Positions 1 to 64,000 of a DNA stretch of 64,000 nucleotides are shown piece after piece (position 1 is the first letter of the stretch; each line of letters opens with the position of its first letter). The notes beneath the pieces were generated by a model. It ran no database searches. It saw only the letters and a program-made list of their open reading frames with translations, and had not been told where the DNA came from. The stretch is from Spirosoma sp. KCTC 42546 (GTDB taxonomy: Bacteria; Bacteroidota; Bacteroidia; Cytophagales; Spirosomataceae), in assembly GCF_006965485.1 (NCBI RefSeq), contig NZ_CP041360.1:7482501-7546500 (forward strand), given 5' to 3'. Position numbers and translations under genes: made by a program.

Positions 1-1180
1 ATTTCATTTTTCCCGTTGGCAAATCCACCATGCCATACGAAAGGTGATATAACTCATTGGCATACGTCCGCCCTAACCGACGCAGAATAGCAAACAGCAC
101 CGCAAAGTGATAATCCTGCTCGTTGCCTACCACCCAAATGGAGCGGTTATTATGAAAATCCTGGAATTTCAGATCGGTTGTGCCCAGGTCCTGCGTCATA
201 TATACCGACGTACCATCCGAACGCATCACCAGCTTCTGATCCAGACCTTCTTCGGTCAGATCGATCCAGACCGAACTGTCATCTTTCCGGTAGAAAACCC
301 CCTTTTGCAAGCCTTCCTCAACAACTTCTTTCCCTAATAAATAGGTATTCGATTCGTAATAGGTTTTATCGAAACTAACGCCAATGCTTTTATAGGTAGC
401 ATCGAAACCAGCGTATACCCAGGCGTTGAGCTGGCTCCATAGCGCTACCGTTTCGGGATCACCCTGTTCCCAAAGGCGCAGCATCTGCTGAACCTCGAGC
501 ATAAGAGGAGCTTTCTTTTCGGCCTCTTCTTTGGGTGTTCCCTGACTCACCATCTCTTCAATCTGCGCTTTGTAGGCTTTATCGAACAGAACGTAGTATT
601 TCCCAATCAGGTGATCGCCCTTCATGCCCGATGACTCAGGTGTTTCCCCATGACCGAACATCTTGTAAGCCAGCATGGATTTGCAGATATGGACGCCCCG
701 ATCATTAACGATACAGGTTTTCACAACGTCGTAGCCATTGGCAGCCAGAATCCGGCTGACCGAATCGCCCAGAAAATTATTACGTAAGTGCCCGAGGTGC
801 AGCGGTTTGTTCGTGTTCGGCGATGAGAACTCAACCATCACCGACTGTTCTTTTGCGGGCAACAGACCGAATGACGAACTGGCAGCAATGTCATTTAATA
901 CTTCAATCCAGGCCGCATCGGCAACACTAATATTCAGAAAACCCTGCACCACATTAAACGCACTGACAAGCGAACTATGTTCGAGCAACCAGGCCCCAAT
1001 GGTTTGTCCAATTTGCGCAGGTGCCTGCCGAAGGGCTTTGGTTAGCGGAAACGTAACAAAGGTGTAAAGCCCTTCAAATTCTTTTTTAGTAGGCTGTAAT
1101 GACACTTCACCAATTTCCTGCTGATACAATTCGGAAACGGCACGCTGAATAACAACTTTTAATTCTTCCTGAATATCCAT
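1..1180 (-). CDS. argS: Arginyl-tRNA synthetase (5' part; truncated by window edge)
   Basis: Class I aminoacyl-tRNA synthetase that charges tRNA-Arg with arginine in the cytoplasm. Read on the minus strand from an ATG at 1180, the protein opens MDIQEELKVVIQRAVSELYQ and stays open to base 1. The HIGH-type signature is present as SPNTNKPLHLGHLRNN, in the form usual for ArgRS, and the last visible residues (MVDLPTGKMK) run into the KMSKS-equivalent loop, so the anticodon-binding domain lies outside the window. About 393 residues are visible; the family is normally near 550-600. The N-terminal Arg-tRNA synthetase additional domain precedes the HIGH motif as expected. Transcribed in the same direction as the acylase gene downstream at 1273-3645 lies upstream of it, so it probably has its own promoter between 1181 and 1272. 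Confidence 0.95.
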   Translation of the reverse strand, partial: MDIQEELKVVIQRAVSELYQQEIGEVSLQPTKKEFEGLYTFVTFPLTKALRQAPAQIGQTIGAWLLEHSSLVSAFNVVQGFLNISVADAAWIEVLNDIAASSSFGLLPAKEQSVMVEFSSPNTNKPLHLGHLRNNFLGDSVSRILAANGYDVVKTCIVNDRGVHICKSMLAYKMFGHGETPESSGMKGDHLIGKYYVLFDKAYKAQIEEMVSQGTPKEEAEKKAPLMLEVQQMLRLWEQGDPETVALWSQLNAWVYAGFDATYKSIGVSFDKTYYESNTYLLGKEVVEEGLQKGVFYRKDDSSVWIDLTEEGLDQKLVMRSDGTSVYMTQDLGTTDLKFQDFHNNRSIWVVGNEQDYHFAVLFAILRRLGRTYANELYHLSYGMVDLPTGKMK

Positions 1181-1244
1181 TCGATTGTGAAACTGCGCGA
1201 ACGGGCAGTTTTCCGATAGCAAAAGTACGAAATGTGCGGCTTAT

Positions 1245-1270
1245 GTAGTGCGACTGGAAAGTCACGCTAC
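1245..1270. repeat. Small REP-like palindrome (GCGACTGGAAAG core)
   Basis: The left half GTAGTGCGACT pairs with AGTCACGCTAC across a GGAA loop, with two mismatches. The core GCGACTGGAAAG recurs in the perfect hairpin at 53709-53765, over 52 kb away. It sits between argS and the acylase gene and may be a dispersed palindromic element. Confidence 0.5.
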
Positions 1271-1272
1271 TT

Positions 1273-3645
1273 TCAGGGCCATAATACAGTAGTTTCTTCC
1301 GCTACTGACTTTACTTTTTCTTTCGAGAAGAATACTGGGAAATACTTATTCTCGGCCCAGATCGGGAACAAATCGCCGTAATGCGGGCTATCGGGATTAC
1401 CCGACTGACCAGGGTTGTTGATGCCTAACGTTTTATCCCAATCTTCGGTATCAACCAAAATACGAAACGACGCGCCGTGGGTTTGGTTGAGATTGAAACT
1501 CGTTGCATTAACCGTTTCGGCATAGCCACCCCGAGGCAACGGACCGAGATTGATTTTCTTCCGCATAGCCTTGTCAACCAGATTACTAAGCGGGTGTGTA
1601 AGCGTAATGTGTTTATTCTTCGATTGACCATACTGCCACTTGTCCATGTCGTTCCCGAGTCGGTTGGTGAGTTCGGCTACGGCATGGTCCAAGCAGGAAA
1701 GAAGTAAACTATCACGAGAGGCCGTTGGAACGAGAAGGGCATCTAGTACCCGTTTCGATGGCAGGCTTTTTAAGTAAGGCTGAGCGTTTTTCGGTACTTT
1801 TTGCAAATAAACAGCCTGTTTTAACTGCTCTTCCCAGGCAACATAAATGGCGGCAGCAATGGAGTTTGGGTCAAGTTTATAATCCCATCGGTGCAAATAC
1901 GCCAAGGCCTTTGCGGTCTGATTAGTAGGCGATGACAGGTTTTGAAGTAGTGGGACGAGCGTCCGGGCCGGAATAGCCAGATAATCGGCTTGCAAGGCCA
2001 TAAAATCGACCAGATTTTTACGCTTGCCATCACTTAACACTTCTTCTATTCGGTGCGCCCTACTCGGGGAAGCCCATGTCCAGCCAACGGCATTACGGTG
2101 CGAAAAATCAACTGGTGTTAAGTTATTATTTGCCGTTGCTACGTAGCCTTCGGGTGGGTTCAGTTTATTGGGAAGTTGCTGAATGGGCAGATAACCGCTC
2201 CACTCAAACCGGCCATCGCCCGGAACGGGCACTAAACCCGTAAAGTTTTGCCGAATGGGTGCCAGTCCCACGGCCTGCCAGCCAATGGTACCAGTCTTAT
2301 CCGCCCAGATCATGTTTTCGCCTGGAACCCGGCTATACAGGCAGGCTTGCCGAAATTCCGTCCAGTCCTTCGACTGATTCATGCGCAAACTAGCCAGATA
2401 AGGCGCACAGCCCGTATCGAGCCATCCCGCCCGAACAGCATAGGCTTTATGATGTTGTTTATCTTCGAATACAACCGGTCCATGACGCGTGTACTTTAAC
2501 TCGGCCTGAACCGGTTTGCCAACCTTCATCGGAATGGTTTCAGTAAACGTTTTCATAGTCTCCCACCGATCCACCTTACCGTTACCTCTATAGCGATATT
2601 GATTGGGATTGGCGGGGTTGGTATCGTACACATACAAATCTTCATTATCCGTTTCGAAGATGGTCAGTCCCCAGGCACCGTAGTCGTTGTGGCCAATGGA
2701 AATACCCGGCAAGGTTGGCTCACCCCCTCCTATTACATTCCAGCCGGGCGAATCCACGCCGGGCGCGTTCAGATGCACCCAGTAGCGCAGGGAAGGCGTC
2801 GACTGCGAGCGGTGTGGGTCGTTCGCCAGCATCGGATATCCACTGGCTGACTGATTGCCCGAAATGACCCAGTTATTGGAGCCAACAAACTGTTTTTCAG
2901 TATCGAACCAATCGTCAACGGAACGACTTGCTTCATCTTCATCCGCTTTCGATAGTCTTCCTTTAAAGGTGAGGGGTAATCGAAACGCTTCATAGATTTC
3001 CAGAATCGGCTGAAATAATTCGTCGCCGTTCACATGGAGCGTCAGGTCTGGCTCACCTGCTTTGGTGATGGGATGAAACCATTGTAGTTCACGAAGTTTT
3101 TCAGGGCCAATGAGCTTCACTAACCGACCGTAATTCAACTCATCGCGAACATTACCCAATAGACCTTGGTGGCGGCTGATAACGACTTCAGGCGTCCAAA
3201 AGCCTGGTTTTGTTTCAAGCACCCGAAATTCGAAAGGTAGTTTCTCGGGGGTTTTCAGGATTTCCGTAATGTAAGCGTTAATCCCATCGACAAACGCTCG
3301 AACAATCTGTGGCCCATGGGGATGGTAATGGAGTAGCTCCTTGGTAATGTCGCCCCTGAACTGAAATAGTCTTGTCCCAATATCCCGCTTGGTTTCCTGC
3401 GGCCCCAGCAATTCAGCCACGGTGCCGGTTGCTTGCCGACGCCATATTTCCAATTGGAACAAGCGATCCTGAGCAGCCGAATATCCCTGCGCAAAAAACA
3501 GATCATGCTCGTTTTTTGCGTAGATATGATTGACACCCCATCGGTCGCGGATGATTTCAACGGGTTGTTGCAGACCAGGTGTTTGTTGGGAACAGGCAGA
3601 TGAGAACGTACTAATAACTAGAAGAAGAGGTAGTATTCGGCGCAT
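1273..3645 (-). CDS. Penicillin acylase family lipoprotein (peptidase S45, Ntn hydrolase)
   Basis: A 790-residue Ntn-hydrolase precursor of the penicillin/acyl-homoserine-lactone acylase family, which cleaves amide-linked acyl groups after autocatalytic processing into alpha and beta chains. A lipoprotein signal is visible (MRRILPLLLVISTFSSAC, lipid-anchor Cys18), placing it in the periplasm or outer membrane. The family's chain-cleavage site is GSNNWVISG with Gly255-Ser256; Ser256 would be the N-terminal catalytic nucleophile of the beta chain. Length fits the family (about 750-850). The N-terminal stretch RDRWGVNHIYAKNEHDLFFAQGY is typical of the alpha chain. The real substrate cannot be read from sequence; penicillin, AHL or other acyl amides are all possible. 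It appears to be a single-gene unit, divergent from the small lipoprotein at 3770. Confidence 0.92.
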   Translation of the reverse strand: MRRILPLLLVISTFSSACSQQTPGLQQPVEIIRDRWGVNHIYAKNEHDLFFAQGYSAAQDRLFQLEIWRRQATGTVAELLGPQETKRDIGTRLFQFRGDITKELLHYHPHGPQIVRAFVDGINAYITEILKTPEKLPFEFRVLETKPGFWTPEVVISRHQGLLGNVRDELNYGRLVKLIGPEKLRELQWFHPITKAGEPDLTLHVNGDELFQPILEIYEAFRLPLTFKGRLSKADEDEASRSVDDWFDTEKQFVGSNNWVISGNQSASGYPMLANDPHRSQSTPSLRYWVHLNAPGVDSPGWNVIGGGEPTLPGISIGHNDYGAWGLTIFETDNEDLYVYDTNPANPNQYRYRGNGKVDRWETMKTFTETIPMKVGKPVQAELKYTRHGPVVFEDKQHHKAYAVRAGWLDTGCAPYLASLRMNQSKDWTEFRQACLYSRVPGENMIWADKTGTIGWQAVGLAPIRQNFTGLVPVPGDGRFEWSGYLPIQQLPNKLNPPEGYVATANNNLTPVDFSHRNAVGWTWASPSRAHRIEEVLSDGKRKNLVDFMALQADYLAIPARTLVPLLQNLSSPTNQTAKALAYLHRWDYKLDPNSIAAAIYVAWEEQLKQAVYLQKVPKNAQPYLKSLPSKRVLDALLVPTASRDSLLLSCLDHAVAELTNRLGNDMDKWQYGQSKNKHITLTHPLSNLVDKAMRKKINLGPLPRGGYAETVNATSFNLNQTHGASFRILVDTEDWDKTLGINNPGQSGNPDSPHYGDLFPIWAENKYFPVFFSKEKVKSVAEETTVLWP

Positions 3646-3769
3646 TACGTTGAGGCTATTTTAGAGTAAGATAGCCAACAATTTGTTCACCTAAACTTTA
3701 ACAGGTAGTTAACAAGTAAAAGGTAACTATGTTGTTACTTTCAACAACTAAATACACCACCGACAATCC

Positions 3770-4270
3770 ATGAAAACTATTATAAATAAAGTCCTAATAA
3801 TAAGCCTGTTAACAATCCTGACTGGTTGCATAACAGCGAACTTTCAGTCAAACGTAAAAGCGGATGCCAAACCGGAATTTCGTCGTATTCTAATCGTCTC
3901 GAAGCTCTCAAACGTTAGTCAGACCTATTTGCCTACATTCCAAACGGCGTTTCCGGCTGGCTATCAAGTGTGTACCGTATCAAGCAGCCCAATCGCATTC
4001 GAGAGCCCAGAAGAATCAATTGAAAAGCAACGGCAGACCTGCCAAAGTGAGGTTATTTTAACCATTGATTTTAATCGAAATTATACAACCGGTTCTGGCA
4101 AGTATATATCGTCCTATAATGAACTTCTTTTAGAGATGACGGACCTTACAACTGGAAAACCTTTCTGGAAAGCCCTTGTCACAACCGGCGGAAGCAGTGA
4201 AGTTCCTCCCCGTCAGATTGTCAATCAACTTATCAAGGACGGTATTATCGAAGGTACAGTTCCGCTCTAA
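3770..4270 (+). CDS. Small hypothetical lipoprotein
   Basis: A 166-residue protein I do not assign to a named family. The N-terminus MKTIINKVLIISLLTILTGC is a lipoprotein signal with anchor Cys20. The remainder has alternating hydrophobic strands (RRILIVSKLSN, VILTIDFNRNY, YNELLLEMTDL) and a DLTTGKPFWKALVTT segment, a layout seen in small periplasmic lipoproteins of Bacteroidota that resemble LPS-assembly or GldH/DUF4136-like folds, but this likeness is only structural inference. It is monocistronic, followed by a strong bidirectional hairpin at 4324-4371. It contains Cys residues at about 64 and 86 that could form a disulfide. Confidence 0.75.
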   Translation: MKTIINKVLIISLLTILTGCITANFQSNVKADAKPEFRRILIVSKLSNVSQTYLPTFQTAFPAGYQVCTVSSSPIAFESPEESIEKQRQTCQSEVILTIDFNRNYTTGSGKYISSYNELLLEMTDLTTGKPFWKALVTTGGSSEVPPRQIVNQLIKDGIIEGTVPL

Positions 4271-4323
4271 AAATCCTATCCAACAAACCAGTAGCGTTAA
4301 GAGCTACTTTTCTAGTTTCTATT

Positions 4324-4371
4324 AAACAAAACGTGGCGTCAGACTGTAAAGTCTGACGCCACGTTTTGTTT
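4324..4371. terminator. Perfect 22-bp hairpin, bidirectional terminator
   Basis: Arms 4324-4345 and 4350-4371 are exact inverse complements with a four-base loop. The outer parts of the arms are A-rich and T-rich respectively, so on either strand the GC-rich stem (CGTGGCGTCAGACT) is followed by a T-rich tail. It lies between two convergent genes. Confidence 0.9.
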
Positions 4372-4385
4372 TGACCAGCAGCAAC

Positions 4386-5060
4386 TTACCCTTTTATGCT
4401 ACTCAAATAGGTCTTGTTGCCGTTCTTATTGATGTAATATTTACCACCACGAGGGCCGGTCATGACTTTCTCGCCATTTGGGCCTTTTTTAGAAGCATCA
4501 ACCGGCGCTTTATAGTCGGCCGGAGTGGCTTTTTCCTCCTTCACGGCAGGCGTCGACGCTTTGGCGGTTTTGCTCATTTTATCGTCCTTTAGGCCTGCAT
4601 TGTCAGCGGCCTTATCTGCCTTTTTAGCGGCTTTATCCATCTTTGCGTCAGCTGTAACAGCTCCTTTATCAGCAGCATCTTTGGCGTCTTTTTTAGCATC
4701 CTTAGCCGCTCTGACCTTGGCCATTCGCTCGTTCATGGCCGCCTGTTTAGCAGCATCGGTCGTTGCCTCTGCATTACCTTTAGCATCCGCTTTAGCCTCT
4801 TTTACGGCATCCTTGGCAGCCTTCTTATCGGCCTTCGCCTGTGCTTTAGCTGCTTTGTCGGCATCGGTCATACCCTCTTTTGCAGCATCCTTAGCCGCTT
4901 TCTTCTCCGCTTTCGCGGCTGCCTTAGCCGATGCGTCCGCATCGCTCATCTCTTTCTTGGCTTTGCTTTTCGACGGTTTAGTATCCTGGGCTATACTATT
5001 AAATGTGGCCAGTAAGCCGAGGGCAAAACACAGCATTAACAAATTCTTTTTCATGGTCAT
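4386..5060 (-). CDS. Exported Ala/Lys-rich repeat protein with C-terminal basic-adaptor-like domain
   Basis: A 224-residue protein with a signal peptide (MKKNLLMLCFALGLLATFNSIAQ; the second Met is the better start, 5054). Residues about 35-170 are almost entirely Ala, Lys and Asp with two near-identical units of about 26 residues starting MSDADASAK and MTDADKAAK, probably one long charged helix. The C-terminal 30 residues (GPRGGKYYINKNGNKTYL) match the pattern of the PBCV-specific basic adaptor domain, a short module first defined in Chlorella virus proteins and found attached to varied bacterial proteins; its function is unknown. A role as a nucleic-acid- or envelope-binding basic protein is inference. 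The reverse strand carries a long open frame that is a composition artefact. Confidence 0.8.
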   Translation of the reverse strand: MTMKKNLLMLCFALGLLATFNSIAQDTKPSKSKAKKEMSDADASAKAAAKAEKKAAKDAAKEGMTDADKAAKAQAKADKKAAKDAVKEAKADAKGNAEATTDAAKQAAMNERMAKVRAAKDAKKDAKDAADKGAVTADAKMDKAAKKADKAADNAGLKDDKMSKTAKASTPAVKEEKATPADYKAPVDASKKGPNGEKVMTGPRGGKYYINKNGNKTYLSSIKG

Positions 5061-5161
5061 TGGATTGGGGTTTATGAAACAACTGGAAAATATGAACTCT
5101 TAGGACGGAAAGATGGGTATAAAATCACGTATCTGTCACTAAAAATGACTTAAATTTTTCT

Positions 5162-5169
5162 TAAATTTG
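5162..5169 (+). promoter_or_regulatory. Candidate -7 element for recQ
   Basis: TAAATTTG matches the Bacteroidota -7 consensus TAnnTTTG exactly and lies about 100 bases before the recQ start. No good -33 TTTG is visible at the expected spacing, so support is limited. Confidence 0.3.
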
Positions 5170-5266
5170 ATATAAATATAGTAGCTGACAGCCAGTCACG
5201 AATAGCTAGTTAGCTCGTCTTATCTACGCCTGTTTGTCCGGCACATACGCTACTCGGAAAGACGCA

Positions 5267-7393
5267 ATGATTAGTACAAATCCGCCCCGTTCGCAAACTC
5301 CTGCCGATTACCTCAAGCGTTATTATGGCTATGATCGGTTCCGGCCCATGCAGGAAGCCATTATTCAGTCTATCCTGAGTGGACGCGACACAGTAGTCCT
5401 GATGCCAACCGGGGGGGGGAAATCCGTTTGTTTCCAAATTCCTGCTTTGATACTCCCCGGCCTGACGGTGGTGGTTTCGCCCCTGATTGCGCTCATGAAA
5501 GATCAGGTGGGTGCGTTGCACATGAACGGTATTCAGGCGGCTTTCTATAACAGTACCCAAACCAGCCGCGAACAGCGCGATATTGAAGACGATTGCATCA
5601 GTGGCAAGCTCAAATTGCTCTACGTTTCTCCTGAAAAATTACTAACCGAGTCATTTTTTCATTTTCTGGAGCGCGTCAATGTCTCGCTGTTTGCGATCGA
5701 CGAAGCGCATTGCATTTCATCGTGGGGGCACGATTTCCGACCGGAATATACCCAACTGCATATTCTGAAGGAGAAGTTTCCGACCGTACCGACCATTGCC
5801 CTCACCGCTACTGCCGATAAACTCACCCGACACGATATTGCCACCCGGCTCGGCATGCATGATCCGGCGGTATTTGTGGATTCGTTTAATCGGAAAAACC
5901 TGAGTTTGCAGGTGCTGCCCGGCCAGAACCGGATTCAGCAAATCATTAAGCTGTTGCAACAGAAACCCGATACATCGGGTATTATTTACTGTCTGAGTCG
6001 GAAATCGACGGAATCCCTGGCGGCTAAGTTGCAGGAGAAAGGGTTTAGCGCGGCTTTCTACCACGCGAAAATGGACCCCGACGATCGGTCGAAAACGCAG
6101 GAAGCTTTCCTCCGCGACGATGTCCGCATTATGTGCGCTACCATTGCGTTTGGGATGGGCATCGACAAGTCGAATGTGCGCTGGGTAATTCATTACAACA
6201 TGCCCAAAAACATCGAGAGCTTTTACCAGGAAATTGGGCGTGCAGGGCGCGATGGTGCAGCGGCCCAAACCGTTCTGTTCTATAGTTTCGCCGATGTGGC
6301 TACCTATAAGGAGATGCTCGCCGAAAACAGTCCAGCTAATCTTGGTCTACAGCTGGCCAAACTGGAACGGATGCAGCAATACGCAGACGCCCATACCTGC
6401 CGCCGACAAATCCTGCTCTCGTATTTTTCCGAAGAACTGTCTGAACCCTGCGGCAACTGCGATGTGTGCCGAGACCCGCGTGTCACCTTCGATGGTACAA
6501 TTCTGGCGCAGAAAGCCTTGTCGGCGATGGTTCGCACAGGCGAGCGCGTACCAATGAACCTGCTGATTGACATTTTGCGTGGTTCCCGAAGTCAGCAGGT
6601 GTTGCAAGGCGGCTACGATCAGGTAAAAACATACGGGGCTGGCCGCGATCTTAAATTTGAAGACTGGCGAAATTATATCCATCAATTGATCAACATCGGG
6701 GTCATTGAAATTGCCTACGATCAACATTACGCCCTCCGCCGGGGCATCCTGGCCGATCAGGTATTGCGGGGAACGCGCAAAATTGACCTCGTTCGGCCTG
6801 ATGATGCCCCAAAGCCAGTAGTCGAGAAAACGAAGACCAAAACCGAAACCCAGCGCGACGATCTGTTCGAACGGCTACGTACACTACGCAAGCAACTTGC
6901 CGACGAACAGAACGTACCCGCCTACGTTATTTTTACAGATACGACCCTCGAAGACATGGCCCGCCAGCGGCCAATCACCCCGGATGCACTACGGAATGTG
7001 AGCGGGGTGGGCGAACGGAAACTCCAACTGTTCGGGAAACAGTTTCTGGACGAGATTCTCGGTTATGTTCGCGGTCGGGTGCAGGCTGGCGAAAAGCCAA
7101 AAGGGTCGACCCAATTAGTAACCCTTGATCTGTACAATAATGGCCTCACTATGGAGCAGATTGCGGCCGAGCGCCAGCTCACAACCGGCTCTGTTGCGAG
7201 CCATTTGGTGCAGCTTTCCAAATCGGGATACGATATTGATTTAGTCTCACTTATTGACCCTACCGAACGGCGCGAAATTGAAAAAGCCATTGCGGCTGTA
7301 GGTATCGAAGAAGGGCGTTTAAAGCCTGTTTTCGAGCATTTAGGTGGCCGCTATGACTATGGCAAATTAACGCTTGTGGCAGGGCTTCTTTAA
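5267..7393 (+). CDS. recQ: ATP-dependent DNA helicase RecQ
   Basis: A 3'-5' superfamily 2 DNA helicase that unwinds recombination and fork intermediates. Read from ATG 5267 (708 residues); a start 33 bases upstream is possible but GGAAAG lies just before 5267 and the extra residues do not look conserved. Walker A is TGGGKS with Lys52, motif II is DEAH within AIDEAHCISSWGHDFRPEY, and motif VI is QEIGRAGRDG. A zinc-binding Cys cluster follows (CRRQILLSYFSEELSEPCGNCDVC), then a winged-helix RQC domain, an HRDC domain (FERLRTLRKQLADEQNVPAY onward) and a C-terminal helix-turn-helix-like segment with TMEQIAAERQLTTGSVASHL. All domains of a full-length RecQ are present. The three Walker glycines are encoded by an uninterrupted run of nine G (5411-5419). 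A short hairpin followed by TTTT (about 7494-7520) may terminate it. Confidence 0.96.
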   Translation: MISTNPPRSQTPADYLKRYYGYDRFRPMQEAIIQSILSGRDTVVLMPTGGGKSVCFQIPALILPGLTVVVSPLIALMKDQVGALHMNGIQAAFYNSTQTSREQRDIEDDCISGKLKLLYVSPEKLLTESFFHFLERVNVSLFAIDEAHCISSWGHDFRPEYTQLHILKEKFPTVPTIALTATADKLTRHDIATRLGMHDPAVFVDSFNRKNLSLQVLPGQNRIQQIIKLLQQKPDTSGIIYCLSRKSTESLAAKLQEKGFSAAFYHAKMDPDDRSKTQEAFLRDDVRIMCATIAFGMGIDKSNVRWVIHYNMPKNIESFYQEIGRAGRDGAAAQTVLFYSFADVATYKEMLAENSPANLGLQLAKLERMQQYADAHTCRRQILLSYFSEELSEPCGNCDVCRDPRVTFDGTILAQKALSAMVRTGERVPMNLLIDILRGSRSQQVLQGGYDQVKTYGAGRDLKFEDWRNYIHQLINIGVIEIAYDQHYALRRGILADQVLRGTRKIDLVRPDDAPKPVVEKTKTKTETQRDDLFERLRTLRKQLADEQNVPAYVIFTDTTLEDMARQRPITPDALRNVSGVGERKLQLFGKQFLDEILGYVRGRVQAGEKPKGSTQLVTLDLYNNGLTMEQIAAERQLTTGSVASHLVQLSKSGYDIDLVSLIDPTERREIEKAIAAVGIEEGRLKPVFEHLGGRYDYGKLTLVAGLL

Positions 7394-7482
7394 AGATAAA
7401 ATCCATTTTTTGCTTGGACCGTTGGATAATTCTTAGGGAAATAGTTGGTATATAGCAGAGAATCAGTTAAGTTCGTATTCTA

Positions 7483-8664
7483 GTGGAAAACAGGCCCGTC
7501 AGTCAAGTACGGGTTTTGTTGTCTATATGTATCACAACAACTAATGTAATTTTGATAAAAGAAGTAAGTTTTTCACTGCTCATGGCCGCCGTAAAATCGG
7601 GGCCGGGTGTCGTTCCAACAACGCATCCGATCTCCATTTTCAGCCCCGACACGAGCCGAATTCTTCCCTCAAACGGCCTCAACAATCCTCAATTATTAGT
7701 CGTAGATTCAACCAAACGACTGTTCCCAATTTACTTCTGCGGAGAAGAAGTACCTGTTAACGAACCTAAAGTGTCGCGCCGTTGGGCACAAACATTACGC
7801 ACCTATGGAGCACAAGAAGAGTTCCTGTTTGATCTTCGTTCCCGTGCCTCTGAGTTTTTCCCGGTTATTGACCCTATTCTCCGTAAATACAAAATTCCGC
7901 GCGACTTTCGATTCATGCCGCTCGCCGAAAGTGCGTTAGATAACCGGAGTGTATCGTATCGGGGAGCCGCCGGTTACTGGCAGATTATGCCGGGTACTGC
8001 CCGCGAGTTAGGTCTGAAAGTAAACGGGAAAGTAGATGAACGCCTGAATCTGGAAAAAGCAACGGTAGCGGTTTGTCGGCATTTGCACCAACTCTACCGG
8101 GAATTAGGCTCCTGGACACTAGTGGCTGCAGCTTATAATGGTGGTATCACGCATGTGATGAACAAAATGGAGCAGCAGGGCCAAACCAGTTATTATCGGC
8201 TGCGGCTACACCGCGAAACAAGTCACTACCTGTTCCGCATTCTGGCGTTCAAAGAACTACTGACGAACCCGCGCCAATACGCTCTCTTATTAAGTGGTTC
8301 AACCATTGCTGAGTTGACAAAGCCATTGCCTAGTTGGCATAAGCCGCTGGCTCTCCCGAAAAAAATCAAGGATTCGCCTACTATCGAACTGGTTGACGAA
8401 GATTTTACCGATCCAATGTGGGGGCCACGTCCAAATACAACCTTAACCAAAGCCCCCTCGGATACCGACCAATTAATTGCTAGTGCAGCTTTAGCTAAAA
8501 AAGCGCTTAACACCCCGGCTGCTGATTTAGAACAGCAAGGTCAACATTTACCAATCAAGAAATTAATGATGGGACTAATGGTGCTCCGGTTCCGGCGGCC
8601 AAGGTTTTTGCAGTGGAAAAAAGGAGAAGGCATTCGTCCTCTACACTTTTGGGACTGGTTATAA
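7483..8664 (+). CDS. Lytic transglycosylase, SLT domain (paralogue 1 of 3, shortened)
   Basis: A murein lytic transglycosylase of the MltD-like family that cleaves the MurNAc-GlcNAc bond of peptidoglycan. The SLT catalytic block is FRFMPLAESALDN with Glu149 (numbered from the GTG at 7483), followed by GAAGYWQIMPGTARELGL and SWTLVAAAYNGG. Upstream lies the motif FPIYFCGEEVPV shared with the two genes that follow. Unlike them it lacks the C-terminal beta domain and ends in a short basic, aromatic tail (RRPRFLQWKKG, FWDWL). The start is uncertain: the GTG at 7483, a TTG at 7552 and an ATG at 7582 are all in frame, and a possible recQ terminator overlaps the first. The N-terminal hydrophobic stretch is weak as a signal peptide for any of them. 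Confidence 0.88.
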   Translation: MENRPVSQVRVLLSICITTTNVILIKEVSFSLLMAAVKSGPGVVPTTHPISIFSPDTSRILPSNGLNNPQLLVVDSTKRLFPIYFCGEEVPVNEPKVSRRWAQTLRTYGAQEEFLFDLRSRASEFFPVIDPILRKYKIPRDFRFMPLAESALDNRSVSYRGAAGYWQIMPGTARELGLKVNGKVDERLNLEKATVAVCRHLHQLYRELGSWTLVAAAYNGGITHVMNKMEQQGQTSYYRLRLHRETSHYLFRILAFKELLTNPRQYALLLSGSTIAELTKPLPSWHKPLALPKKIKDSPTIELVDEDFTDPMWGPRPNTTLTKAPSDTDQLIASAALAKKALNTPAADLEQQGQHLPIKKLMMGLMVLRFRRPRFLQWKKGEGIRPLHFWDWL

Positions 8665-8773
8665 AGCTCCCGTTACCAATCTTCATTCTGTGGATTCTTT
8701 TGGGGCATAGGCACTGTTTATCAACACAATAGAATCAGCAAACCCAACAGAATCCTAAGACGCTACATTCGTT

Positions 8774-8814
8774 TAAACAGGAAAGCCGCTTGATGAGAGC
8801 GGCTTTCCTGTTTA
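8774..8814. terminator. 17-bp hairpin downstream of transglycosylase 1
   Basis: Arms 8774-8790 and 8798-8814 are perfectly complementary (stem core AGGAAAGCCGCT) around a seven-base loop. Only a short T tract follows on the plus strand. Likely transcription terminator. Confidence 0.75.
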
Positions 8815-8835
8815 CTACCTTATAATAAATAAAGC

Positions 8836-8849
8836 AACACTATAGTGTT
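8836..8849. promoter_or_regulatory. 14-bp perfect palindrome, possible operator
   Basis: AACACTATAGTGTT is a perfect palindrome 62 bases before the second transglycosylase gene. It has the size and AT-rich centre of a dimeric regulator site, but no regulator is adjacent. Confidence 0.3.
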
Positions 8850-8910
8850 ACTGTAGACTAAAGTGAAAGTCTAAAAAAACATAGCCCATAAAACTTGAAC
8901 TTGCCGTTTA

Positions 8911-10149
8911 ATGAACTTGTTGGCCTCACTTTCTCTGGCAACTGGCTTGATGGTGGCAAGTGTTTCTGATCTCGCCGGTTTGCTACACAAACCAGCAGAC
9001 AGATCATTGCCTATCCACACTGCTACTGCTTTAGTTACCGACCCCGGACTAACCAGGCTCTTGCCACCTGTCTATTTCTGTGGGGAATCGGTTCCCTTAC
9101 ACGAAGAAGCAGTTGCCCGACGATTAGTATCTGCCTTAGCCCAGAACACAAACCAAAATCGGATATTTTATCGTATTCGGCAGCGGGCGTCTGTATTTTT
9201 TCCTATTATCGAACCGATTCTGGCCCGGCACGGTATTCCGCTCGACTTCAAATATTTACCCTTGGTCGAGAGTGCGCTGACAGGTCTGGCAGTATCACCT
9301 AAGGGGGCGGTAGGCTATTGGCAGTTTATGCCAGCTACAGCGCGTGAGCTAGGGTTAAGCATCCGGCCTGGCTACGATGAACGGCAGAGCCTGGTCAAAT
9401 CAACCAATGCAGCCTGCCGCTATCTGAACTATCTGTATAATCGACTGGGCTCCTGGACACTGGCCGCTGCGGCTTACAACAATGGCATTGGTGCCTTACT
9501 GGGCAATATCCGCCGACAACAGCAACGCGACTATTATTACCTACGCCTGAACGCCGAAACAGGAAAGTATCTGTACCGAATTCTGGCATTCAAAGAATTA
9601 TTTTCTAACTATCGATCCTATCAGGGGTTTATTCCTGAGCGGATGATGGCTTACTTAAGTGAGCCACTCACGCCCGATGCTGAACCGGATAAAGATGAGG
9701 TGCTTTTGCCAGAAGTGATCATGAACGAGGCCACCAAAGTAGCGGTTAATGCACCTTCTACTGAAACAGCACAGCCAACCGCCGGGCGAACGCTTGATAT
9801 ACCCCTCCCCAATGCAGGTGATGTGTTTCGGGGAGGTATCAAAGCGCGACTGGTGGAATCAGCAGGTGTCGAACGAGGCCAGGTCTGGGTATTTCACCTC
9901 ACCCGCGATGGGATGGCCGACGGCAAAGAAGTGGAAGAAGGTGATGTTTTGTATGCCATTGTGGAAGACGTTGACAAAAAAACGGATAAGATCTACCTGC
10001 GCGCAGATCGGCTTTATTCGGCGAGTGAAAAACACACCTATACTATGAATCTATCGGCCATTGATGCCTCCACGGGCCGTATTGGCATTAAACTCCCCGA
10101 TGTGGATCAGATAAAGGCAGGCTGGATTCTGACCTGGAAAACATTGTGA
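8911..10149 (+). CDS. Lytic transglycosylase, SLT domain (paralogue 2 of 3)
   Basis: A 412-residue exported murein transglycosylase. N-terminal signal-like segment MNLLASLSLATGLMVASVS, then VYFCGESVPL shared with its two neighbours, then the SLT domain with FKYLPLVESALTG (catalytic Glu120), GAVGYWQFMPATARELGL and SWTLAAAAYNNGIG. After a variable Pro/Thr linker (about 225-290) comes a C-terminal domain of about 110 residues (RLVESAGVERGQVWVFHLTRD through GWILTWKTL) that is repeated in the third paralogue and absent from the first. It has no LysM repeats, unlike typical MltD. The stop codon opens directly onto a hairpin repeat at 10147-10280. The tandem arrangement implies local duplication. 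Confidence 0.92.
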   Translation: MNLLASLSLATGLMVASVSDLAGLLHKPADRSLPIHTATALVTDPGLTRLLPPVYFCGESVPLHEEAVARRLVSALAQNTNQNRIFYRIRQRASVFFPIIEPILARHGIPLDFKYLPLVESALTGLAVSPKGAVGYWQFMPATARELGLSIRPGYDERQSLVKSTNAACRYLNYLYNRLGSWTLAAAAYNNGIGALLGNIRRQQQRDYYYLRLNAETGKYLYRILAFKELFSNYRSYQGFIPERMMAYLSEPLTPDAEPDKDEVLLPEVIMNEATKVAVNAPSTETAQPTAGRTLDIPLPNAGDVFRGGIKARLVESAGVERGQVWVFHLTRDGMADGKEVEEGDVLYAIVEDVDKKTDKIYLRADRLYSASEKHTYTMNLSAIDASTGRIGIKLPDVDQIKAGWILTWKTL

Positions 10150-10280
10150 AGTTGTGAAATGAGTGAAGTGGTGGAGTGGGTGAAGTAAGTGAAATAGGTG
10201 TAGTAAGTAGATTGCTGGTTAATCTATTTCACTTACTCCACCACTTCACTCATTTCATTTACTCCACTCACTCCACTACT
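10147..10280. repeat. Inverted array of GTGAAGTRG-type words
   Basis: A run of 8-9-bp words (GTGAAATGA, GTGAAGTGG, GTGTAGTAA) begins at the TGA stop of transglycosylase 2 and is followed by its own inverse complement. Segments 10156-10177 and 10235-10256 are exact 22-bp inverse complements; the remaining words differ in number between arms. The same word family occurs at 19504-19524, 19805-19865 and 50631-50727. Confidence 0.9.
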
Positions 10281-10345
10281 TTGCCAACTGAACTAAACCC
10301 TGAATACGATTCGTTGTCTATGGGTCTAACCAACAACTCTTTATT

Positions 10346-11590
10346 TTGACAGTACTTACGAGATGCGTTATCCTGTTGCTTCTGAGCGTTTTATCGTTTA
10401 GCTCTCCTCTTCTGGCACAAAAAAAGGCGGCTTCGTTAAAAGTCAAGTCGAATCGTAAAGCGATAGCCCAGCCTCGCTCAGTAAATGAGCCCCAACGGTT
10501 ACACTTTTGTGGTGAGGTGGTACCAACAGAGCAGGGCGATGTTTCGGCCAAACTGGCGTTTGCGCTAGCTGGTAGTTCAGGCTACATACGCCACTTAAAT
10601 GGATTAAAGGCGCGTTCAGCTCCATTTTTTGCGGTTATTGAGCCAATTCTTCATAAGTACAATATCCCAAACGATTTCAAATACCTACCACTCATTGAAA
10701 GCGCCTGGCAGTCGAACGCCGTATCATCGGCGGGTGCCATTGGATACTGGCAATTCATGGATGATACCGCTCAGGACATGGGGCTTTCCATCACGCCCGG
10801 CAGCGACGAGCGTACCGACCTCCTTAAATCGACTGAAGCCGCTTGTAAATATTTGAAATTTCTTTATCGCAAGCTGGGCTCCTGGACGCTCGTAGCAGCT
10901 GCCTATAACGGGGGCGTAGGGATGGTCCAGCGTAAAATCACAAAATCAGGTAACCGGGACTATTATTCGATGACCATGAATCCAGAAACGGGTTACTACC
11001 TTTACCGGATTCTGGCCATGAAAGAATTGTTTACGAATCCAACTTACGGAGTTGGGTCAATAGGTATCATGCTGGCATCAGCATCGTCAGGTAATCTGTA
11101 CGAACGTGAACGCGAACAGGCTCGTCGCATGGGTTGGCTCCAGGATGATGAACCAGAACCAGAAGGCATCCCCATTGAATCCTTTCTGGGATCAGGCACA
11201 CCCGTTAAAAATGAAGCGATGGTTATGGACAGCATGTTAACAGAGCTGCTCAAAACCAAGCCTGCTTCCCTACCTGTCTTTGTTGGCGATGTAGCCACCC
11301 GGTTAGTACGGGCCGGTCTTCCTAAAGTGGGCCAAAGTTGGGCATTTGCGCTGACGGAAGATGTTCAGATTGGCGATGATGCACTCAAAACAGGCGATAT
11401 GCTCTATGCCATTGTCGATGATGTTGATACACGTGGCAATCTGTTTCTACGGGCTACCAAAGCAGTTTCTTCTCAGGAAAATACGACGATTTCACTCACC
11501 TTGCAGGCTATGAATCCAGCAACGGGTTTGGCGGGCGTTCCCCGCCCCAAGGTTGCAAAACCCGGCTGGATCGTGCAATGGAAACTGTAA
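10346..11590 (+). CDS. Lytic transglycosylase, SLT domain (paralogue 3 of 3)
   Basis: A 414-residue exported transglycosylase starting at a TTG (10346); no in-frame ATG lies between the upstream stop at 10301 and the conserved region, and this start gives a good signal peptide (MTVLTRCVILLLLSVLSFSS, PLLAQ). It carries RLHFCGEVVP, the SLT block FKYLPLIESAWQ (Glu118), GAIGYWQFMDDTAQDMGL and SWTLVAAAYNGGVG, then a linker and the same C-terminal domain as paralogue 2 (GQSWAFALTEDVQIGDD through GWIVQWKL). The shared SLT and tail domains show that genes 2 and 3 are the closer pair in architecture. Transcription ends at the hairpin 11614-11700, facing a convergent gene. Confidence 0.92.
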   Translation: MTVLTRCVILLLLSVLSFSSPLLAQKKAASLKVKSNRKAIAQPRSVNEPQRLHFCGEVVPTEQGDVSAKLAFALAGSSGYIRHLNGLKARSAPFFAVIEPILHKYNIPNDFKYLPLIESAWQSNAVSSAGAIGYWQFMDDTAQDMGLSITPGSDERTDLLKSTEAACKYLKFLYRKLGSWTLVAAAYNGGVGMVQRKITKSGNRDYYSMTMNPETGYYLYRILAMKELFTNPTYGVGSIGIMLASASSGNLYEREREQARRMGWLQDDEPEPEGIPIESFLGSGTPVKNEAMVMDSMLTELLKTKPASLPVFVGDVATRLVRAGLPKVGQSWAFALTEDVQIGDDALKTGDMLYAIVDDVDTRGNLFLRATKAVSSQENTTISLTLQAMNPATGLAGVPRPKVAKPGWIVQWKL

Positions 11591-11613
11591 TCTAACCGCG
11601 CGGGAGGTCCCGC

Positions 11614-11700
11614 CGGGATTTATTTAATTTTACTGACCGAATATGATTTTCAATATAGTCCTCAAAATCAAAGTCAGTCAGTAAAATCAAATAAATCCCG
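11614..11700. terminator. Long inverted repeat between convergent genes
   Basis: Arms 11614-11637 and 11677-11700 are 24 bp with one mismatch (CGGGATTTATTT outer part). An inner GATTTT/AAAATC pair extends it. It sits between transglycosylase 3 and the DUF4249 gene and would fold on both strands. Confidence 0.75.
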
Positions 11701-11709
11701 GTTCAGAAA

Positions 11710-12744
11710 TCACCAGCCTTCCGGCTCAATGATTGGTACGTTACCATACGTATTCCGGCAATCGCCATCGGGTATGATCTGACTGCTGATGAAGCCGACT
11801 AAAGCCTGATAAAACACAACATTCGGGAAATTCTGCTGCCGATACCGACGCCGAGTTACCGACGTTACGGCAAAATACCCTCGTGCCGCATCGGTCGGGT
11901 CGCTGGTATTGACTACATTTCCCGTAACAGGTGCCGGAAGCGGATCGAAAATACTGCCTGTTCGGGCGTTTTGTTGCTGGTAGAGTTTCCAGAACTGGTA
12001 ATTGTTCTGGGTGATGGCATATTGCTGCACCTCCACCAGTTGGGGACCAATGGCATAAATGGGCACTTGTAAAACAAATCGCCCTCGGAGGGGATTGCCA
12101 TTGATAGCCTCATCGCTAAATACATTGACCACATCATTCGATACCGTTGTCCAGCAGCGGTAGTTGCATTTACTTGGATTACCCAGACTACAGGGTACCC
12201 CTACCGATAAACGGGTTGTGTAGCCATACGCAGACCAACGATAATAATTTGCTTCATTAGCAGGGTCATTCGTATTCACGCCATATGAAAAGGCATAAGG
12301 GATCGACAAATTATTTGTTTTAATCAAGGTTGCCGAAATACTATCGATTACAGGAACAGCAGGCATTCGTTCCGGCTTGGTTGTGTACCGTTTGCCATCG
12401 GCAAGAACCACGCTTAGACTATATGAACGACCAACCTGCCCCCGAAAGGTTGAATCTGTAGTCTGGTACACGCCTAATCCTCTTGATATAAAGCGCGTTG
12501 AGCGGCCCTGGTCGTCAGAAAGGGTAACCTGCGCTTCTTTTACATATTGATCGTTCACGTTTTGTGCGCCTGCGCCACTGTACTTTCCGGTATAAGTAAG
12601 CCGAACAGTATAAGGGGGAGCTTCGTTGGTGATTTGCCCCTCTACGACCAAACGTGGCTCTTCGGTTCGAATGGGTAAGTCCACCTGATCAATGCATGCT
12701 ACCAACACGGTCAGAATGAGGATATAGCTGATAAGTTGGCGCAT
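11710..12744 (-). CDS. DUF4249 domain lipoprotein
   Basis: A 344-residue lipoprotein (MRQLISYILILTVLVAC, anchor Cys17) of the DUF4249 family, which in Bacteroidota is routinely encoded next to a TonB-dependent receptor and is thought to be its outer-membrane surface partner. The N-terminal half has the family's repeated beta pattern (RLVVEGQITNEAPPYTVRLTY; AQVTLSDDQGRSTRF; YSLSVVLADGKRY). The ATG at 12744 is chosen over one 24 bases upstream because it lies one base after the TAG stop of the receptor gene (12746-12748), giving tight translational coupling. A Cys-rich stretch (CSLGNPSKCNYRC) near residue 200 may bind metal or form disulfides. Confidence 0.9.
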   Translation of the reverse strand: MRQLISYILILTVLVACIDQVDLPIRTEEPRLVVEGQITNEAPPYTVRLTYTGKYSGAGAQNVNDQYVKEAQVTLSDDQGRSTRFISRGLGVYQTTDSTFRGQVGRSYSLSVVLADGKRYTTKPERMPAVPVIDSISATLIKTNNLSIPYAFSYGVNTNDPANEANYYRWSAYGYTTRLSVGVPCSLGNPSKCNYRCWTTVSNDVVNVFSDEAINGNPLRGRFVLQVPIYAIGPQLVEVQQYAITQNNYQFWKLYQQQNARTGSIFDPLPAPVTGNVVNTSDPTDAARGYFAVTSVTRRRYRQQNFPNVVFYQALVGFISSQIIPDGDCRNTYGNVPIIEPEGW

Positions 12745-12745
12745 A

Positions 12746-15106
12746 CTAAAAATAGAAATTGTAGGCAATGGATGGAATCATGGTACCGAATACCGACAAC
12801 CGGTACGACTCTGTCCGCTGGTTATACCGGGTGAAATAGATGGAATAGGGATTCTTGTGGGCATATAGGTTATAAATGCCCAATGTCCAGATACCATACC
12901 GTTTTTGCGCTTTGTTGAAGCGGGTATCTTTCGAGAACGCAACATCCAATCGGTGATAGTCAGGAATGCGGTCGGCATTCCGGCGCGAATAGTCCTGAAC
13001 TGGCTGGCCATTATAGGTGTACTGTCCATCAGGGTAGGTAGCTGGCACACCCGTATAATACACAAAATTTGTAGAGAAGGTCCAGTTATGCGACATAGAC
13101 CAGCGAGCCTGCATATTAAGCGTGTGTGGCCGGTCAATATAGGATGGGTAATAATCCCCACCATTGATCCGAAGCTCATTGTAAGGCGTTTGTACGGCAA
13201 TCAGCGAGCGGGCATAGGTATAGTTAACTTGTCCGGTAAGCCGTCCGGTATTTTTGCTTATGCCAAATTCAACTCCGTAAGCCCGTCCGGCTGCTCGTAG
13301 TAGCGCCGTTTCAAGCTTTGGATTCAAAATCAGGTTAGCGCCGTAGCGATAGTCGATCTGGTTCTGAAGGCGTTTGTAATAACCTTCTACACTTAGCTCG
13401 ATGGCATTATCCTGTACATTCTGAAACAATCCTACAGAGATCTGGTCGGCAATCTGGGGCGGCAGGTATCGGTTACTCAATGTCCAGAAATCAAGGGGCG
13501 TAATAGCCGTTGTGTTCGAAATAAGGTTCACATACTGTCGCGTTCGACCGGCACTGGCTTTAATAGCCGTGTTTTTAGCGACCTGCACGCGCAAAGCTAA
13601 CCTCGGCTCAAAACCCCCATACGCCTGTGCCACTTTCCCGCTACCGTATTGTACCGAATCAACAACCGTTTCGGGTGAGGGTGGCAGACCTTCCGAGTAG
13701 CCATAAACGGTTTGTGGCCCCAGCGAAGCAAAGGCCGAATAGCGTAAACCTGCCATCAACGTAACAGTGGGCATAATTTCCCATTCGGTGTTTATATATG
13801 CACCTAGTTCCCGGCCCCGTTCTGGATTAATTTGTCTGGCGTTAATACTGGAATTTTCGTTCGTTGGCCGAATAGCACCCGTTTGAATCCCATACAAAAT
13901 TGCATTCGTACCAACCTGAACTTTAAACGACTTGTTCAGGGTATAAAACATATCAGCCTTGCCTTCCTTCTGCTCAATGTGCGACGTAAAACGGAAGTTC
14001 AGATTAGGTGCGACCCCATCTACATTGAGGAAATAGCCGCTATAGAGCGCTGCCAGATTAAGTTGCATGTTCGGCCGGATGAGGTAACTCCAGCGGCCCG
14101 TCAGTACGTTCGAATGCCAGCCATAAAGCGTATCGCCCGGAAACCGGAAGTTATCCTGACTTCGGTAAGCCGATAGCGAGATGGTATTCCGTTCGTCGGG
14201 AGTATAGGTTAGTTTAATGTTACCATCATAGAAGAACGCCCGACTATTTTTCACACTTCCCGATGGAAACAATTGGAGCAGATAATTAGGAAAAGCGATA
14301 CGTCCCCCGGCCAGCAATGTCAGTTTTTTGGTAATTGGCCCATCCACTACAGCCCGTGCACTTACCGGACTTAATCCACCCGATACGCGCCAGCCATCCT
14401 TGTTCCCATTACGGGTACTCATCAACAGTAATGACGATACTCGCCCGCCATATTGCGCCGAAAACGCTCCTTTATTCAGGCTCACGTCCTGCACCATATC
14501 GGGATTGATATTCGTGTAAAAGCCAAGCAAGTGTGAGGTATTGAACAGCGGAGCACCGTCTACCAGCACCAGATTCTGGTCGGCACGCCCACCCCGGACA
14601 TTAAAACCACCGGCTCCTTCACCTGCCGTTGTTACTCCAGATTGGAGCGTAAGGGCTTTCAGGATATCAGGCTCGCCCAGTACAACTGGCATCCGTTTCA
14701 GTTCAGGCATGCTGATCTGGATCTGCCCCATCTGCACGTCTTTAATATTTTTGTCTTTACGAGTAGCCCGTACATCTACCTCTTCCAGATCGGTGGAGCG
14801 GGGTTGCAGAAAATAGTCGACTCGTTTATTGAAATCCAGCACAACCGTTTCTCGACCCCGAAAATAGCCCACCGCCGACACATAAATAGTGAGTGCCCCC
14901 GGTGGATGAGCCAGTGCAATGACACCCGCACTGTCGGCCTGTGCCCCAGCTTTTGTTTCGGCAACGAGCAAGCTGGCACCGGGTATAGTTTTTTTAGTAA
15001 CACCGTCGCGTACGATTACAGTCAGGCGAAGCCGTTGCTGGGCAACTACTGATGAATGAAACGCAAGCAAACAGAAGAAACAAAGCAGGGTAAGCCGCAA
15101 TTTCAT
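12746..15106 (-). CDS. TonB-dependent receptor with carboxypeptidase-like N-terminal domain
   Basis: A 786-residue outer-membrane receptor for active uptake of an unknown substrate. After the signal peptide (MKLRLTLLCFFCLLAFHSSVVAQ) comes a CarboxypepD_reg-like beta domain (about 25-110), then the plug domain with VQMGQIQISMPELKRMP, VTTAGEGAGGFNVRGGRADQN and LVDGAPLFNTSHLLGFY, then a 22-stranded-barrel type region ending in an aromatic strand with terminal Phe (YNFYF). It is the first gene of a two-gene unit with the DUF4249 lipoprotein. Length is at the short end for SusC-like proteins and there is no SusD, so it is not a typical glycan utilisation pair; iron, peptide or small-molecule uptake are equally possible. 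Confidence 0.93.
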   Translation of the reverse strand: MKLRLTLLCFFCLLAFHSSVVAQQRLRLTVIVRDGVTKKTIPGASLLVAETKAGAQADSAGVIALAHPPGALTIYVSAVGYFRGRETVVLDFNKRVDYFLQPRSTDLEEVDVRATRKDKNIKDVQMGQIQISMPELKRMPVVLGEPDILKALTLQSGVTTAGEGAGGFNVRGGRADQNLVLVDGAPLFNTSHLLGFYTNINPDMVQDVSLNKGAFSAQYGGRVSSLLLMSTRNGNKDGWRVSGGLSPVSARAVVDGPITKKLTLLAGGRIAFPNYLLQLFPSGSVKNSRAFFYDGNIKLTYTPDERNTISLSAYRSQDNFRFPGDTLYGWHSNVLTGRWSYLIRPNMQLNLAALYSGYFLNVDGVAPNLNFRFTSHIEQKEGKADMFYTLNKSFKVQVGTNAILYGIQTGAIRPTNENSSINARQINPERGRELGAYINTEWEIMPTVTLMAGLRYSAFASLGPQTVYGYSEGLPPSPETVVDSVQYGSGKVAQAYGGFEPRLALRVQVAKNTAIKASAGRTRQYVNLISNTTAITPLDFWTLSNRYLPPQIADQISVGLFQNVQDNAIELSVEGYYKRLQNQIDYRYGANLILNPKLETALLRAAGRAYGVEFGISKNTGRLTGQVNYTYARSLIAVQTPYNELRINGGDYYPSYIDRPHTLNMQARWSMSHNWTFSTNFVYYTGVPATYPDGQYTYNGQPVQDYSRRNADRIPDYHRLDVAFSKDTRFNKAQKRYGIWTLGIYNLYAHKNPYSIYFTRYNQRTESYRLSVFGTMIPSIAYNFYF

Positions 15107-15209
15107 AAGGCTGAGTAGTGGAATAGTCTACAAAAAGAACCGTAAGCTACAAAAAGGTTGCCATTTTGGACTATATGCTCCACTATCAATTAACTAATTT
15201 TTAATTAGC

Positions 15210-16526
15210 CTACTTACTCTTAGCCAATGCTTTCCGATAGGTATCAATAGCGCGCTGCCGGGCCATCGTATGCTCAACAATGGGTTTCGGGTAGTTTGGC
15301 CCATCAACTTCGGGCACCCACTGACGAATATAAACTGACTTGGGATCGAATTTCTGTGCCTGGCGTTCTGGGTTGAATACGCGAAAATAGGGTGCGGCAT
15401 CGGTGCCCGAACCAGCCGCCCACTGCCAGCCACCATTATTGGCCGACAGATCATAATCCCGCAGTTTTTTACCAAAATAGGCTTCACCCCATCGCCAGTC
15501 AATAAGCAAGTGTTTGCACAGAAAACTGGCCGTAATCATTCGAACCCGGTTGTGCATCCAGCCGATCGTATTCAGTTGGCGCATACCGGCATCTACAATG
15601 GGATAGCCTGTTTCGCCATTACACCACTTCTCGAACTCATCTTCATTGTTTCGCCAGTCAATCTGGTCATACTCACGTCGGAACGAATACGTTTCAACGT
15701 GCGGAAAATGGTCGAGTACCTGAAAGTAAAAATCCCGCCAGCAGAGTTCATTTAAAAACGTTTTGTCTTCAGCCTCTCTTGCCTGACGGGCCAGCTCTCG
15801 AATGCTGACCGTACCAAATCGCAAATGCATTCCCAGTTGACTTGTCCCGTGTGGTAATGCAGGAAAATCGCGGGTTTCGTTATAGTTATCAAGTAGCTTA
15901 TCCGATACTGTCCGTGCTGGAAATGGCTCACCAACCGGCTGAAAATCCATTTCGGCGAGTGTAGGAACTTTCTCGGGTTTGGTTTTCCAGAATTGGCTAA
16001 AATAGTTCTCGGTTGGATAGGCTTTCAGATAAAAATCCGTCAGTTTATCGTTCCATTTTCGACTATAGGGCGTAAAAACCGTATAGGGCGTTTTTTTGCC
16101 GGTCAGCACCTCATCACGCTCAAAAATAGTTTGGTCTTTACTCGTATGAAACCCGATGCCTTGCTCCGTCAGCAAGTCGCCAATTGCTTTATCGCGCTCC
16201 TTGGCATATACTTCGTAATCGTGATTGGCAAATACATCGCTTACACGGTATTGGGTCAATAATTCTTTCCATACATCAATCGGCTTACCGTACCGAACCA
16301 GCAAGGTTGACCCCATTTTGGCTAGTTCTTCATGCAGACGGTTTACTTCCTGAACCAAAAACTCCACCCGCCGGTCTTGGCGGTCGTCAAGATCATCAAG
16401 AATCGTACGGTCGAAAATAAAAACGGGGATGACAGGGCGACCACGTTTAAATGCGTAATAAAGTGCGGCATTGTCGTGCAGACGCAAATCGCGCCGGAGC
16501 CAGACCAGCGAGAGTGGTTCAGACAT
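15210..16526 (-). CDS. phrB: Deoxyribodipyrimidine photo-lyase
   Basis: A 438-residue flavoprotein of the class I CPD photolyase/cryptochrome family, which repairs UV-induced cyclobutane dimers using light. The N-terminal antenna-binding alpha/beta domain begins LSLVWLRRDLRLHDNAALYYA. The FAD-binding catalytic domain carries ELCWRDFYFQ, TGYPIVDAGMRQL, WMHNRVRMITASFL, LLIDWRWGEAYF and DLSANNGGWQWAAGSGTDAAPYFRVFNP, the last being the hallmark FAD-contact segment. Length is close to the family's usual 430-480. The gene stands alone, facing away from the TonB receptor operon. Confidence 0.95.
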   Translation of the reverse strand: MSEPLSLVWLRRDLRLHDNAALYYAFKRGRPVIPVFIFDRTILDDLDDRQDRRVEFLVQEVNRLHEELAKMGSTLLVRYGKPIDVWKELLTQYRVSDVFANHDYEVYAKERDKAIGDLLTEQGIGFHTSKDQTIFERDEVLTGKKTPYTVFTPYSRKWNDKLTDFYLKAYPTENYFSQFWKTKPEKVPTLAEMDFQPVGEPFPARTVSDKLLDNYNETRDFPALPHGTSQLGMHLRFGTVSIRELARQAREAEDKTFLNELCWRDFYFQVLDHFPHVETYSFRREYDQIDWRNNEDEFEKWCNGETGYPIVDAGMRQLNTIGWMHNRVRMITASFLCKHLLIDWRWGEAYFGKKLRDYDLSANNGGWQWAAGSGTDAAPYFRVFNPERQAQKFDPKSVYIRQWVPEVDGPNYPKPIVEHTMARQRAIDTYRKALAKSK

Positions 16527-16584
16527 ACAGTAAGTAGGGTTTGTTAAAGGGCTAACCAGCCGTTAGTCGAAAAAGTTAAGTCAC

Positions 16585-16635
16585 AAAAAAGTCAGAAGTT
16601 GCCAGACAAGATGAATCGGTCTGGCAACTTCTGAC
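16585..16635 (-). terminator. Rho-independent terminator of the 16660-17019 gene
   Basis: A perfect 17-bp stem (16591-16607 with 16619-16635, arm GTCAGAAGTTGCCAGAC) with an 11-base loop, followed on the minus strand by six T. Confidence 0.9.
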
Positions 16636-16659
16636 TGCTTATTCTGTCTATGTTTCGCT

Positions 16660-17019
16660 TTATTGAGGCTTGAAGCGTAATCGAACGGTATGTACCTGAG
16701 CAGCATATTCGCTCAAATCAGTAGCATAACCTGTCAATTTAATACCGGTTAACTGGCGTAGTAATTCGTTATTCAATTTCTCATTCTGGCTAAATACCTC
16801 CAACTGGCAAAGTTTACTGTCAGAATTTACCCGAAACTGAATGACCACAATACCCGCCTGTTGGGTTGATTTGAGAACATCTGGGTAAGATATATGTTTC
16901 GCTAACTGCTGCTCCAATGTAGCCTTAACCTCTTTCGGTTTGTGTGTAGTAATGGGCGCAGCGGAGGCTTGCGTTGCCAGGAAGCCTACCAGCATGAGAA
17001 GAGTAAATTTCTTTTTCAT
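16660..17019 (-). CDS. Small exported TonB C-terminal-like protein
   Basis: A 119-residue exported protein with signal peptide MKKKFTLLMLVGFLATQASA. The rest resembles one TonB C-terminal module: a helix-strand start (EQQLAKHISYPDVLKSTQQ), the strand pattern GIVVIQFRVNSDSKLCQLEVFSQNE and a closing VRLRFKP. It lacks any transmembrane energy-transducing region or Pro-rich spacer, so it is not a full TonB. Short stand-alone proteins of this type are common in Bacteroidota; their role is unknown. It has its own strong terminator and a long AT-rich upstream region. Confidence 0.75.
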   Translation of the reverse strand: MKKKFTLLMLVGFLATQASAAPITTHKPKEVKATLEQQLAKHISYPDVLKSTQQAGIVVIQFRVNSDSKLCQLEVFSQNEKLNNELLRQLTGIKLTGYATDLSEYAAQVHTVRLRFKPQ

Positions 17020-17463
17020 GACTTCAAACGGATTAAATGATTAAACAAGGTCGCCCCTTGTCTCAAATCCTCAAGGAGCTTTCGCTAGTTAATATTAAGC
17101 AAATATTATGTCAATATTAACTAAACATTACCATTTACATCCATTATCCTAACTTACTGGGAGTCAGTATATTTTACAAAATAGCATAAAAACGGCTGTC
17201 ATATTTTGAATTTTATTGATTTTAAAGTATAATATATCTCTAACTATATTTCTATAGCCAGTTTGCAAAATATTATTTCCCACTTCAATGTTAATTTAAT
17301 GTTAAGAAAATTAGTAAGTGCTTGGATGCGACAGACTAAAAATGAAAACGTGTGATAAGCCTACAGGCTGCTTTTAGAAATACAGTCAAATCACAGAGGT
17401 AATAAAACAAGAAAAGTCCGGAAGCTGCTTCCGGACTTTTCTTGTTTTACTGTTGTGTAGTTA
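17020..17463. other. AT-rich intergenic region
   Basis: About 440 bases without a convincing gene. It is very AT-rich and contains a 10-bp inverted repeat (AGTTAATATT at 17087-17096 with its complement at 17113-17122), possibly an operator for the gene at 17019, and the hairpin at 17403-17449. Nothing else is recognised. Confidence 0.5.
17403..17449. terminator. 22-bp perfect hairpin, bidirectional
   Basis: Arms 17403-17424 and 17428-17449 pair perfectly around a three-base loop; the stem GTCCGGAAG is flanked by A-rich and T-rich outer arms. It lies 15 bases beyond the stop of the GNAT gene and would terminate it. Confidence 0.9.
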
Positions 17464-18174
17464 TCAGGCAATTTCCAACTCGCGATCCCCCTTTCGGGAA
17501 CGCGAACGGTCGGCTGGTTGGATACGGAGCAGAATGCGTTTTTTAATACGCATCCAACGTTCGTATAATTTCGATTCTTTGAGAAAATTCCATTTCTCAT
17601 CTTTCTCTTCTTTCTTATGCTCTTCCGGATCGTATAGCATCCCTGTGCAGAGACAGTGCTTCCGATTCGTTCGGGTCAGAATATCGAAGTTGGCGCAGGT
17701 CTGGCAACCTTTCCAGAAGGAGTCATCACCCGGAAGCTCACTCAGCGTAACAGGTTGATAACCCAAATCGGAGTTGATCTTCATCACCGCCAGACTGGTT
17801 GTAATGCCAATGATCTTAGCCGTTGGGAACATAGCCCGCGACAGTTCAAAAGCCTTGGCTTTGATGCGTGTGGCAATACCGCTCTTCCGATAATCGGGAT
17901 GGACAATCAGGCCAGAGTTGGCCACAAATTTACCGTGCTCCCAAGTCTCTATGTAGCAAAAGCCTACCCACTCACCCGTAAGGGTCATGGCAATAATAGC
18001 CTTTCCTTCGAGCATTTTCTCCATCACATAAATGGGGGAACGTTTAGCAATACCGGTTCCCCGGGCTTTTGCGCTCTCTTCCATTTCGTGGCAGATGGTC
18101 TCGGCCAACCGCAGGTGGTTTTCATTGGCCACCTGAATGATGTATTGATCGTTAACTATTTCTGGGGTGATCAT
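17464..18174 (-). CDS. GNAT family N-acetyltransferase with Cys-rich C-terminal extension
   Basis: A 236-residue protein. Residues about 10-160 form a GNAT acetyl-CoA fold with the pyrophosphate loop HPDYRKSGIATRIKAKAF. A C-terminal extension contains four cysteines in WKGCQTCANFDILTRTNRKHCLCTGMLYDP and then a highly charged tail (EEHKKEEKDEK, RSRSRKGDRE). I recall GNAT proteins with this Cys segment next to argG in arginine operons of Bacteroidota, where they are candidates for the N-acetylglutamate synthase step; here no arginine gene is adjacent, so that role is a hypothesis from memory. The four Cys could bind zinc. The gene is monocistronic. Confidence 0.85.
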   Translation of the reverse strand: MITPEIVNDQYIIQVANENHLRLAETICHEMEESAKARGTGIAKRSPIYVMEKMLEGKAIIAMTLTGEWVGFCYIETWEHGKFVANSGLIVHPDYRKSGIATRIKAKAFELSRAMFPTAKIIGITTSLAVMKINSDLGYQPVTLSELPGDDSFWKGCQTCANFDILTRTNRKHCLCTGMLYDPEEHKKEEKDEKWNFLKESKLYERWMRIKKRILLRIQPADRSRSRKGDRELEIA

Positions 18175-18715
18175 TGTCGTTTATTGAGCGGTTGTAAAGC
18201 CGCGAAAACGGAGACAGCGTAATCCGAGCTGGTAGCTGGTTTGTTGTGAAAAATAGAACAAGAAAAAGGGTAGAAAGTGCTTACCGCATAGGCAAACGAG
18301 ATAGTATAGTCCTTTCGGACCTAAACCGAAATGGCGTAGTATGGAAGAAAGTCGGTATATAAACGAGCTTTGCCATTGGTTCTTGTGCGAAAACGCGAAC
18401 AATGTTAGAGAGATTATCCGGGTCTTGCAATATCATAACGGTTTTTTTTCAGGATAGTTCGTCAACGGCTAAAACCTACAAGGTAATCATTAAACCCACT
18501 ATTGCTACATCGTTCACAATCAGGCACTCACAAGTACCAGGTAGTTTTTAGAACTGGCAGATGATAGCTTTTAATGGAACTATTTTTTTTAACGGGAATA
18601 AAGCTACCAGTAATAAACCCGAAAAGCCTAACTGATTCTCTTTATAAACGGATCAATGGCAAGTTCAGATTTTGGTGAGTAGCTTGCATCTCTACCGACC
18701 GTTTCTATTTCTATC
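18175..18715. other. Intergenic region without recognised content
   Basis: About 540 bases between two divergently transcribed genes. Short open frames here lack conserved features. No tRNA-like fold, clear promoter pair or repeat was seen. Confidence 0.5.
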
Positions 18716-19507
18716 ATGCTCCGCAAATCACTCTATCGTATTCTTGAAACTTCGGCAGGTAAACGTCGGGGAGTCAGTCTGGCGTTTAATCTGGTACTGA
18801 TTACGATCATTACGCTGAACGCGATCGCTATTGTTCTCCATACGGTGCCGGACTATAACCAGCAATTTTCGCGCCTGTTTACTGACTTCGAACTGTTTTC
18901 GGTGGGTTTCTTTACCATTGAATACTTATTACGTGTTTGGGTTAGTGTGGAGAATGAAAAATACCACCACTGGTTCTGGGGGCGCCTTCGTTACATTGTC
19001 TCAACCAGCGCCATTATTGACATTCTGGCCATTTTCCCATTCTACTTCTCACTATTTGCTACCGATCTGGCTATTGTTCGAATTCTACGACTGTTCCGAA
19101 TTTTCCGACTCTTTCGTATTTCACGTTACTCACATGCCTTTCGCCTGATTCAGAATGTAGTTGCCGAAAAGAAAGAAGAACTGGTACTCAGTATTATGCT
19201 GGTAATTTTCATGCTCATTATCGTATCGAGTGTAATGTATTATGTTGAACATGCGGCCCAGCCTGATAAATTTTCCAGCATTCCGGCAACCATGTGGTGG
19301 GGAGTTACGGCCATGACAACCGTTGGCTATGGCGATATTCATCCCATTACCCCTTTAGGAAAACTGCTGGGCGGGATTACGGCCATAGTCGGTATTGGCG
19401 TGTTCGCCTTACCAACCGGTATTCTGGTATCCGGCTTCAACGAGCATATTCGTGATCACAAAATACCCCGTCGCAAAGTATGTCCGCATTGTGGGAAGGA
19501 AATTTAG
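18716..19507 (+). CDS. Voltage-gated-type potassium channel (Kv-like ion transporter)
   Basis: A 263-residue inner-membrane channel with six transmembrane segments. S4 carries regularly spaced arginines (about residues 122-137: VRILRLFRIFRLFRISR), the hallmark of a voltage sensor. The pore has the K+ selectivity filter TTVGYGD (202-207) between S5 and S6. The C-terminus ends RRKVCPHCGKEI, a half zinc-ribbon (one CxxC pair) that could assemble with neighbours in the tetramer; this tail is unusual for the family. The gene appears monocistronic and its stop codon runs into the GTGAAGT-type repeat at 19504. Confidence 0.93.
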   Translation: MLRKSLYRILETSAGKRRGVSLAFNLVLITIITLNAIAIVLHTVPDYNQQFSRLFTDFELFSVGFFTIEYLLRVWVSVENEKYHHWFWGRLRYIVSTSAIIDILAIFPFYFSLFATDLAIVRILRLFRIFRLFRISRYSHAFRLIQNVVAEKKEELVLSIMLVIFMLIIVSSVMYYVEHAAQPDKFSSIPATMWWGVTAMTTVGYGDIHPITPLGKLLGGITAIVGIGVFALPTGILVSGFNEHIRDHKIPRRKVCPHCGKEI

Positions 19508-19524
19508 TGGAGTGAGTGAAGTGC
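19504..19524. repeat. GTGGAGTGAGTGAAGTG word array, left flank of pseudogene
   Basis: Starts within the stop codon of the channel gene and is inverse-complementary to words in the array at 19805-19865. Together they bracket the four-helix-bundle pseudogene in inverted orientation. Confidence 0.75.
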
Positions 19525-19735
19525 AAAACTGAATATTTTCCTAAAAATGATACCGGCCATAACCTTCTGCTATATTGGCAGAAATACTTCGACTAGCTCT
19601 AATAAGTTGGTCTGCCAGCCGGTAACGTTCATCAGCAGGGAAAGATTTTACGAGTAAATCAATAGTCTGTCTGAATTTTCGGGCTTCCTGCCAGACAATC
19701 AATTCTTCAAAACCGCTGCTTTTTTCACGTTCCAT
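19523..19735 (-). pseudogene. Four-helix-bundle protein (S23/IVP-like) remnant
   Basis: From ATG 19735 the frame reads MEREKSSGFEELIVWQEARK, then LADQLIRASRSISANIAEGYGRYHF, the N-terminal half of the four-helix-bundle family first named for proteins encoded in 23S rRNA intervening sequences (Avd of diversity-generating retroelements has the same fold). Intact members are about 115-125 residues; this one stops after about 64 at a TAG (19541-19543). The same frame continues after the stop as ENIQFC, which is the expected family sequence after GRYHF, and then breaks off where the GTGGAGT repeat begins. So the gene has both a nonsense codon and a truncation at the repeat. Its function is unknown even in intact form. 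Confidence 0.8.
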
Positions 19736-19804
19736 GAAGCATAAGAGAAGTGTAAGGAAATAAAAAAATAAACTAAAAAGCAATAATAAGCACATAACTT
19801 ATTT

Positions 19805-19865
19805 TACCTACCGCACTCACTCCACCTACTTCACCAACTCCACTCACTCCACCCATTTCACGAAA
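19805..19865. repeat. CACTCACTCCACC word array, right flank of pseudogene
   Basis: A run of 8-9-bp words (TCCACTCACTCCACC, CTACTTCACCAA) that is the inverse complement of the array at 19504-19524 and of the left arms at 10150 and 50631. Confidence 0.8.
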
Positions 19866-19870
19866 TACCT

Positions 19871-19902
19871 TTTGCCTTTCACCCCCGACAGTACTAACTT
19901 GC
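19871..19902 (+). promoter_or_regulatory. Candidate dnaX promoter
   Basis: TTTG (19871-19874) and TAACTTGC (19895-19902) stand 20 bases apart, close to the Bacteroidota TTTG-N19-TAnnTTTG pattern with one mismatch. The ATG at 19906 follows almost at once, so a transcript from it would be nearly leaderless. Confidence 0.35.
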
Positions 19903-19905
19903 AGT

Positions 19906-21831
19906 ATGGAAAATTTCGTGGTCTCGGCCCGCAAGTACCGTCCCGCTACCTTCGACACTGTCGTGGGTCAGGAACACATTACTACCACACTTAAAAACGC
20001 AATCAAGACCAATCACTTAGCGTCTGCCTTCCTGTTTTGCGGACCACGCGGGGTTGGTAAAACAACCTGTGCCCGGATTCTGGCCAAGACAATCAATTGT
20101 CAAAACCTGACTGCCGATGGAGAAGCCTGCGACCAATGTGAGTCGTGTGTGAGCTTTAATCAGAGTGCATCGTTTAATATTCATGAGCTGGATGCGGCTT
20201 CGAACAACTCCGTTGAAGATATCCGCAACCTGATTGATCAGGTTCGTTATCCACCCCAATCGGGAAAATACAAGATCTATATTATTGACGAGGTGCACAT
20301 GCTCTCGTCGGCTGCGTTCAATGCGTTCCTGAAAACGCTGGAAGAACCCCCCTCCTATGCCATCTTTATTCTGGCCACAACGGAGAAGCATAAAATTCTA
20401 CCAACAATTTTATCGCGTTGCCAGATTTTCGACTTTAATCGGATTCAGCCGGGGCACATTGCCAATCACCTCGCCCAAATTGCTGAAAAGGAAGGTGTTA
20501 CTGCCGAAACGGAAGCCCTGGACCTGATTGCTCAGAAAGCTGACGGGGGGTTGCGTGATGCGTTGTCGATGTTCGATTTGAACGTGACCTTTGCGGCCGA
20601 CCGGATAATCCGGTATAAGGAAGTGCTGGATAACCTCCACATTCTGGACTATGATTATTATTTCAAACTGACGGATTTACTGTTGGCAGGTAATCTTCCC
20701 CAAAGCTTGCTGACAGTCGATGAGATTCTGCGTAAGGGTTTCGACGGACATCAGTTTATCGTTGGCTTGTGTCGTCACTTCCGGGATTTGCTGGTTTGTA
20801 AAGATGCGGCTACGGTTCAGTTGCTGCAAGTGACCGAAAACGTTCGGCGGCAATACCTCGACCAGGCGGCTCGGGCGCCCATGTCGTTTTTACTCTCAGC
20901 CCTTAGCCTTGGCGGTCAGTGCGACATGAACTACAAGCAGGCTAAAGACCAGCGGCTACACACCGAATTGTGGCTGATGAAACTGGCCAATTTGCGTAAC
21001 CTGCTCAACTGGGAAGCCCTCCCAGACCTGCCACTCAACGGTATACATAGTGGAGAAACGACGACAGTAAGCCAGGTGATGGCTGAAAAAAAAAACGCTG
21101 GACCGACAATCGGCAATCCCAAGCCCTCGCCTGATAGCAGCCAACTAATCGAAAGTCATCCTATCACAAGTGAGCCTGTGAATGGATACCATTCCACCGT
21201 ACCTGCTAACGGTAACGGCACAGTAATGAATGGATTGGCTAAACCCAACGAGCAAACAGCGGCAACAAATGCGCAGGTAACAGCCGTAGTCACACCACAA
21301 CCTGCTGTTGCCAAGTCGGATTTACCGCCCAGGCCACAACCAGTCCCACCAACAAGGCCCGCCGGAAGTCGATTACGGTCGACAGTTGCCTTAACAACGG
21401 GGCCGGTTCAACCCGAGGCTGCTACCGATGCAGCACCCATTGTTGTAGCATCGACTCGCCCTGATAAACCGTTTGATTTCGATGAGTTACAGGCCGCCTG
21501 GCAAGCCTTTGCAAAACTTCGGCGTGAGAAAAGCGATATTACCACCGAACAGGTTGTCTTGAATCGCGATCTGATTCTGGACGGCACAACGATTCATCTT
21601 AAGCTTGACAACACCCTGCAAGTCGATTTTCTAACCGAACTGAAGCCCGACCTGCTGGGCTACCTTCGCACTGAACTTCAGAATAGTCAGATTAAGCTTG
21701 AGCATCAGGTAGTTGTGCAGGAAGTGAAGAAAATGATTTACAGCTCGCAGGATAAATACAACTACCTGGCCGAGAAAAACCCCGCCCTGCATGAGTTACG
21801 AAAGGTGTTGAATCTGGAAGTAGATTATTGA
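19906..21831 (+). CDS. dnaX: DNA polymerase III subunit gamma/tau
   Basis: A 641-residue clamp-loader ATPase of the replisome. The AAA+ core shows Walker A GPRGVGKTT (Lys52), a zinc site of four Cys (65, 75, 78, 81), DEVHMLSSAAFNAFLKTLEEPP and the sensor region ATTEKHKILPTILSRCQ. Domain III ends near residue 370. A Thr/Pro/Ala-rich linker (about 400-520) leads to a tau-type C-terminal domain (FDELQAAWQAFAKLRREKSD onward) that should contact the polymerase alpha subunit. A run of ten A at 21086-21095 (codons 394-397) lies right after the clamp-loader core and may generate a short gamma form. The TGA stop is the first three bases of the perfect hairpin 21829-21902. Confidence 0.96.
   Translation: MENFVVSARKYRPATFDTVVGQEHITTTLKNAIKTNHLASAFLFCGPRGVGKTTCARILAKTINCQNLTADGEACDQCESCVSFNQSASFNIHELDAASNNSVEDIRNLIDQVRYPPQSGKYKIYIIDEVHMLSSAAFNAFLKTLEEPPSYAIFILATTEKHKILPTILSRCQIFDFNRIQPGHIANHLAQIAEKEGVTAETEALDLIAQKADGGLRDALSMFDLNVTFAADRIIRYKEVLDNLHILDYDYYFKLTDLLLAGNLPQSLLTVDEILRKGFDGHQFIVGLCRHFRDLLVCKDAATVQLLQVTENVRRQYLDQAARAPMSFLLSALSLGGQCDMNYKQAKDQRLHTELWLMKLANLRNLLNWEALPDLPLNGIHSGETTTVSQVMAEKKNAGPTIGNPKPSPDSSQLIESHPITSEPVNGYHSTVPANGNGTVMNGLAKPNEQTAATNAQVTAVVTPQPAVAKSDLPPRPQPVPPTRPAGSRLRSTVALTTGPVQPEAATDAAPIVVASTRPDKPFDFDELQAAWQAFAKLRREKSDITTEQVVLNRDLILDGTTIHLKLDNTLQVDFLTELKPDLLGYLRTELQNSQIKLEHQVVVQEVKKMIYSSQDKYNYLAEKNPALHELRKVLNLEVDY
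21086..21095 (+). promoter_or_regulatory. A10 slippery run in dnaX (candidate gamma-producing recoding site)
   Basis: The sequence GCT GAA AAA AAA AAC holds ten consecutive A. A -1 shift would append 13 codons and stop at TGA 21132-21134 (product about 409 residues); the other frame also stops at a TAA about 20 codons on. The position, just beyond domain III, is where E. coli and Thermus dnaX make gamma. Confidence 0.6.
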
Positions 21832-21902
21832 TATGTATGATGTATGATATAGGATGTATTTCGCGCCAGCCATACATCCTATATCATACATCATACATAT
21901 CA
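21829..21902. repeat. Perfect 30-bp hairpin of ATGTATG heptamers spanning two stop codons
   Basis: Arms 21829-21858 and 21873-21902 are exact inverse complements with a 14-base loop. Arms are built of heptamers (TGATGTA, TGATATA, GGATGTA). The first three bases are the TGA of dnaX and the last three are the complement of the TGA of the convergent TPR gene, so both genes end exactly at the hairpin edges. Probably acts as a bidirectional terminator. Confidence 0.92.
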
Positions 21903-23015
21903 TTTATACGCCTTTGCCTCCCGAATCAGCGACTTGTACTCCCCTACGGCCAGTGCCTTTTTGTAATACAGTTTGGCTTGATTCTGGTTATTAGCCCGGT
22001 CAGCTATACGCGCTAAACCTGCATAGGCAAACGCGCGATACTCCTTCGTATAGGCATCATTCGATGGAAATTTGAGTGCCATTTCATAGGACTCAGCAGC
22101 TTCTTTGTCATTTTTATCAGCCAACTCGGTCAGCATTCCGGTGAACGTATGGAAGGCCAATGGCACTAATTTATTAGGCATCTGCTTCAACCGCTGAACA
22201 TAAGGGCGTGCTTCGCTATACCGCCCCGACAGCAGTAGCGATTCAGCGTAGGTCATGGCAAATAACGGGTTGTTGGGGTATTTATCAACCAGATATTTCA
22301 TGTAGACCGTGGCTCGTGCTGGGTTCGTTTCGTGTTTCATCAGCAAATGTGCCAGGTAGTAATTGGATACCGGGCGCATAAACACCGCTTTACGAGTTGC
22401 CATATCCATCTGCTTGATTCCCAGTGCAATGTCGCCATCGGCAAAGAAAAACATGAAGGGTTTAACAATTGGATGGTCGGCCGGATAGCGCTCGACATAA
22501 TAGTTATAAAGCCCGGTTGTGAAGTAGAAATCTGGATTCTTGTCCGTCAACTTGATACCATCCCGCAGGTAATTGTATGCCTTTTTCGATTCACCAACAG
22601 CCTTTAACGACTCGCCCTGATTGTTATATAGTGCGGCCATATAGCTATGACAAGTGAGCATAAAAAACACAGCTTCCGGATCTTCTTCGTTTTTGGCAAG
22701 CATCCGTTTCGACAATTGTAATGCCTGCCCAACGGCTTGCTCAAACTGTACGGTGGCCACTTTATTTTCAGCGAGCGGCAAGTTTTGGATATCCAGTTGT
22801 GTAGCCCGTAAAATTGGGGCAACCGGATGCTGCGGATACTTGGCCTGAAGCTGTCGAATCAATACATCAGCATCAGCAAACTCAAGATTATAAATGTGAT
22901 CAAGCGCTTTTACAATGGTTTGCTGAGCGGCTGGGTCACTCATGACCTGCGCTGGAGCGAGCACCGGTAAACAGAGCAGAAATACGCTCAGTAAAGTATT
23001 TTTCAGAATGGACAA
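21900..23015 (-). CDS. Exported tetratricopeptide-repeat protein
   Basis: A 371-residue exported protein (signal MSILKNTLLSVFLLCLPVLAPAQ) made of helical TPR-like hairpins throughout, for example ALDHIYNLEFADADVLIRQLQAKYP, ATVYMKYLVDKYPNNPLFAMTY, ARPYVQRLKQMPNK and AKLYYKKALAVGEYKSL. It should be a periplasmic protein-interaction scaffold. Nothing points to a specific partner. The gene converges on dnaX, sharing the palindrome as a terminator. Confidence 0.85.
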   Translation of the reverse strand: MSILKNTLLSVFLLCLPVLAPAQVMSDPAAQQTIVKALDHIYNLEFADADVLIRQLQAKYPQHPVAPILRATQLDIQNLPLAENKVATVQFEQAVGQALQLSKRMLAKNEEDPEAVFFMLTCHSYMAALYNNQGESLKAVGESKKAYNYLRDGIKLTDKNPDFYFTTGLYNYYVERYPADHPIVKPFMFFFADGDIALGIKQMDMATRKAVFMRPVSNYYLAHLLMKHETNPARATVYMKYLVDKYPNNPLFAMTYAESLLLSGRYSEARPYVQRLKQMPNKLVPLAFHTFTGMLTELADKNDKEAAESYEMALKFPSNDAYTKEYRAFAYAGLARIADRANNQNQAKLYYKKALAVGEYKSLIREAKAYK

Positions 23016-23255
23016 AGTATTAGTCGAAATAACGCCGTTTGATTCTATACAGTCGGAACTGTACTTTTGTTCAATGCGTATTATCTGACGAGGGCCATAC
23101 GCAAAAGTTGCAGAAGCTGTTTAGATTAAATTGGAGGCTAGACATGATGAATTAACAAACCATTCATTAAGGCCACCTTTTAACCTTATTAACCAGTTTT
23201 AGCAAAAAATGACGCTTTTTTCCCAGTAAGATCAGCCCGATCAGCTTCCCAATTC

Positions 23256-24491
23256 ATGATTCATTACGAACAATTTGTTTTAGATAATGGCCTGCGGGTA
23301 TTCGTTCATGAAGACGAATCTACGCCGATAGCCGCCGTCAATATTTTATATAACGTTGGCTCACGCGACGAAGACCCCGCCAAAACGGGATTCGCACACC
23401 TGTTTGAGCACTTAATGTTCGGTGGGTCGCGAAATATTCCGAGTTACGATGAGCCGCTGCAGAAAGTGGGGGGCGAAAACAACGCCTTTACCAGCCCAGA
23501 TATTACGAATTACTACATCACCTTACCCTCAGCCAATCTGGAAACCGCTTTCTGGCTCGAATCGGATCGGATGCTGAGTCTTTCGTTCGATCCGCAGGTG
23601 CTGGACGTGCAGCAAAAAGTAGTGATTGAAGAGTTTAAGCAACGTTACCTAAACCAGCCTTACGGTGATGTCTGGCTTAAACTTCGTCCGTTGACCTACC
23701 AGCAACACCCCTACCGCTGGGCAACGATTGGGAAGGATATCAGCCACATTGAAGAGGCTACGATGGGCGATGTTAAATCATTTTTCTTCAAATATTACCT
23801 ACCCAACAACGCCATTCTGGTTGTAGCAGGCAATGTAACCGTTGAGCAGGTGAAGCAGTTGTGTGCCAAATGGTTTGCCCCTATTCCGGCTGGTGATCCT
23901 TATATTCGGCAGCTTCCTAAAGAACCAATTCAGACCGAAGCCCGTAAGCTGGAAACATCGGCGAAGGTGCCCCTCAATGGTTTGTATAAAGCCTACCATA
24001 TGCCGGGACGGTTCGATGCTGATTTTTATAACGCTGACCTACTGAGCGACATGCTTGGCCGAAGCAAATCATCGCGTTTGTATCAACAACTCTTACGCGA
24101 TAACCCAGTGTTCAGCAGTATCAACGCCTACATTACATCGTCCATCGACCCTGGTTTGCTGGTGGTTCAGGGCAACCTAAACAAAGGAGTTTCGCTTGAA
24201 GAAGCCGATGCCGCGGTGGAATCCGTTGTGCAGGAATTGATAGAAAAACCCGTACCGGAGGATGAGCTGGCTAAAGTGAAAAATCAGGCAGAAGCCACAC
24301 TCGCTTTCTCGGAAGTTGAACTACTAAACCGGGCGATGAACCTTGCCTTCGCGGCTAATGCGGGGAATCCAGACTTAGTTAATCAGGAGGCTGCTCAGAT
24401 TCAGGCCGTCACACCCGATGCGATTCAGGCGATGGCCAAACAAGTCCTGCGGAAAGATAATTGCTCGACCTTGTATTACCGAGTTGCATGA
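23256..24491 (+). CDS. M16 family zinc metallopeptidase
   Basis: A 411-residue protein of the pitrilysin/mitochondrial processing peptidase family. The inverted zinc motif HLFEH gives His48, Glu51 and His52, and the third ligand is expected in KVVIEEFKQR (Glu125 or Glu126). The second half contains the family's non-catalytic domain with a characteristic S-rich turn (MLGRSKSSRLYQQLLRDN). No signal peptide is visible, so it is probably cytoplasmic, as for one-domain-pair M16B proteins that act in dimers with a partner. The stop codon overlaps the start of ispF (ATGA), so the two are translationally coupled. I see no adjacent inactive M16 partner. Confidence 0.93.
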   Translation: MIHYEQFVLDNGLRVFVHEDESTPIAAVNILYNVGSRDEDPAKTGFAHLFEHLMFGGSRNIPSYDEPLQKVGGENNAFTSPDITNYYITLPSANLETAFWLESDRMLSLSFDPQVLDVQQKVVIEEFKQRYLNQPYGDVWLKLRPLTYQQHPYRWATIGKDISHIEEATMGDVKSFFFKYYLPNNAILVVAGNVTVEQVKQLCAKWFAPIPAGDPYIRQLPKEPIQTEARKLETSAKVPLNGLYKAYHMPGRFDADFYNADLLSDMLGRSKSSRLYQQLLRDNPVFSSINAYITSSIDPGLLVVQGNLNKGVSLEEADAAVESVVQELIEKPVPEDELAKVKNQAEATLAFSEVELLNRAMNLAFAANAGNPDLVNQEAAQIQAVTPDAIQAMAKQVLRKDNCSTLYYRVA

Positions 24492-24967
24492 AAATTCGCG
24501 TAGGACAAGGGTATGATGTTCATCGGCTCGAAGAAGGTCGGCCGTTCTGGCTGGGGGGCATTCTGATTCCGAGTACATTTGGGCCAGTGGGCCATTCGGA
24601 TGCCGATGTGGTTTGCCATGTTTTGTGCGATGCGCTGCTCGGAGCCGCCAACATGCGCAATATTGGCTACCATTTTTCGGATAAAGATCCGCGCTGGAAA
24701 GGCGTTGACAGTAAATTGCTGCTGGCCGAAGTTCTCCGAATGGTTCGGGGCGCTGGCTACGAGATCTCGAATGTGGACGTAACAGTTGTGCTTCAGGAAC
24801 CGAAACTCAACCCACATATTCCGGCCATGAAAACCTGTCTGGCAGACGTGATGGCCATTCCCGAAGAAGATATTTCCATAAAAGCCACCACATCGGAGCA
24901 CATTGGGTTTGTAGGTCGGGGCGAAGGTATTGCCGCTCATTGTGTGGCGCTTATATTTAGGGATTAG
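24488..24967 (+). CDS. ispF: 2-C-methyl-D-erythritol 2,4-cyclodiphosphate synthase
   Basis: A 159-residue enzyme of the MEP isoprenoid pathway that cyclises CDP-ME 2-phosphate to MEcPP with release of CMP. Start set at ATG 24488, overlapping the M16 stop; an upstream in-frame start would add nine non-conserved residues. Metal ligands are Asp10, His12 and His44 (motifs GYDVHRL and GHSDADVVCHVLCDAL); also present are GYHFSDKDPRWKG and the nucleotide-contact loop TTSEHIGFVGRGEGIAA. Length is typical of the trimeric family (about 157-160). Confidence 0.97.
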   Translation: MKIRVGQGYDVHRLEEGRPFWLGGILIPSTFGPVGHSDADVVCHVLCDALLGAANMRNIGYHFSDKDPRWKGVDSKLLLAEVLRMVRGAGYEISNVDVTVVLQEPKLNPHIPAMKTCLADVMAIPEEDISIKATTSEHIGFVGRGEGIAAHCVALIFRD

Positions 24968-24975
24968 TTGCTAGA

Positions 24976-25070
24976 TAAATGTAAAATCGATAATGTAGAA
25001 TGGATAATGATTAGCTAGTAACAATAAGAATCGTAGCATTATACATTGTTCATTATTCATTGTCCATTTA
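24976..25070. repeat. Heptamer (GATAATG-type) inverted array after ispF
   Basis: Arms 24976-25009 and 25037-25070 align without gaps as imperfect 34-bp inverse complements. Each is a series of heptamers (GATAATG, TAGAATG, GATAATG at 24989-25009). It fills the gap between ispF and the amidohydrolase gene. Confidence 0.85.
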
Positions 25071-25089
25071 GTTAAAATACAGCCTCTTT

Positions 25090-26223
25090 ATGAAAAATCT
25101 GCTTTACCTTCCTGCGCTCCTTTTGCTGGGAGTAGTAGCCTGTGGTCAGTCCACAAAGACGAATCAACCCCCTGAGCCACTTGGATTCGAGGAATACGAT
25201 CCCGTTTCCACGCTGAAAGTGCCGGAACATAAACTGACCCGATCAAAATACCCGTTCATTGATGTCCACAACCATCAATATCAGATGGATAATGAAGACC
25301 TGAGCAAGCTAATTGCCCAGATGGACAACCTGAACATGGGCCTGATGATTAACCTGAGCGGTCGCGGCTTCAGCAATAGTGAAACCGAAAGCACAAAGTT
25401 TTTCACCAGCGCACTGGCGAACATCCAGAAAACAAACCCGAAACGGATTGCTCTATTTACCAACCTCAATTTTGCCGATGTCAACGACAAAGGCTGGACG
25501 GTTCAGGCAGTAAAAACCCTCGAAGAAGATGTAAAGAAGGGGGCAAGAGGATTGAAGATTTACAAAAATTTAGGCTTAAACGTCAAAGACGACAAAGGCA
25601 ATCGTGTTCGGGTAGACGATCCGCGTCTGGACGCCGTCTGGGCAAAATGTGGTGAATTAGGCGTTCCGGTGTTAATTCACACCGCCGACCCAAAATCCTT
25701 CTGGGACCCAATGGACCGGTATAATGAACGTTGGCTCGAACTCAAGCTCCACGCCGGTCGCAAGCGCTCTCCAAACGATCCTGTCCCCTGGGAACAACTC
25801 ATCGCCGAACAGCACAACGTATTCCGGAAACACCCAAAAACGGTGTTCATTGCCGCTCACATGGGTTGGTACCCAAATGATCTGAACAAGCTCGACAGTC
25901 TGATGAAAGTGTTTCCAAACATGAACGTTGAGATTGGGGCTGTTATCGCGGAACTAGGTCGGCAGCCACGGGCGAGCCGGAAGTTTTTCGAGAAATACCA
26001 GGACCGGATTCTGTTCGGTAAAGACAGTTGGGTACCTTCCGAATACGCAACCTATTTCCGCGTCCTCGAAACCGACGACGAGTATTTCCCCTACCACAAA
26101 AAGTACCACGCGTTCTGGCGGATGTACGGCATGGGACTACCCGATGAGGTGTTGAAGAAGGTGTATTACAAAAATGCCCTGCGTATTATTCCCGGCCTGG
26201 ACAAGAGCCAATTCCCAAATTAG
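25090..26223 (+). CDS. Amidohydrolase_2 family lipoprotein
   Basis: A 377-residue lipoprotein (MKNLLYLPALLLLGVVAC, anchor Cys18) with a metal-dependent TIM-barrel hydrolase domain of the amidohydrolase 2 family. Metal-site strands are visible: YPFIDVHNHQYQ (HxH), GVPVLIHTADP, TVFIAAHMGW and RILFGKDSW, the last standing where most members have GTD. The family includes decarboxylases and hydrolases of varied small molecules; the substrate cannot be assigned. It starts a run of five co-directional enzyme genes, each gap holding a hairpin repeat. The export signal with a hydrolase of this family suggests periplasmic action. Confidence 0.88.
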   Translation: MKNLLYLPALLLLGVVACGQSTKTNQPPEPLGFEEYDPVSTLKVPEHKLTRSKYPFIDVHNHQYQMDNEDLSKLIAQMDNLNMGLMINLSGRGFSNSETESTKFFTSALANIQKTNPKRIALFTNLNFADVNDKGWTVQAVKTLEEDVKKGARGLKIYKNLGLNVKDDKGNRVRVDDPRLDAVWAKCGELGVPVLIHTADPKSFWDPMDRYNERWLELKLHAGRKRSPNDPVPWEQLIAEQHNVFRKHPKTVFIAAHMGWYPNDLNKLDSLMKVFPNMNVEIGAVIAELGRQPRASRKFFEKYQDRILFGKDSWVPSEYATYFRVLETDDEYFPYHKKYHAFWRMYGMGLPDEVLKKVYYKNALRIIPGLDKSQFPN

Positions 26224-26227
26224 TATT

Positions 26228-26319
26228 TTAACCGCAAAGGGCGCAAAGGTTACGCGAAGATCGCAATGTAAAATTAACCTCGCGCTCTTTGTGTTAACCT
26301 TTGCACCCTTTGCGGTTAA
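26228..26319. repeat. Inverted array of CCGCAAAGG-type words
   Basis: Arms 26228-26252 and 26295-26319 are 25-bp inverse complements with one mismatch (core AACCGCAAAGG), with further partial pairing inside. The words recur at 9-bp spacing (ACCGCAAAG, GGCGCAAAG). It starts four bases after the amidohydrolase stop and ends five bases before the next start codon. Confidence 0.88.
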
Positions 26320-26324
26320 TATCA

Positions 26325-27425
26325 ATGAAAATAACCCAAATCAACCTCTACCGCTACGACATTCCGCTCAAAGCGCCCATTGCTATTTCGCTCGGTACTA
26401 TTGAAAACGCCCGGAATATATTGGTCGAGATTCAAACCGATGAAGGCATTACGGGCTGGGGAGAAGGGTCGCATTTGTGGATGATTGCTGGCGAAACTCA
26501 GGCATCGGGACTGGCGGCTGCGGATGATATGGCCAGGCTGCTAATTGGCCAAAGTCCGCTCAACATTGAAGGTTGTATCAACACCCTGACGCGCTATCTA
26601 CCGGCCCACCCCACCACCCGCTCAGCCTTCGATATGGCGCTCTATGATATTGCAGCCAAAGCTGCCCGAATGCCGTTGTACCAGTTTTTGGGTGGCGAAA
26701 AGCGTACCCTCGTAACCGACGAGACGATTTACATCAACACGCCTGAACGCATGGTGGAAGATGCGCTACGAATTCAGGCGAAGGGTGCCGAGGCCATCAA
26801 GGTGAAACTAGGTACGAATTTGCAGGATGACATCGCACGCGTAGAAGCCATTCGGAATGCGATTGGCGATAAAACACCCATCCGTACCGATGCGAATCAG
26901 GGCTGGGATGTTGTAACAGCGACGGGTGTTTTACGGGCCATTGGCGACTGGAATGTGCAGTATTGCGAGCAGCCTATTAAAAAACATAACATTGCTGGTC
27001 TGCGTCAAATTCGACAGAAAACAACCGTACCCATCATGGCCGACGAAAGCCTGTTCGATGCACCCGATGCCATACGGCTTGTGCGAGAGGAAGCTGTCGA
27101 TTATTTCAATATCAAACTCTCAAAGAGCGGAGGTATTTTTGAAGCGCTCAAAATCAACGCCATTGGCGAAGCCGCCGGAATTCCCTGCATGATTGGGTGC
27201 ATGTCGGAGTCCCGGTTGGCCTTAACCGCGAATGCCCATTTTGCATCGGCTCGTCAGAATGTGCGTTTCTATGATCTGGATGCCTGTTTCGAACATGCGG
27301 AAGACCCCGTTTTTGGCGGAATAACGTACAATGGCTACCAAATCGAACTGCCCGAAACACCAGGTATCGGTGCCGAAGTAGATTCGACTTTTTTAAAGAA
27401 ATGTGTAATGGTTAATGTACAATGA
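26325..27425 (+). CDS. Dipeptide epimerase (enolase superfamily)
   Basis: A 366-residue mandelate racemase/muconate lactonizing enzyme type protein, most like L-Ala-D/L-Glu and related dipeptide epimerases. ATG 26325 is chosen over an upstream TTG lying in the repeat arm. Catalytic features: KxK motif in AIKVKLG, metal ligands in IRTDANQGW (Asp), QYCEQPI (Glu) and PIMADESLF (Asp), and the second-side Lys in FNIKLSKSGGI. The substrate loop LWMIAGETQASG is in the usual place. It would interconvert dipeptide stereoisomers, often in murein peptide recycling. The final codons CVMVNVQ-stop lie inside the left arm of the repeat 27400-27487, so the C-terminus was made or altered by that element. Confidence 0.92.
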   Translation: MKITQINLYRYDIPLKAPIAISLGTIENARNILVEIQTDEGITGWGEGSHLWMIAGETQASGLAAADDMARLLIGQSPLNIEGCINTLTRYLPAHPTTRSAFDMALYDIAAKAARMPLYQFLGGEKRTLVTDETIYINTPERMVEDALRIQAKGAEAIKVKLGTNLQDDIARVEAIRNAIGDKTPIRTDANQGWDVVTATGVLRAIGDWNVQYCEQPIKKHNIAGLRQIRQKTTVPIMADESLFDAPDAIRLVREEAVDYFNIKLSKSGGIFEALKINAIGEAAGIPCMIGCMSESRLALTANAHFASARQNVRFYDLDACFEHAEDPVFGGITYNGYQIELPETPGIGAEVDSTFLKKCVMVNVQ

Positions 27426-27487
27426 ATAATGGATATCTAATACCGAGATGCTGCTCATTATGCATTGTACATTAACCATTACACATT
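27400..27487. repeat. 32-bp inverted array of TAATG heptamers, overlapping a gene end
   Basis: Arms 27400-27431 and 27456-27487 are inverse complements with one mismatch; heptamers include TAATGGT, TAATGTA and CAATGAA. The left arm encodes the last residues and stop of the epimerase; the right arm ends nine bases before the next ATG. Confidence 0.92.
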
Positions 27488-27495
27488 AACATCTC

Positions 27496-28053
27496 ATGAC
27501 CATTACCACCGTTCAGTCCGATGCTGATGTGCAGGGTATTCTAACGCTGCAACAAGCGAATCTTCGTAAGAATGTACCGCTCGATGTGCAAGTTGATCAG
27601 GGGTTTGTGACGGTTGAGCATGACCCGGTTGTTTTGGCTCGTATGAATCAGGCAGCCCCGAGTGTGATTGCCAAAGATGGTGATACTGTCGTGGGCTATG
27701 CGCTGACTATGCTTCCCGAATTTGGGGCCGACGTGCCCGAGCTTCTGCCGTTATTCTCGTTAATAAACACGCTGAACTACAACGAAAAACCGCTACAGGA
27801 TTATTCCTGGTACGTAATGGGGCAGGTTTGCGTAGGCGAAGGTTACCGGGGGCAACGGGTATTTGATCGGATGTTTCAGCACCATCGTGACGTCTACGGC
27901 GACCGCTATCAATTGCTGATCACCGATATTTCGGCCAATAACGTACGCTCATTACGTGCCCACGCCCGCGTGGGTTTCGAAACGCTCTACGAGTTTTACG
28001 ATCCAGTCATTGGCGAAACCTGGGTGGTGGTAGCGTGGGATTTCCAGAAGTAG
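27496..28053 (+). CDS. GNAT family N-acetyltransferase
   Basis: A 185-residue acetyl-CoA-dependent acetyltransferase. The core strands and acetyl-CoA loop are visible: WYVMGQVCVGEGYRGQRVFDRMFQHH with the Q/RxxGxG/A-like loop GEGYRGQRV, and the closing NNVRSLRAHARVGFETLYEF typical of GNAT beta6-beta7. The substrate is unknown. Placed between a dipeptide epimerase and a serine hydrolase, an amino acid or peptide substrate is a reasonable guess only. Confidence 0.88.
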   Translation: MTITTVQSDADVQGILTLQQANLRKNVPLDVQVDQGFVTVEHDPVVLARMNQAAPSVIAKDGDTVVGYALTMLPEFGADVPELLPLFSLINTLNYNEKPLQDYSWYVMGQVCVGEGYRGQRVFDRMFQHHRDVYGDRYQLLITDISANNVRSLRAHARVGFETLYEFYDPVIGETWVVVAWDFQK

Positions 28054-28061
28054 AATGTTTA

Positions 28062-28143
28062 TGGTTTACGGTTTGAGGTTTACGGTGGGCTGACGCAAAA
28101 TTACCAACGCGTCAGCCCACCGTAAACCTCAAACCGTAAACCA
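28062..28143. repeat. Perfect 35-bp hairpin of GGTTTAC heptamers
   Basis: Arms 28062-28096 and 28109-28143 are exact inverse complements with a 12-base loop. The outer part is heptamers (GGTTTAC, GGTTTGA, then GGTGGGC). It begins eight bases after the acetyltransferase stop and ends two bases before the next start. Confidence 0.95.
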
Positions 28144-28145
28144 CA

Positions 28146-29429
28146 ATGCGCCTGCTCCTACCCTTTTTACTTGTCACAACCTCACTTCTTGCCCAACCCT
28201 TTCCACAAACGTTTACCACAGCTAAATCGCCCGCAGAAGCGGGCTTTTCGGCCGACCGGTTGAAACGACTGGATACTTGGTTACAGGGACTTATTGATAA
28301 AGACATTGCCCCAAACGCGGTGACCTTCGTGGCACATCGAGGAAAAATTGTGCACTACAAAGCGTTTGGCTATAGCAATCTGGCGAAGAAAACACCTCTA
28401 AAACGTGATGATCTGTACCGGATTGCCTCCCAGTCAAAAGCCATCACGACCGTAACGTTGATGACCTTATACGAAGAAGAAAAGTTTTTGCTGGACGATC
28501 CTATTTCGAAATACATCCCGGCTTTCAAAAACCCGAAAGTACTGGTTAGCTATGATAAAAAAGACCCCATTGGTGGTAAGTACGAAACTCGTCCGGCAAA
28601 AAGTGAAATTACGATTCGGCAGTTATTGAGTCACAACGCCGGTATCCCCTATGAGCACCCCCTCGACCAACGACCCGAGTTCCGGGTACCCTTCTTTAAT
28701 TCGACTGCGCCCGACAAACTTGACGATGTCATTAATAAACTCGCCACACGCCCACTCTTGCGTGACCCCGGCACGGACTCCACCGGCGCGGGTTTTACCT
28801 ATGGTCTTAACATCGATATTCTTGGACGATTAATCGAGATCCTAGCCGGTAAACCCTTTGATGTAGCCATGCGTGAACGGGTACTGGAGCCGCTTGGTAT
28901 GAATGATACCTATTTCTATTTGCCCGATAATAAAGCCAGCCGTTTGGTGGAGTTATACAGCAAGCCGGGAATGGACCAACCCTTGACAGTACACACGAAC
29001 GAGGCCTACCGAAATTTTGCCGTGTCGGGAGCAAAAACATTTTTCTCAGGCGGTGCTGGTTTGGTCAGTTCAGTAGAAGATTACGCCAGGCTCTGCCAGA
29101 TGCTGCTCAACGGAGGCAGCTTCAACAACAAGCGGATTCTGGGTCGAAAAACCATAGAGATGATGCTTCGCAACCAAATCGGAGCTGCCGAAGTATGGGA
29201 TCGCAAAGATAAATTTGGGCTCGGCTTTATGCTGATAACCGAAAACTCCCGCTATGGTGATCAGGCTTCTCCCGGCTCCTACAACTGGGGAGGCATGTAT
29301 TGTTCCGAATTCACCATCGACCCAAAAGAAGAACTTATCTTGCTCATTTTCACGAATGTGCACCCTTATGCGTACTATGGCGATTTTGTGAAGAAATTTC
29401 GGATTGCCGTGTATCAGGCACTGGAGTAA
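28146..29429 (+). CDS. Serine hydrolase, beta-lactamase/class C family, exported
   Basis: A 427-residue exported protein (signal MRLLLPFLLVTTSLLAQ) with the penicillin-binding-protein-like hydrolase fold. The nucleophile motif SxxK is SQSK, Ser95 and Lys98, in LYRIASQSKAITTVTLMTL; LLSHNAGI follows as in the family. A Tyr-containing second motif is probably FTYGLNIDILGRLIEI. The third motif is not clear. The family covers esterases, D-aminopeptidases and PBP4*-like enzymes rather than true beta-lactamases. The 5' leader is essentially the right arm of the hairpin 28062-28143, which would bury the translation start region in RNA structure. Confidence 0.92.
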   Translation: MRLLLPFLLVTTSLLAQPFPQTFTTAKSPAEAGFSADRLKRLDTWLQGLIDKDIAPNAVTFVAHRGKIVHYKAFGYSNLAKKTPLKRDDLYRIASQSKAITTVTLMTLYEEEKFLLDDPISKYIPAFKNPKVLVSYDKKDPIGGKYETRPAKSEITIRQLLSHNAGIPYEHPLDQRPEFRVPFFNSTAPDKLDDVINKLATRPLLRDPGTDSTGAGFTYGLNIDILGRLIEILAGKPFDVAMRERVLEPLGMNDTYFYLPDNKASRLVELYSKPGMDQPLTVHTNEAYRNFAVSGAKTFFSGGAGLVSSVEDYARLCQMLLNGGSFNNKRILGRKTIEMMLRNQIGAAEVWDRKDKFGLGFMLITENSRYGDQASPGSYNWGGMYCSEFTIDPKEELILLIFTNVHPYAYYGDFVKKFRIAVYQALE

Positions 29430-29481
29430 GTACGGGATTATGGCTACTTTCGTTATCAATAGTCACTCAAACTGAACTCCT

Positions 29482-30123
29482 ATGAATCCGCAAAAAACTG
29501 CCGTTGTCCTTATTGAATATCAGAACGATTTTACGTCGCCAGGGGGTAGTCTGCACGATGCCGTTAAAGGCGTTATGGAATCGACAAACATGCTGGCGAA
29601 TACGCTTGATCTGGTAGCCAAAGCCCGCGAAGCCGGAGCCGTTATCATTCATTCGCCGATTAGTTTTCAGGAAGGCTATTTTGAAATTACGAAGCATCCC
29701 TATGGCATTCTGAAAGGTGTAGTTGATAGCCAGTCGTTCCGGAAAGGCTCGTGGGGCGTCGACATTATTGATTCCCTGACACCACAATCCGATGATATTG
29801 TACTGGAAGGCAAACGCGGTTTAGATGCCTTCGCCAGTACGAATCTGGACTTCATTTTACGCAGTAAGGGCATTGAAACCATTGCTCTTGGAGGCTTTCT
29901 GACTAATTGCTGTGTCGAATCTACCATGCGTTCGGGCTACGAAAAAGGCTTTGAGGTCATCACCCTTACCGACTGCACAGCCACTCTAAGCGAAGAAGAA
30001 CAGGCTTTTGCCTGCGCGAAGAACTTCCCGATGTTTTCAAAGCCAATGACTCATGATCAATTTTTAGATGATCTAACTGGCGAAGCCGTTCAGGAAGTAG
30101 AGACTCGTGGCTACTCGGCCTAA
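29482..30123 (+). CDS. Isochorismatase-like cysteine hydrolase
   Basis: A 213-residue Rossmann-type cysteine hydrolase. The catalytic triad can be read as Asp16 (VVLIEYQNDF), Lys111 (LEGKRGLDAF) and Cys144 (GFLTNCCVESTMRSGYE). The conserved non-proline cis peptide region precedes the Cys. The family includes nicotinamidases, isochorismatases and amide hydrolases; the pair of adjacent Cys and lack of a nicotinamidase metal site (no DxHxxxxxxH) argue against nicotinamidase. Last gene of the five-gene co-directional group, followed by a terminator hairpin. Confidence 0.92.
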   Translation: MNPQKTAVVLIEYQNDFTSPGGSLHDAVKGVMESTNMLANTLDLVAKAREAGAVIIHSPISFQEGYFEITKHPYGILKGVVDSQSFRKGSWGVDIIDSLTPQSDDIVLEGKRGLDAFASTNLDFILRSKGIETIALGGFLTNCCVESTMRSGYEKGFEVITLTDCTATLSEEEQAFACAKNFPMFSKPMTHDQFLDDLTGEAVQEVETRGYSA

Positions 30124-30145
30124 ATTTTCAGCTATTTTTCAACAT

Positions 30146-30180
30146 ACCGGCCCACCTGCTTAGGTGTGGCCGGTTCTTGT
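30146..30180 (+). terminator. Terminator after the isochorismatase-like gene
   Basis: A GC-rich stem (ACCGGCCCACCT with AGGTGTGGCCGGT, one bulge) followed by TCTTGTTT. Confidence 0.75.
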
Positions 30181-30265
30181 TTATGATAATCTTCAGCGCA
30201 ATTACCGCTTATCCAGTCGTTTCGACACTTGACAACACTGAACTGTTACCTTACCGCATTTTATC

Positions 30266-30297
30266 TTTTAGTTAAGGCATACAGTTCTTTACTTTTG
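30266..30297 (+). promoter_or_regulatory. Promoter of the predicted aminopeptidase gene
   Basis: TACTTTTG (30290-30297) fits the Bacteroidota -7 consensus exactly, with TTTA (30266-30269) near the -33 position. Transcription would start about 25 bases before the ATG. Confidence 0.5.
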
Positions 30298-30328
30298 CAA
30301 CGATATTTCTAAGGCGTATTTCCAACCT

Positions 30329-31375
30329 ATGGTCAAAAAAATTGCTCTTGTCATTGTAGGGGTTCTGGCTGTTTTAGTTGTCTGGCAGTGGGAGTTGGTC
30401 AGCTACGGCTTAATGCAGGCACGGGGGCAATTGCGAATTTTATGGAATATGAAACCCGTTGTTGAGGTATTAAGCGACAAAACGTACCCTGACTCAGCAA
30501 AGAAAAAAATAGAACTTATCCGAGAAATCAAGCGTTTTGCTATAGACTCGCTTGGTTTGGATAAGTCAGGCAGTTACGAATCATTCTATGACCAGGAGGG
30601 TAAGCCCATTTTATGGGTGGTTACGGCAGCCGAACCGTATCAACTCATTGCTAAACAATGGCGCTTCCCGATACTAGGTACGTTTTCGTATAAGGGTTTT
30701 TTTGAAAAAGACCGGGCTGATTCGACCGTATCTGAATTGAAACGAGAAGGCTTCGACACTCGTATTGGTGAAGTATCGGCCTGGTCGACATTAGGATTTT
30801 TAAATGACCCGATTTTATCCAGCTTTCTGGATAGACCGGAAGGTAGCCTGGCCGAGTTGATTATTCATGAACTAACACACGGCACATTATTTGTAAAAAA
30901 TAGTTTAGAATACAACGAAAACCTGGCCGACTTCGTAGGAGAGTACGGAGCCTTGCGATTTCTGGCGCAGAAGTACGGTAAGACATCCGTTCCTTATCAG
31001 AACTATCTGGCCACGAAAGCGTTTTATGAACGCTACGATGAACATGTTTTGCACGGCACCCGGATGCTCGATAGTTTGTACAAGACGTTTAAACCAGCTA
31101 TGCCCGTTGTAGTCAAAGATTCGTTGAAGTGGAAAATGATTCAGCAAATCGTTGATTTGTCGGATACATTAACCGATCAGCGAAGCAACGCAAGTGTACG
31201 TTTGGTAAAAAAACGGCGTCTTACAAAACTAAACCTACCCAATAATGCGTATTTCATTGGGTATCTTACCTACCGAAAACAACAGAATCGATTTCGGCAG
31301 GAGTTTGAGAAACAATTTGGAGGAGATTTTAAAAAGTATCTGGCATACCTTAAACAAACCTATCCATCTTTATAA
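30329..31375 (+). CDS. Predicted zinc aminopeptidase (COG4324 family)
   Basis: A 348-residue protein with one N-terminal membrane anchor (IALVIVGVLAVLVVW) and a periplasmic domain. The zinc motif HELTH (His180, Glu181, His184) is followed by NENLADFVGEYGA, where Glu197 is the likely third ligand; this arrangement matches the putative aminopeptidase family PF10023. The neighbouring region DYAFLNDPILSSF-like (TLGFLNDPILSSFL) is also family-typical. No substrate is known. It has a good promoter and is followed after 29 bases by the DUF3108 gene, so the two are probably cotranscribed. Confidence 0.88.
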   Translation: MVKKIALVIVGVLAVLVVWQWELVSYGLMQARGQLRILWNMKPVVEVLSDKTYPDSAKKKIELIREIKRFAIDSLGLDKSGSYESFYDQEGKPILWVVTAAEPYQLIAKQWRFPILGTFSYKGFFEKDRADSTVSELKREGFDTRIGEVSAWSTLGFLNDPILSSFLDRPEGSLAELIIHELTHGTLFVKNSLEYNENLADFVGEYGALRFLAQKYGKTSVPYQNYLATKAFYERYDEHVLHGTRMLDSLYKTFKPAMPVVVKDSLKWKMIQQIVDLSDTLTDQRSNASVRLVKKRRLTKLNLPNNAYFIGYLTYRKQQNRFRQEFEKQFGGDFKKYLAYLKQTYPSL

Positions 31376-31404
31376 AGAAGCCCGGCTAACGGGTAGCTTT
31401 TAGT

Positions 31405-32193
31405 ATGAAGAAGTTATTGATTGGCATCGGTATTTTGTCTGTTATGAGCACCGGCTTTATGGCAATGAACACGTATCGTCGTGTGCAGAATAACAGCTTT
31501 GGACCTGGTGAGCACCTCGAGTATCGGGTTCACTATGGGTTCCTGAACGCGGCCGAAGCTGTCGTGGACGTTAGTCCAACCGTTTATAAAGTTAACGAGC
31601 GACCCTGCTATCGCGTTAATGTGGATGGACGCACAGTTGGTGCTTTTGACCTTGTAACGCGCATCCGCGATACCTGGCGTTCCTATATTGACACCTCGGC
31701 CATTCTTCCACAAAAGTTTTATAGTAACCTTCAGGAAAACAGCTATCGGAAGGAAGAGAATATTACCTTCAACCACGAAGCGAACACCGTGAAGGCGGAG
31801 GAACGCACCGAACGCGATATATTTAAAGTACCCGATAACGTCCACGACTTTATTAGCGGTTACTATTTCCTGCGAACATTTGACTTCAACCGAATTAGCA
31901 ATGGGCAGATCATTGAGCTTCCTGCTTTCTACGACGATACCGTCTATAACATGAAGGTTCGCTATCGGGGTAAAGACGTTGTTAAAACGAAGTTCGGTAA
32001 GATTAATGTCATCAAATTAAATCCTGTACTTCCTCAGAATAAACTCTTTAAGGACGAAGAGTCCATCCGTATCTTCGTTTCTGATGATACAAACAAAGTG
32101 CCTGTTAAAGTTGAGGTTGACCTGTGGGTTGGCTCAATGGTTATGGATCTGAAGCAAAACGTTGGCCTAAAACAGGCACTGAAGTTTTTTTAA
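31405..32193 (+). CDS. DUF3108 domain protein, exported
   Basis: A 262-residue protein with an N-terminal hydrophobic segment (LLIGIGILSVMSTGFMAM) and a beta-rich domain of the DUF3108 family: FGPGEHLEYRVHYGFLNAAEAVVDV near the start and IRIFVSDDTNKVPVKVEVDLWVGSMVMDL near the end. These proteins are periplasmic; the function is unknown. It lies just downstream of the predicted aminopeptidase and ends at a strong bidirectional terminator. Confidence 0.88.
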   Translation: MKKLLIGIGILSVMSTGFMAMNTYRRVQNNSFGPGEHLEYRVHYGFLNAAEAVVDVSPTVYKVNERPCYRVNVDGRTVGAFDLVTRIRDTWRSYIDTSAILPQKFYSNLQENSYRKEENITFNHEANTVKAEERTERDIFKVPDNVHDFISGYYFLRTFDFNRISNGQIIELPAFYDDTVYNMKVRYRGKDVVKTKFGKINVIKLNPVLPQNKLFKDEESIRIFVSDDTNKVPVKVEVDLWVGSMVMDLKQNVGLKQALKFF

Positions 32194-32210
32194 GCGGGTT
32201 ACATTCGTTT

Positions 32211-32257
32211 AGTAAAAAGGCGTGCCACAGTTCTAAACCGTGGCACGCCTTTTTACT
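32211..32257. terminator. 18-bp perfect bidirectional terminator
   Basis: Arms 32211-32228 and 32240-32257 pair perfectly; the stem GGCGTGCCAC is flanked by A5 and T5 so it works on both strands, between convergent genes. Confidence 0.92.
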
Positions 32258-32275
32258 ACATGATTTTCATGATGA

Positions 32276-33259
32276 TCAAAACCAACTTTTAAACTTTACT
32301 AAGCCTCGCTCCACGACTGTCAATCGGTTCCAGCGTAGCGTCCAGAAGGATTGTTCAACGGCTCCGAAACTTCGGTAAAAATCCCGAATGGATGGTTTCT
32401 CTGGGCTTTCAAAGTCAAAAATCGCTGGCTTTCCTGCGTACTCCTGAATCAACTGATCAATCAATAGCGTGCGGGCGTTTACCTTCCGCCCGAGTTCTGA
32501 TGCTGCGTTAAAGAGGTATATAATCCGATCCCCTGCGCATAGGAACAAGACGCCTGCCTCCATGTTTCCCTTGTGCATAGCATACCGCAAGATGGTCAGG
32601 TTGCGCTTGCTCAATTCATTCATCAGCCTCCTAAAAATAGCGTACGCCCAGTTGGCTACGCCCCCATCAATGGCATCAGCATGATTAGCTTGAAACAAGG
32701 TTAGCAAGGGCTCCACGTCGGTCGATTCTGTAATTGTCCAGGTAGTAGCCTTATCGAAATCACGATGAGCCCGATGGAGGTTTGTTTTACGATCGTGGGA
32801 ATAGTTTTTATAGATAGTCTCGTAGCCAACAGAAAGGTCGAGCGTGTGGGTAGTGATCAATTGGGAAGCGTGCCTACCATCTGGCTGTTGGTATGTATTG
32901 TAGATCGAGCCATACCGAAACTGGCCAATCATCAACACAAGAAACGGGCCTGAATCAATAGATTTTTCAAGACTAAAAACGCCCAGGAACTGACAGAAGA
33001 ATGGCTGATGCACCACCCATTCGTATGTAATTCCAGCGATCGTTTTCCGACGCAATGGAACAGGCATAACAGCCTGATACGTATCTCCTGATTCATCAGG
33101 CAAAACAAGTCCAACCCATTTCCAGTCAGGTGCGGGCAGTACGGCATCTAAATACCAGGAATAGCCATACAGAATTCGTTGGGAAGAAGCGGCTACGCAG
33201 GCGTCCCATGCCGTAGTATTGAGTTGGTGGCGGGGAATGAGTTTCAGCGTTTTTGTCAT
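32276..33259 (-). CDS. FemAB/GNAT-like acyltransferase
   Basis: A 327-residue protein with the twin-GNAT look of the FemAB or BioF2-like acetyltransferase group: YSWYLDAVLP near the N-terminus, KNYSHDRKTNLHRAHRD in the middle, and MHKGNMEAGVLFLCAGDRIIYLFNAASELGRKVNARTLLIDQLIQEY near the end. Such proteins transfer amino acids or acyl groups to peptidoglycan or other acceptors. No exact substrate can be given. It starts 13 bases beyond the end of dnaA on the same strand, so it is probably in the dnaA transcript. Confidence 0.8.
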   Translation of the reverse strand: MTKTLKLIPRHQLNTTAWDACVAASSQRILYGYSWYLDAVLPAPDWKWVGLVLPDESGDTYQAVMPVPLRRKTIAGITYEWVVHQPFFCQFLGVFSLEKSIDSGPFLVLMIGQFRYGSIYNTYQQPDGRHASQLITTHTLDLSVGYETIYKNYSHDRKTNLHRAHRDFDKATTWTITESTDVEPLLTLFQANHADAIDGGVANWAYAIFRRLMNELSKRNLTILRYAMHKGNMEAGVLFLCAGDRIIYLFNAASELGRKVNARTLLIDQLIQEYAGKPAIFDFESPEKPSIRDFYRSFGAVEQSFWTLRWNRLTVVERGLVKFKSWF

Positions 33260-33272
33260 ACCGACAAAAAAA

Positions 33273-34682
33273 TCACTTAAACTGGGCTTTCAGCTTCTCG
33301 ATAGCATCGCGCGTTTCGGCATGTTTGGCTACCAGGTCGCTGATGGTTTGAACAGCGTGGATAACCGTACTATGATCGCGCCCACCAAAATGATAACCAA
33401 TGGATTTGAGCGACAGGTCGGTTTTTTCTTTAGCTAAATACATGGCAATCTGCCGAGGATGTACCAGTTCGCGCTTCCGGCTTTTTGCTTTCAGATCCGC
33501 AATTGTCACATTAAAATAATCGGCAACGGCTTCCTGCACCGAGTCAATCGTGACTTCGCGGTCTGAATCAACGACGATGTTTCGCAGAGTTTGCTTGGCC
33601 AGTTCAAGGTCGATATCCCGCCGATTCAGCGATGCCTGCGCCATTAACGACACAATAACCCCCTCCAGCTCCCGTACGTTTGTGTTGACACTGTGTGCCA
33701 GGTATTCAATTACATTATTCTCAATATAAATGCCTTCGGCCTGGAGCTTTTTCTGAATGATAGCAATCCGCGTTTCGAGATCAGGCGTTTGCAAATCTGC
33801 CGATAGCCCCCATTTGAATCGGGAGAGTAAGCGGTCTTCCAGCCCATCCAGTGCCCGTGGAGCCCGGTCGGAGGTCATGATAATCTGCTTCCCGGACTGG
33901 TGCAGGTGGTTGAAAATATGGAAGAAGATTTCCTGCGTTTTTTCCTTCTTCTGCAAGAACTGTACATCGTCGATCACCAGTACATCTACCTGCATGTAAA
34001 AGGAGGTAAAGTCGCGAATACCGTCGCTACGAACAGCGTTCAGGAACTGGTTGGTAAACTTCTCGGATGTAACGTACAGTACAAATTTGTTCTGATTGTT
34101 ATTCTTGATGTAGTTTCCAATAGCCTGCACCAAATGCGTTTTTCCCAGACCAACACCGCCGTATATCATGAGCGGATTGAACGACGTAACACCTGGTCGC
34201 TCGGCAACGGCGTACCCCGCTGAACGCGCCAGACGATTGCAATCACCTTCTACATAATTATCAAATGTGTAGGTCGGGTTCAGATAAGAATCGAGCGTAA
34301 GCGAATCCAGATCTTTAAAAATAAAGGGACTTTTGATCAGATCCGGGCTAACGTTATCCGGTTTGGACGTTTGGGTTGACTTCGTAGTGGGTATGTTTAC
34401 CGTAAGAGGGCGGTTTTGGGCATTCCCCTTATCGACGATAATCGAGTACTCCAACTGCCCATTGGGACCAATTGCGGTATCGAGTGCCTTCCGCAGGGCA
34501 TGTACAAAGTTCTCTTCAAGCCATTCGTAAAAAAACTCGCTCGGTACCTGAATCGTCAGTACATGACCGTTAAGTCGCAGGGGCACAATGGGTTCGAACC
34601 ACGTATTGAAACTTTGTTCGGGTACGATCTCCCGAATAACGGTCAGACAGCGATTCCACACCGTCGTTATTTCACGCTGCAT
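33273..34682 (-). CDS. dnaA: Chromosomal replication initiator protein DnaA
   Basis: A 469-residue AAA+ initiator that binds DnaA boxes and opens the origin. I start it at ATG 34682 (MQREITTVWNRCL), which fits the usual family N-terminus; a GTG at 34706 would add eight residues. Domain I is residues 1-80, domain III carries Walker A GGVGLGKTHL, Walker B LVIDDVQFLQ and the arginine-finger region MTSDRAPRALDGLEDRLLSRF; domain IV holds the DNA-binding signature HPRQIAMYLAKEKTDLSLKSIGYHFGGRDHSTVIHA. Full length. The upstream gap lacks consensus DnaA boxes. Confidence 0.97.
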   Translation of the reverse strand: MQREITTVWNRCLTVIREIVPEQSFNTWFEPIVPLRLNGHVLTIQVPSEFFYEWLEENFVHALRKALDTAIGPNGQLEYSIIVDKGNAQNRPLTVNIPTTKSTQTSKPDNVSPDLIKSPFIFKDLDSLTLDSYLNPTYTFDNYVEGDCNRLARSAGYAVAERPGVTSFNPLMIYGGVGLGKTHLVQAIGNYIKNNNQNKFVLYVTSEKFTNQFLNAVRSDGIRDFTSFYMQVDVLVIDDVQFLQKKEKTQEIFFHIFNHLHQSGKQIIMTSDRAPRALDGLEDRLLSRFKWGLSADLQTPDLETRIAIIQKKLQAEGIYIENNVIEYLAHSVNTNVRELEGVIVSLMAQASLNRRDIDLELAKQTLRNIVVDSDREVTIDSVQEAVADYFNVTIADLKAKSRKRELVHPRQIAMYLAKEKTDLSLKSIGYHFGGRDHSTVIHAVQTISDLVAKHAETRDAIEKLKAQFK

Positions 34683-35044
34683 GCCTGGCTGAGTAGTTAC
34701 ATTCACGGGAGAACATTTTCAATTACGGTTGGGGTCGCAAAAAAGGGAGACAAATATGGGGAAAATATCTGACCCGGCCATACAGACGACGTCAGGTTTT
34801 TTGAGCACCGCTGTCTTTCGTTTCAATGTTAAGCTAAAATTACGCCATTCATCGGGAAGGTCAAAGGGCGATTCAAATCCCTTTGAATAATACAATCAGG
34901 GTATCCATTAAGCGGCAATAAACGCAGTTTTCTCCCGAAAAGATAAAAAGATTGCTATTGCCATCAGAAGCAGAGCCCTTAGCTGAAGAATAAGCTTGCG
35001 TAGGATAGCTAACCTCTACAAAATCCATTATGATTTCATAAAGG
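34683..35044. other. Region upstream of dnaA
   Basis: About 360 bases. I see no TTATCCACA-type DnaA box; the nearest is a weak CTTTGAATAA (reverse TTATTCAAAG). An AT-rich stretch with AAAAGATAAAAAGATTG is present. I do not call an origin here. Confidence 0.45.
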
Positions 35045-36538
35045 TCAGTTCAGGCTAAAATTGATCGGCACCGTATAATTCATGCGAACCTCCATTCCCC
35101 GCCGAATACCCGGCTTCCAGAGCCCACTCATCAGGCTTACAATCCGGATAGCCTCCTGATCCAATTCTGGATGAACAGGTTTAGTCACCTCATACTCACT
35201 CAATGTACCATCCGCCCCAACCATAAACCTGACAAATACCTTACTTTGGGTCTTCTTCAGCTTAGTATCGAACGGGTAACGCAGGTTCTTTCTTAGAAAT
35301 TGCTCCAGGCCAGCCATACCATTCTGAAATTCTGGTGGATTTTCTAAGGTTGTGTAACGCACGGTATCACGCCCAACTGCCCAGGCTTTCCCAGCCCGAC
35401 AGATTCCTTTATCATATTGTTCTTCATAAAAATACGAACCGTCGGCGTAGCGGCCCGTCCAAACTCCCTGCTTGAATGCTCCTTCCACTGGACCAGTTTC
35501 TGTAAAGAGCGTTTTCCGGGTAGTGTCTAGATGAGAGGTCTTTATAGCTCGAAAAATAGCTGTACCATACCCTTTATCTACTAACACAAGGCCTGTACTA
35601 TCCCGCATAGATATGATTTGCGGAAGCTGGTCAGGTTGCTCATAGACGATTATAGCGTATTCCTGACCTGTTGGATACCAGGACATTACATGCTTTATCA
35701 GGGTGGGTTTCCAGCTATTAACCAACCCAGTATTACTGAGCTTTACTGTTGATCTATAATTTCGGGTTACTTCAAGTAAAGCACCGTTGGGAGCATAGCT
35801 GAACAGGTCGAAGGGCTCGCCCTTCTTATCATAACTAATTGAACTGAGCATGATACCATCTTCGTCTATTTCGTAAGACTTATCAAACAGTTCATTGGTG
35901 GGTGTTCGATAGCTTAATCGGGTAATGCGTTTCCCAGTTGGCGTTTTGTTCGTAAGCTCCTCCCGAACAAGCTTGTAACGTGTATCCTCTATCCATGACG
36001 TAGCACCTTTGCTTTTATATAAAACCATATCGCCAGACGGAAGCCAGTTTGGTTTTACAGGTTTAACGAGTTTGTATCGAGTTTTCCAGTTGGTCGAATC
36101 AACAAGCCCCTTATTCTTGTCATAATAGTTGATTTGGGCACCATTTTCATAAATAAATGGCTTATTGGGCTTAAAGACAACGGGATATGTTACCTGCTGG
36201 CGAACTGGCTTGCCAGCCTTTAGTGCTGGTTTCCACGCGTTAAAGGTAGAAAATACCCGAACGGCTTCAGTGTCACAGTCAGCTTGTAAACCTTGCAATA
36301 TGCTAACGCCCGATACAAAACCATTCGGCTCAACGGTTCCGGTAACAATCACCCGACCTGCCAATCCCAGCTTTAAGGCAGTCACTGGTTTTCGTAAACT
36401 GATTCGTACATAAGAATCAATTGACTTTTGCCCCCCGCGAGGCTCGGCCATACTATCAACTTCGAACGGTTTATAGATAGGCTGTTGGGCTTCTGCAAAA
36501 TAAGATAGGAGCAAAGCACCAATAAGCCAGATTTTCAT
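35045..36538 (-). CDS. Exported protein with two TonB C-terminal-like domains
   Basis: A 497-residue exported protein; start set at ATG 36538 (MKIWLIGALLLSYFAEAQ is a good signal peptide; the upstream extension to 36613 is not). Residues about 35-130 and 410-497 each look like a TonB C-terminal module (VTGTVEPNGFVSGVSILQGL with AVRVFSTFNAWKPALKAGKPV; and FVRFMVGADGTLSEYEVTKPV with AIRIVSLMSGLWKPGIRRGMEV). Between them is a beta-repeat region reminiscent of MORN/YwqK-type repeats (YDKKGEPFDLFSYAPNGAL; GVWTGRYADGSYFYEEQYDKG). There is no transmembrane energy-transduction segment, so it is probably not a functional TonB. Confidence 0.82.
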   Translation of the reverse strand: MKIWLIGALLLSYFAEAQQPIYKPFEVDSMAEPRGGQKSIDSYVRISLRKPVTALKLGLAGRVIVTGTVEPNGFVSGVSILQGLQADCDTEAVRVFSTFNAWKPALKAGKPVRQQVTYPVVFKPNKPFIYENGAQINYYDKNKGLVDSTNWKTRYKLVKPVKPNWLPSGDMVLYKSKGATSWIEDTRYKLVREELTNKTPTGKRITRLSYRTPTNELFDKSYEIDEDGIMLSSISYDKKGEPFDLFSYAPNGALLEVTRNYRSTVKLSNTGLVNSWKPTLIKHVMSWYPTGQEYAIIVYEQPDQLPQIISMRDSTGLVLVDKGYGTAIFRAIKTSHLDTTRKTLFTETGPVEGAFKQGVWTGRYADGSYFYEEQYDKGICRAGKAWAVGRDTVRYTTLENPPEFQNGMAGLEQFLRKNLRYPFDTKLKKTQSKVFVRFMVGADGTLSEYEVTKPVHPELDQEAIRIVSLMSGLWKPGIRRGMEVRMNYTVPINFSLN

Positions 36539-36888
36539 GATATAAATGAATTGATAAGCATGTTCAAAACAGAACGTGTGAATTGACCAATAAAAATATA
36601 GACACTTAATCAAGTGTACAATTTTAAGCCGGCATTCCCTACTTTACAGACTGGCTGTAGCTGTAATCTTTAGTTGATATAGAAGGTTATACACCTGCGT
36701 ATTTCCAACTTCTAGGCCATCGCTTTTTTTTAACTTTCCGTTTACGGCTACTAAAAATGGTATAAGCGGTTCCTAGTTGTCTTGCTGGATTACAGCACCT
36801 GGTCCAACATTGCTGATAATGGTCAGGGGTTGTATCGTGTTCGAATTTATAGATTACTTTTACCTATATATCATTTCAACCATAGCTG
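36539..36888. other. Intergenic region between divergent genes
   Basis: About 350 bases. A T8 run is present near 36724. I looked for a cobalamin riboswitch ahead of the B12-dependent mutase genes and see no B12-box core. Nothing else is recognised. Confidence 0.45.
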
Positions 36889-38241
36889 ATGGAGCCACCT
36901 TCTTCGTCCTTATTTCCGGCTACCGACAAATCGGCCTGGCAGGCGCAGGTTCAGAAAGAATTAAAAACCGAGGGCGCTTACGAGACCCTTCGCTGGCATA
37001 CAGACGAGGGCTTCACGCTGGAACCCTACTATACTGCCGCTGATCTTTCCGACCTACCCTTAGCCACGATTCAGGAAGCTCAGAAGCAGGTTCCGGGCTG
37101 GCTTACTGCCCCAGAACGATTTATTGCCAATGAAAAAGCGGATAATATCCGGCTTCGGGATACGCTTACCCGTGGAGCCGATGCCCTGGTGCTTACGTTA
37201 GCCAAAGGACCCGATTTAATGCCTTTGTTGAATGGCATTAAACTTAGTGAAACGCCTGTTTTTTTTCGTCTCAGTGCCGAAACAGGAGGCATCAACTGGG
37301 TCGATTTGATTCGTTCGTTAAAAACCGTTGCGCCCTACCAGCTTAAAGGAGGTTTGCTCACAAACACGGATATAACCACGGCCGAAGTGACGCGACTAAC
37401 CGCCGACTCGCCCCAGTTCCGGACGGTCTGCGCCAGCAGCCATGACTTCCATAATGCCGGGGCCACAGCCACACAGGAACTGGCCTTTACACTGGCTTCA
37501 CTGGCCGATAGCTACGACCTGTTGACCAATGAAGGACTAACGATTGATCAACTCATTCCGAAAACGATCATTTCACTTTCTGTCGGAACGAGTTACTTTC
37601 TTGAAATTGCCAAGCTTCGTGCATTACGGGTGCTTTTTAGTCGCTTCATTACCCATTATCCATTATCCAGTAGTCATTATCCAGTAGTCATCCACGCCCA
37701 AACCTCTACTTTTTACGACACTACCGCCACGCCCTATACCAATTTGCTTCGGGCAACTACCGAATCGATGGCTGCCGTTATCGGTGGATGTGATGTACTA
37801 ACGATTCATCCGTATGATACCGTTTTAGGTCGATCAGCCGAAATGACAGATCAGGAAAAGGCAAACCGTGATTTCTCCGAACGGATTGCCCGGAACGTTT
37901 CACTGCTGTTGAAAGATGAGAGTTATTTAGACCGAGTAGCCGACCCATCGGCAGGGTCGTATTACATTGAGAATTTGACACAGCAGCTAACAGAAACTGC
38001 CTGGACCTTATTTCTGGATGTTGAACAGCAAGGCGGGTTTGCGAAGGCGTTAGCGAGTGGGTTCATTTCAACTGAGCTTGAGCAAGCCTATCAGGCGAAA
38101 GTAGAGGCAGTACGAAACGGAAAGGTGCTGGTAGGCGTAACGAAGTTCCGCTCCGATGAACCCGGAGATCAACCGTATAAGGGGTCTGAACATAAGGAAG
38201 GTTTATTGCCCAATCAACGACTGGCGCAGGCGTTTGAGTAA
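36889..38241 (+). CDS. mutA: Methylmalonyl-CoA mutase, small subunit
   Basis: A 450-residue homologue of the mutase TIM-barrel domain, the non-catalytic beta subunit that pairs with MutB in converting methylmalonyl-CoA to succinyl-CoA. Recognisable segments include [65 protein letters not shown] and [21 protein letters not shown]. The B12-binding domain is absent, as expected for this subunit. mutB follows after 11 bases, so the two form one operon. Residues about 254-267 ([17 protein letters not shown]) are encoded by an in-frame run of heptamers (37647-37695) replacing the variable loop before IHAQTS. Confidence 0.93.
37647..37695. repeat. In-frame heptamer array inside mutA
   Basis: Six uninterrupted heptamers (CATTACC, CATTATC, CATTATC, CAGTAGT, then CATTATC and CAGTAGT again) plus a degenerate seventh. 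The complement of CATTATC is GATAATG, the exact word of the intergenic element at 24989-25009. Confidence 0.92.
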
Positions 38242-38252
38242 ATCCATACAGC

Positions 38253-40439
38253 ATGAGACCCGATTTCAACACAATAACCGAGCAAGAGGCTGCGAGCAGG
38301 GAGCAGGGACTTCCCAGCAAACCCAATGCCTCTGTGCCTTACACTACCGCCGAAGGAATCAAACTCAAATCCCGCTTTACGGTTGCCGACGTTTTCAGCG
38401 CTGGTCATCTACAGTACGCAGCCGGAATTCCTCCTTTTTTACGGGGGCCTTACGCCAGTATGTACGTCCGCCAACCCTGGACTGTCCGGCAATATGCGGG
38501 ATTCTCAACCGCCGAGGAGTCGAATGCCTTCTACCGACGCAATCTGGCGGGTGGCCAAAAGGGGCTTTCCGTTGCGTTCGATTTAGCCACCCACCGAGGA
38601 TACGACTCCGACCACCCGCGCGTAGTGGGCGATGTAGGCAAAGCGGGCGTAGCCATTGACTCGGTCGAAGACATGAAAATCCTCTTCGATCAGATCCCCC
38701 TGGATCAGATGTCGGTGTCGATGACCATGAACGGGGCCGTACTGCCCATTATGGCATTTTATATCGTAGCGGCAGAAGAACAGGGCGTACCGCCCGAAAA
38801 GCTCTCAGGCACTATTCAAAACGACATCTTGAAGGAGTTTATGGTGCGGAATACGTATATCTATCCACCCGAACCCTCTATGCGCATCGTTGGTGATATT
38901 TTCGCATACACCAGCCAGCATATGCCGAAGTTCAACTCCATCAGCATCAGCGGCTATCACATGCATGAAGCGGGCGCACCCGCCCAACTCGAACTGGCCT
39001 ATACCCTGGCCGATGGGCTTGAGTACATACGCACAGGACTACGGGCAGGCATGAGTATCGACGACTTTGCCCCTCGTCTGTCGTTCTTCTGGGGGATCGG
39101 GATGAATCACTTCATGGAGATTGCCAAACTGCGCGCTGGTCGGTTACTTTGGGCGAAAATTGTGAAGCAATTTGAACCCAAAAATTCAAAATCGCTGGCG
39201 TTACGCACACACTGCCAGACCTCGGGCTACAGCCTGACCGAACAAGACCCCTTTAACAATGTAGCCCGGACAACCATCGAAGCACTTGCCGCTGTACTGG
39301 GTGGCACCCAGAGTCTTCATACAAACTCGCTGGATGAAGCCATTGCGCTCCCGACCGACTTTTCGGCTCGAATTGCCCGCAACACGCAATTGTATCTTCA
39401 ACACGAAACCGACATTACCCGCGCTGTTGATCCCTGGGGCGGCTCGTATTACGTTGAGTTTCTGACCAAAGAATTAGTCGATAAAGCATGGGCGTTAATG
39501 GAGGAAGTTGAACAGTTAGGGGGCATGACAAAAGCCATTGAAACGGGCCTCCCCAAACTCCGCATTGAAGAAGCTGCCGCTCGCAAGCAGGCACGTATCG
39601 ACTCGGGAAAAGATGTTATTGTAGGCGTCAATCGGTACAAACCCGAAACCGAAACCAGCATTGACTTACTCGACATTGATAATCAGGCGGTGCGCGAAAG
39701 CCAGATCAAACGACTAACAGTGATCAAGGAGACCCGGAATACGAAACAGGTTGAACAAGCGCTGGCCGCTTTAACAGAGGCTGCATTTAGCTCACTGGAA
39801 CCCCAGCCTACCCCTGCCCCGAGCCCCCTGCTCCCTGCTAAAAACCTCCTCGCCCTGGCTATTGAAGCGGCTCGCCACCGTGCTACCCTCGGCGAAATTT
39901 CTGACGCTATGGAAAAAGCTTTTGGCCGACACAAGGCCACAATTCGGGCCGTGTCAGGAATTTACTCTGCCGAAGTATCCGACGATGAGAATTTCCGGCT
40001 TGCCCGCGAAATGAGCGATCGCTTTGCTGAACTCGATGGTCGTCGGCCACGAATTCTGGTAGCCAAAATGGGACAGGATGGACACGACCGGGGCGCTAAA
40101 GTGATTGCCACCAGCTTTGCCGATTTAGGCTTCGATGTCGATATGGGTCCCCTTTTCCAGACGCCCGCCGAAGTAGCCCGACAAGCTGCCGAAAACGATG
40201 TGCATATTGTCGGCGTATCAAGCCTGGCCGCAGGGCACAAAACCCTGGTACCACAACTGATTGAGGAGTTAACGAAAATCGGCCGCGACGATATCATCGT
40301 TATTGCGGGAGGAGTTATTCCGGCTCAGGATTACCAGTTTCTGTATGATGCAGGCGTAAAAGGTGTGTTTGGACCAGGCACCGTAATTTCAGTGGCAGCC
40401 CAGAAGATTTTACAGGAGTTGATGGCCGACTATTCCTAA
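38253..40439 (+). CDS. mutB: Methylmalonyl-CoA mutase, large (catalytic) subunit
   Basis: A 728-residue adenosylcobalamin enzyme interconverting (R)-methylmalonyl-CoA and succinyl-CoA in propionate metabolism. The TIM-barrel catalytic domain shows the signature [44 protein letters not shown] and [21 protein letters not shown]. The C-terminal B12 domain has DGHDRG, with base-off cobalt ligand His611 (Asp609, Gly614), followed by [10 protein letters not shown] and [16 protein letters not shown]. Two segments are built of GCAGGGA-type heptamers: the N-terminal [12 protein letters not shown] (38289-38309) and the interdomain linker [15 protein letters not shown] (39811-39838), the latter on the opposite strand. 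Both lie outside the conserved folds. Confidence 0.97.
38289..38309. repeat. GCAGGGA heptamers in the 5' end of mutB
   Basis: Three contiguous heptamers, GCTGCGA then GCAGGGA twice, in frame near codon 13-19. Confidence 0.75.
39811..39838. repeat. Complementary GCAGGGA-type heptamers in the mutB linker
   Basis: Four contiguous heptamers (CCCCTGC, CCCGAGC, CCCCTGC, TCCCTGC), the inverse complements of GCAGGGG/GCTCGGG/GCAGGGA words, encoding a Pro-rich linker between the barrel and the B12 domain. Confidence 0.8.
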
Positions 40440-40452
40440 AAAGAAACGCGAA

Positions 40453-40569
40453 ATGAATTTATTAACTCCAGACGCCGGACTTTTGATCTGGCAGCTTATT
40501 GTGTTGGGTTGCCTTGCGCTGATGCTTGCAGGCATCGTTCGCTGGGCTGTTCATCAATTTAAGAAGTGA
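40453..40569 (+). CDS. 38-residue single-pass membrane microprotein
   Basis: ATG 40453 to TGA 40569 encodes 38 residues: MNLLTPDAGLLIWQLIVLGC, a continuing hydrophobic span LALMLAGIVRW and a short basic tail ending QFKK. It starts 13 bases after the mutB stop on the same strand. The opening MNLLTPDAGLLIWQLI resembles the N-terminus of ATP synthase subunit b in Bacteroidota, but there is no coiled-coil stalk and the protein ends right after the helix. It may be a genuine small membrane protein or a decayed fragment. I do not know a function. Confidence 0.55.
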   Translation: MNLLTPDAGLLIWQLIVLGCLALMLAGIVRWAVHQFKK

Positions 40570-40590
40570 TTGCTCAGCGATCTTCTTTCT

Positions 40591-42291
40591 CTATTTAGGG
40601 CAATTATTGCATACTGCCACAGCAATTCGTTTAACTTTTGGCATCGTAGCCCGCCCTAAAAAAATTTCATCGCCAGTCAGATTAATTTCAGTAACAAATT
40701 CGTAACCACCTTCGGTATATCGAACCTGCATAGCTATTTTTTTATCGGGGGTTGCATAAGGATTGTGGGCAGCAATCAGAATCTGATCCCCATTTACAAT
40801 AGCTCGGGCAAATGGCAAACTATTTCGTTTAAGGTCGCCCGCGTTGTATTGATGCCAGGTTTGTCCATTATCAAAAGAGCATTCAGTTCGTTGGTTCAGG
40901 TAGGTTTCGCGCCCATTAAATAGATCCCGGTGATGATAGAAAAGCCGCCACAGGCCATGTAAATAATGTTCATAACAGGCATAGTTTCGATCATTACCTA
41001 CGCCTTTCTCCGGATCGCTATCAGGAAGGATAGTCTGGTTAGGTGTTAAATCGACTATATCATCCCAAAACAGCACACCATCGGCCCCGGTAAACCAATA
41101 GAATATAGCCGTTCCTTCGGCAACGGCAGGTGGAGCGGCATGGTCGGCTTTGGGGCTATCGCCAGGGTCTCCGCTCTGGGTATTGAACATCCACTGCCAG
41201 GCAATGCGTTTTTTAGACGATAGGGCGCTATTTACTTCCTGCTCGCCTAATACCCCGGCCAGCCAATGGGTTTCCTGCTCACCTGTGTGCGAGGCCGCAT
41301 AATCGAAGGCAGGTGACCGGTTATACACGCCAGGCATTTGAAAGTCTACGTAATCGGAAAATGATTTCCCTACTATGCTGTCGGGCATACCCCGATCCTG
41401 AGAAGACAGAATAGATAAGCCTGGATTGGCAGGCGTGTGCTGGGCGGGGGTAGCCCACAGCCAATCGGGTCCGGCCGAATAGTCGGCATAGCGTGTAAAA
41501 CCAAAATTATTGTGAGGTACTGGTTCAATGGAGCCTATTTCGGTAGTGGCACTGGAAACAGTACGCAGGGAAGCCGCCATAAACACGAATAAATTAACTT
41601 GCTCCTGTTGGCTCGTTGTTACAGGAATTCCATCATCTTCTACATCTAAAAAAATACGGCCATAGGTACTTATTTCCCCGGTCGGTGGACAATCGCCAAA
41701 TGTCCTACAGCCATCACTCAACTGATCCATTGCCGCTCTGAGGCTATTCTTGCTAGTAAGATCCCCTGGAGGCCGAACAAAGTAGGTGTATGGAGCGTAA
41801 TTTCGATCTTTAGTCCACAGCAGATTGAATTCATTAGTCGGTGGATAATAAAAGTGGTTCCTAACCACAATCATTGCCCGCTGGCTTTGTTTCAGGCGAC
41901 TTTTCCATCCAAGGGGTTTCTCATTGTAGATTGGAATTCGCTGCTCATCAAAAGTCATTCGGGTGCGTTCGATCGCCGTAAAGCCACGTCGGAACAGTTT
42001 TTCCCAATCCTGCTGAACATGTAAATTCCGCCCAGCACCATTGAAGGTTACGGATTTACTAGCAGGCAGATAGAAATCGCCAACGACGTCAATATTCCAA
42101 TATCCTTTTTGATTGGGCGGAGTTGGGACAAACGTTGCTCTGGGCGTTGGTATAAGCGGACTCAGTCGGACTGACTGCGCTTTAGCTTCACCTGCCCAAA
42201 TTCTGAGTATACCAATCAGACTGACAATCAGCAGGATATATGAATTTACAAGTACTCTGTATATAGATAGCATGCACCCAATAGTTAACAA
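40591..42291 (-). CDS. Unrecognised large exported protein
   Basis: A 566-residue protein I cannot place in a family. The N-terminus has a hydrophobic signal segment (YILLIVSLIGILRIWAGEAKAQ); the ATG at residue 7 is an alternative start. The mature part is rich in aromatic residues, with stretches such as YGRIFLDVEDDGIPV, FTRYADYSAGPDWLWATP, IAWQWMFNTQSGDPGDSPKADHAAPP, AIFYWFTGADGVLFWDDIVDL and LHGLWRLFYHHRDLFNG, suggestive of a TIM-barrel glycoside-hydrolase-like fold with acidic residues at strand ends, and a beta domain at the C-terminus (SFDNGQTWHQYNAGDL). That fold is inference. It is monocistronic. Confidence 0.7.
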   Translation of the reverse strand: MLTIGCMLSIYRVLVNSYILLIVSLIGILRIWAGEAKAQSVRLSPLIPTPRATFVPTPPNQKGYWNIDVVGDFYLPASKSVTFNGAGRNLHVQQDWEKLFRRGFTAIERTRMTFDEQRIPIYNEKPLGWKSRLKQSQRAMIVVRNHFYYPPTNEFNLLWTKDRNYAPYTYFVRPPGDLTSKNSLRAAMDQLSDGCRTFGDCPPTGEISTYGRIFLDVEDDGIPVTTSQQEQVNLFVFMAASLRTVSSATTEIGSIEPVPHNNFGFTRYADYSAGPDWLWATPAQHTPANPGLSILSSQDRGMPDSIVGKSFSDYVDFQMPGVYNRSPAFDYAASHTGEQETHWLAGVLGEQEVNSALSSKKRIAWQWMFNTQSGDPGDSPKADHAAPPAVAEGTAIFYWFTGADGVLFWDDIVDLTPNQTILPDSDPEKGVGNDRNYACYEHYLHGLWRLFYHHRDLFNGRETYLNQRTECSFDNGQTWHQYNAGDLKRNSLPFARAIVNGDQILIAAHNPYATPDKKIAMQVRYTEGGYEFVTEINLTGDEIFLGRATMPKVKRIAVAVCNNCPK

Positions 42292-42411
42292 ACTTCAACA
42301 AAAAGTACATACCAATAAGTATGCCACCTTCATTTTGTATGCATGCATCTTTGTACGGGTGCGTTCGATAGCCATTTATTCTCTTTACAGATTTTAAGAT
42401 ATATGCAAAGC

Positions 42412-42446
42412 AAAAAGCCTGTTTTCTTAAAAAAACAGGCTTTTCT
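42412..42446 (-). terminator. Terminator of the TMTC-like gene
   Basis: A 13-bp stem with core AAGCCTG/CAGGCTT and an A/T-rich loop; on the minus strand the stem is followed by a T run. Confidence 0.75.
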
Positions 42447-42468
42447 AGAAAAATCTACAAGTTGTGGA

Positions 42469-44631
42469 CTAATACTTATTGATAATCGAATCGGGCAACA
42501 CTTTCACATCGATGCCAAAGGCTTTAAGTAAGTTTGCCCGGTTATTCTGTCCATCTACATAGGCCGGGTTCACTATCATTGAGCGGTTATAGTAGTAGGA
42601 TGCCAGTTCAAGTTTCTGCCGGTTGTTCTGTGTCTGTCCCTCACCCTGGTAAATCACGCCGAGGTTGTTATAGGCCGGTGCATAGGCATTGGCAGCACGA
42701 ATCGTCTGCTTATAATAGTATTTAGCCGAGTCGACGTTGGGCGTAATTTTCTGGAACACATAGGCCATCGAAAAATAAGCTTCACCAAAGCTGGGGTAAA
42801 TCCGGGTTGATTCCTGTAGGTGATCGAGTGCCCAGCGGCCATGCTTGTTAGCATGCGCGATATTCGTATCGATTAATGTTTGAGCCTTCTTGATCTGTTC
42901 CACAGTAGGCTTCGGCTTAAGAGCGTTTGTGGCGTTGGCAATAGAATCGGCCTTGGCGCGATCTTTCAGTCCTTTTTCAATCCACTCATTGGCTACATGA
43001 CGTTGCACCTGACAGCTATTGGGCGCATAAGGAAGTGCTGAATTGAAAAGGACAAAGTTATTTTCCCAATCACGGTTACGCTCAACAGTTTTGAAGGAAT
43101 ATAACCCAGCCACGACGGCCATCAGACCTAACAACGGCGCATAGCGGACCAGTATCGGTTTGGGCGAACTTTCTGAGTTGCGGACGAGTAGTTTTTGTAA
43201 AGCCCAGACGAGTATAAAGCCAAATCCCATAACAGCCGCATAGGAGAAACGTTCGGCAAAAATACCACCCCGGAACCAGATAAAGCCCAGACCAGGTGCC
43301 ATAGTTACAAAAAACCAGACGATACCAAAGCCCCAAAGGGTACGTTTCATAAATCCTTTCCAGGCCAGCCAAACCAACCCTATGAACGTAAAAAAGCCAG
43401 CCCATGTCAGTATATCGCCCTTACCGCCCGATGGGATAACGTTATAGGAATAGTCGTATACCAACGGGTGCGGTAAAATAAGCAAACGCAGGTAGTATTC
43501 CAGAAACTTAAACATGGTCGACTTCTGGGTCTTCTCAATGGCGTATGGGTAGTTAGCCCAGTCAATAGGCGGAGTACCACTAAGGGTACCAATCATTTTC
43601 TGCTTCTGGTAGAAAAACAGCGCTGTAACAATCAGGAATGGCCATAAACTAATGAGTGATTGCCAGACATTCCGACGGGCAAACCAATATTGCATAGCTG
43701 GAATTAAGGCCAGACTCACAATGGATGATTCTTTCGAGAGAAAGGCAAAGTAGAGCGATGCACAGGCAAGACCCAGCCAGCTTCCCGATAGAGCTCCCAT
43801 AATCAGTACACCTAGTATACCACCCGCTGTACTGCCTAAGGTATTCACCATCAAGCTACTGCCAATAACCCAGCCTCCTACAACAGAAAAGAGTCCCAGT
43901 ATGCCGCCTAACGGCCAGTCATTGACAGGCCCTTTGAACCAGAACGGAGAATCGGATTCCAGATGCTTCCAGTAGGAAAGCAGCATCAGCGAAATAAACA
44001 GGAAACTCAGAATTTCATCGCGGCCTTTAATGTTGGCAACAATCTCCGTGTGAAGTGGATGGGCAATAAAAACTAATCCGATCAAAAATGCGGTGATCGT
44101 TTGGTTGGTCAGCCATTTCTGTAATAATACACCGACAATTAAGCCGGTTACTCCATACAGCCCCGCATTAATCATGTGGCTGATGTTAGGATTATCTTTA
44201 AAATATTCTTGCTCCATCGCAAAGGTGATGAGCGAAAGCGGACGATAATAGCCTAGCGAAATATTACTAAAGTGCCAAAATTCCGTGCGCAATAAGTCGG
44301 GAATACCGGCAAGGCCTTTTTTTACGAATAAGTTCTGCCCAACAGCAGCTATATCGTCCAGCGCATATTGATGCCCAAATGTGTTTATGTATAAAGCAAA
44401 CCCGAGTAACGCCAAAATAGCAGGTGGCCACCACGCCACAGGCCGTCTCTCAATAGGGAGTTCAGGCGTTTCAGCAGGTTTTGTTACAGTTGGACGCACG
44501 GGGGCACGCTGGGCAGTATCAACTGGGCGAGTTGCGCTGGGCCGCACGGTTCCCGGTGTCGTGTTTGGTGTGGGTTTGGAAGCTGCCGAGCGAGGATTCT
44601 CGTAGCCAGATGGTTGCTTTTTTTTAGCCAT
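42469..44631 (-). CDS. Membrane protein with TMTC/PMT-like core and C-terminal TPRs
   Basis: A 720-residue integral membrane protein. Residues 1-65 are a Thr/Pro-rich cytosolic tail. About ten transmembrane segments follow (for example PAILALLGFALYINTFGHQY). The luminal-loop motif YALDDIAAVGQNLFVKKG, the YYRPLSLITFAMEQ segment and HPLHTEIVANIKGRDEIL match the TMTC-type O-mannosyltransferase-like family of the GT-C fold. The C-terminal 200 residues are TPR hairpins (SFGEAYFSMAYVFQK; AYAPAYNNLGVIYQGEGQ). It may glycosylate exported proteins or act in envelope assembly; the substrate is unknown. Monocistronic, with a terminator. Confidence 0.85.
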   Translation of the reverse strand: MAKKKQPSGYENPRSAASKPTPNTTPGTVRPSATRPVDTAQRAPVRPTVTKPAETPELPIERRPVAWWPPAILALLGFALYINTFGHQYALDDIAAVGQNLFVKKGLAGIPDLLRTEFWHFSNISLGYYRPLSLITFAMEQEYFKDNPNISHMINAGLYGVTGLIVGVLLQKWLTNQTITAFLIGLVFIAHPLHTEIVANIKGRDEILSFLFISLMLLSYWKHLESDSPFWFKGPVNDWPLGGILGLFSVVGGWVIGSSLMVNTLGSTAGGILGVLIMGALSGSWLGLACASLYFAFLSKESSIVSLALIPAMQYWFARRNVWQSLISLWPFLIVTALFFYQKQKMIGTLSGTPPIDWANYPYAIEKTQKSTMFKFLEYYLRLLILPHPLVYDYSYNVIPSGGKGDILTWAGFFTFIGLVWLAWKGFMKRTLWGFGIVWFFVTMAPGLGFIWFRGGIFAERFSYAAVMGFGFILVWALQKLLVRNSESSPKPILVRYAPLLGLMAVVAGLYSFKTVERNRDWENNFVLFNSALPYAPNSCQVQRHVANEWIEKGLKDRAKADSIANATNALKPKPTVEQIKKAQTLIDTNIAHANKHGRWALDHLQESTRIYPSFGEAYFSMAYVFQKITPNVDSAKYYYKQTIRAANAYAPAYNNLGVIYQGEGQTQNNRQKLELASYYYNRSMIVNPAYVDGQNNRANLLKAFGIDVKVLPDSIINKY

Positions 44632-44741
44632 AACAGCAGGTACTCGTCTATTTTAGGTCAGTTAAATTCCCCAGTCAGATTTACGAATTAGCTACGTAGA
44701 GAATTACTACATTTATGGATTGATCGTAAAGTTCCGTAAGA

Positions 44742-45629
44742 ATGTCAGCAAAATCAATCCAACTTCATCATCCGTTCAAAACTATTATTTTAGCGGTCAG
44801 TCTGGGGCTCCTGCTGAACGGTTGTCTGACGGTTCGTCCAACAGTGTCCGCAACACCTACAGTTACGGCTCCTCTCAATCGTGCCAACAACCTTGCTCTC
44901 GGCAATCCGAGTGGAGCATCGGCCAGTAATCCCAACAATTACCTCATCAGTCGCCCGCAATACATACTGTCCTATAGTCGTGTCCGGGGCATTGCAAACT
45001 GGGTAAGCTGGCGCCTAAGCCCATCCTGGAAAGGCGATGCCAAACGAACAACTGAGTTCCGGCCAGACCCTTCATTACCAACGGGTTGGTACGCTGCCCG
45101 CCCGTCAGATTATACCAATACCGGCTTCGACCGGGGCCACCTTTGTCCATCCGACGACCGCGACATAACGCCCGAGGATAATGCCGCCACCTTCCTCCTA
45201 TCCAACATCGTGCCACAAGCGCCAAGGCACAATCGGGAAGTCTGGAAAAGTTTAGAAGACTATGAACGACAACTAATGTCGAACGGTAACGATGTCTATA
45301 TTATTGCCGGAGTAGCTGGTACTGGTGGCATTGGCCAGAATGGTTTTGCAACCACGCTGGCCAATGGGAAACTAACCGTTCCAGCCTCCTTATGGAAGAT
45401 ACTGGTGGTAGTACCTTCCGGTACTGACAATACATTTCAGATCACAGCCAACACCCGAGTGATTGCGGTAAATATTCCTAATAATCAGACGGCTGCCGAC
45501 AAACCCTGGCGTGCTTACCTAACCAGTATTGATGAACTCGAAAATCTAACCGGCTACGACTTTCTGTCCAATGTACCAGTTGACATCCAGCAGATTATTG
45601 AAAGGCAGATTGACGGAGGGAATAGTTAG
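44742..45629 (+). CDS. DNA/RNA non-specific endonuclease (NucA family) lipoprotein
   Basis: A 295-residue lipoprotein (lipobox LLLNGC, Cys28) with a beta-beta-alpha-metal nuclease domain. The DRGH motif is present in NTGFDRGHLCPSDDR, with general-base His133 and the downstream metal-binding Asn region NIVPQAPRHNREVWKSLEDYERQL. It should be a sugar-non-specific nuclease acting in the periplasm or outside the cell, for nutrient DNA use. Residues 30-65 are a low-complexity Thr/Ser/Pro/Asn spacer. The gene is single; an inverted repeat lies downstream. Confidence 0.93.
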   Translation: MSAKSIQLHHPFKTIILAVSLGLLLNGCLTVRPTVSATPTVTAPLNRANNLALGNPSGASASNPNNYLISRPQYILSYSRVRGIANWVSWRLSPSWKGDAKRTTEFRPDPSLPTGWYAARPSDYTNTGFDRGHLCPSDDRDITPEDNAATFLLSNIVPQAPRHNREVWKSLEDYERQLMSNGNDVYIIAGVAGTGGIGQNGFATTLANGKLTVPASLWKILVVVPSGTDNTFQITANTRVIAVNIPNNQTAADKPWRAYLTSIDELENLTGYDFLSNVPVDIQQIIERQIDGGNS

Positions 45630-45650
45630 GTACGGCAAGCAGTTAAACTT

Positions 45651-45714
45651 AACACAGAGGCACCGAGAACACAGAGTATTATTTATCACTCTATATTCTC
45701 GGTGCCTCTGTGTT
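45651..45714. repeat. Inverted array of CACAGAG-type words
   Basis: Arms 45651-45669 and 45696-45714 are 19-bp perfect inverse complements (core ACACAGAGGCACCGAG); words recur at 9-bp spacing. It lies between convergent nuclease and desaturase genes, 22 bases after the nuclease stop. Confidence 0.88.
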
Positions 45715-45728
45715 TATAAAATGGATGC

Positions 45729-46814
45729 TTATGCAGCCACAACTGACACTTGTGGCATGGCGGGAACCACAGTCTTCAATGGAATTCGCTGCGTACGCTT
45801 TCGAAGTAGGGCAATTGCTTCCTGATCATCAGCAAAGGCATTGTTGATATTAACCATATTTCGAGCTAATACATCGTATTTCTTAAACATCAGCAGGAAG
45901 AAAACTTGCCCAAAATCTATACCATCGAAAACAACAGCCTGATTTTGAGCATATTTATCTTTAGTTTTCAGAAAAAAGGTTGGGTGTTCGGTCCAGTGCA
46001 TGGCAGGTCGAACATGATGACTGATATGGTAGCCATCATTCCAGCATTTTTTGTTATACCGCACATTAATGCAGGTAATACTGTTTTTATAGGCATTACC
46101 TGGGTCTTCGAAATCCACGAATGAGTGTTGCGTCCAGTTGCCCAGCATAGCAATGAACCGATAGATAAAGAGCGGAAAAATGAACACCAAAAACGTAGCC
46201 TTCCAGTTTATGAAGCACAGACCAACACAAACAATGGTGAATATAATCTCACCGGTTAAGGCGCGGGTAGCCAATTTCGGGCGATTTTTCTGGCGAAGGT
46301 AATTCAGCAGGTTTCGCACGCCAATTGCAAAAAAACGGCCGAAATAAGCCATAAAACTCCAAAAGCTATCTCGCTGATACGTCATCGTGCTGCTATCATC
46401 CTCTTCGAGGTTATTTTCAGGATGGTGCATTCCAATATGGTGACTATAGTATGTTTCAGGTGTATGACCAAAAAACGGAGCCAGTATCCAGGGCAGAAAC
46501 TTATTCATCCAGTCATACTCCGTTTTGAAAAACTGCCGATGGCTCGTACAGTGCAACATCAGTCCAAAAGGGCCTTTAATGCCTAGATTACTAAAGATAA
46601 AATGAAGCGCTGCCACTGCCCACCAAGCCCATCCTGTCAAAAAAGGCATAAATAAGAGTACACTGAGTGGAATGAGCGTCAGACAAATGCGGATGGTGAG
46701 ATAAATAAAGGGTAAGTCGCGTTCGTCTTTAATAAACTGGAGAAAAAAACGATCCAGTCGATTATAATTGCCTACAGTAAAGGTAGGGTCCTGAATAGTG
46801 CTCAATAACTTCAT
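45729..46814 (-). CDS. Membrane fatty acid desaturase
   Basis: A 361-residue di-iron desaturase of the inner membrane. Histidine boxes are HCTSH (His88-His92), HHIGMHH (125-131) and a C-terminal HISHH in GYHISHHVRPAMHW. Four hydrophobic stretches flank them in the usual pairs. It introduces a double bond into acyl chains or a related lipid, using an external electron donor; the regiospecificity is unknown. Single gene. Confidence 0.93.
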   Translation of the reverse strand: MKLLSTIQDPTFTVGNYNRLDRFFLQFIKDERDLPFIYLTIRICLTLIPLSVLLFMPFLTGWAWWAVAALHFIFSNLGIKGPFGLMLHCTSHRQFFKTEYDWMNKFLPWILAPFFGHTPETYYSHHIGMHHPENNLEEDDSSTMTYQRDSFWSFMAYFGRFFAIGVRNLLNYLRQKNRPKLATRALTGEIIFTIVCVGLCFINWKATFLVFIFPLFIYRFIAMLGNWTQHSFVDFEDPGNAYKNSITCINVRYNKKCWNDGYHISHHVRPAMHWTEHPTFFLKTKDKYAQNQAVVFDGIDFGQVFFLLMFKKYDVLARNMVNINNAFADDQEAIALLRKRTQRIPLKTVVPAMPQVSVVAA

Positions 46815-46845
46815 GCAACAGGTACGGTGGTTAAGAGATAGTTAA

Positions 46846-46897
46846 ACAAAAAACGGGTCGTTTCAATTATCGTTCATAGCGAAATTGAAACGACCCG
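46846..46897 (-). terminator. Terminator of gnd
   Basis: A 15-bp perfect stem (46854-46868 with 46883-46897, arm CGGGTCGTTTCAATT) followed on the minus strand by a T6 run and TTTAAC. Confidence 0.9.
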
Positions 46898-46963
46898 AAC
46901 CTTTGTGTAATACTAACGAAAAAAAACGGAACTGGATTTAAATATTTCTCGTTAGGAGAAAAT

Positions 46964-47860
46964 TTATTTTTTCTCGACGGCATGCCCACCGAATTCATTT
47001 CGTAGCGCTGCCACTACTTTCCCGGTAAACGTATCATCCTGTAAAGAACGATAACGAGTCATCAAGGCCAGCGCCATTACGGGTGTTGGCACACCCAGAT
47101 CAAGAGCTGTTTCAAGCGTCCATTTCCCTTCGCCAGAAGAAAACATTCGACCTTTGATAGCGTCTAGTTTTGGGTCTTTACTAAAGGCATGTTCAGTTAA
47201 CTCCATTAGCCAGCCGCGAATGACCGAGCCATGACTCCACATTTTGGCCACAGCTTCAAAATCAAACGGGAACGGACTTTTTTCCAATACTTCAAACCCC
47301 TCAGCAATAGACTGCATCATCCCATATTCGATTCCATTATGGACCATTTTGGTAAAGTGTCCGCTACCTGCCGGACCCGTGTATAAATAACCATCTTCCA
47401 CAGATATAGCCTGAAACACGCCATGGAGTGGCTCAATAACGTCTGGATCGCCACCTACCATAGTGCAGGCTCCGTGTAATGCGCCACTGATGCCGCCACT
47501 AGTTCCACAATCCAGGAAGCCAATGCCTTTTTGTTTTAGATAATCATGCCGTCGAATTGAATCCTTATAGTGAGAGTTACCACCATCAATAATAACATCG
47601 CCCGGCTGCATAACAACCAGTAGTTGCTCAATAACCGTATCAATCAGCGGTCCAGCCGGAATCATCAGCCATAGTACGCGCTTCTCCGGCAATGCATTAT
47701 AAAGTTCTGGCAAGGTGTTAGCGCCCTGGGCACCTTCATTCTTAACGCCTTCAACCAGAGTTGGGTTAATATCATAACCAACAACCGTATGGCCATGCTT
47801 TACTAAGTTACTGACGAGGTTAAACCCCATTTTGCCTAAGCCAATGAATCCAATATGCAT
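46964..47860 (-). CDS. gnd: 6-phosphogluconate dehydrogenase (decarboxylating), short form
   Basis: A 298-residue enzyme of the pentose phosphate pathway converting 6-phosphogluconate to ribulose 5-phosphate. ATG 47860 (MHIGFIGLGKMG) is used; the annotated frame extends three residues upstream. The NAD-binding GxGxxG motif is GLGKMG; the substrate signature is VIIDGGNSHYKDS and the catalytic segment GTSGGISGALHGACTMVGG; the Lys base is in SGHFTKMVHNGIEYGMMQ. This is the short, NAD-preferring type (about 300 residues) rather than the 470-residue NADP enzyme. No zwf or pgl is nearby. Confidence 0.95.
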   Translation of the reverse strand: MHIGFIGLGKMGFNLVSNLVKHGHTVVGYDINPTLVEGVKNEGAQGANTLPELYNALPEKRVLWLMIPAGPLIDTVIEQLLVVMQPGDVIIDGGNSHYKDSIRRHDYLKQKGIGFLDCGTSGGISGALHGACTMVGGDPDVIEPLHGVFQAISVEDGYLYTGPAGSGHFTKMVHNGIEYGMMQSIAEGFEVLEKSPFPFDFEAVAKMWSHGSVIRGWLMELTEHAFSKDPKLDAIKGRMFSSGEGKWTLETALDLGVPTPVMALALMTRYRSLQDDTFTGKVVAALRNEFGGHAVEKK

Positions 47861-48126
47861 AACAACCAATAGTTTGAGTGGTAAAATTGACGTTTTCCCC
47901 TACTCCTTTTCTACAGCTTTTAGCGGTTAATTAACCACCTATTTTCAAAATTGAGCACGTCTTTAGGTATTGTTAAAAGCTAACAAATCTGCCAGCTAAA
48001 AGGGCCGTAGATTAATCTAAAATCATAATAGATAACAACATTTTCACCCTACAACACAATTTAGCTACAAATAATAATTATATTTTCCCCCGAATAGTCC
48101 CTTGCTAACCTAATCCATTCATAATC

Positions 48127-49491
48127 ATGCAAAAATTGTCCGTAACTGTCCTAATTCTTGTTTTTTGTTTAATAACCAGGCTATCTTCTGCCCAGCAAAC
48201 AGCTGCCGACTACTTTAACGAAGGTATTCAGAAGAGCAATGCGAAAGATTATCCCGGTGCTTTACAGGCCTTTTCCACAGCTATTATTCTTAACCCTGAA
48301 AATGCACCGAGTTACTACAACCGTGCTTTAGCAAAAATTAGTTTAAATGACATTCAGGGTGCCAACCTTGATCTTGACCAATCTCTTGAACTTAACCCTG
48401 GCGATGCCAATGCGTATCTTTACCGTGGCTTAAATCGCACTCGGCAGGAAGACTTCCGGGGAGCTATGCAGGATTTTAATCGGGCCATTGAACTCAACCC
48501 CACCGATGCCTTATTGTACTACCAGCGGGGGTTGTGCCGATTACAGATCAACTATATTAACAGTGCACTCGCCGACTTCAATAAAGCAGCTACCTTATCC
48601 CCGACAGATGTTAATATTCTAACCGCTCGTGGCAATTGCAAAATGCAATTGAACGACTATAAAGGTGCTTTAGCTGACTTTGCACTTACGCTTGAAAAGG
48701 CCCCTAACAAAACGCAGGCATTAGCCGGGCGTGGTTATGCTCGTTTTAAACTGGAAGATTACAAAGGTGCAATGGCCGACTTTAACCGAGCCATCGAACT
48801 CAGTAAAGACGAAGCCGAGCTTTATTATCATCGTGGTTTGGTAAAAACCCGACTGGGTGAGTTTGAGAACGCCGTGGCTGATTTTGATAAAACGGTACAG
48901 TTAAATCCTACCCACTATAAAGCGCTATTTAGCCGGGGGTTCTGTAAAAGTCGCACAGGCGGTGCCAAACAGGCTATTGCCGATATTGATAAGTCTATTG
49001 AAATGGGGACCGTTAGCAATCAGAATAAAGCGTACTACAGCGACTTCATCACGGCCAGTACGTTGTCACTTTTTGGTTCTATCGTTCAGGATCGCTATCG
49101 GGTAACGGAATTAGCTGATGATCGCTCGGATGCCTATTTAGTGCGAGGTATTCTTAAAAACTCGAATGGGGAAGGAAAATCGGCTCTACAGGACCTTAAT
49201 CGAGCAGTTGAGCTAAATCCTACCAACGCTGAAGCCTATTTCATACGGGGAATGGTTCGCTCATCGCTTGGCGATCAGAAAGGATCACTGATTGATTGCA
49301 ACAGTACCATCAAATTGAATCCACGTCATGCGGAAGCCTATTATCTGCGTGGTATTATTCGCTATGATTCAGGGGATGAGTCTAATGCCTGCATTGACAT
49401 GAGCCGGGCGGGTGAACTAGGCTACTCTCAGGCTTATAAGGTAATTGGTGCCAAGTGCAACAGTATACAACGGGCTACGGCTTTAAAATAG
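48127..49491 (+). CDS. Exported TPR protein with at least ten repeats
   Basis: A 454-residue exported protein (signal MQKLSVTVLILVFCLITRLSSAQ) consisting of regular 34-residue TPR units, e.g. ADYFNEGIQKSNAKDYPGALQAF, LYYQRGLCRLQINYINSALADF, AELYYHRGLVKTRLGEF, AEAYFIRGMVRSSLGDQ. A less regular insert at about 300-345 (NQNKAYYSDFITASTLSLFGS) breaks the array. It should be a periplasmic scaffold. Ends in a hairpin shared with the convergent VanZ gene. Confidence 0.88.
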   Translation: MQKLSVTVLILVFCLITRLSSAQQTAADYFNEGIQKSNAKDYPGALQAFSTAIILNPENAPSYYNRALAKISLNDIQGANLDLDQSLELNPGDANAYLYRGLNRTRQEDFRGAMQDFNRAIELNPTDALLYYQRGLCRLQINYINSALADFNKAATLSPTDVNILTARGNCKMQLNDYKGALADFALTLEKAPNKTQALAGRGYARFKLEDYKGAMADFNRAIELSKDEAELYYHRGLVKTRLGEFENAVADFDKTVQLNPTHYKALFSRGFCKSRTGGAKQAIADIDKSIEMGTVSNQNKAYYSDFITASTLSLFGSIVQDRYRVTELADDRSDAYLVRGILKNSNGEGKSALQDLNRAVELNPTNAEAYFIRGMVRSSLGDQKGSLIDCNSTIKLNPRHAEAYYLRGIIRYDSGDESNACIDMSRAGELGYSQAYKVIGAKCNSIQRATALK

Positions 49492-49500
49492 AGGACTTTC

Positions 49501-49536
49501 AGATTCGTAGTGTTATAAACGTAACACTACGAATCT
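49501..49536. terminator. 15-bp hairpin between convergent genes, containing a stop codon
   Basis: Arms 49501-49515 and 49522-49536 are perfect (AGATTCGTAGTGTTA). The stop codon and last codons of the VanZ gene (from 49527) lie inside the right arm. Confidence 0.85.
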
Positions 49537-49886
49537 ATAGTTTTGTACGTTTTATGAACGGCCCATGCCATAAACACCCCTACAACAGTACCCGCTGCAT
49601 CGGCTAATAAATCAATCCAATCGGCACTCCGGTTGATGGGCAATACGTACTGTAATACTTCAATAAGCCCCCCGAACAAGACTCCAGCAACCAGCACATA
49701 GCTCATCCGAAAACCTGCTAATATCCATAATAGAGCAAAAGGGGCAAATATGACGACGTGCATAAATTTATCATTAAACGTCACCAATTCACCCGGCAAA
49801 TCAGCATGAGGAGTAAGACAGCCTAGTAGCATGATGATGGTCCAGACAATAGCCAGCCATCGAAATACAGTTAAGGAAATTCTCAT
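49527..49886 (-). CDS. VanZ-like membrane protein
   Basis: A 119-residue, four-helix membrane protein of the VanZ family (FMHVVIFAPFALLWILAGF, LFGGLIEVLQYVLPINRSADWIDLLADAAGTVVGVF). VanZ was named for teicoplanin resistance, but most family members are of unknown function. The start overlaps the gldF stop by four bases (ATGA), so it is translated with the GldF-like permease. Confidence 0.9.
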   Translation of the reverse strand: MRISLTVFRWLAIVWTIIMLLGCLTPHADLPGELVTFNDKFMHVVIFAPFALLWILAGFRMSYVLVAGVLFGGLIEVLQYVLPINRSADWIDLLADAAGTVVGVFMAWAVHKTYKTIDS

Positions 49887-50608
49887 AAGGTTGATTTTAG
49901 CCGATTGGTCGTCAAAAAGAGAAACAAAACAAGTAAGCTAAGCAAATAAATAACATTCCGACTATCAATCACTCCTCTGCCCAGCGCCCTATACTGTTCA
50001 TCCAGCGCAAACAATGACAGGTAGTACGATAACCCGCCGAGCAATGATAAACCTGCCAGAGCACCGAGACCAACATACAGTAGAAAGCAGAAAAACGCAC
50101 CCAGTACAAAGGCCACTACCTGGTTATCATTAAATGATGATGCCCATAGGCCAATAGCGACAAATACACCGGCCAGCAACACCAGTCCAAGGTATGAGCC
50201 AAATACGCCGGCGGAGTCGATATTGCCAACTGGTGAACCGAGTTGATAGAGGGAATAATAATAGACTAAAGTAGGCAGGAGCGTGATAACCACAAGCAAC
50301 CAGCTCGCCAGGAATTTTCCACCTACAATACCCCATCCACTAACAGGTTTGGTGAGTAGCCATTCAAGTGTACCCGAACGCACTTCATCGGCTATGGAAC
50401 GCATTGTAATGGCAGGTACCAGAAATAACAGTAGATAGGGTGTCAGATTGAAAAACGTACCCATATCGGCATACCCATTTTCGAGCAGGCTTGTATCAGG
50501 AAACACCCACAGCAACAACCCAACGGCTGTCAGAAACACGCCCATGATTATATAAGCAATGGGCGATGAGAAGAATTGATTGATTTCTTTACGAAAAATG
50601 GCCAGCAC
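49883..50608 (-). CDS. gldF: Gliding motility-associated ABC transporter permease GldF
   Basis: A 241-residue ABC-2 type permease with six transmembrane helices. The N-terminus MLAIFRKEINQFFSSPIAYIIMGVFLTAVGLLLWVF and MRSIADEVRSGTLEWLLTKPVSGWGIVGGKFLASW match GldF, which with GldA and GldG forms an ABC transporter needed for gliding in Flavobacterium. Usually gldG follows; here the next gene is VanZ-like, so the gldG partner must be elsewhere or missing. The 5' side is a repeat element. Confidence 0.88.
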   Translation of the reverse strand: MLAIFRKEINQFFSSPIAYIIMGVFLTAVGLLLWVFPDTSLLENGYADMGTFFNLTPYLLLFLVPAITMRSIADEVRSGTLEWLLTKPVSGWGIVGGKFLASWLLVVITLLPTLVYYYSLYQLGSPVGNIDSAGVFGSYLGLVLLAGVFVAIGLWASSFNDNQVVAFVLGAFFCFLLYVGLGALAGLSLLGGLSYYLSLFALDEQYRALGRGVIDSRNVIYLLSLLVLFLFLTTNRLKSTL

Positions 50609-50630
50609 TTTTTTGTCAGCAGTGAAGTAA

Positions 50631-50727
50631 GTGGAGTTAGTAAAGTAGTGGAGTTAGTGGAATAAGTAAAGTTAATAACATAGCTTACTAACTCATTTCA
50701 CGAACTCCACTACTTCACCAACTCCCC
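50631..50727. repeat. Inverted array of GTGGAGTTAGT-type words before gldF
   Basis: Arms 50631-50667 and 50691-50727 match as inverse complements at 31 of 37 positions. The right arm ends at the TAG stop of the DUF4199 gene. Same word family as at 10147-10280 and 19504/19805. Confidence 0.85.
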
Positions 50728-51248
50728 TATTCAAACGGATTGGTTTTGTTTTTGCGTATGAAAGCGGCTATAACCAGTGAGAAAATAACACCTATCAGAA
50801 TGGTCATGAAGATACCAACGGCAAATGTTATCCCTGGGCTTTGAAATTTTTGCATCATGTCAACTGCCTGATCAACCTGCTCATCAGACATGTTTCCTTG
50901 CTCTTCCATCTGTTCACGAACCTGCTCGGTTAAGCGTTCCTGAAAGCCAGGATCAATAATGTTCGTATAAAAGATCGTGAACAAGGACGATAGGAACCCG
51001 GCAATGGCAGATAACAGGGTGCCCAGGCTCATACCATCTCCAAAACTCATATACCCTTCATTGGCAGATCGGTATTCGCGCATGCCCAGGATCAGACCAA
51101 CAATCAGAATACCATAAATAACGAGACTAAGCCCACGGTTAGTTGCCTGATCGAGTGTATACAGAATGGTTGAGTAGAGAACCAAGGTAATGCCAGTTAT
51201 AAGCCCCCATTTTAGGGCAACACGGGCGGTAGAAGTCTGGTTATTCAT
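50727..51248 (-). CDS. DUF4199 membrane protein (1)
   Basis: A 173-residue inner-membrane protein with four hydrophobic segments (WGLITGITLVLYSTILYTL, LVIYGILIVGLILGMREY, LGTLLSAIAGFLSSLFTIFYT, ITFAVGIFMTILIGVIFSLVIAAFI) and a charged loop with the acidic helix EQVREQMEEQGNMSDEQVDQAVDMM, the layout of the DUF4199 family common in Bacteroidota. Function unknown. Lies 27 bases from the second copy and appears cotranscribed with the dihydroorotase-like gene. Confidence 0.88.
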   Translation of the reverse strand: MNNQTSTARVALKWGLITGITLVLYSTILYTLDQATNRGLSLVIYGILIVGLILGMREYRSANEGYMSFGDGMSLGTLLSAIAGFLSSLFTIFYTNIIDPGFQERLTEQVREQMEEQGNMSDEQVDQAVDMMQKFQSPGITFAVGIFMTILIGVIFSLVIAAFIRKNKTNPFE

Positions 51249-51274
51249 GATCGTGAGGAAATGAGTATAGTGCG

Positions 51275-51826
51275 TTACTGTAAAACGCTGTAGTCCTGTT
51301 TTCGGAAAATAAGCGAAATAATAAGCACAGGCAGCACGGCTAAGGCTGTTTTTTTCGTCAGTTCGTCGGGAAGCAGGACTGACGGCGTCATTTTGATCGT
51401 TTTATCCCATTGCTCGGCAAAGGTTTCAGGACCAAACTGGTCTGTAAGCTGTTTCTTACCATCCAGTAATAGCTTCTTCGAGTTAACGATATATTCCGCA
51501 AATACACCCGGATCAATTTGAGTCACAAACAGATAAATGAGCCAGCCCGTTACTAAAGCCGCAACCGTATTCAGAACATAACCAATGGTCAGGCCTTCCC
51601 ACAAATGCAGTCGACCATGACCAATATATTTTCGATAATACCAGACTGTGGCCACCATAACAATGATATGAATGCCGTAATCCAGTACCCGAATATTACC
51701 CAGAGCGGGGATACCAATGGCATACAAAGCCAGAAAATACAGAAAGCACAAAACACCCGTCAGCAATCCGGCCAGGAGCGGAATTTTCAACAACGGATGC
51801 CCAAAATAATTCAGAATACTTTTCAT
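51275..51826 (-). CDS. DUF4199 membrane protein (2)
   Basis: A 183-residue membrane protein of similar layout to its neighbour, with a central helix pair and the loop YIVNSKKLLLDGKKQLTDQFGPETFAEQWDKTIKM. The ATG overlaps the stop of the dihydroorotase-like gene by four bases, indicating translational coupling. Function unknown; sequence drift from copy 1 suggests an old duplication. Confidence 0.8.
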   Translation of the reverse strand: MKSILNYFGHPLLKIPLLAGLLTGVLCFLYFLALYAIGIPALGNIRVLDYGIHIIVMVATVWYYRKYIGHGRLHLWEGLTIGYVLNTVAALVTGWLIYLFVTQIDPGVFAEYIVNSKKLLLDGKKQLTDQFGPETFAEQWDKTIKMTPSVLLPDELTKKTALAVLPVLIISLIFRKQDYSVLQ

Positions 51827-53166
51827 GTGGTTGGCTTAAATTGGCCATGATGTACGGTTCCGACTACGCGGCCCGTGAATGATTGCCCCAGAAACGGGGA
51901 GTTCTTGGATTTTGACAACGTACGCTCATAGCGCCAGGTAGCAGTTGGGTCAAAAAGCGTCAGACTGGCCGACTGTCCTTCGGCAATAGTCACGTCCGGT
52001 AGTCGCAGAATGGCTCGGGGGTTACTCGTGAGTTTCTCTATGAGTTGCAACAGCGGTAAGCCCTGATTGTGCGTTACAAGGGCAGCAAAGACCGTTTCCA
52101 GCCCAATGATACCAAATTCAGCTTGGTCGAATTCCAGATTTTTACTCTCGGCATCCTGGGGTGAATGATCAGATACAATTGCGTCAATCGTCCCATCAGC
52201 TAAGCCTGCCCAAAGGGCAGCCACATCCGTTGATGATCGAAAGGGTGGGTTTACTTTTAAATTCGTATCGAAACCCGATAAGGCCGAGTCATCAAACACT
52301 AACTGGTGAACCGCCACATCGCAACTTACAGGCATCCCCTGTGCTTTCGCCTGCCGGATCAGTTCAACCGACCGGGCAGTAGATAGGGTGGAGAAGTGTA
52401 ATACTGGGTGCAGGGGGCTCGGAGCACGGGGCCCAGCGCCCAGCGAATTTGAAGCTGTTGTTTCACTCTGCTCCATGCTCCGGGCTCCGAGCACGTAGTC
52501 CAGCAATCGTAAATCGCGCTCAACAAGTAGCTCTTCCGCTAAAGCGGGCATTCCCTTGAGGCCAAGCAATGTACTTTGAATCCCTTCATGCATTTGGCCA
52601 AATCGAGTCAGTAGCTGCTCTTCGGGCCGATTCATGAGCAAGCCGTTAATCGGTTGCAGATATTGGAGTGTTTTGAGCAGCAGATCAGGATTCTGGAGTG
52701 GGTGTGTCCCATCAGAAAACGCAACGGCTCCGGCATGATGCAGGTCCAGCATTTCCGTAAAGTCATCGCCAGCCGCTTTTTTTGTTACAGCCGCAATCAC
52801 ATGAACGTTCACAGGTTGCCCTTCGGCCATTCGTCGGACGTACCCCAGCGTTCCCTTATCGTCTATTACCGGCTGCGTGTTGGGCAACACGGCAATATCG
52901 GTAAAACCACCGGCGGCTGCCGCCCTACATACGCTGGTCAGGTCTTCTTTATGCTCGTAGCCAGGGTCTTGTGCCAATACACGCATATCGACCCAACCCG
53001 GTGACACATGCAGATTGTCCGACTCAATGATCCTGTAGTCAGAACCAACAGACAAGTTTTGGCCAAGCTGACGAATCAGGCCGTTTTCAACCAGAATATC
53101 AACCACCTGCCCATCCAGGGGCGATGCAGTATCAACAACACGGGCAGAACGGATTAGAAATTGCAT
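51823..53166 (-). CDS. Dihydroorotase-like protein lacking the metal-binding HxH
   Basis: A 447-residue amidohydrolase-superfamily protein of the dihydroorotase group. Where active enzymes have DxHxH followed by R-x-PG, this one reads GWVDMRVLAQDPGYEHKED: Asp60 is kept but both His are Arg62 and Leu64. The C-terminal DGTIDAIVSDHSPQ is conserved. I recall this DMR-type variant as a widespread second dihydroorotase-like protein in Bacteroidota, alongside a true PyrC; it may be inactive, structural for aspartate transcarbamoylase, or use another site. Residues about 224-256 (GARSMEQSETTASNSLGAGPRA and onward) are an insertion encoded by heptamer repeats. First gene of an operon with two DUF4199 genes, then gldF. 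Confidence 0.88.
   Translation of the reverse strand: MQFLIRSARVVDTASPLDGQVVDILVENGLIRQLGQNLSVGSDYRIIESDNLHVSPGWVDMRVLAQDPGYEHKEDLTSVCRAAAAGGFTDIAVLPNTQPVIDDKGTLGYVRRMAEGQPVNVHVIAAVTKKAAGDDFTEMLDLHHAGAVAFSDGTHPLQNPDLLLKTLQYLQPINGLLMNRPEEQLLTRFGQMHEGIQSTLLGLKGMPALAEELLVERDLRLLDYVLGARSMEQSETTASNSLGAGPRAPSPLHPVLHFSTLSTARSVELIRQAKAQGMPVSCDVAVHQLVFDDSALSGFDTNLKVNPPFRSSTDVAALWAGLADGTIDAIVSDHSPQDAESKNLEFDQAEFGIIGLETVFAALVTHNQGLPLLQLIEKLTSNPRAILRLPDVTIAEGQSASLTLFDPTATWRYERTLSKSKNSPFLGQSFTGRVVGTVHHGQFKPTT
52410..52492. repeat. Inverted GC-rich heptamer arrays inside the dihydroorotase-like gene
   Basis: Left run 52410-52444 has five heptamers (GCAGGGG, GCTCGGA, GCACGGG, then GCCCAGC twice). Right run 52465-52492 has four whose complements are GCTCGGA, GCCCGGA, GCATGGA, GCAGAGT. 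Together they form an imperfect hairpin, all in frame in the coding sequence. Confidence 0.85.
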
Positions 53167-53220
53167 AGAAAATTTCCCTCTGCGTTTTTGAGAAGAGGGC
53201 TGCGAGTGAAGTAATTATCT

Positions 53221-53245
53221 AAAAAAAGGCCCCTTACGGAGCCTT
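53221..53245 (-). terminator. Rho-independent terminator of gcvH
   Basis: On the minus strand AAGGCTCC-GTAA-GGGGCCTT followed by a T run, just after the gcvH stop. Confidence 0.88.
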
Positions 53246-53265
53246 CTACTAGTTTATTCAGTGAA

Positions 53266-53649
53266 TCAGGCACCTACCAATTCCCGGTAGGCATCAGCGG
53301 TTAATAACCCATCCTTTGCTCCCGCATCGGCAGGTTTCAGACGAATAATCCAACCTTCGCCATACGGATCGCTATTTAATAATTCAGGGCTTTTCTCAAT
53401 GGCTGGATTCAGCTCAAGTACTTCACCTTCGATGGGTAAAAACAAGTCTGATACCGTTTTAACAGCCTCAACTGCACCAAAAACTTCCCCCTTTCCGAGT
53501 GATTGACCTACCGTATTGACATCAATGAAAATAATATCGCCCAACTCATTCTGCGCGAATTCAGTAATACCAACTACTGCTGTACCATCATCTTCGATCC
53601 GAATCCATTCGTGATCCTCCGTATAACTCAGTTCTGCGGGAAAATTCAT
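53266..53649 (-). CDS. gcvH: Glycine cleavage system H protein
   Basis: A 127-residue lipoylated carrier that shuttles the aminomethyl group between the P, T and L proteins. The lipoyl-lysine is Lys64 in [15 protein letters not shown]; the hybrid barrel-sandwich pattern [30 protein letters not shown] precedes it. Length is typical. The P and T genes are not in the window. Single gene with its own terminator. Confidence 0.97.
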
Positions 53650-53708
53650 TTTCAGGGGGTCTTAATTTATACGCACAAAATACGGCAGATGAGACCGGAT
53701 TTGCAAAC

Positions 53709-53765
53709 AGTAATGCGACTGGAAAGCCGCACTTTAGTTATAAGCAGCTTTCCAGTCGCATTACT
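53709..53765. repeat. 19-bp perfect hairpin (GCGACTGGAAAG palindrome)
   Basis: Arms 53709-53727 and 53747-53765 are exact (AGTAATGCGACTGGAAAGC). The right arm covers the stop of the aldo/keto reductase. The core recurs at 1245-1270. Possibly a terminator and a dispersed palindrome. Confidence 0.8.
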
Positions 53766-54819
53766 TCGCTACCGTCGATTGATTGGGTGAGAAATTATAT
53801 GCCCCCAGTCGGTCACTGCTCTGGCGCTGAATCATCCACTGCGGATAGGGTTTCGTGTTAGCACTTACTTCATCGAGCCGGTCGAGTTGCTCGGTCGTCA
53901 GGCTTACTTCAACAGCCTTTATATTATCGGCCAGCTGGTCGGTATTTTTAGCGCCGATAATTACACTTGTTACCCCCGGTTTAGCCAATACCCAGGCTAG
54001 TGCGATTCGAGCTACCGAAACCCCATGTGCTTCGGCAATGGTCTGCATGACTTCGATAATGTCGTATGCACGTTCCTGATTAACGGGCGGAAAATCAAAG
54101 GCAAGTCGGCGGGAATCGCCGTCGGGTTTGTTATCGCGGGTGTATTTTCCAGATAAAAATCCGCCTGCCAATGGGCTCCAGGGCAAAATACCCATCTGCT
54201 GATCCTGTACCATGGGCACGATTTCGTTTTCGAGGTCGCGCCCGGCAATGGAATAGTAATTCTGAGTGGATACAAACTTTGTCCAGCCGTTTTTCTCAGC
54301 AATACCATTTGCCTTCATGACCTGCCAGGCTGCCAGATTTGAGCAGCCAATGTAGCGAACTTTGCCACTTCTCACCACATCTTCCAAACCCCGCATGGTT
54401 TCTTCCAGAGGTGTTATGGGGTCAAATCCATGAATTTGATACAAGTCAACGTGGTCCATCTGAAGGCGTTTCAGACTACCTTCTATCTGCTGCATGATTT
54501 GCAGACGACCTAAACCAACCTGATTTTTACCTTCGCCCATTCGCCCACGCACTTTGGTAGCAATCACAAGCTCATCCCGCGATAAACCGAGCGATTTCAA
54601 TGATTGACCCAGCAATCGTTCTGACTCACCAAATGAATAGACATTGGCCGTATCAATGAAGTTGATTCCATTATCTATCGACGCTTTAACAATGTCGTTG
54701 ACGGCATTCTGCTGCAGTTCGCCCATAGCTTTCCAGTAGCCATTTCCACCAAAGGTCATGGTGCCCAGGCAGATTTCGGAGACTAATACACCGGTATTTC
54801 CAAGCGGATTATATTTCAT
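53761..54819 (-). CDS. Aldo/keto reductase
   Basis: A 352-residue NADPH-dependent TIM-barrel oxidoreductase. The catalytic tetrad is Asp56, Tyr61, Lys89 and His130 (FIDTANVYSFGESERLLG; LVIATKV; VDLYQIHGFD). The cofactor-binding C-terminal loop VIIGAKNTDQLADNIKAVEVSL is present. Length is slightly above the family average (about 320-330), as in the YghZ/Tas-like group. Same strand as the SDR downstream on the chromosome but separated by about 120 bases. Confidence 0.95.
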   Translation of the reverse strand: MKYNPLGNTGVLVSEICLGTMTFGGNGYWKAMGELQQNAVNDIVKASIDNGINFIDTANVYSFGESERLLGQSLKSLGLSRDELVIATKVRGRMGEGKNQVGLGRLQIMQQIEGSLKRLQMDHVDLYQIHGFDPITPLEETMRGLEDVVRSGKVRYIGCSNLAAWQVMKANGIAEKNGWTKFVSTQNYYSIAGRDLENEIVPMVQDQQMGILPWSPLAGGFLSGKYTRDNKPDGDSRRLAFDFPPVNQERAYDIIEVMQTIAEAHGVSVARIALAWVLAKPGVTSVIIGAKNTDQLADNIKAVEVSLTTEQLDRLDEVSANTKPYPQWMIQRQSSDRLGAYNFSPNQSTVAK

Positions 54820-54939
54820 ACGTTAGTTGATTGGGGTTTGTTAAGTCAACCTAGATAGTAGGTCGATTGTTGATCGGGGATTCCGGTCTTTGTGCTAATA
54901 AATTGTGTTGCAATAGATAAGGTAATAGCCTGCACGGCT

Positions 54940-55752
54940 TTACTCATTAAAAAATCGGTCATCCACTACTTTCCTGAACACTTCGGCACCTACCTGTAAG
55001 CGTTGCGCATATAATGCTTTGGCATCCTCACCAGCTACGTACCGTAATTGACTCCTGCCATCGGTAGCTGCTTCATACACGACTTCGGCTATTTGTTCGG
55101 CAGTTGAGTAAGTTGCCAGGCGGGCTGGATCTGTAAAGGCAGCCATTACTTTATTGAGTTGGCCAGTATAGGCCTCGTGGGATGTCAGAACAATTGAGCG
55201 GCCTGAAAAATCGGTTGTAATACCACCCGGAGAAACCGTTTTGATACCAATACCAAACTTGGACAATTCAAACGACATGCTTTCACTCCAGCCTTCCAAG
55301 GCCCATTTTGTAGCATGATATACCGAATTAAACGGAAATGCAACCAGTCCACCAATCGACGTAGTGCTAATAAACAACCCTGATTTCTTCGCTCTGAAGT
55401 GTGGTATAAATGCCTGCGTAACCCGAATAACGCCCAGCAGATTTGTTTCCAGTTGTTTCACAATCTGCTCATCGGTGGTGCCTTCTAAAGGCCCAGCCAG
55501 TCCATACCCTGCATTATTGAACACTACATCTACCTTACCCCTGGCGGTCACTTGCCGAGCTGTAGCTTGTATCTGTTCGAGATTAGTAACGTCCAGGGGT
55601 AAAAGTTTAATGGACGAAATTTGAGTAAGCTCAGTTTCGTTTTCGGGCGTACGCATTGTGGCAATCACGTTCCAACCCTTGTTGGCAAACAAGATGGCTG
55701 CCGCTTTACCCAATCCACTCGATGCACCAGTGATAAAAATTGTCTTTGTCAT
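54940..55752 (-). CDS. SDR family oxidoreductase
   Basis: A 270-residue classical short-chain dehydrogenase/reductase from ATG 55752 (MTKTIFITGASSGLGKAAA); the frame extends six residues upstream. Nucleotide loop TGASSGLG (8-15), NNAG (79-82), catalytic Tyr145 and Lys149 in YHATK, with Ser near 132. Substrate unknown. It is divergently transcribed from a MerR-type regulator with a palindromic operator between, so it is very likely that regulator's target. Confidence 0.93.
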   Translation of the reverse strand: MTKTIFITGASSGLGKAAAILFANKGWNVIATMRTPENETELTQISSIKLLPLDVTNLEQIQATARQVTARGKVDVVFNNAGYGLAGPLEGTTDEQIVKQLETNLLGVIRVTQAFIPHFRAKKSGLFISTTSIGGLVAFPFNSVYHATKWALEGWSESMSFELSKFGIGIKTVSPGGITTDFSGRSIVLTSHEAYTGQLNKVMAAFTDPARLATYSTAEQIAEVVYEAATDGRSQLRYVAGEDAKALYAQRLQVGAEVFRKVVDDRFFNE

Positions 55753-55789
55753 TGTTGAGAATGGTTTCATATTCGTATAGCGAACAAAT

Positions 55790-55803
55790 TGGAGTTAACT
55801 CCA
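55790..55803. promoter_or_regulatory. MerR-type operator, perfect 14-bp palindrome
   Basis: TGGAGTTAACTCCA, 38 bases from the SDR start and 31 from the MerR-gene start. Perfect dyads of this form (GGAGTNNACTCC) are typical of MerR-family sites in divergent promoters. Confidence 0.75.
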
Positions 55804-55834
55804 GAATTCCCACTAATCAGAATTTTTCAGAAAA

Positions 55835-56179
55835 ATGTATATCCGCGAACTAGCCGACCGAACCGGTATAACACCCGACACAATTCGTTTTTATGAGAAG
55901 TTGAATTTACTACAAGGCAATCGCCAAAGTCGTCGGGGACACCGTCAGTATGACGAGTCGCACGTGGCGGGATTACTCCAGATTAAGTTTATTAAAGCTA
56001 TGGGATTCACTCTCAAAGACATACAGGAGAAATTTGTAGACTGGCGAGCGGGTAAACTTACTAATTTTGAAAAACGGGCTATCCTGGCAGCACAACTTCA
56101 AAAAATGGACGAAGCAGCTGCCGAAATCGATCAGGTGAGAGCGTATTTGCGAAAAAAGATTGGCTTGTTTCCGGATTGA
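55835..56179 (+). CDS. MerR family transcriptional regulator
   Basis: A 114-residue regulator. The winged-helix N-terminus is YIRELADRTGITPDTIRFYEKLNLL (helix-turn-helix), then GHRQYDESHVAGLLQIKFIKAMGFTLKDIQ, followed by a dimerisation coiled coil with an ILAAQLQKMDEAAAEIDQVRAYL stretch. There is no metal-binding Cys set at the end, so it is not of the metal-sensing class. It ends 12 bases from sprA, convergent. Confidence 0.93.
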   Translation: MYIRELADRTGITPDTIRFYEKLNLLQGNRQSRRGHRQYDESHVAGLLQIKFIKAMGFTLKDIQEKFVDWRAGKLTNFEKRAILAAQLQKMDEAAAEIDQVRAYLRKKIGLFPD

Positions 56180-56191
56180 TCTTCCTCCTGG

Positions 56192-59100
56192 CTACTCAGC
56201 CAGGTTGAATTTCACCTGCACACCACCCGCCGTGGTAGCCCGTTTGAACGAGTTTGACACAAGTGGATCATTAAACGTTCGATCGAAATACAGGTTGAAG
56301 TTCAGGCGCTTACTAACAATGTAGCTAATCTGTGGACGCAGCTGGAAGTTTACGTTACCCGCCGTAACAATCTGCTCGGCATCTAACTTACGTTGAATCG
56401 TTCGCGTATCGCGGAACGTCAGCGCCAGGGAGAACGTCAGATCGTTTTTCAGCTTCTTATAGGCGCCATTGATCCTGAATGGAATCCGGAAATTTTGCCG
56501 GGTGAAGCCCATAGAGGCCGTTAGATCTTTATTGCTCAATTCGGCAACCTGGGCATTCGACAAACTCAGGGCTACGTCGCGACTCTGATTGTAGGCCAAT
56601 TGGCCGCTAATTCGGTTTTTCGTCTGAAACTGGACACCAATCATGGGTGCAAACTTCTCCGACATCGTGATGGTGCTCATCGCCACAATAGGCATAAACT
56701 GCCCCAATTGGTTAGTTAGCGTTCCTACTCCAAAGTCCTGCACCGCCAGATTTACATAAGCCGCTGTATAATCTAAGTTCGAGATGAAGTTACCGACGCT
56801 GTAAGTCGATGAATAGCTATGATTAATAGTAAAGGCGGAGAAGTATTTCCGAATAATGCCCAATCCCGAAATGCCATTGTAGGCAATCTGCCAGTTCGGA
56901 AGTGGGAAGTTATAAAACGGTGAGAACTTCGCTTTTTCTTTTTTCTGACCACTGTAGGCTGCAAAAAACGAGGGGATCAGTACATCCTGTGCGTTTATAT
57001 CGTACGTACCAACTCGGTTCCCTTCTTTTGCTTCGTTATTCAGTTTCTGCTGAAAATACGTACGATAGCTCTCAAGACTATCAAATAGAACAGACGTATT
57101 ATCGCTACGCAACCCCTTAAACGCTGTTCGGAACGACCAGAACGACATACTGAATTGTCCGCTACGAACCGGTGTCTGAGTCTCAAATGGACCACCCTGC
57201 GAGCCTGGCCGGTAGTACTCCTGATATGCATCCGTCCGGTCGAGCCGCCAGTTGATCTGCATTCGGAAGTCCTTAAACGGTTCCAGCGTTGTGCTGGCGG
57301 TAAACTTCTTCGTAATGTTCTGCTGGAAAGCGGTATTCTGTACCGTACTCGGTGATAACCAGCCTTTCTGGGCCGCTTTATACGCTATGTTGTGATCCTG
57401 GCTACCCAATATAAAACCTAATCCCGGTGCGTTTTCGGCACTGAGTCCAAACAGTTTTGGCGTTGGCAGGAAACCTGGCAAAATCGTGGACTCCTGCAAA
57501 TTATAGGAGAAGTTGATACCGCGCACGGTCAGCAATGCCCGCGTAAAGTTCTTTAGTATTTTGCTGTCGCCCCGCTCAATATCCTCGATGTCGCCTGGGT
57601 TACGGGCAAAGTTTTTTCGAACCGGCGCAGGCGTATTGGCAAAGCGCAGGTAGCGGATTTTATTGTAGAGCCGGATTAAATCGACCCGCCCCGTAATGCC
57701 CTGCTCACGGTCGTTGCGGATAATATTCCCAAACGGAACACCCAGCGAATCGACAATGCCGTAGGAGTTAGCCTGGAACTGGTAGCCCACTCTATAACTG
57801 GCGTCGGCGGCAATCCAGTCGAGTAACGGAATCTTGTCTAACGGCAGTCGATAGGTGGCCCGGATTTCCTGCACGAAGTTTTTCATCCGGCCCAAGTGCT
57901 TAATGCTGTTCAGAATCGAGTCGCGTTTAGCCTGGGTGTTAATATCGCCCGCCGGTTCGTCGATAATGGCATTAGCCTGCGCATGATAGGTCAATACCAG
58001 ACTGCGCGTCAGGTTCCAGGTCAGATCGTAATAGCGATTGAACAGGAAGTACTTCTCAAATTGCGGCTGGATTCCGTCCGTTGTCAGGTCTGATGAACGA
58101 AGCTGGGTTTTAATATAACTCCGGTCCATATCCGTACGAATTGAGACCAACGTTGGCAAGAGCGTTAGGTTGAAATCTTTAAGCCAGCGCAGATACGGAG
58201 CCTCAAAGGAAGCCACATTTCGGAACGGTTCAAAGGGTTTAGGTTGTGCGCTATAGGTATACGAAATGCCGCCCCGATTCTGGCGTTGCAGGTATTCCTG
58301 GGTTAGAATGTTCGTGCGTTTCATATCGTTGAACGCATACGTAAACGCAAAATTTTCGAAATCCCAGAAATGCGACTTCGCATTCGGGTTGGTTTTCATC
58401 TTCCGCACGTTCGAGAAATTATAGCCTCGACGCGTCGTATTATCCTGCACTAACTGACGATAGCCGGCCCGTTCGGATTCCGACTTCGTGGACAGCGACG
58501 TTTCCAGTGGGGTATCCGGGTCCAGCGGGTCAAAATGCGGATCCACATTGCGGTGGTCGTAGTTGATGTAGAGTGGCACCTTAAGCCCCCAACTGGCTGG
58601 CAGGAACTTATCGATGGCAAGGGCTGATGAGAGCCCAAACTCAGAGGTCGTTTCGAGGGCTCGCTCGCCAATGCGCGTCTGCACTCCTCCGAAACCAAAG
58701 GTCGTAATTCGACCTGAAGCTGTGAGTGTGCCCAGGTCCGCTAACTTCATATTCACCGAGCCTACAGCGGCCACCCCGGCGTGCTGGTCGTAGCCGTTGG
58801 CCCGCAGTTCATCAACCCAGATCGTGAACGTTTTAGGGCGCTCGCCATCGCCAAGAATTTTGGGATTGCGCATTCCAATCATGATGGATTGTACCGAACT
58901 CAAATCAGGGTTACCTACCACCGTGAGCAAATAACGTCCCGTGGAAGAAGCCTGCGTAAACGGTAGGGACGTTTTTCGGCCAAACTCCCGGTTCCGATTC
59001 GCTTTAAGGTCAATTAATTCCTGAAGTGCCAAATCCAGGGTATTACCATCTGGCCAGACAACATTATCGGGCTGATTACCAGCCGGTGTAGCAATTAATC

Positions 59101-62100
59101 GAGGGATTTCAATCTCGTAGTAGTTATCAGTATAGTCAGTCCCAATCCGAACAAAAGCTGATACCTGTCCACTTTCAGTTTCGGGATTGTGCATGTGCAC
59201 AAACATTTTGATCCGCTCCCGGAACAACAGGTTGTAATTAGTGTTTTTGAATGCGCCCCGCGAATCGCCATCGCGCAAATTCGTTACGCTCAGGCGCATC
59301 GACTGCTCGTTCAACTCAACAATATTCGGCTGGGTATAATCGCGATCCCGAACGTAGCCCGGAGGCACTGTATACTGGTATTTATCGCCCCCCTGCGTGG
59401 TGGTTTGCGTACTACTATTTTCTTCAATGTTTACCGTCGAGACAGTAAAGTTGGCATCGTAAGGCTCAGGGACTTCCTGTAACCCGTGTTGAGTCAGATC
59501 GCCCGTATACTTCCGATACTGGTTAGCTTCCATCTGTAATTCGGCAAACCGAAGTACAACGGGATCAGCAAAGTTGGTCAGGTACATCCGCATAAACCGG
59601 ATGGATTTATACCCATTGATGCTGCCTACTTTCCGCAAAGGCTCCCGCACCGGAATCCGGAACTGATACCAGTTTACGGGGCCTCCCGGTGTATTTACCG
59701 TTACCCTATCAACAATGTATTTACTCTGGCCAACTTCCAGCTTATCGGGCTGTAAGTCAATTTCGTATTCGTAATAGGCTTCGTTGTCATTGATCGTGTT
59801 GTCGATATTCAAATCTTCAATATCGGGCAATGTGGTCGATGCGGGGGTCAGGTACTGATTGGCGCTGGTGTTTTCGGGCGAGTTGTTCTCCATACCCATG
59901 AACTTCTTATACCGCGCAATAATGTACTTCTGCTGATCGGCATCGTCGCCGAGATAAAACTTGAAGTCATCGCCCGAAGGGTCCTGCTCAATATCGGCTA
60001 GCGCATTCGGATCACTAACTCGCGTACGAACGGCCGTCAGGTAATTTCTGAAAAAGTCTTTCTCGGCGGTAACACCCGCCGGAATATTGGCCTGGCTACT
60101 CAGCCCATCCAGACCAATATCCTGCTGCTCACGTGAACCACTCTGGAAAGCGTTCGTAACAAATTGCCGTGTTGGTGCCCGGCCCCATGCTGTAGCATCG
60201 GTACCTGGGTTTCGGGTGCTGATGACGGAATCGAGCGGAAACCCATTCTCAAATTCGTAGCGACTATCCTTAATAACGTCCTCTGAAATATCGCCCAGAT
60301 TAAAGACGAGCTTCCCTCCTCCCCGGCGGCTTCCCCCTTTTAAAATCTGATTGGGGTTGGGCCCATATCGGATATCACCCGCATCACCCTTCACAAAGGG
60401 GTCCATAAGCCAGAATGTTATGTTTTCCACATTGGCGTTATCAAAATCAATGTCTGAGGAGATAGCTCGCGTAACGGCACCAAAGTTTTGGGTGGGGTTC
60501 GGCAAAAGGCCATTCGCATCCAGATTTGGGTTGTAGTTATACATACCCCGCTCCGATGGGAAATAGGCTACGTCCAGGATGTTTTCAGGCAACTGCACTG
60601 GCCTTGCCGACCGACCGGGGAATAACTCCTGGGGCAGAAATGGCCGTTCGTACATGTGCTTGTTGGCATCTTCGATATCAATATTCGAAGCCACGCCCAG
60701 TAACCCCGTCGATCCAAAAATACTTGGATCGACCGTATAGACCGAAATTCGGGCGCGGTTATAAGCATACGGTAGCGGATCAGCAAAAGAGCCTTGTGGA
60801 AACTGCTGCGGAGTAGCCCCCAAACGCCAACGAATGGGTTGACGAGTCAGGTCGAAAATAGTACGAGCCGCTTCAAAATCATCCAGATAGCTTTCGTTCT
60901 TGGCTTTTGGATTGGTGCCCGGAAAGAGCTGTGCAACCTCGCCATTGAACTGAACCGTCGACATTTCTTTGGTCTGCACACCCGGCAACGCATCCAGAAA
61001 ACGCGTCAAACCGGGTGCATCTTTCCGGATGTTGGCGTTTACACCCAGAATTGTATTGTTAACGGGTTCGTTACCAAGGGCCACCCGCGTCAGGAAACCA
61101 GCCGGGGTTTCTTTCATATGCATGGCTGTTAAACCAATACTAACGTCCTTATTAACCGCATAATCCAGATGCGTACCAATAAGCGTACGGATCTGATTCT
61201 GAAACAAATCGGGCTGTTCGTAGCTGATCCGAATCTCACGGCCCGAATTGGTCACGCTTTCATTGATAATTCGCAGACGGCCAATTTGAGCATCGAGTAC
61301 GTAATCCTGGCCCGACACCAGCGGTACACCACCCGCCGTAACCGTAACCGACTGCTCATTAACACCCGGCGGCAAAGGCACCTCGGCACCATTGCCCGAC
61401 TGGAACGAACCTTTCAGGAAAAACTTGTTTTTATCGGCAAGCTGGGCAGCATCTGCTTTGGTGGTACGATACAGCTGGTTAAAGACGTATTTCGCTTTGT
61501 AATTGTCTTCATCAGCATCGAACTGCCTTTCCAGATACGACCCGAAGGGCTCCAGAACCGGGAAAATGATTTTCCCATATCGGCTGTCAATCGTATAATT
61601 CTCAACGTAATCGAAATTACCATCCGGCTGAGCATCCAGTTGTTGGTTAAGCCGATCCATACCAAACAGTTGTACCAGCGGCCGATTCTGCGTTCGGCGC
61701 CCTTCCTGTAGGTTAGGATTATCGATACCCGTCAGGTCATCTTTGTAAATAATTCGCAACTGAAATCCCTGGCGGGTAATCTGCGACGTGTTGAGTGGGT
61801 AGATGTTTTTCATCATCAGATTCCACATCGGCAACTGAAGGTTGTTGCGTAACGTAGCCGATTTAAGCAACTTCAATACCAGTACTTCATCGCCTTTACG
61901 CGACTGATAATCTTCTGTCAACTCACCCACTTTATAGCGCCGACCCTGATAGGTATACTCATAGGCAACGGCCAGAATTTCGTCGTTCCGTAAAGGCGTT
62001 ACAAGCGATATATAACCCAGATCGGCCTGCAATCTATACTCACGATCGGTCAGCCGTTTGGCGCCCCGGAGCAGGTCAAAATCGGTACCCTTGGCTAACT

Positions 62101-63811
62101 GGAAGGTGTTGGTTAATTGATCGTTCGTCTGATCTACCTGTCGGAAAGCAGCATTTGCGTTGGTCGTCAGTTTCGTAAAGAGACCGTTGGCCGTATTGGC
62201 CGTTGGGGTTCGGTTATCGCGCGAAAATGGCGAGAGGTTCGGGTTCGTCAGGCTATATGGATTACCCTCGCCCAAATCCTGAAATCCGGCAATATTCCGT
62301 AAAGATTCGGTGGTATTAGTCCGGTTTGTTACGTACACTTCAATCCGGGTTACGTTAACTCCCGACGTTACCTGAGGCATTGTTTTCAACGAGGACTCGT
62401 AATTAGCCCGGAAAAACTGCGACAGGAAAAAGTGCTGGTTCTCATCGTACCCATCAGCGCGGATTTCAAACGGACGGTTCGATGTGCCCCCTCTTAATAC
62501 AATCTCATTCTTGCGTGACCGCTGCTGCGAGGCCACCAGCGTGGCGTTCAGTTTACCAAAACGCAACTGGGTTTTAATCCCAAATAGGTTTTGCACCCCT
62601 GGAATCAGTTGACTGTTCACTGCCCAGCTGATGTTACCCACTTCGAGTCCCTGCAAAATACTTTCGTTTTGCGGGGTGAATCCGGGCATTCCCGGTGTAC
62701 TGCCATTCACACCCGGAACACCCGGCAAATTAGGTGCCTTAGGCACGCCAGGTAAGCTGGGCAACCCCTGCCCCGTTCCAAACGCGGGCAACCCACCTCC
62801 GGGTCGATAGTTCAGTTTCAGCGCGTTCTCGAAATTGAAGCTGGCTTTGGTATCGAAGTTGGCGAGTACACCTAATTTCTCCCCAATCTTCCCATTGAAG
62901 TTGATGCTGATTTGCTCGTTGAAGAGAAAATTCCCGCTCCGACGCTGACGCACGGGATAGGCGGGATTATCATTAAATTGGTAGAGATACCCAAAATCGA
63001 GGGTTACAAAGCCATTCGGTTTAAAATCAACCTGGCTACCGCCAAACAGGCGATCAATTACAGGCGGCAATTCGAGTTTTGGAATTAATCCACGTCCACT
63101 CAAGGCACTTTGCCCATCGCGCTTGGCACCATACTCCCGCCAGACACTTTGTTCAACACGTTGGTTCTGAAGCTGGTTATAAGTCGAGAACGGTATCGTT
63201 TCCGCCGGTCGATACGGCAATCCGAATTGGGATGGAGGAAGTATAGGGCCAGTTGCTGGCTGGCCGGGTGAAGTTGTGGATGATGCCGGAGTCGTTACAT
63301 CCGTTCGTCCCTGCACTGAATTAGGCGTAGGTGCACCCGATAAGGATACACCAGTCCTGACTCGCTCGGTAACGCCGATACCGCCATCGGGACTAAGTCG
63401 AAAATCTGTTGAAACACCTTTAGGGTCACGAAGAATAAAGGGGGATTTAGACGGTCGTTCGGAGAAGCGCGTAGCTCGCCGGTCAGGCCAGTTTACCGTT
63501 GGCCGTCGATTGGCACTGCGTAACGCCCGAATACTATCGGTACGATCCTGAAGCGCCTGCTTAGCCGAGTCCGCCCGCATAATGGCTCGTCGGCGAGCAT
63601 TGGCCCGTGCCGAATCGGCAGTAGCTTGTTGACGCCGTGCTGCTGCTCCCCGTTTGGCGGGTGCTGGCTGGTCCTGACTGTAGCCTATACCCAGCCCCAA
63701 CAATAGCCAGCATCCCACTATCAACCAACCGTTCGGGATGAACAGAAGCCGACTAATGGTAAGAATAAAGTGACTGACAACAGGACTGTGAACAAAGTAG
63801 TGGTTCACCAT
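56192..63811 (-). CDS. sprA: Cell-surface protein SprA (type IX secretion translocon)
   Basis: A 2539-residue giant outer-membrane protein. In Flavobacterium SprA is the translocon of the type IX secretion system and is needed for gliding. Visible here: an N-terminal signal-like helix (NGWLIVGCWLLLGLGIGYSQ), a Lys/Arg/Ala-rich leader, repeated SprA N-terminal domains (TIDSRYGKIIFPVLEPFGSYL; QDYVLDAQIGRLRIIN) and long barrel-type beta sequence to the C-terminus (KRATTAGGVQVKFNLAE). Slightly longer than the usual 2300-2500. A collagen-like stretch PGVPKAPNLPGVPGVNGS at about residues 350-380 is a probable lineage-specific insertion. Good promoter at 63869-63899. Confidence 0.97.
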   Translation of the reverse strand: MVNHYFVHSPVVSHFILTISRLLFIPNGWLIVGCWLLLGLGIGYSQDQPAPAKRGAAARRQQATADSARANARRRAIMRADSAKQALQDRTDSIRALRSANRRPTVNWPDRRATRFSERPSKSPFILRDPKGVSTDFRLSPDGGIGVTERVRTGVSLSGAPTPNSVQGRTDVTTPASSTTSPGQPATGPILPPSQFGLPYRPAETIPFSTYNQLQNQRVEQSVWREYGAKRDGQSALSGRGLIPKLELPPVIDRLFGGSQVDFKPNGFVTLDFGYLYQFNDNPAYPVRQRRSGNFLFNEQISINFNGKIGEKLGVLANFDTKASFNFENALKLNYRPGGGLPAFGTGQGLPSLPGVPKAPNLPGVPGVNGSTPGMPGFTPQNESILQGLEVGNISWAVNSQLIPGVQNLFGIKTQLRFGKLNATLVASQQRSRKNEIVLRGGTSNRPFEIRADGYDENQHFFLSQFFRANYESSLKTMPQVTSGVNVTRIEVYVTNRTNTTESLRNIAGFQDLGEGNPYSLTNPNLSPFSRDNRTPTANTANGLFTKLTTNANAAFRQVDQTNDQLTNTFQLAKGTDFDLLRGAKRLTDREYRLQADLGYISLVTPLRNDEILAVAYEYTYQGRRYKVGELTEDYQSRKGDEVLVLKLLKSATLRNNLQLPMWNLMMKNIYPLNTSQITRQGFQLRIIYKDDLTGIDNPNLQEGRRTQNRPLVQLFGMDRLNQQLDAQPDGNFDYVENYTIDSRYGKIIFPVLEPFGSYLERQFDADEDNYKAKYVFNQLYRTTKADAAQLADKNKFFLKGSFQSGNGAEVPLPPGVNEQSVTVTAGGVPLVSGQDYVLDAQIGRLRIINESVTNSGREIRISYEQPDLFQNQIRTLIGTHLDYAVNKDVSIGLTAMHMKETPAGFLTRVALGNEPVNNTILGVNANIRKDAPGLTRFLDALPGVQTKEMSTVQFNGEVAQLFPGTNPKAKNESYLDDFEAARTIFDLTRQPIRWRLGATPQQFPQGSFADPLPYAYNRARISVYTVDPSIFGSTGLLGVASNIDIEDANKHMYERPFLPQELFPGRSARPVQLPENILDVAYFPSERGMYNYNPNLDANGLLPNPTQNFGAVTRAISSDIDFDNANVENITFWLMDPFVKGDAGDIRYGPNPNQILKGGSRRGGGKLVFNLGDISEDVIKDSRYEFENGFPLDSVISTRNPGTDATAWGRAPTRQFVTNAFQSGSREQQDIGLDGLSSQANIPAGVTAEKDFFRNYLTAVRTRVSDPNALADIEQDPSGDDFKFYLGDDADQQKYIIARYKKFMGMENNSPENTSANQYLTPASTTLPDIEDLNIDNTINDNEAYYEYEIDLQPDKLEVGQSKYIVDRVTVNTPGGPVNWYQFRIPVREPLRKVGSINGYKSIRFMRMYLTNFADPVVLRFAELQMEANQYRKYTGDLTQHGLQEVPEPYDANFTVSTVNIEENSSTQTTTQGGDKYQYTVPPGYVRDRDYTQPNIVELNEQSMRLSVTNLRDGDSRGAFKNTNYNLLFRERIKMFVHMHNPETESGQVSAFVRIGTDYTDNYYEIEIPRLIATPAGNQPDNVVWPDGNTLDLALQELIDLKANRNREFGRKTSLPFTQASSTGRYLLTVVGNPDLSSVQSIMIGMRNPKILGDGERPKTFTIWVDELRANGYDQHAGVAAVGSVNMKLADLGTLTASGRITTFGFGGVQTRIGERALETTSEFGLSSALAIDKFLPASWGLKVPLYINYDHRNVDPHFDPLDPDTPLETSLSTKSESERAGYRQLVQDNTTRRGYNFSNVRKMKTNPNAKSHFWDFENFAFTYAFNDMKRTNILTQEYLQRQNRGGISYTYSAQPKPFEPFRNVASFEAPYLRWLKDFNLTLLPTLVSIRTDMDRSYIKTQLRSSDLTTDGIQPQFEKYFLFNRYYDLTWNLTRSLVLTYHAQANAIIDEPAGDINTQAKRDSILNSIKHLGRMKNFVQEIRATYRLPLDKIPLLDWIAADASYRVGYQFQANSYGIVDSLGVPFGNIIRNDREQGITGRVDLIRLYNKIRYLRFANTPAPVRKNFARNPGDIEDIERGDSKILKNFTRALLTVRGINFSYNLQESTILPGFLPTPKLFGLSAENAPGLGFILGSQDHNIAYKAAQKGWLSPSTVQNTAFQQNITKKFTASTTLEPFKDFRMQINWRLDRTDAYQEYYRPGSQGGPFETQTPVRSGQFSMSFWSFRTAFKGLRSDNTSVLFDSLESYRTYFQQKLNNEAKEGNRVGTYDINAQDVLIPSFFAAYSGQKKEKAKFSPFYNFPLPNWQIAYNGISGLGIIRKYFSAFTINHSYSSTYSVGNFISNLDYTAAYVNLAVQDFGVGTLTNQLGQFMPIVAMSTITMSEKFAPMIGVQFQTKNRISGQLAYNQSRDVALSLSNAQVAELSNKDLTASMGFTRQNFRIPFRINGAYKKLKNDLTFSLALTFRDTRTIQRKLDAEQIVTAGNVNFQLRPQISYIVSKRLNFNLYFDRTFNDPLVSNSFKRATTAGGVQVKFNLAE

Positions 63812-63868
63812 TGGGGGTACTTTCAGGTTCAGTATGAGTAGCGAGGATACGTTCTTCTATCAAACGGC

Positions 63869-63899
63869 CAAAATTAGGCCATTCGTCTAATAGGGCAAT
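63869..63899 (-). promoter_or_regulatory. sprA promoter
   Basis: On the minus strand ATTG at 63899-63896, 19 bases, then TAATTTTG at 63876-63869, an exact -7 match. Transcription would start about 50 bases before the sprA ATG. Confidence 0.5.
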
Positions 63900-63958
63900 A
63901 GATTTTTTACTAGGCTGTTTTCTTTCGTTTCAGTATACATAGGGAGTAAAATTACGCA

Positions 63959-64000
63959 TTAAACTGTCTTCATGCGAACAAAGTAAGCCTCATTTTCTTG
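63959..64000 (-). CDS. C-terminal end of a gene upstream of sprA (partial)
   Basis: The minus strand reads QENEAYFVRMKTV then TAA (63959-63961), open to the window edge. Only 13 codons are visible. In several Bacteroidota sprA follows ruvA; this tail alone does not identify the gene. Confidence 0.4.
   Translation of the reverse strand, partial: QENEAYFVRMKTV

What the first reader, a model, noticed from the sequence alone, without database searches (positions are those of the whole stretch)
10147..52492. A family of heptamer/nonamer-word palindromes with changing words but constant architecture
At least eight intergenic sites (10147-10280, 19504/19805, 21829-21902, 24976-25070, 26228-26319, 27400-27487, 28062-28143, 45651-45714, 50631-50727) carry inverted repeats whose arms are strings of short degenerate words. 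The period is 7 bp at 21829, 24976, 27400 and 28062, and 8-9 bp at the others. Words differ (GATAATG, GGTTTAC, ATGTATG, GTGAAGTRG, CGCAAAGRN, CACAGAGNN), yet each site is built the same way: word array, short spacer, complementary array. Arms may be perfect (30 and 35 bp) or have unequal word numbers. This suggests a generating process, such as templated synthesis with strand switching, rather than copies of one mobile element. Heptanucleotide STRR arrays are known from cyanobacteria; folded palindromic versions in Bacteroidota are new to me.
Basis: partly seen in the sequence, partly recalled or inferred. Interest (0 to 1): 0.85.

Follow-up and report, generated by a model that had tools for sequence, protein, structure and literature searches.

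The report
Word-array hairpins linked to S23 genes
Small DNA hairpins built from repeated 7-9-letter words are scattered between the genes of this bacterium, and the same kind of word arrays brackets a little-understood gene (S23) in many bacterial groups, which points to a widespread, largely unrecognised kind of small selfish DNA element.

Summary
The nine sites are real. In 1.2 Mb sampled evenly across the genome, 102 hairpins have arms of 7-9-nt words; Markov sequence gave 1 in 1.26 Mb. That is the key: by eye, all six S23 genes of this genome lie between inverted word arrays of different words, and in 167 of 198 S23 loci from the genus, the phylum and beyond, inverted similarity exceeds the 95% level of far flanks. 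Word and period travel with the S23 protein between unrelated sites; the arms drift together between species. Of 108 S23-less hairpins, 75 use words found at S23 genes of the genus. S23-less arms mirror each other word by word; S23-bearing arms mainly share the word. Mismatches show no RNA-wobble bias. Best reading: S23 elements and S23-less derivatives, arms kept alike by fold-back copying on DNA, words probably read by S23. What moves them is unknown: no PF00078 reverse transcriptase here, and Y1 transposases sit beside other palindromes.

The parts
10147..10280 (.). S23-less word palindrome, 9-nt words of the GTGAAGTRG family; left array overlaps the stop codon of an SLT-domain gene (8911-10149)
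19505..19523 (+). left word array (GTGGAGTGAGTGAAGT) of an S23-bearing element
19541..19795 (-). decayed S23 gene: ORF of 84 aa matching PF05635 23S_rRNA_IVP positions 1-54 of 106 (E 1.2e-17); the genome search counts one TAG inside the frame
19805..19861 (-). right, inverted word array of the same S23-bearing element (CACTCACTCCACC...)
21824..21907 (.). S23-less word palindrome, 7-nt words ATGTATG; same word as at the S23 gene of L003 elsewhere in this genome
24976..25070 (.). S23-less word palindrome, 7-nt words GATAATG; present here and in G032, while 16 of 23 orthologous gaps read (own included) are at most 36 nt
26225..26322 (.). word palindrome, 9-nt words CGCAAAGGN (by eye); 21 of 26 orthologous gaps (own included) hold a hairpin, with words of several kinds (CGCAAAG, CACAGAG, CACGGAG) or, in four, a plain palindrome
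27400..27487 (.). S23-less word palindrome, 7-nt words AATGNAN; the array supplies the stop codon of the enolase-like gene
28059..28146 (.). S23-less word palindrome, 7-nt words GGTTTACG with inner core GGTGGGCTGACGC shared by other copies in the genome
45651..45714 (.). word palindrome, 9-nt words CACAGAGNN (by eye)
50621..50733 (.). S23-less word palindrome, 9-nt words GTGGAGTTA
52417..52492 (.). weak palindrome of GAGC-type words (71% complementary) inside an amidohydrolase ORF; membership unsure

Best explanation
These are elements of one architecture: an inverted pair of arrays of about four degenerate words, 7, 8 or 9 nt long. In the full form a small gene for an S23 protein (PF05635/TIGR02436, four-helix bundle, Avd-like) lies between the arms. 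The S23-less hairpins in the window are miniature derivatives that use the same words. Shown: association, co-inheritance of word and period with the protein, concerted drift of the arms, mirror-copied arms in the S23-less form. Inferred: S23, a five-subunit assembly in a solved relative, binds the word array as iteron-like sites, perhaps one word per subunit, so that the protein fixes the period; S23 helps S23-less hairpins spread or persist in trans; arms are kept alike by fold-back copying on DNA during replication or repair; array length changes by slippage. Not known: the enzyme that moves them.
For: S23 genes lie between inverted word arrays: 6 of 6 in own genome (by eye); arm score above the 95% level of far flanks in 85/95 genus, 21/29 phylum, 61/74 wider loci. 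Best period among loci with strong period: genus 7 in 39, 8 in 28, 9 in 9 of 79; wider set 7 in 50 of 55. Period on the S23 tree needs 12 changes, shuffled mean 38.4. Non-orthologous pairs with S23 identity 0.65 or more: words match in 62% of 66, same period in 48 of 48 labelled (0.56 expected); below 0.45 identity words match in 1%. Concerted arms at orthologous S23 loci, identity 0.5-0.7, disjoint pairs: within 15.4, cross 10.5, 17 of 20, p 1.4e-4. S23-less hairpins: 75/108 match S23 flanks of the genus; far flanks 9/108, non-word hairpins 5/108. A 9-nt word pattern is found mostly in genomes whose S23 carries that word (MWU 1e-5). Solved relatives 2gsc and 2rld have five chains each.
Against: No movement was seen: in about 190 kb collinear between two genomes 93-94% alike, all four word hairpins detected are shared. 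S23 matches no nuclease, recombinase or polymerase model. The GATAATG pattern is abundant in several genomes without an S23 of that word (468, 244, 207, 150 matches); counts follow the total number of S23 genes only weakly (rho 0.33, 0.50, 0.26 for three words) and follow Y1 number and genome size better for two of them. The GTGAAGTRG family's S23 copies found (two, plus an adjacent fragment in G008) are broken. 29 of 108 hairpins match no S23 flank. In six S23-rich genomes outside the genus only 2 word hairpins in 120 kb. Loci are phylogenetically related, so p-values are optimistic. The protein-reads-words step is untested.
Confidence: 0.72

Rival explanations
1. They are REP/REPIN elements moved by Y1 (RAYT) transposases, with words as an incidental feature.
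For: Same overall form (paired inverted arms, intergenic, many copies). Counts of two word patterns rise with the number of PF01797 matches per genome (rho 0.65 and 0.57; the third pattern 0.26, not significant). Own genome has 5 PF01797 matches.
Against: The 8 Y1 loci read (5 own, 3 relatives that look like orthologues of one own locus; 500 nt each side, by eye) are flanked by ordinary palindromes, not word arrays. The 9-nt GGGA pattern has 7 matches in G023, which has no PF01797 match. Genome size explains the GATAATG count at least as well (rho 0.72). Leaves the S23 link unexplained.
Confidence: 0.12
2. No protein is involved: slippage makes word arrays anywhere, and fold-back strand switching turns them into palindromes.
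For: Mirror order of words in S23-less arms; arm identity exceeds word identity in 108 of 108; one orthologous hairpin changed its inner words in both arms between two genomes 93-94% alike (by eye), though another changed in one arm only.
Against: Words recur in families across the genome and match S23 flanks; word and period follow the S23 protein; arms some 400-500 bp apart around S23 genes also agree. Five genomes without PF05635 matches show none in 340 kb, but S23-rich genomes outside the genus show only 2 in 120 kb.
Confidence: 0.1
3. The hairpins are kept as RNA structures (terminators, processing or stability hairpins), and the arms covary by compensatory change.
For: 40 of 41 in the first census are not inside ORFs; 68 of 108 lie between co-directional genes. 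In the CGCAAAG gap 21 of 26 genomes have a hairpin of some kind, and among the rest some look like ordinary terminators.
Against: GU and AC mismatches are equal on the RNA strand (65 and 62), while terminator-like hairpins show 13 to 5 (p 0.048, 15 hairpins, a subset chosen after the wider control had given 68 to 58). Only 4 of 68 carry a T-run. Does not explain words.
Confidence: 0.08
4. They are made by a reverse transcriptase with S23 acting as Avd does in diversity-generating retroelements.
For: S23 is homologous to Avd.
Against: No PF00078 match in 17 of 36 genus genomes, the own genome among them; counts do not follow RT number. Avd model matched in two of six proteins, below its cut-off (35 and 44 against 80 bits).
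Confidence: 0.04

Closest known systems
23S rRNA intervening sequences (IVS) with S23 ORF, e.g. of Coxiella (PMC4990558, passages seen)
   Same: Same protein family; terminal inverted repeat; the Coxiella IVS even has tandem heptamers next to the S23 ORF, varying in number between strains.
   Different: Here the elements seen sit between protein-coding genes; words differ per element; many S23-less copies.
REPIN/RAYT (PMC3116915, passages seen)
   Same: A protein gene flanked by palindromic arms plus many gene-less inverted doublets with matching sequence type.
   Different: Partner protein is a four-helix bundle without a transposase domain; arms are arrays of 7-9-nt words; the genus has separate Y1 genes with other palindromes.
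Heptanucleotide arrays: TAACTGA repeats (PMC4679880, abstract, outline and passages seen) and cyanobacterial STRR (recalled; search listing only)
   Same: Tandem 7-nt intergenic words; the TAACTGA abstract reports them also in five Bacteroidetes.
   Different: Those are described as direct arrays (one inverted case), and the term S23 does not occur in that paper's text; here arrays are paired and inverted.
Diversity-generating retroelement Avd (PMC10053308, passages seen)
   Same: Homologous four-helix protein.
   Different: No RT in the own genome; template and variable repeats were not looked for.
MITEs (general knowledge)
   Same: Small, inverted ends, no gene, intergenic.
   Different: No transposase-encoding partner found; ends are word arrays that change in concert.

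Membership tests
23S rRNA IVS | S23-family ORF inside | tested here: met
   PF05635 between the arms at 19541-19795, broken copy; six in the genome. The S23-less hairpins lack it.
23S rRNA IVS | complementary termini forming a stem | tested here: met
23S rRNA IVS | located in a 23S rRNA gene | tested here: not met
   no Rfam match in the window; no rRNA in 20 S23 loci checked of 80 fetched
23S rRNA IVS | excised from RNA by RNase III | not testable with these tools
   needs RNA ends
REPIN/RAYT | cognate palindromes beside a Y1 transposase gene | tested here: not met
   8 of 8 Y1 loci read (about five independent) have other, non-word palindromes, by eye
REPIN/RAYT | two inverted units with a small spacer, many copies | tested here: met
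   form only: loop median 22 nt, 85 per Mb
MITE | terminal inverted repeats, no gene | tested here: met
MITE | target-site duplication | tested here: inconclusive
   one gap (24968-25089) can be read by eye as a TTAGTT duplication against relatives with a 20-nt gap; the rest were not resolved
MITE | transposase-encoding partner with the same ends | tested here: not met
   the partner with the same ends encodes S23, which matches four-helix-bundle/Avd-type models only
Diversity-generating retroelement | reverse transcriptase | tested here: not met
   0 PF00078 in own genome
Cyanobacterial STRR | tandem heptanucleotide words | tested here: met
   period 7 in 60 of 108 word hairpins, the rest 8 or 9; the family definition is recalled
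Cyanobacterial STRR | occurs in cyanobacteria | not tested
   no cyanobacterial S23 locus was examined

The most novel reading that the evidence does not exclude
A class of mobile element found across bacteria, without transposase or reverse transcriptase, in which a pentameric four-helix ring (S23) recognises an inverted array of short words, one word per subunit; the protein fixes the word length (7, 8 or 9), word and protein co-drift, and the ring helps word hairpins copy themselves by fold-back synthesis and insert into operon gaps. The rRNA IVS and Avd of diversity-generating retroelements would be two specialised descendants.
Probability: 0.3. Interest if true: 0.93.

Novelty: new variant of a known kind. 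Interest (0 to 1): 0.84.

Why it matters
PF05635/TIGR02436 proteins are in 116 of 148 genomes searched of the window's phylum and in records from many other phyla, yet NCBIfam names them only 'four helix bundle protein'. This gives them a partner (word arrays), a prediction (the protein reads the words and sets the period) and a direct test. It also ties together items so far described apart: rRNA intervening sequences, heptamer arrays, MITE-like intergenic hairpins and Avd. If S23 really spreads or maintains hairpins without a transposase, the mechanism would be new. A general link between S23 and inverted word arrays was not seen in ten full-text searches of the held library (listings only, five papers looked into); papers outside that library were not searched.

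Tried and rejected
Rejected or weakened: (1) reverse transcriptase as engine. (2) Y1/RAYT as owner of the words, though its count correlates for two of three words. (3) RNA-pairing selection. The first positive control for that test looked strong in 464 kb (non-word hairpins GU 22, AC 8) but vanished in 1.26 Mb at a slightly lower score threshold (68 to 58); only the small terminator-like subset (13 to 5, 15 hairpins) kept it, so the test rests mainly on the absence of bias in word hairpins. (4) Known RNA families: no Rfam match in the window. (5) S23 in viral contigs: no relative of the one query used. (6) A first null for arm similarity was spoilt by shared words and replaced.

Results against the reading: S23-bearing arms keep word order only slightly better than shuffled (0.870 against 0.852, 50 of 77), so mirror copying is shown for S23-less hairpins only. 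At S23 identity 0.8-0.9 concerted drift is not visible (28 of 57, p 0.09), and disjoint pairs at 0.7-0.9 give 19 of 31, p 0.06. Among hairpins with at least 50% lag identity, lag 4 is best in 23, more than lag 8 (15); I counted only lags 7-9 as words. The far-flank control for own-genome S23 loci was itself high (25 of 108 against 52). Density comparison of genomes without and with S23 was underpowered (0 in 340 kb, 2 in 120 kb). One of the word hits in each of G009 and G021 is, by eye, an ordinary hairpin. Word-type assignment was by strict regex: it missed L002 in the own genome and put L054/L055 (GAATGATG words) with the GATAATG group; a few GGGA-pattern matches are the S23 loci themselves (2 of 7 in G023, 2 of 9 in G008, 1 of 5 in G016). 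Some 'non-orthologous' pairs are neighbours in tandem S23 loci. In one search within-element similarity was favoured by how arms were chosen; one search is the fair version. In one search four of the 21 hairpins in the CGCAAAG gap are plain palindromes by eye and pairs are not independent. One search ended in a script error after printing; replace it. The print was cut in the middle, so some wider loci were judged only.

Rows dropped: 13 of 108 PF05635 matches were not fetched (95 used); broken, short or X-holding S23 proteins left out of the tree (188 of 205 kept, 146 with a period label); loci with N or too short flanks (29 of 30 and 74 of 80 kept). One locus is in two sets (L174 = L202), so 198 loci are 197 distinct ones at most.
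Full report
What is there. All nine listed sites exist. The window is 7,482,501-7,546,500 of a single 8.66-Mb contig. Arms are strings of degenerate words of period 7 (21829, 24976, 27400, 28062) or 9 (10147, 19504/19805, 26228, 45651, 50631). Several fill the gap between a stop and a start codon. In the four consecutive gaps of a five-gene co-directional run (24461-29429) there are four such hairpins of three word families.

Is it more than chance. In 60 evenly spread 20-kb stretches plus the window (1.264 Mb) I found 323 hairpins, of which 108 have word periodicity at lag 7-9; one first-order Markov copy of the same DNA gave 12 and 1. Best lags among hairpins with at least 50% lag identity are 7 (60), 9 (33), 4 (23) and 8 (15), others 6 or fewer. 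Of the 108, 102 are in the unbiased 1.2 Mb: 85 per Mb, so roughly 700 in the genome (extrapolation). Two lie inside ORFs; 68 lie between co-directional genes, 19 between convergent and 10 between divergent ones, and 9 at stretch ends. Pattern counts agree: AATGNANAATGNANAATG has 710 matches in the genome and none when read backwards.

The key. Between the two lone arms at 19504 and 19805 is a broken PF05635 gene. The genome has six PF05635 genes, and by eye all six stand between inverted word arrays with six different words: GTTTGWA, GGAGGAAAG, ATGTATG, AATGACCNN, GATAATG, GTGAAGTRG. Three of these are words of S23-less hairpins in the window (21829; 24976 and 27400; 10147 and 50631), and a fourth, GTTTGWA, resembles the words at 28062.

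How general. PF05635 matches were found in 35 of 36 genus genomes and 116 of 148 genomes of the phylum; a scan of GTDB contigs gave 80 loci from many phyla, Bacteroidota included. I compared the 250 nt on both sides of each S23 match with far flanks of the same loci. Inverted similarity exceeded the control 95% level in 85 of 95 genus loci, 21 of 29 phylum loci (30 fetched) and 61 of 74 wider loci (80 fetched); periodicity exceeded it in 79, 23 and 55. In the wider set the best period is 7 in 50 of those 55. An independent control, 70 small ORFs of the own genome, agrees (74 of 95 genus loci above its 95% level; Mann-Whitney p 5.5e-21). S23 is co-directional with both neighbours in 77 of 95 genus loci, 23 of 30 phylum loci and 43 of 80 wider loci; flanks were unreadable in 1, 3 and 16. 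In those co-directional loci it starts 46-62 nt after the upstream stop (medians of the three sets), with the next start 44-63 nt downstream. nuoC|nuoD and sucC|sucD gaps recur in distant groups; these gene names come from my reading of the flanking sequence, not from a search.

Word and protein. Period maps on the S23 tree with 12 changes against 38.4 for shuffled labels (orthologous copies contribute). The stronger test uses pairs at non-orthologous loci: with S23 identity 0.65 or more, arms match across loci in 62% of 66 pairs and periods agree in 48 of 48 labelled pairs (0.56 expected); at identity under 0.45, 1% match. So gene and both arms appear to have moved as a unit. At orthologous loci the words drift with divergence, but the two arms of one element stay alike. 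For disjoint pairs at S23 identity 0.5-0.7, within-element 15.4 and cross-ortholog 10.5, unrelated 7.9 (17 of 20, p 1.4e-4). Identity 0.8-0.9 shows no effect (28 of 57).

The S23-less hairpins. Their words match S23 flanks of the genus in 75 of 108 (far flanks 9 of 108; 108 sampled non-word hairpins 5). Orthologous gaps show both presence/absence and word turnover. YgbB|amidohydrolase: hairpin of GATAATG words in G000 and G032, gap of at most 36 nt in 16 of 23 genomes read, other content in the rest. Amidohydrolase|enolase: a hairpin in 21 of 26, of different words (four plain), within-element score 19.9 against 8.0 between orthologues (204 of 210 pairs). Two relatives 93-94% alike over about 190 kb share all four word hairpins detected; in one hairpin the inner words have been replaced in both arms, in another only one arm changed. 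S23-less arms copy each other in word order (0.906 against 0.814 with order shuffled); S23-bearing arms hardly do (0.870 against 0.852). Mismatch types show no RNA-strand wobble bias (GU 65, AC 62). I conclude that S23-less arms are kept alike by copying on DNA through the short loop (median 22 nt), while S23-bearing arms, some 400-500 bp apart, share a word because something reads it.

Dependence on S23. Across 36 genomes, the GGGANGANAGGGANGANAGGG pattern is found mostly where an S23 carries that word (5 or more matches in 6 of 7 such genomes, against 1 of 29, which is the own genome, whose L002 also carries it). The GATAATG pattern is higher with such an S23 (p 0.006) but also high in several genomes without; the GTGAAGTRG pattern outlives its broken S23 copies. 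Relatedness was not corrected. Y1 transposase number and genome size correlate with two of three patterns, total S23 number only weakly. But Y1 genes here sit beside plain palindromes (8 of 8 read, about five independent), and there is no RVT_1 in the own genome.

Mechanism. Solved relatives 2gsc and 2rld have five chains each, and the title of the Xcc0516 structure paper, seen in a reference list, speaks of five four-helix bundles. Arms hold about four words. I therefore propose a ring that reads one word per subunit, which would explain why the protein fixes the period. This step is inference (about 0.3). Inverted arrays would then act as element ends. The catalytic step is unknown.

Relation to known things. 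The Coxiella rRNA IVS has S23, a terminal inverted repeat and heptamers of varying number (PMC4990558, passages), so rRNA IVS look like special cases, but location in rRNA is not met here. REPIN/RAYT is the closest analogue in behaviour, not in parts (PMC3116915, passages). I saw no paper that links S23 in general to inverted word arrays in ten searches of the held library.

Noticed in passing
window 37646-37691: A single-armed GATAATG-family array lies in frame inside a methylmalonyl-CoA mutase homologue (ORF 36889-38241), adding word-coded residues within the domain.
   Followed up: partly
L064 (G021) against L319/L317 (G009): At the same efflux-operon gap G021 has an S23 element while G009, 92-95% alike in the flanks, has about 620 nt that read like an inverted two-gene toxin-antitoxin-type module: alternative occupants of one gap. 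The module was judged by eye only.
   Followed up: partly
L355-L362: Y1 (RAYT-like) transposase genes in the genus are flanked by several distinct ordinary palindromes (for example GTCGCTATGCGAC, AGCCCTGAAAGGGC), apparently a separate REP system in the same genomes.
   Followed up: partly
L069-L095 (genus loci): A divergent S23 subgroup (about 34-57 bits to PF05635) has mostly period-8 words and in several genomes occurs as two S23 matches about 1.7 kb apart.
   Followed up: partly
window 28059-28146 and copies such as L099:8816-8891, L281:9032-9100, L292:7805-7889: The GTTTACGG family carries a non-word inner core (GGTRGGCTGRCGC) shared between copies, so this family at least seems to spread as whole units.
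   Followed up: partly
L188, L192, L228 and L197, L225, L252: S23 elements sit in what read like sucC|sucD gaps of several Acidobacteria and nuoC|nuoD gaps of several Alphaproteobacteria; nuoC|nuoD is also used in the window's phylum (L151, L156, L173). Gene names by eye.
   Followed up: no
window 17403-17449, 4324-4371, 8774-8814: Perfect short-loop non-word hairpins, perhaps terminators or REP-type palindromes.
   Followed up: no
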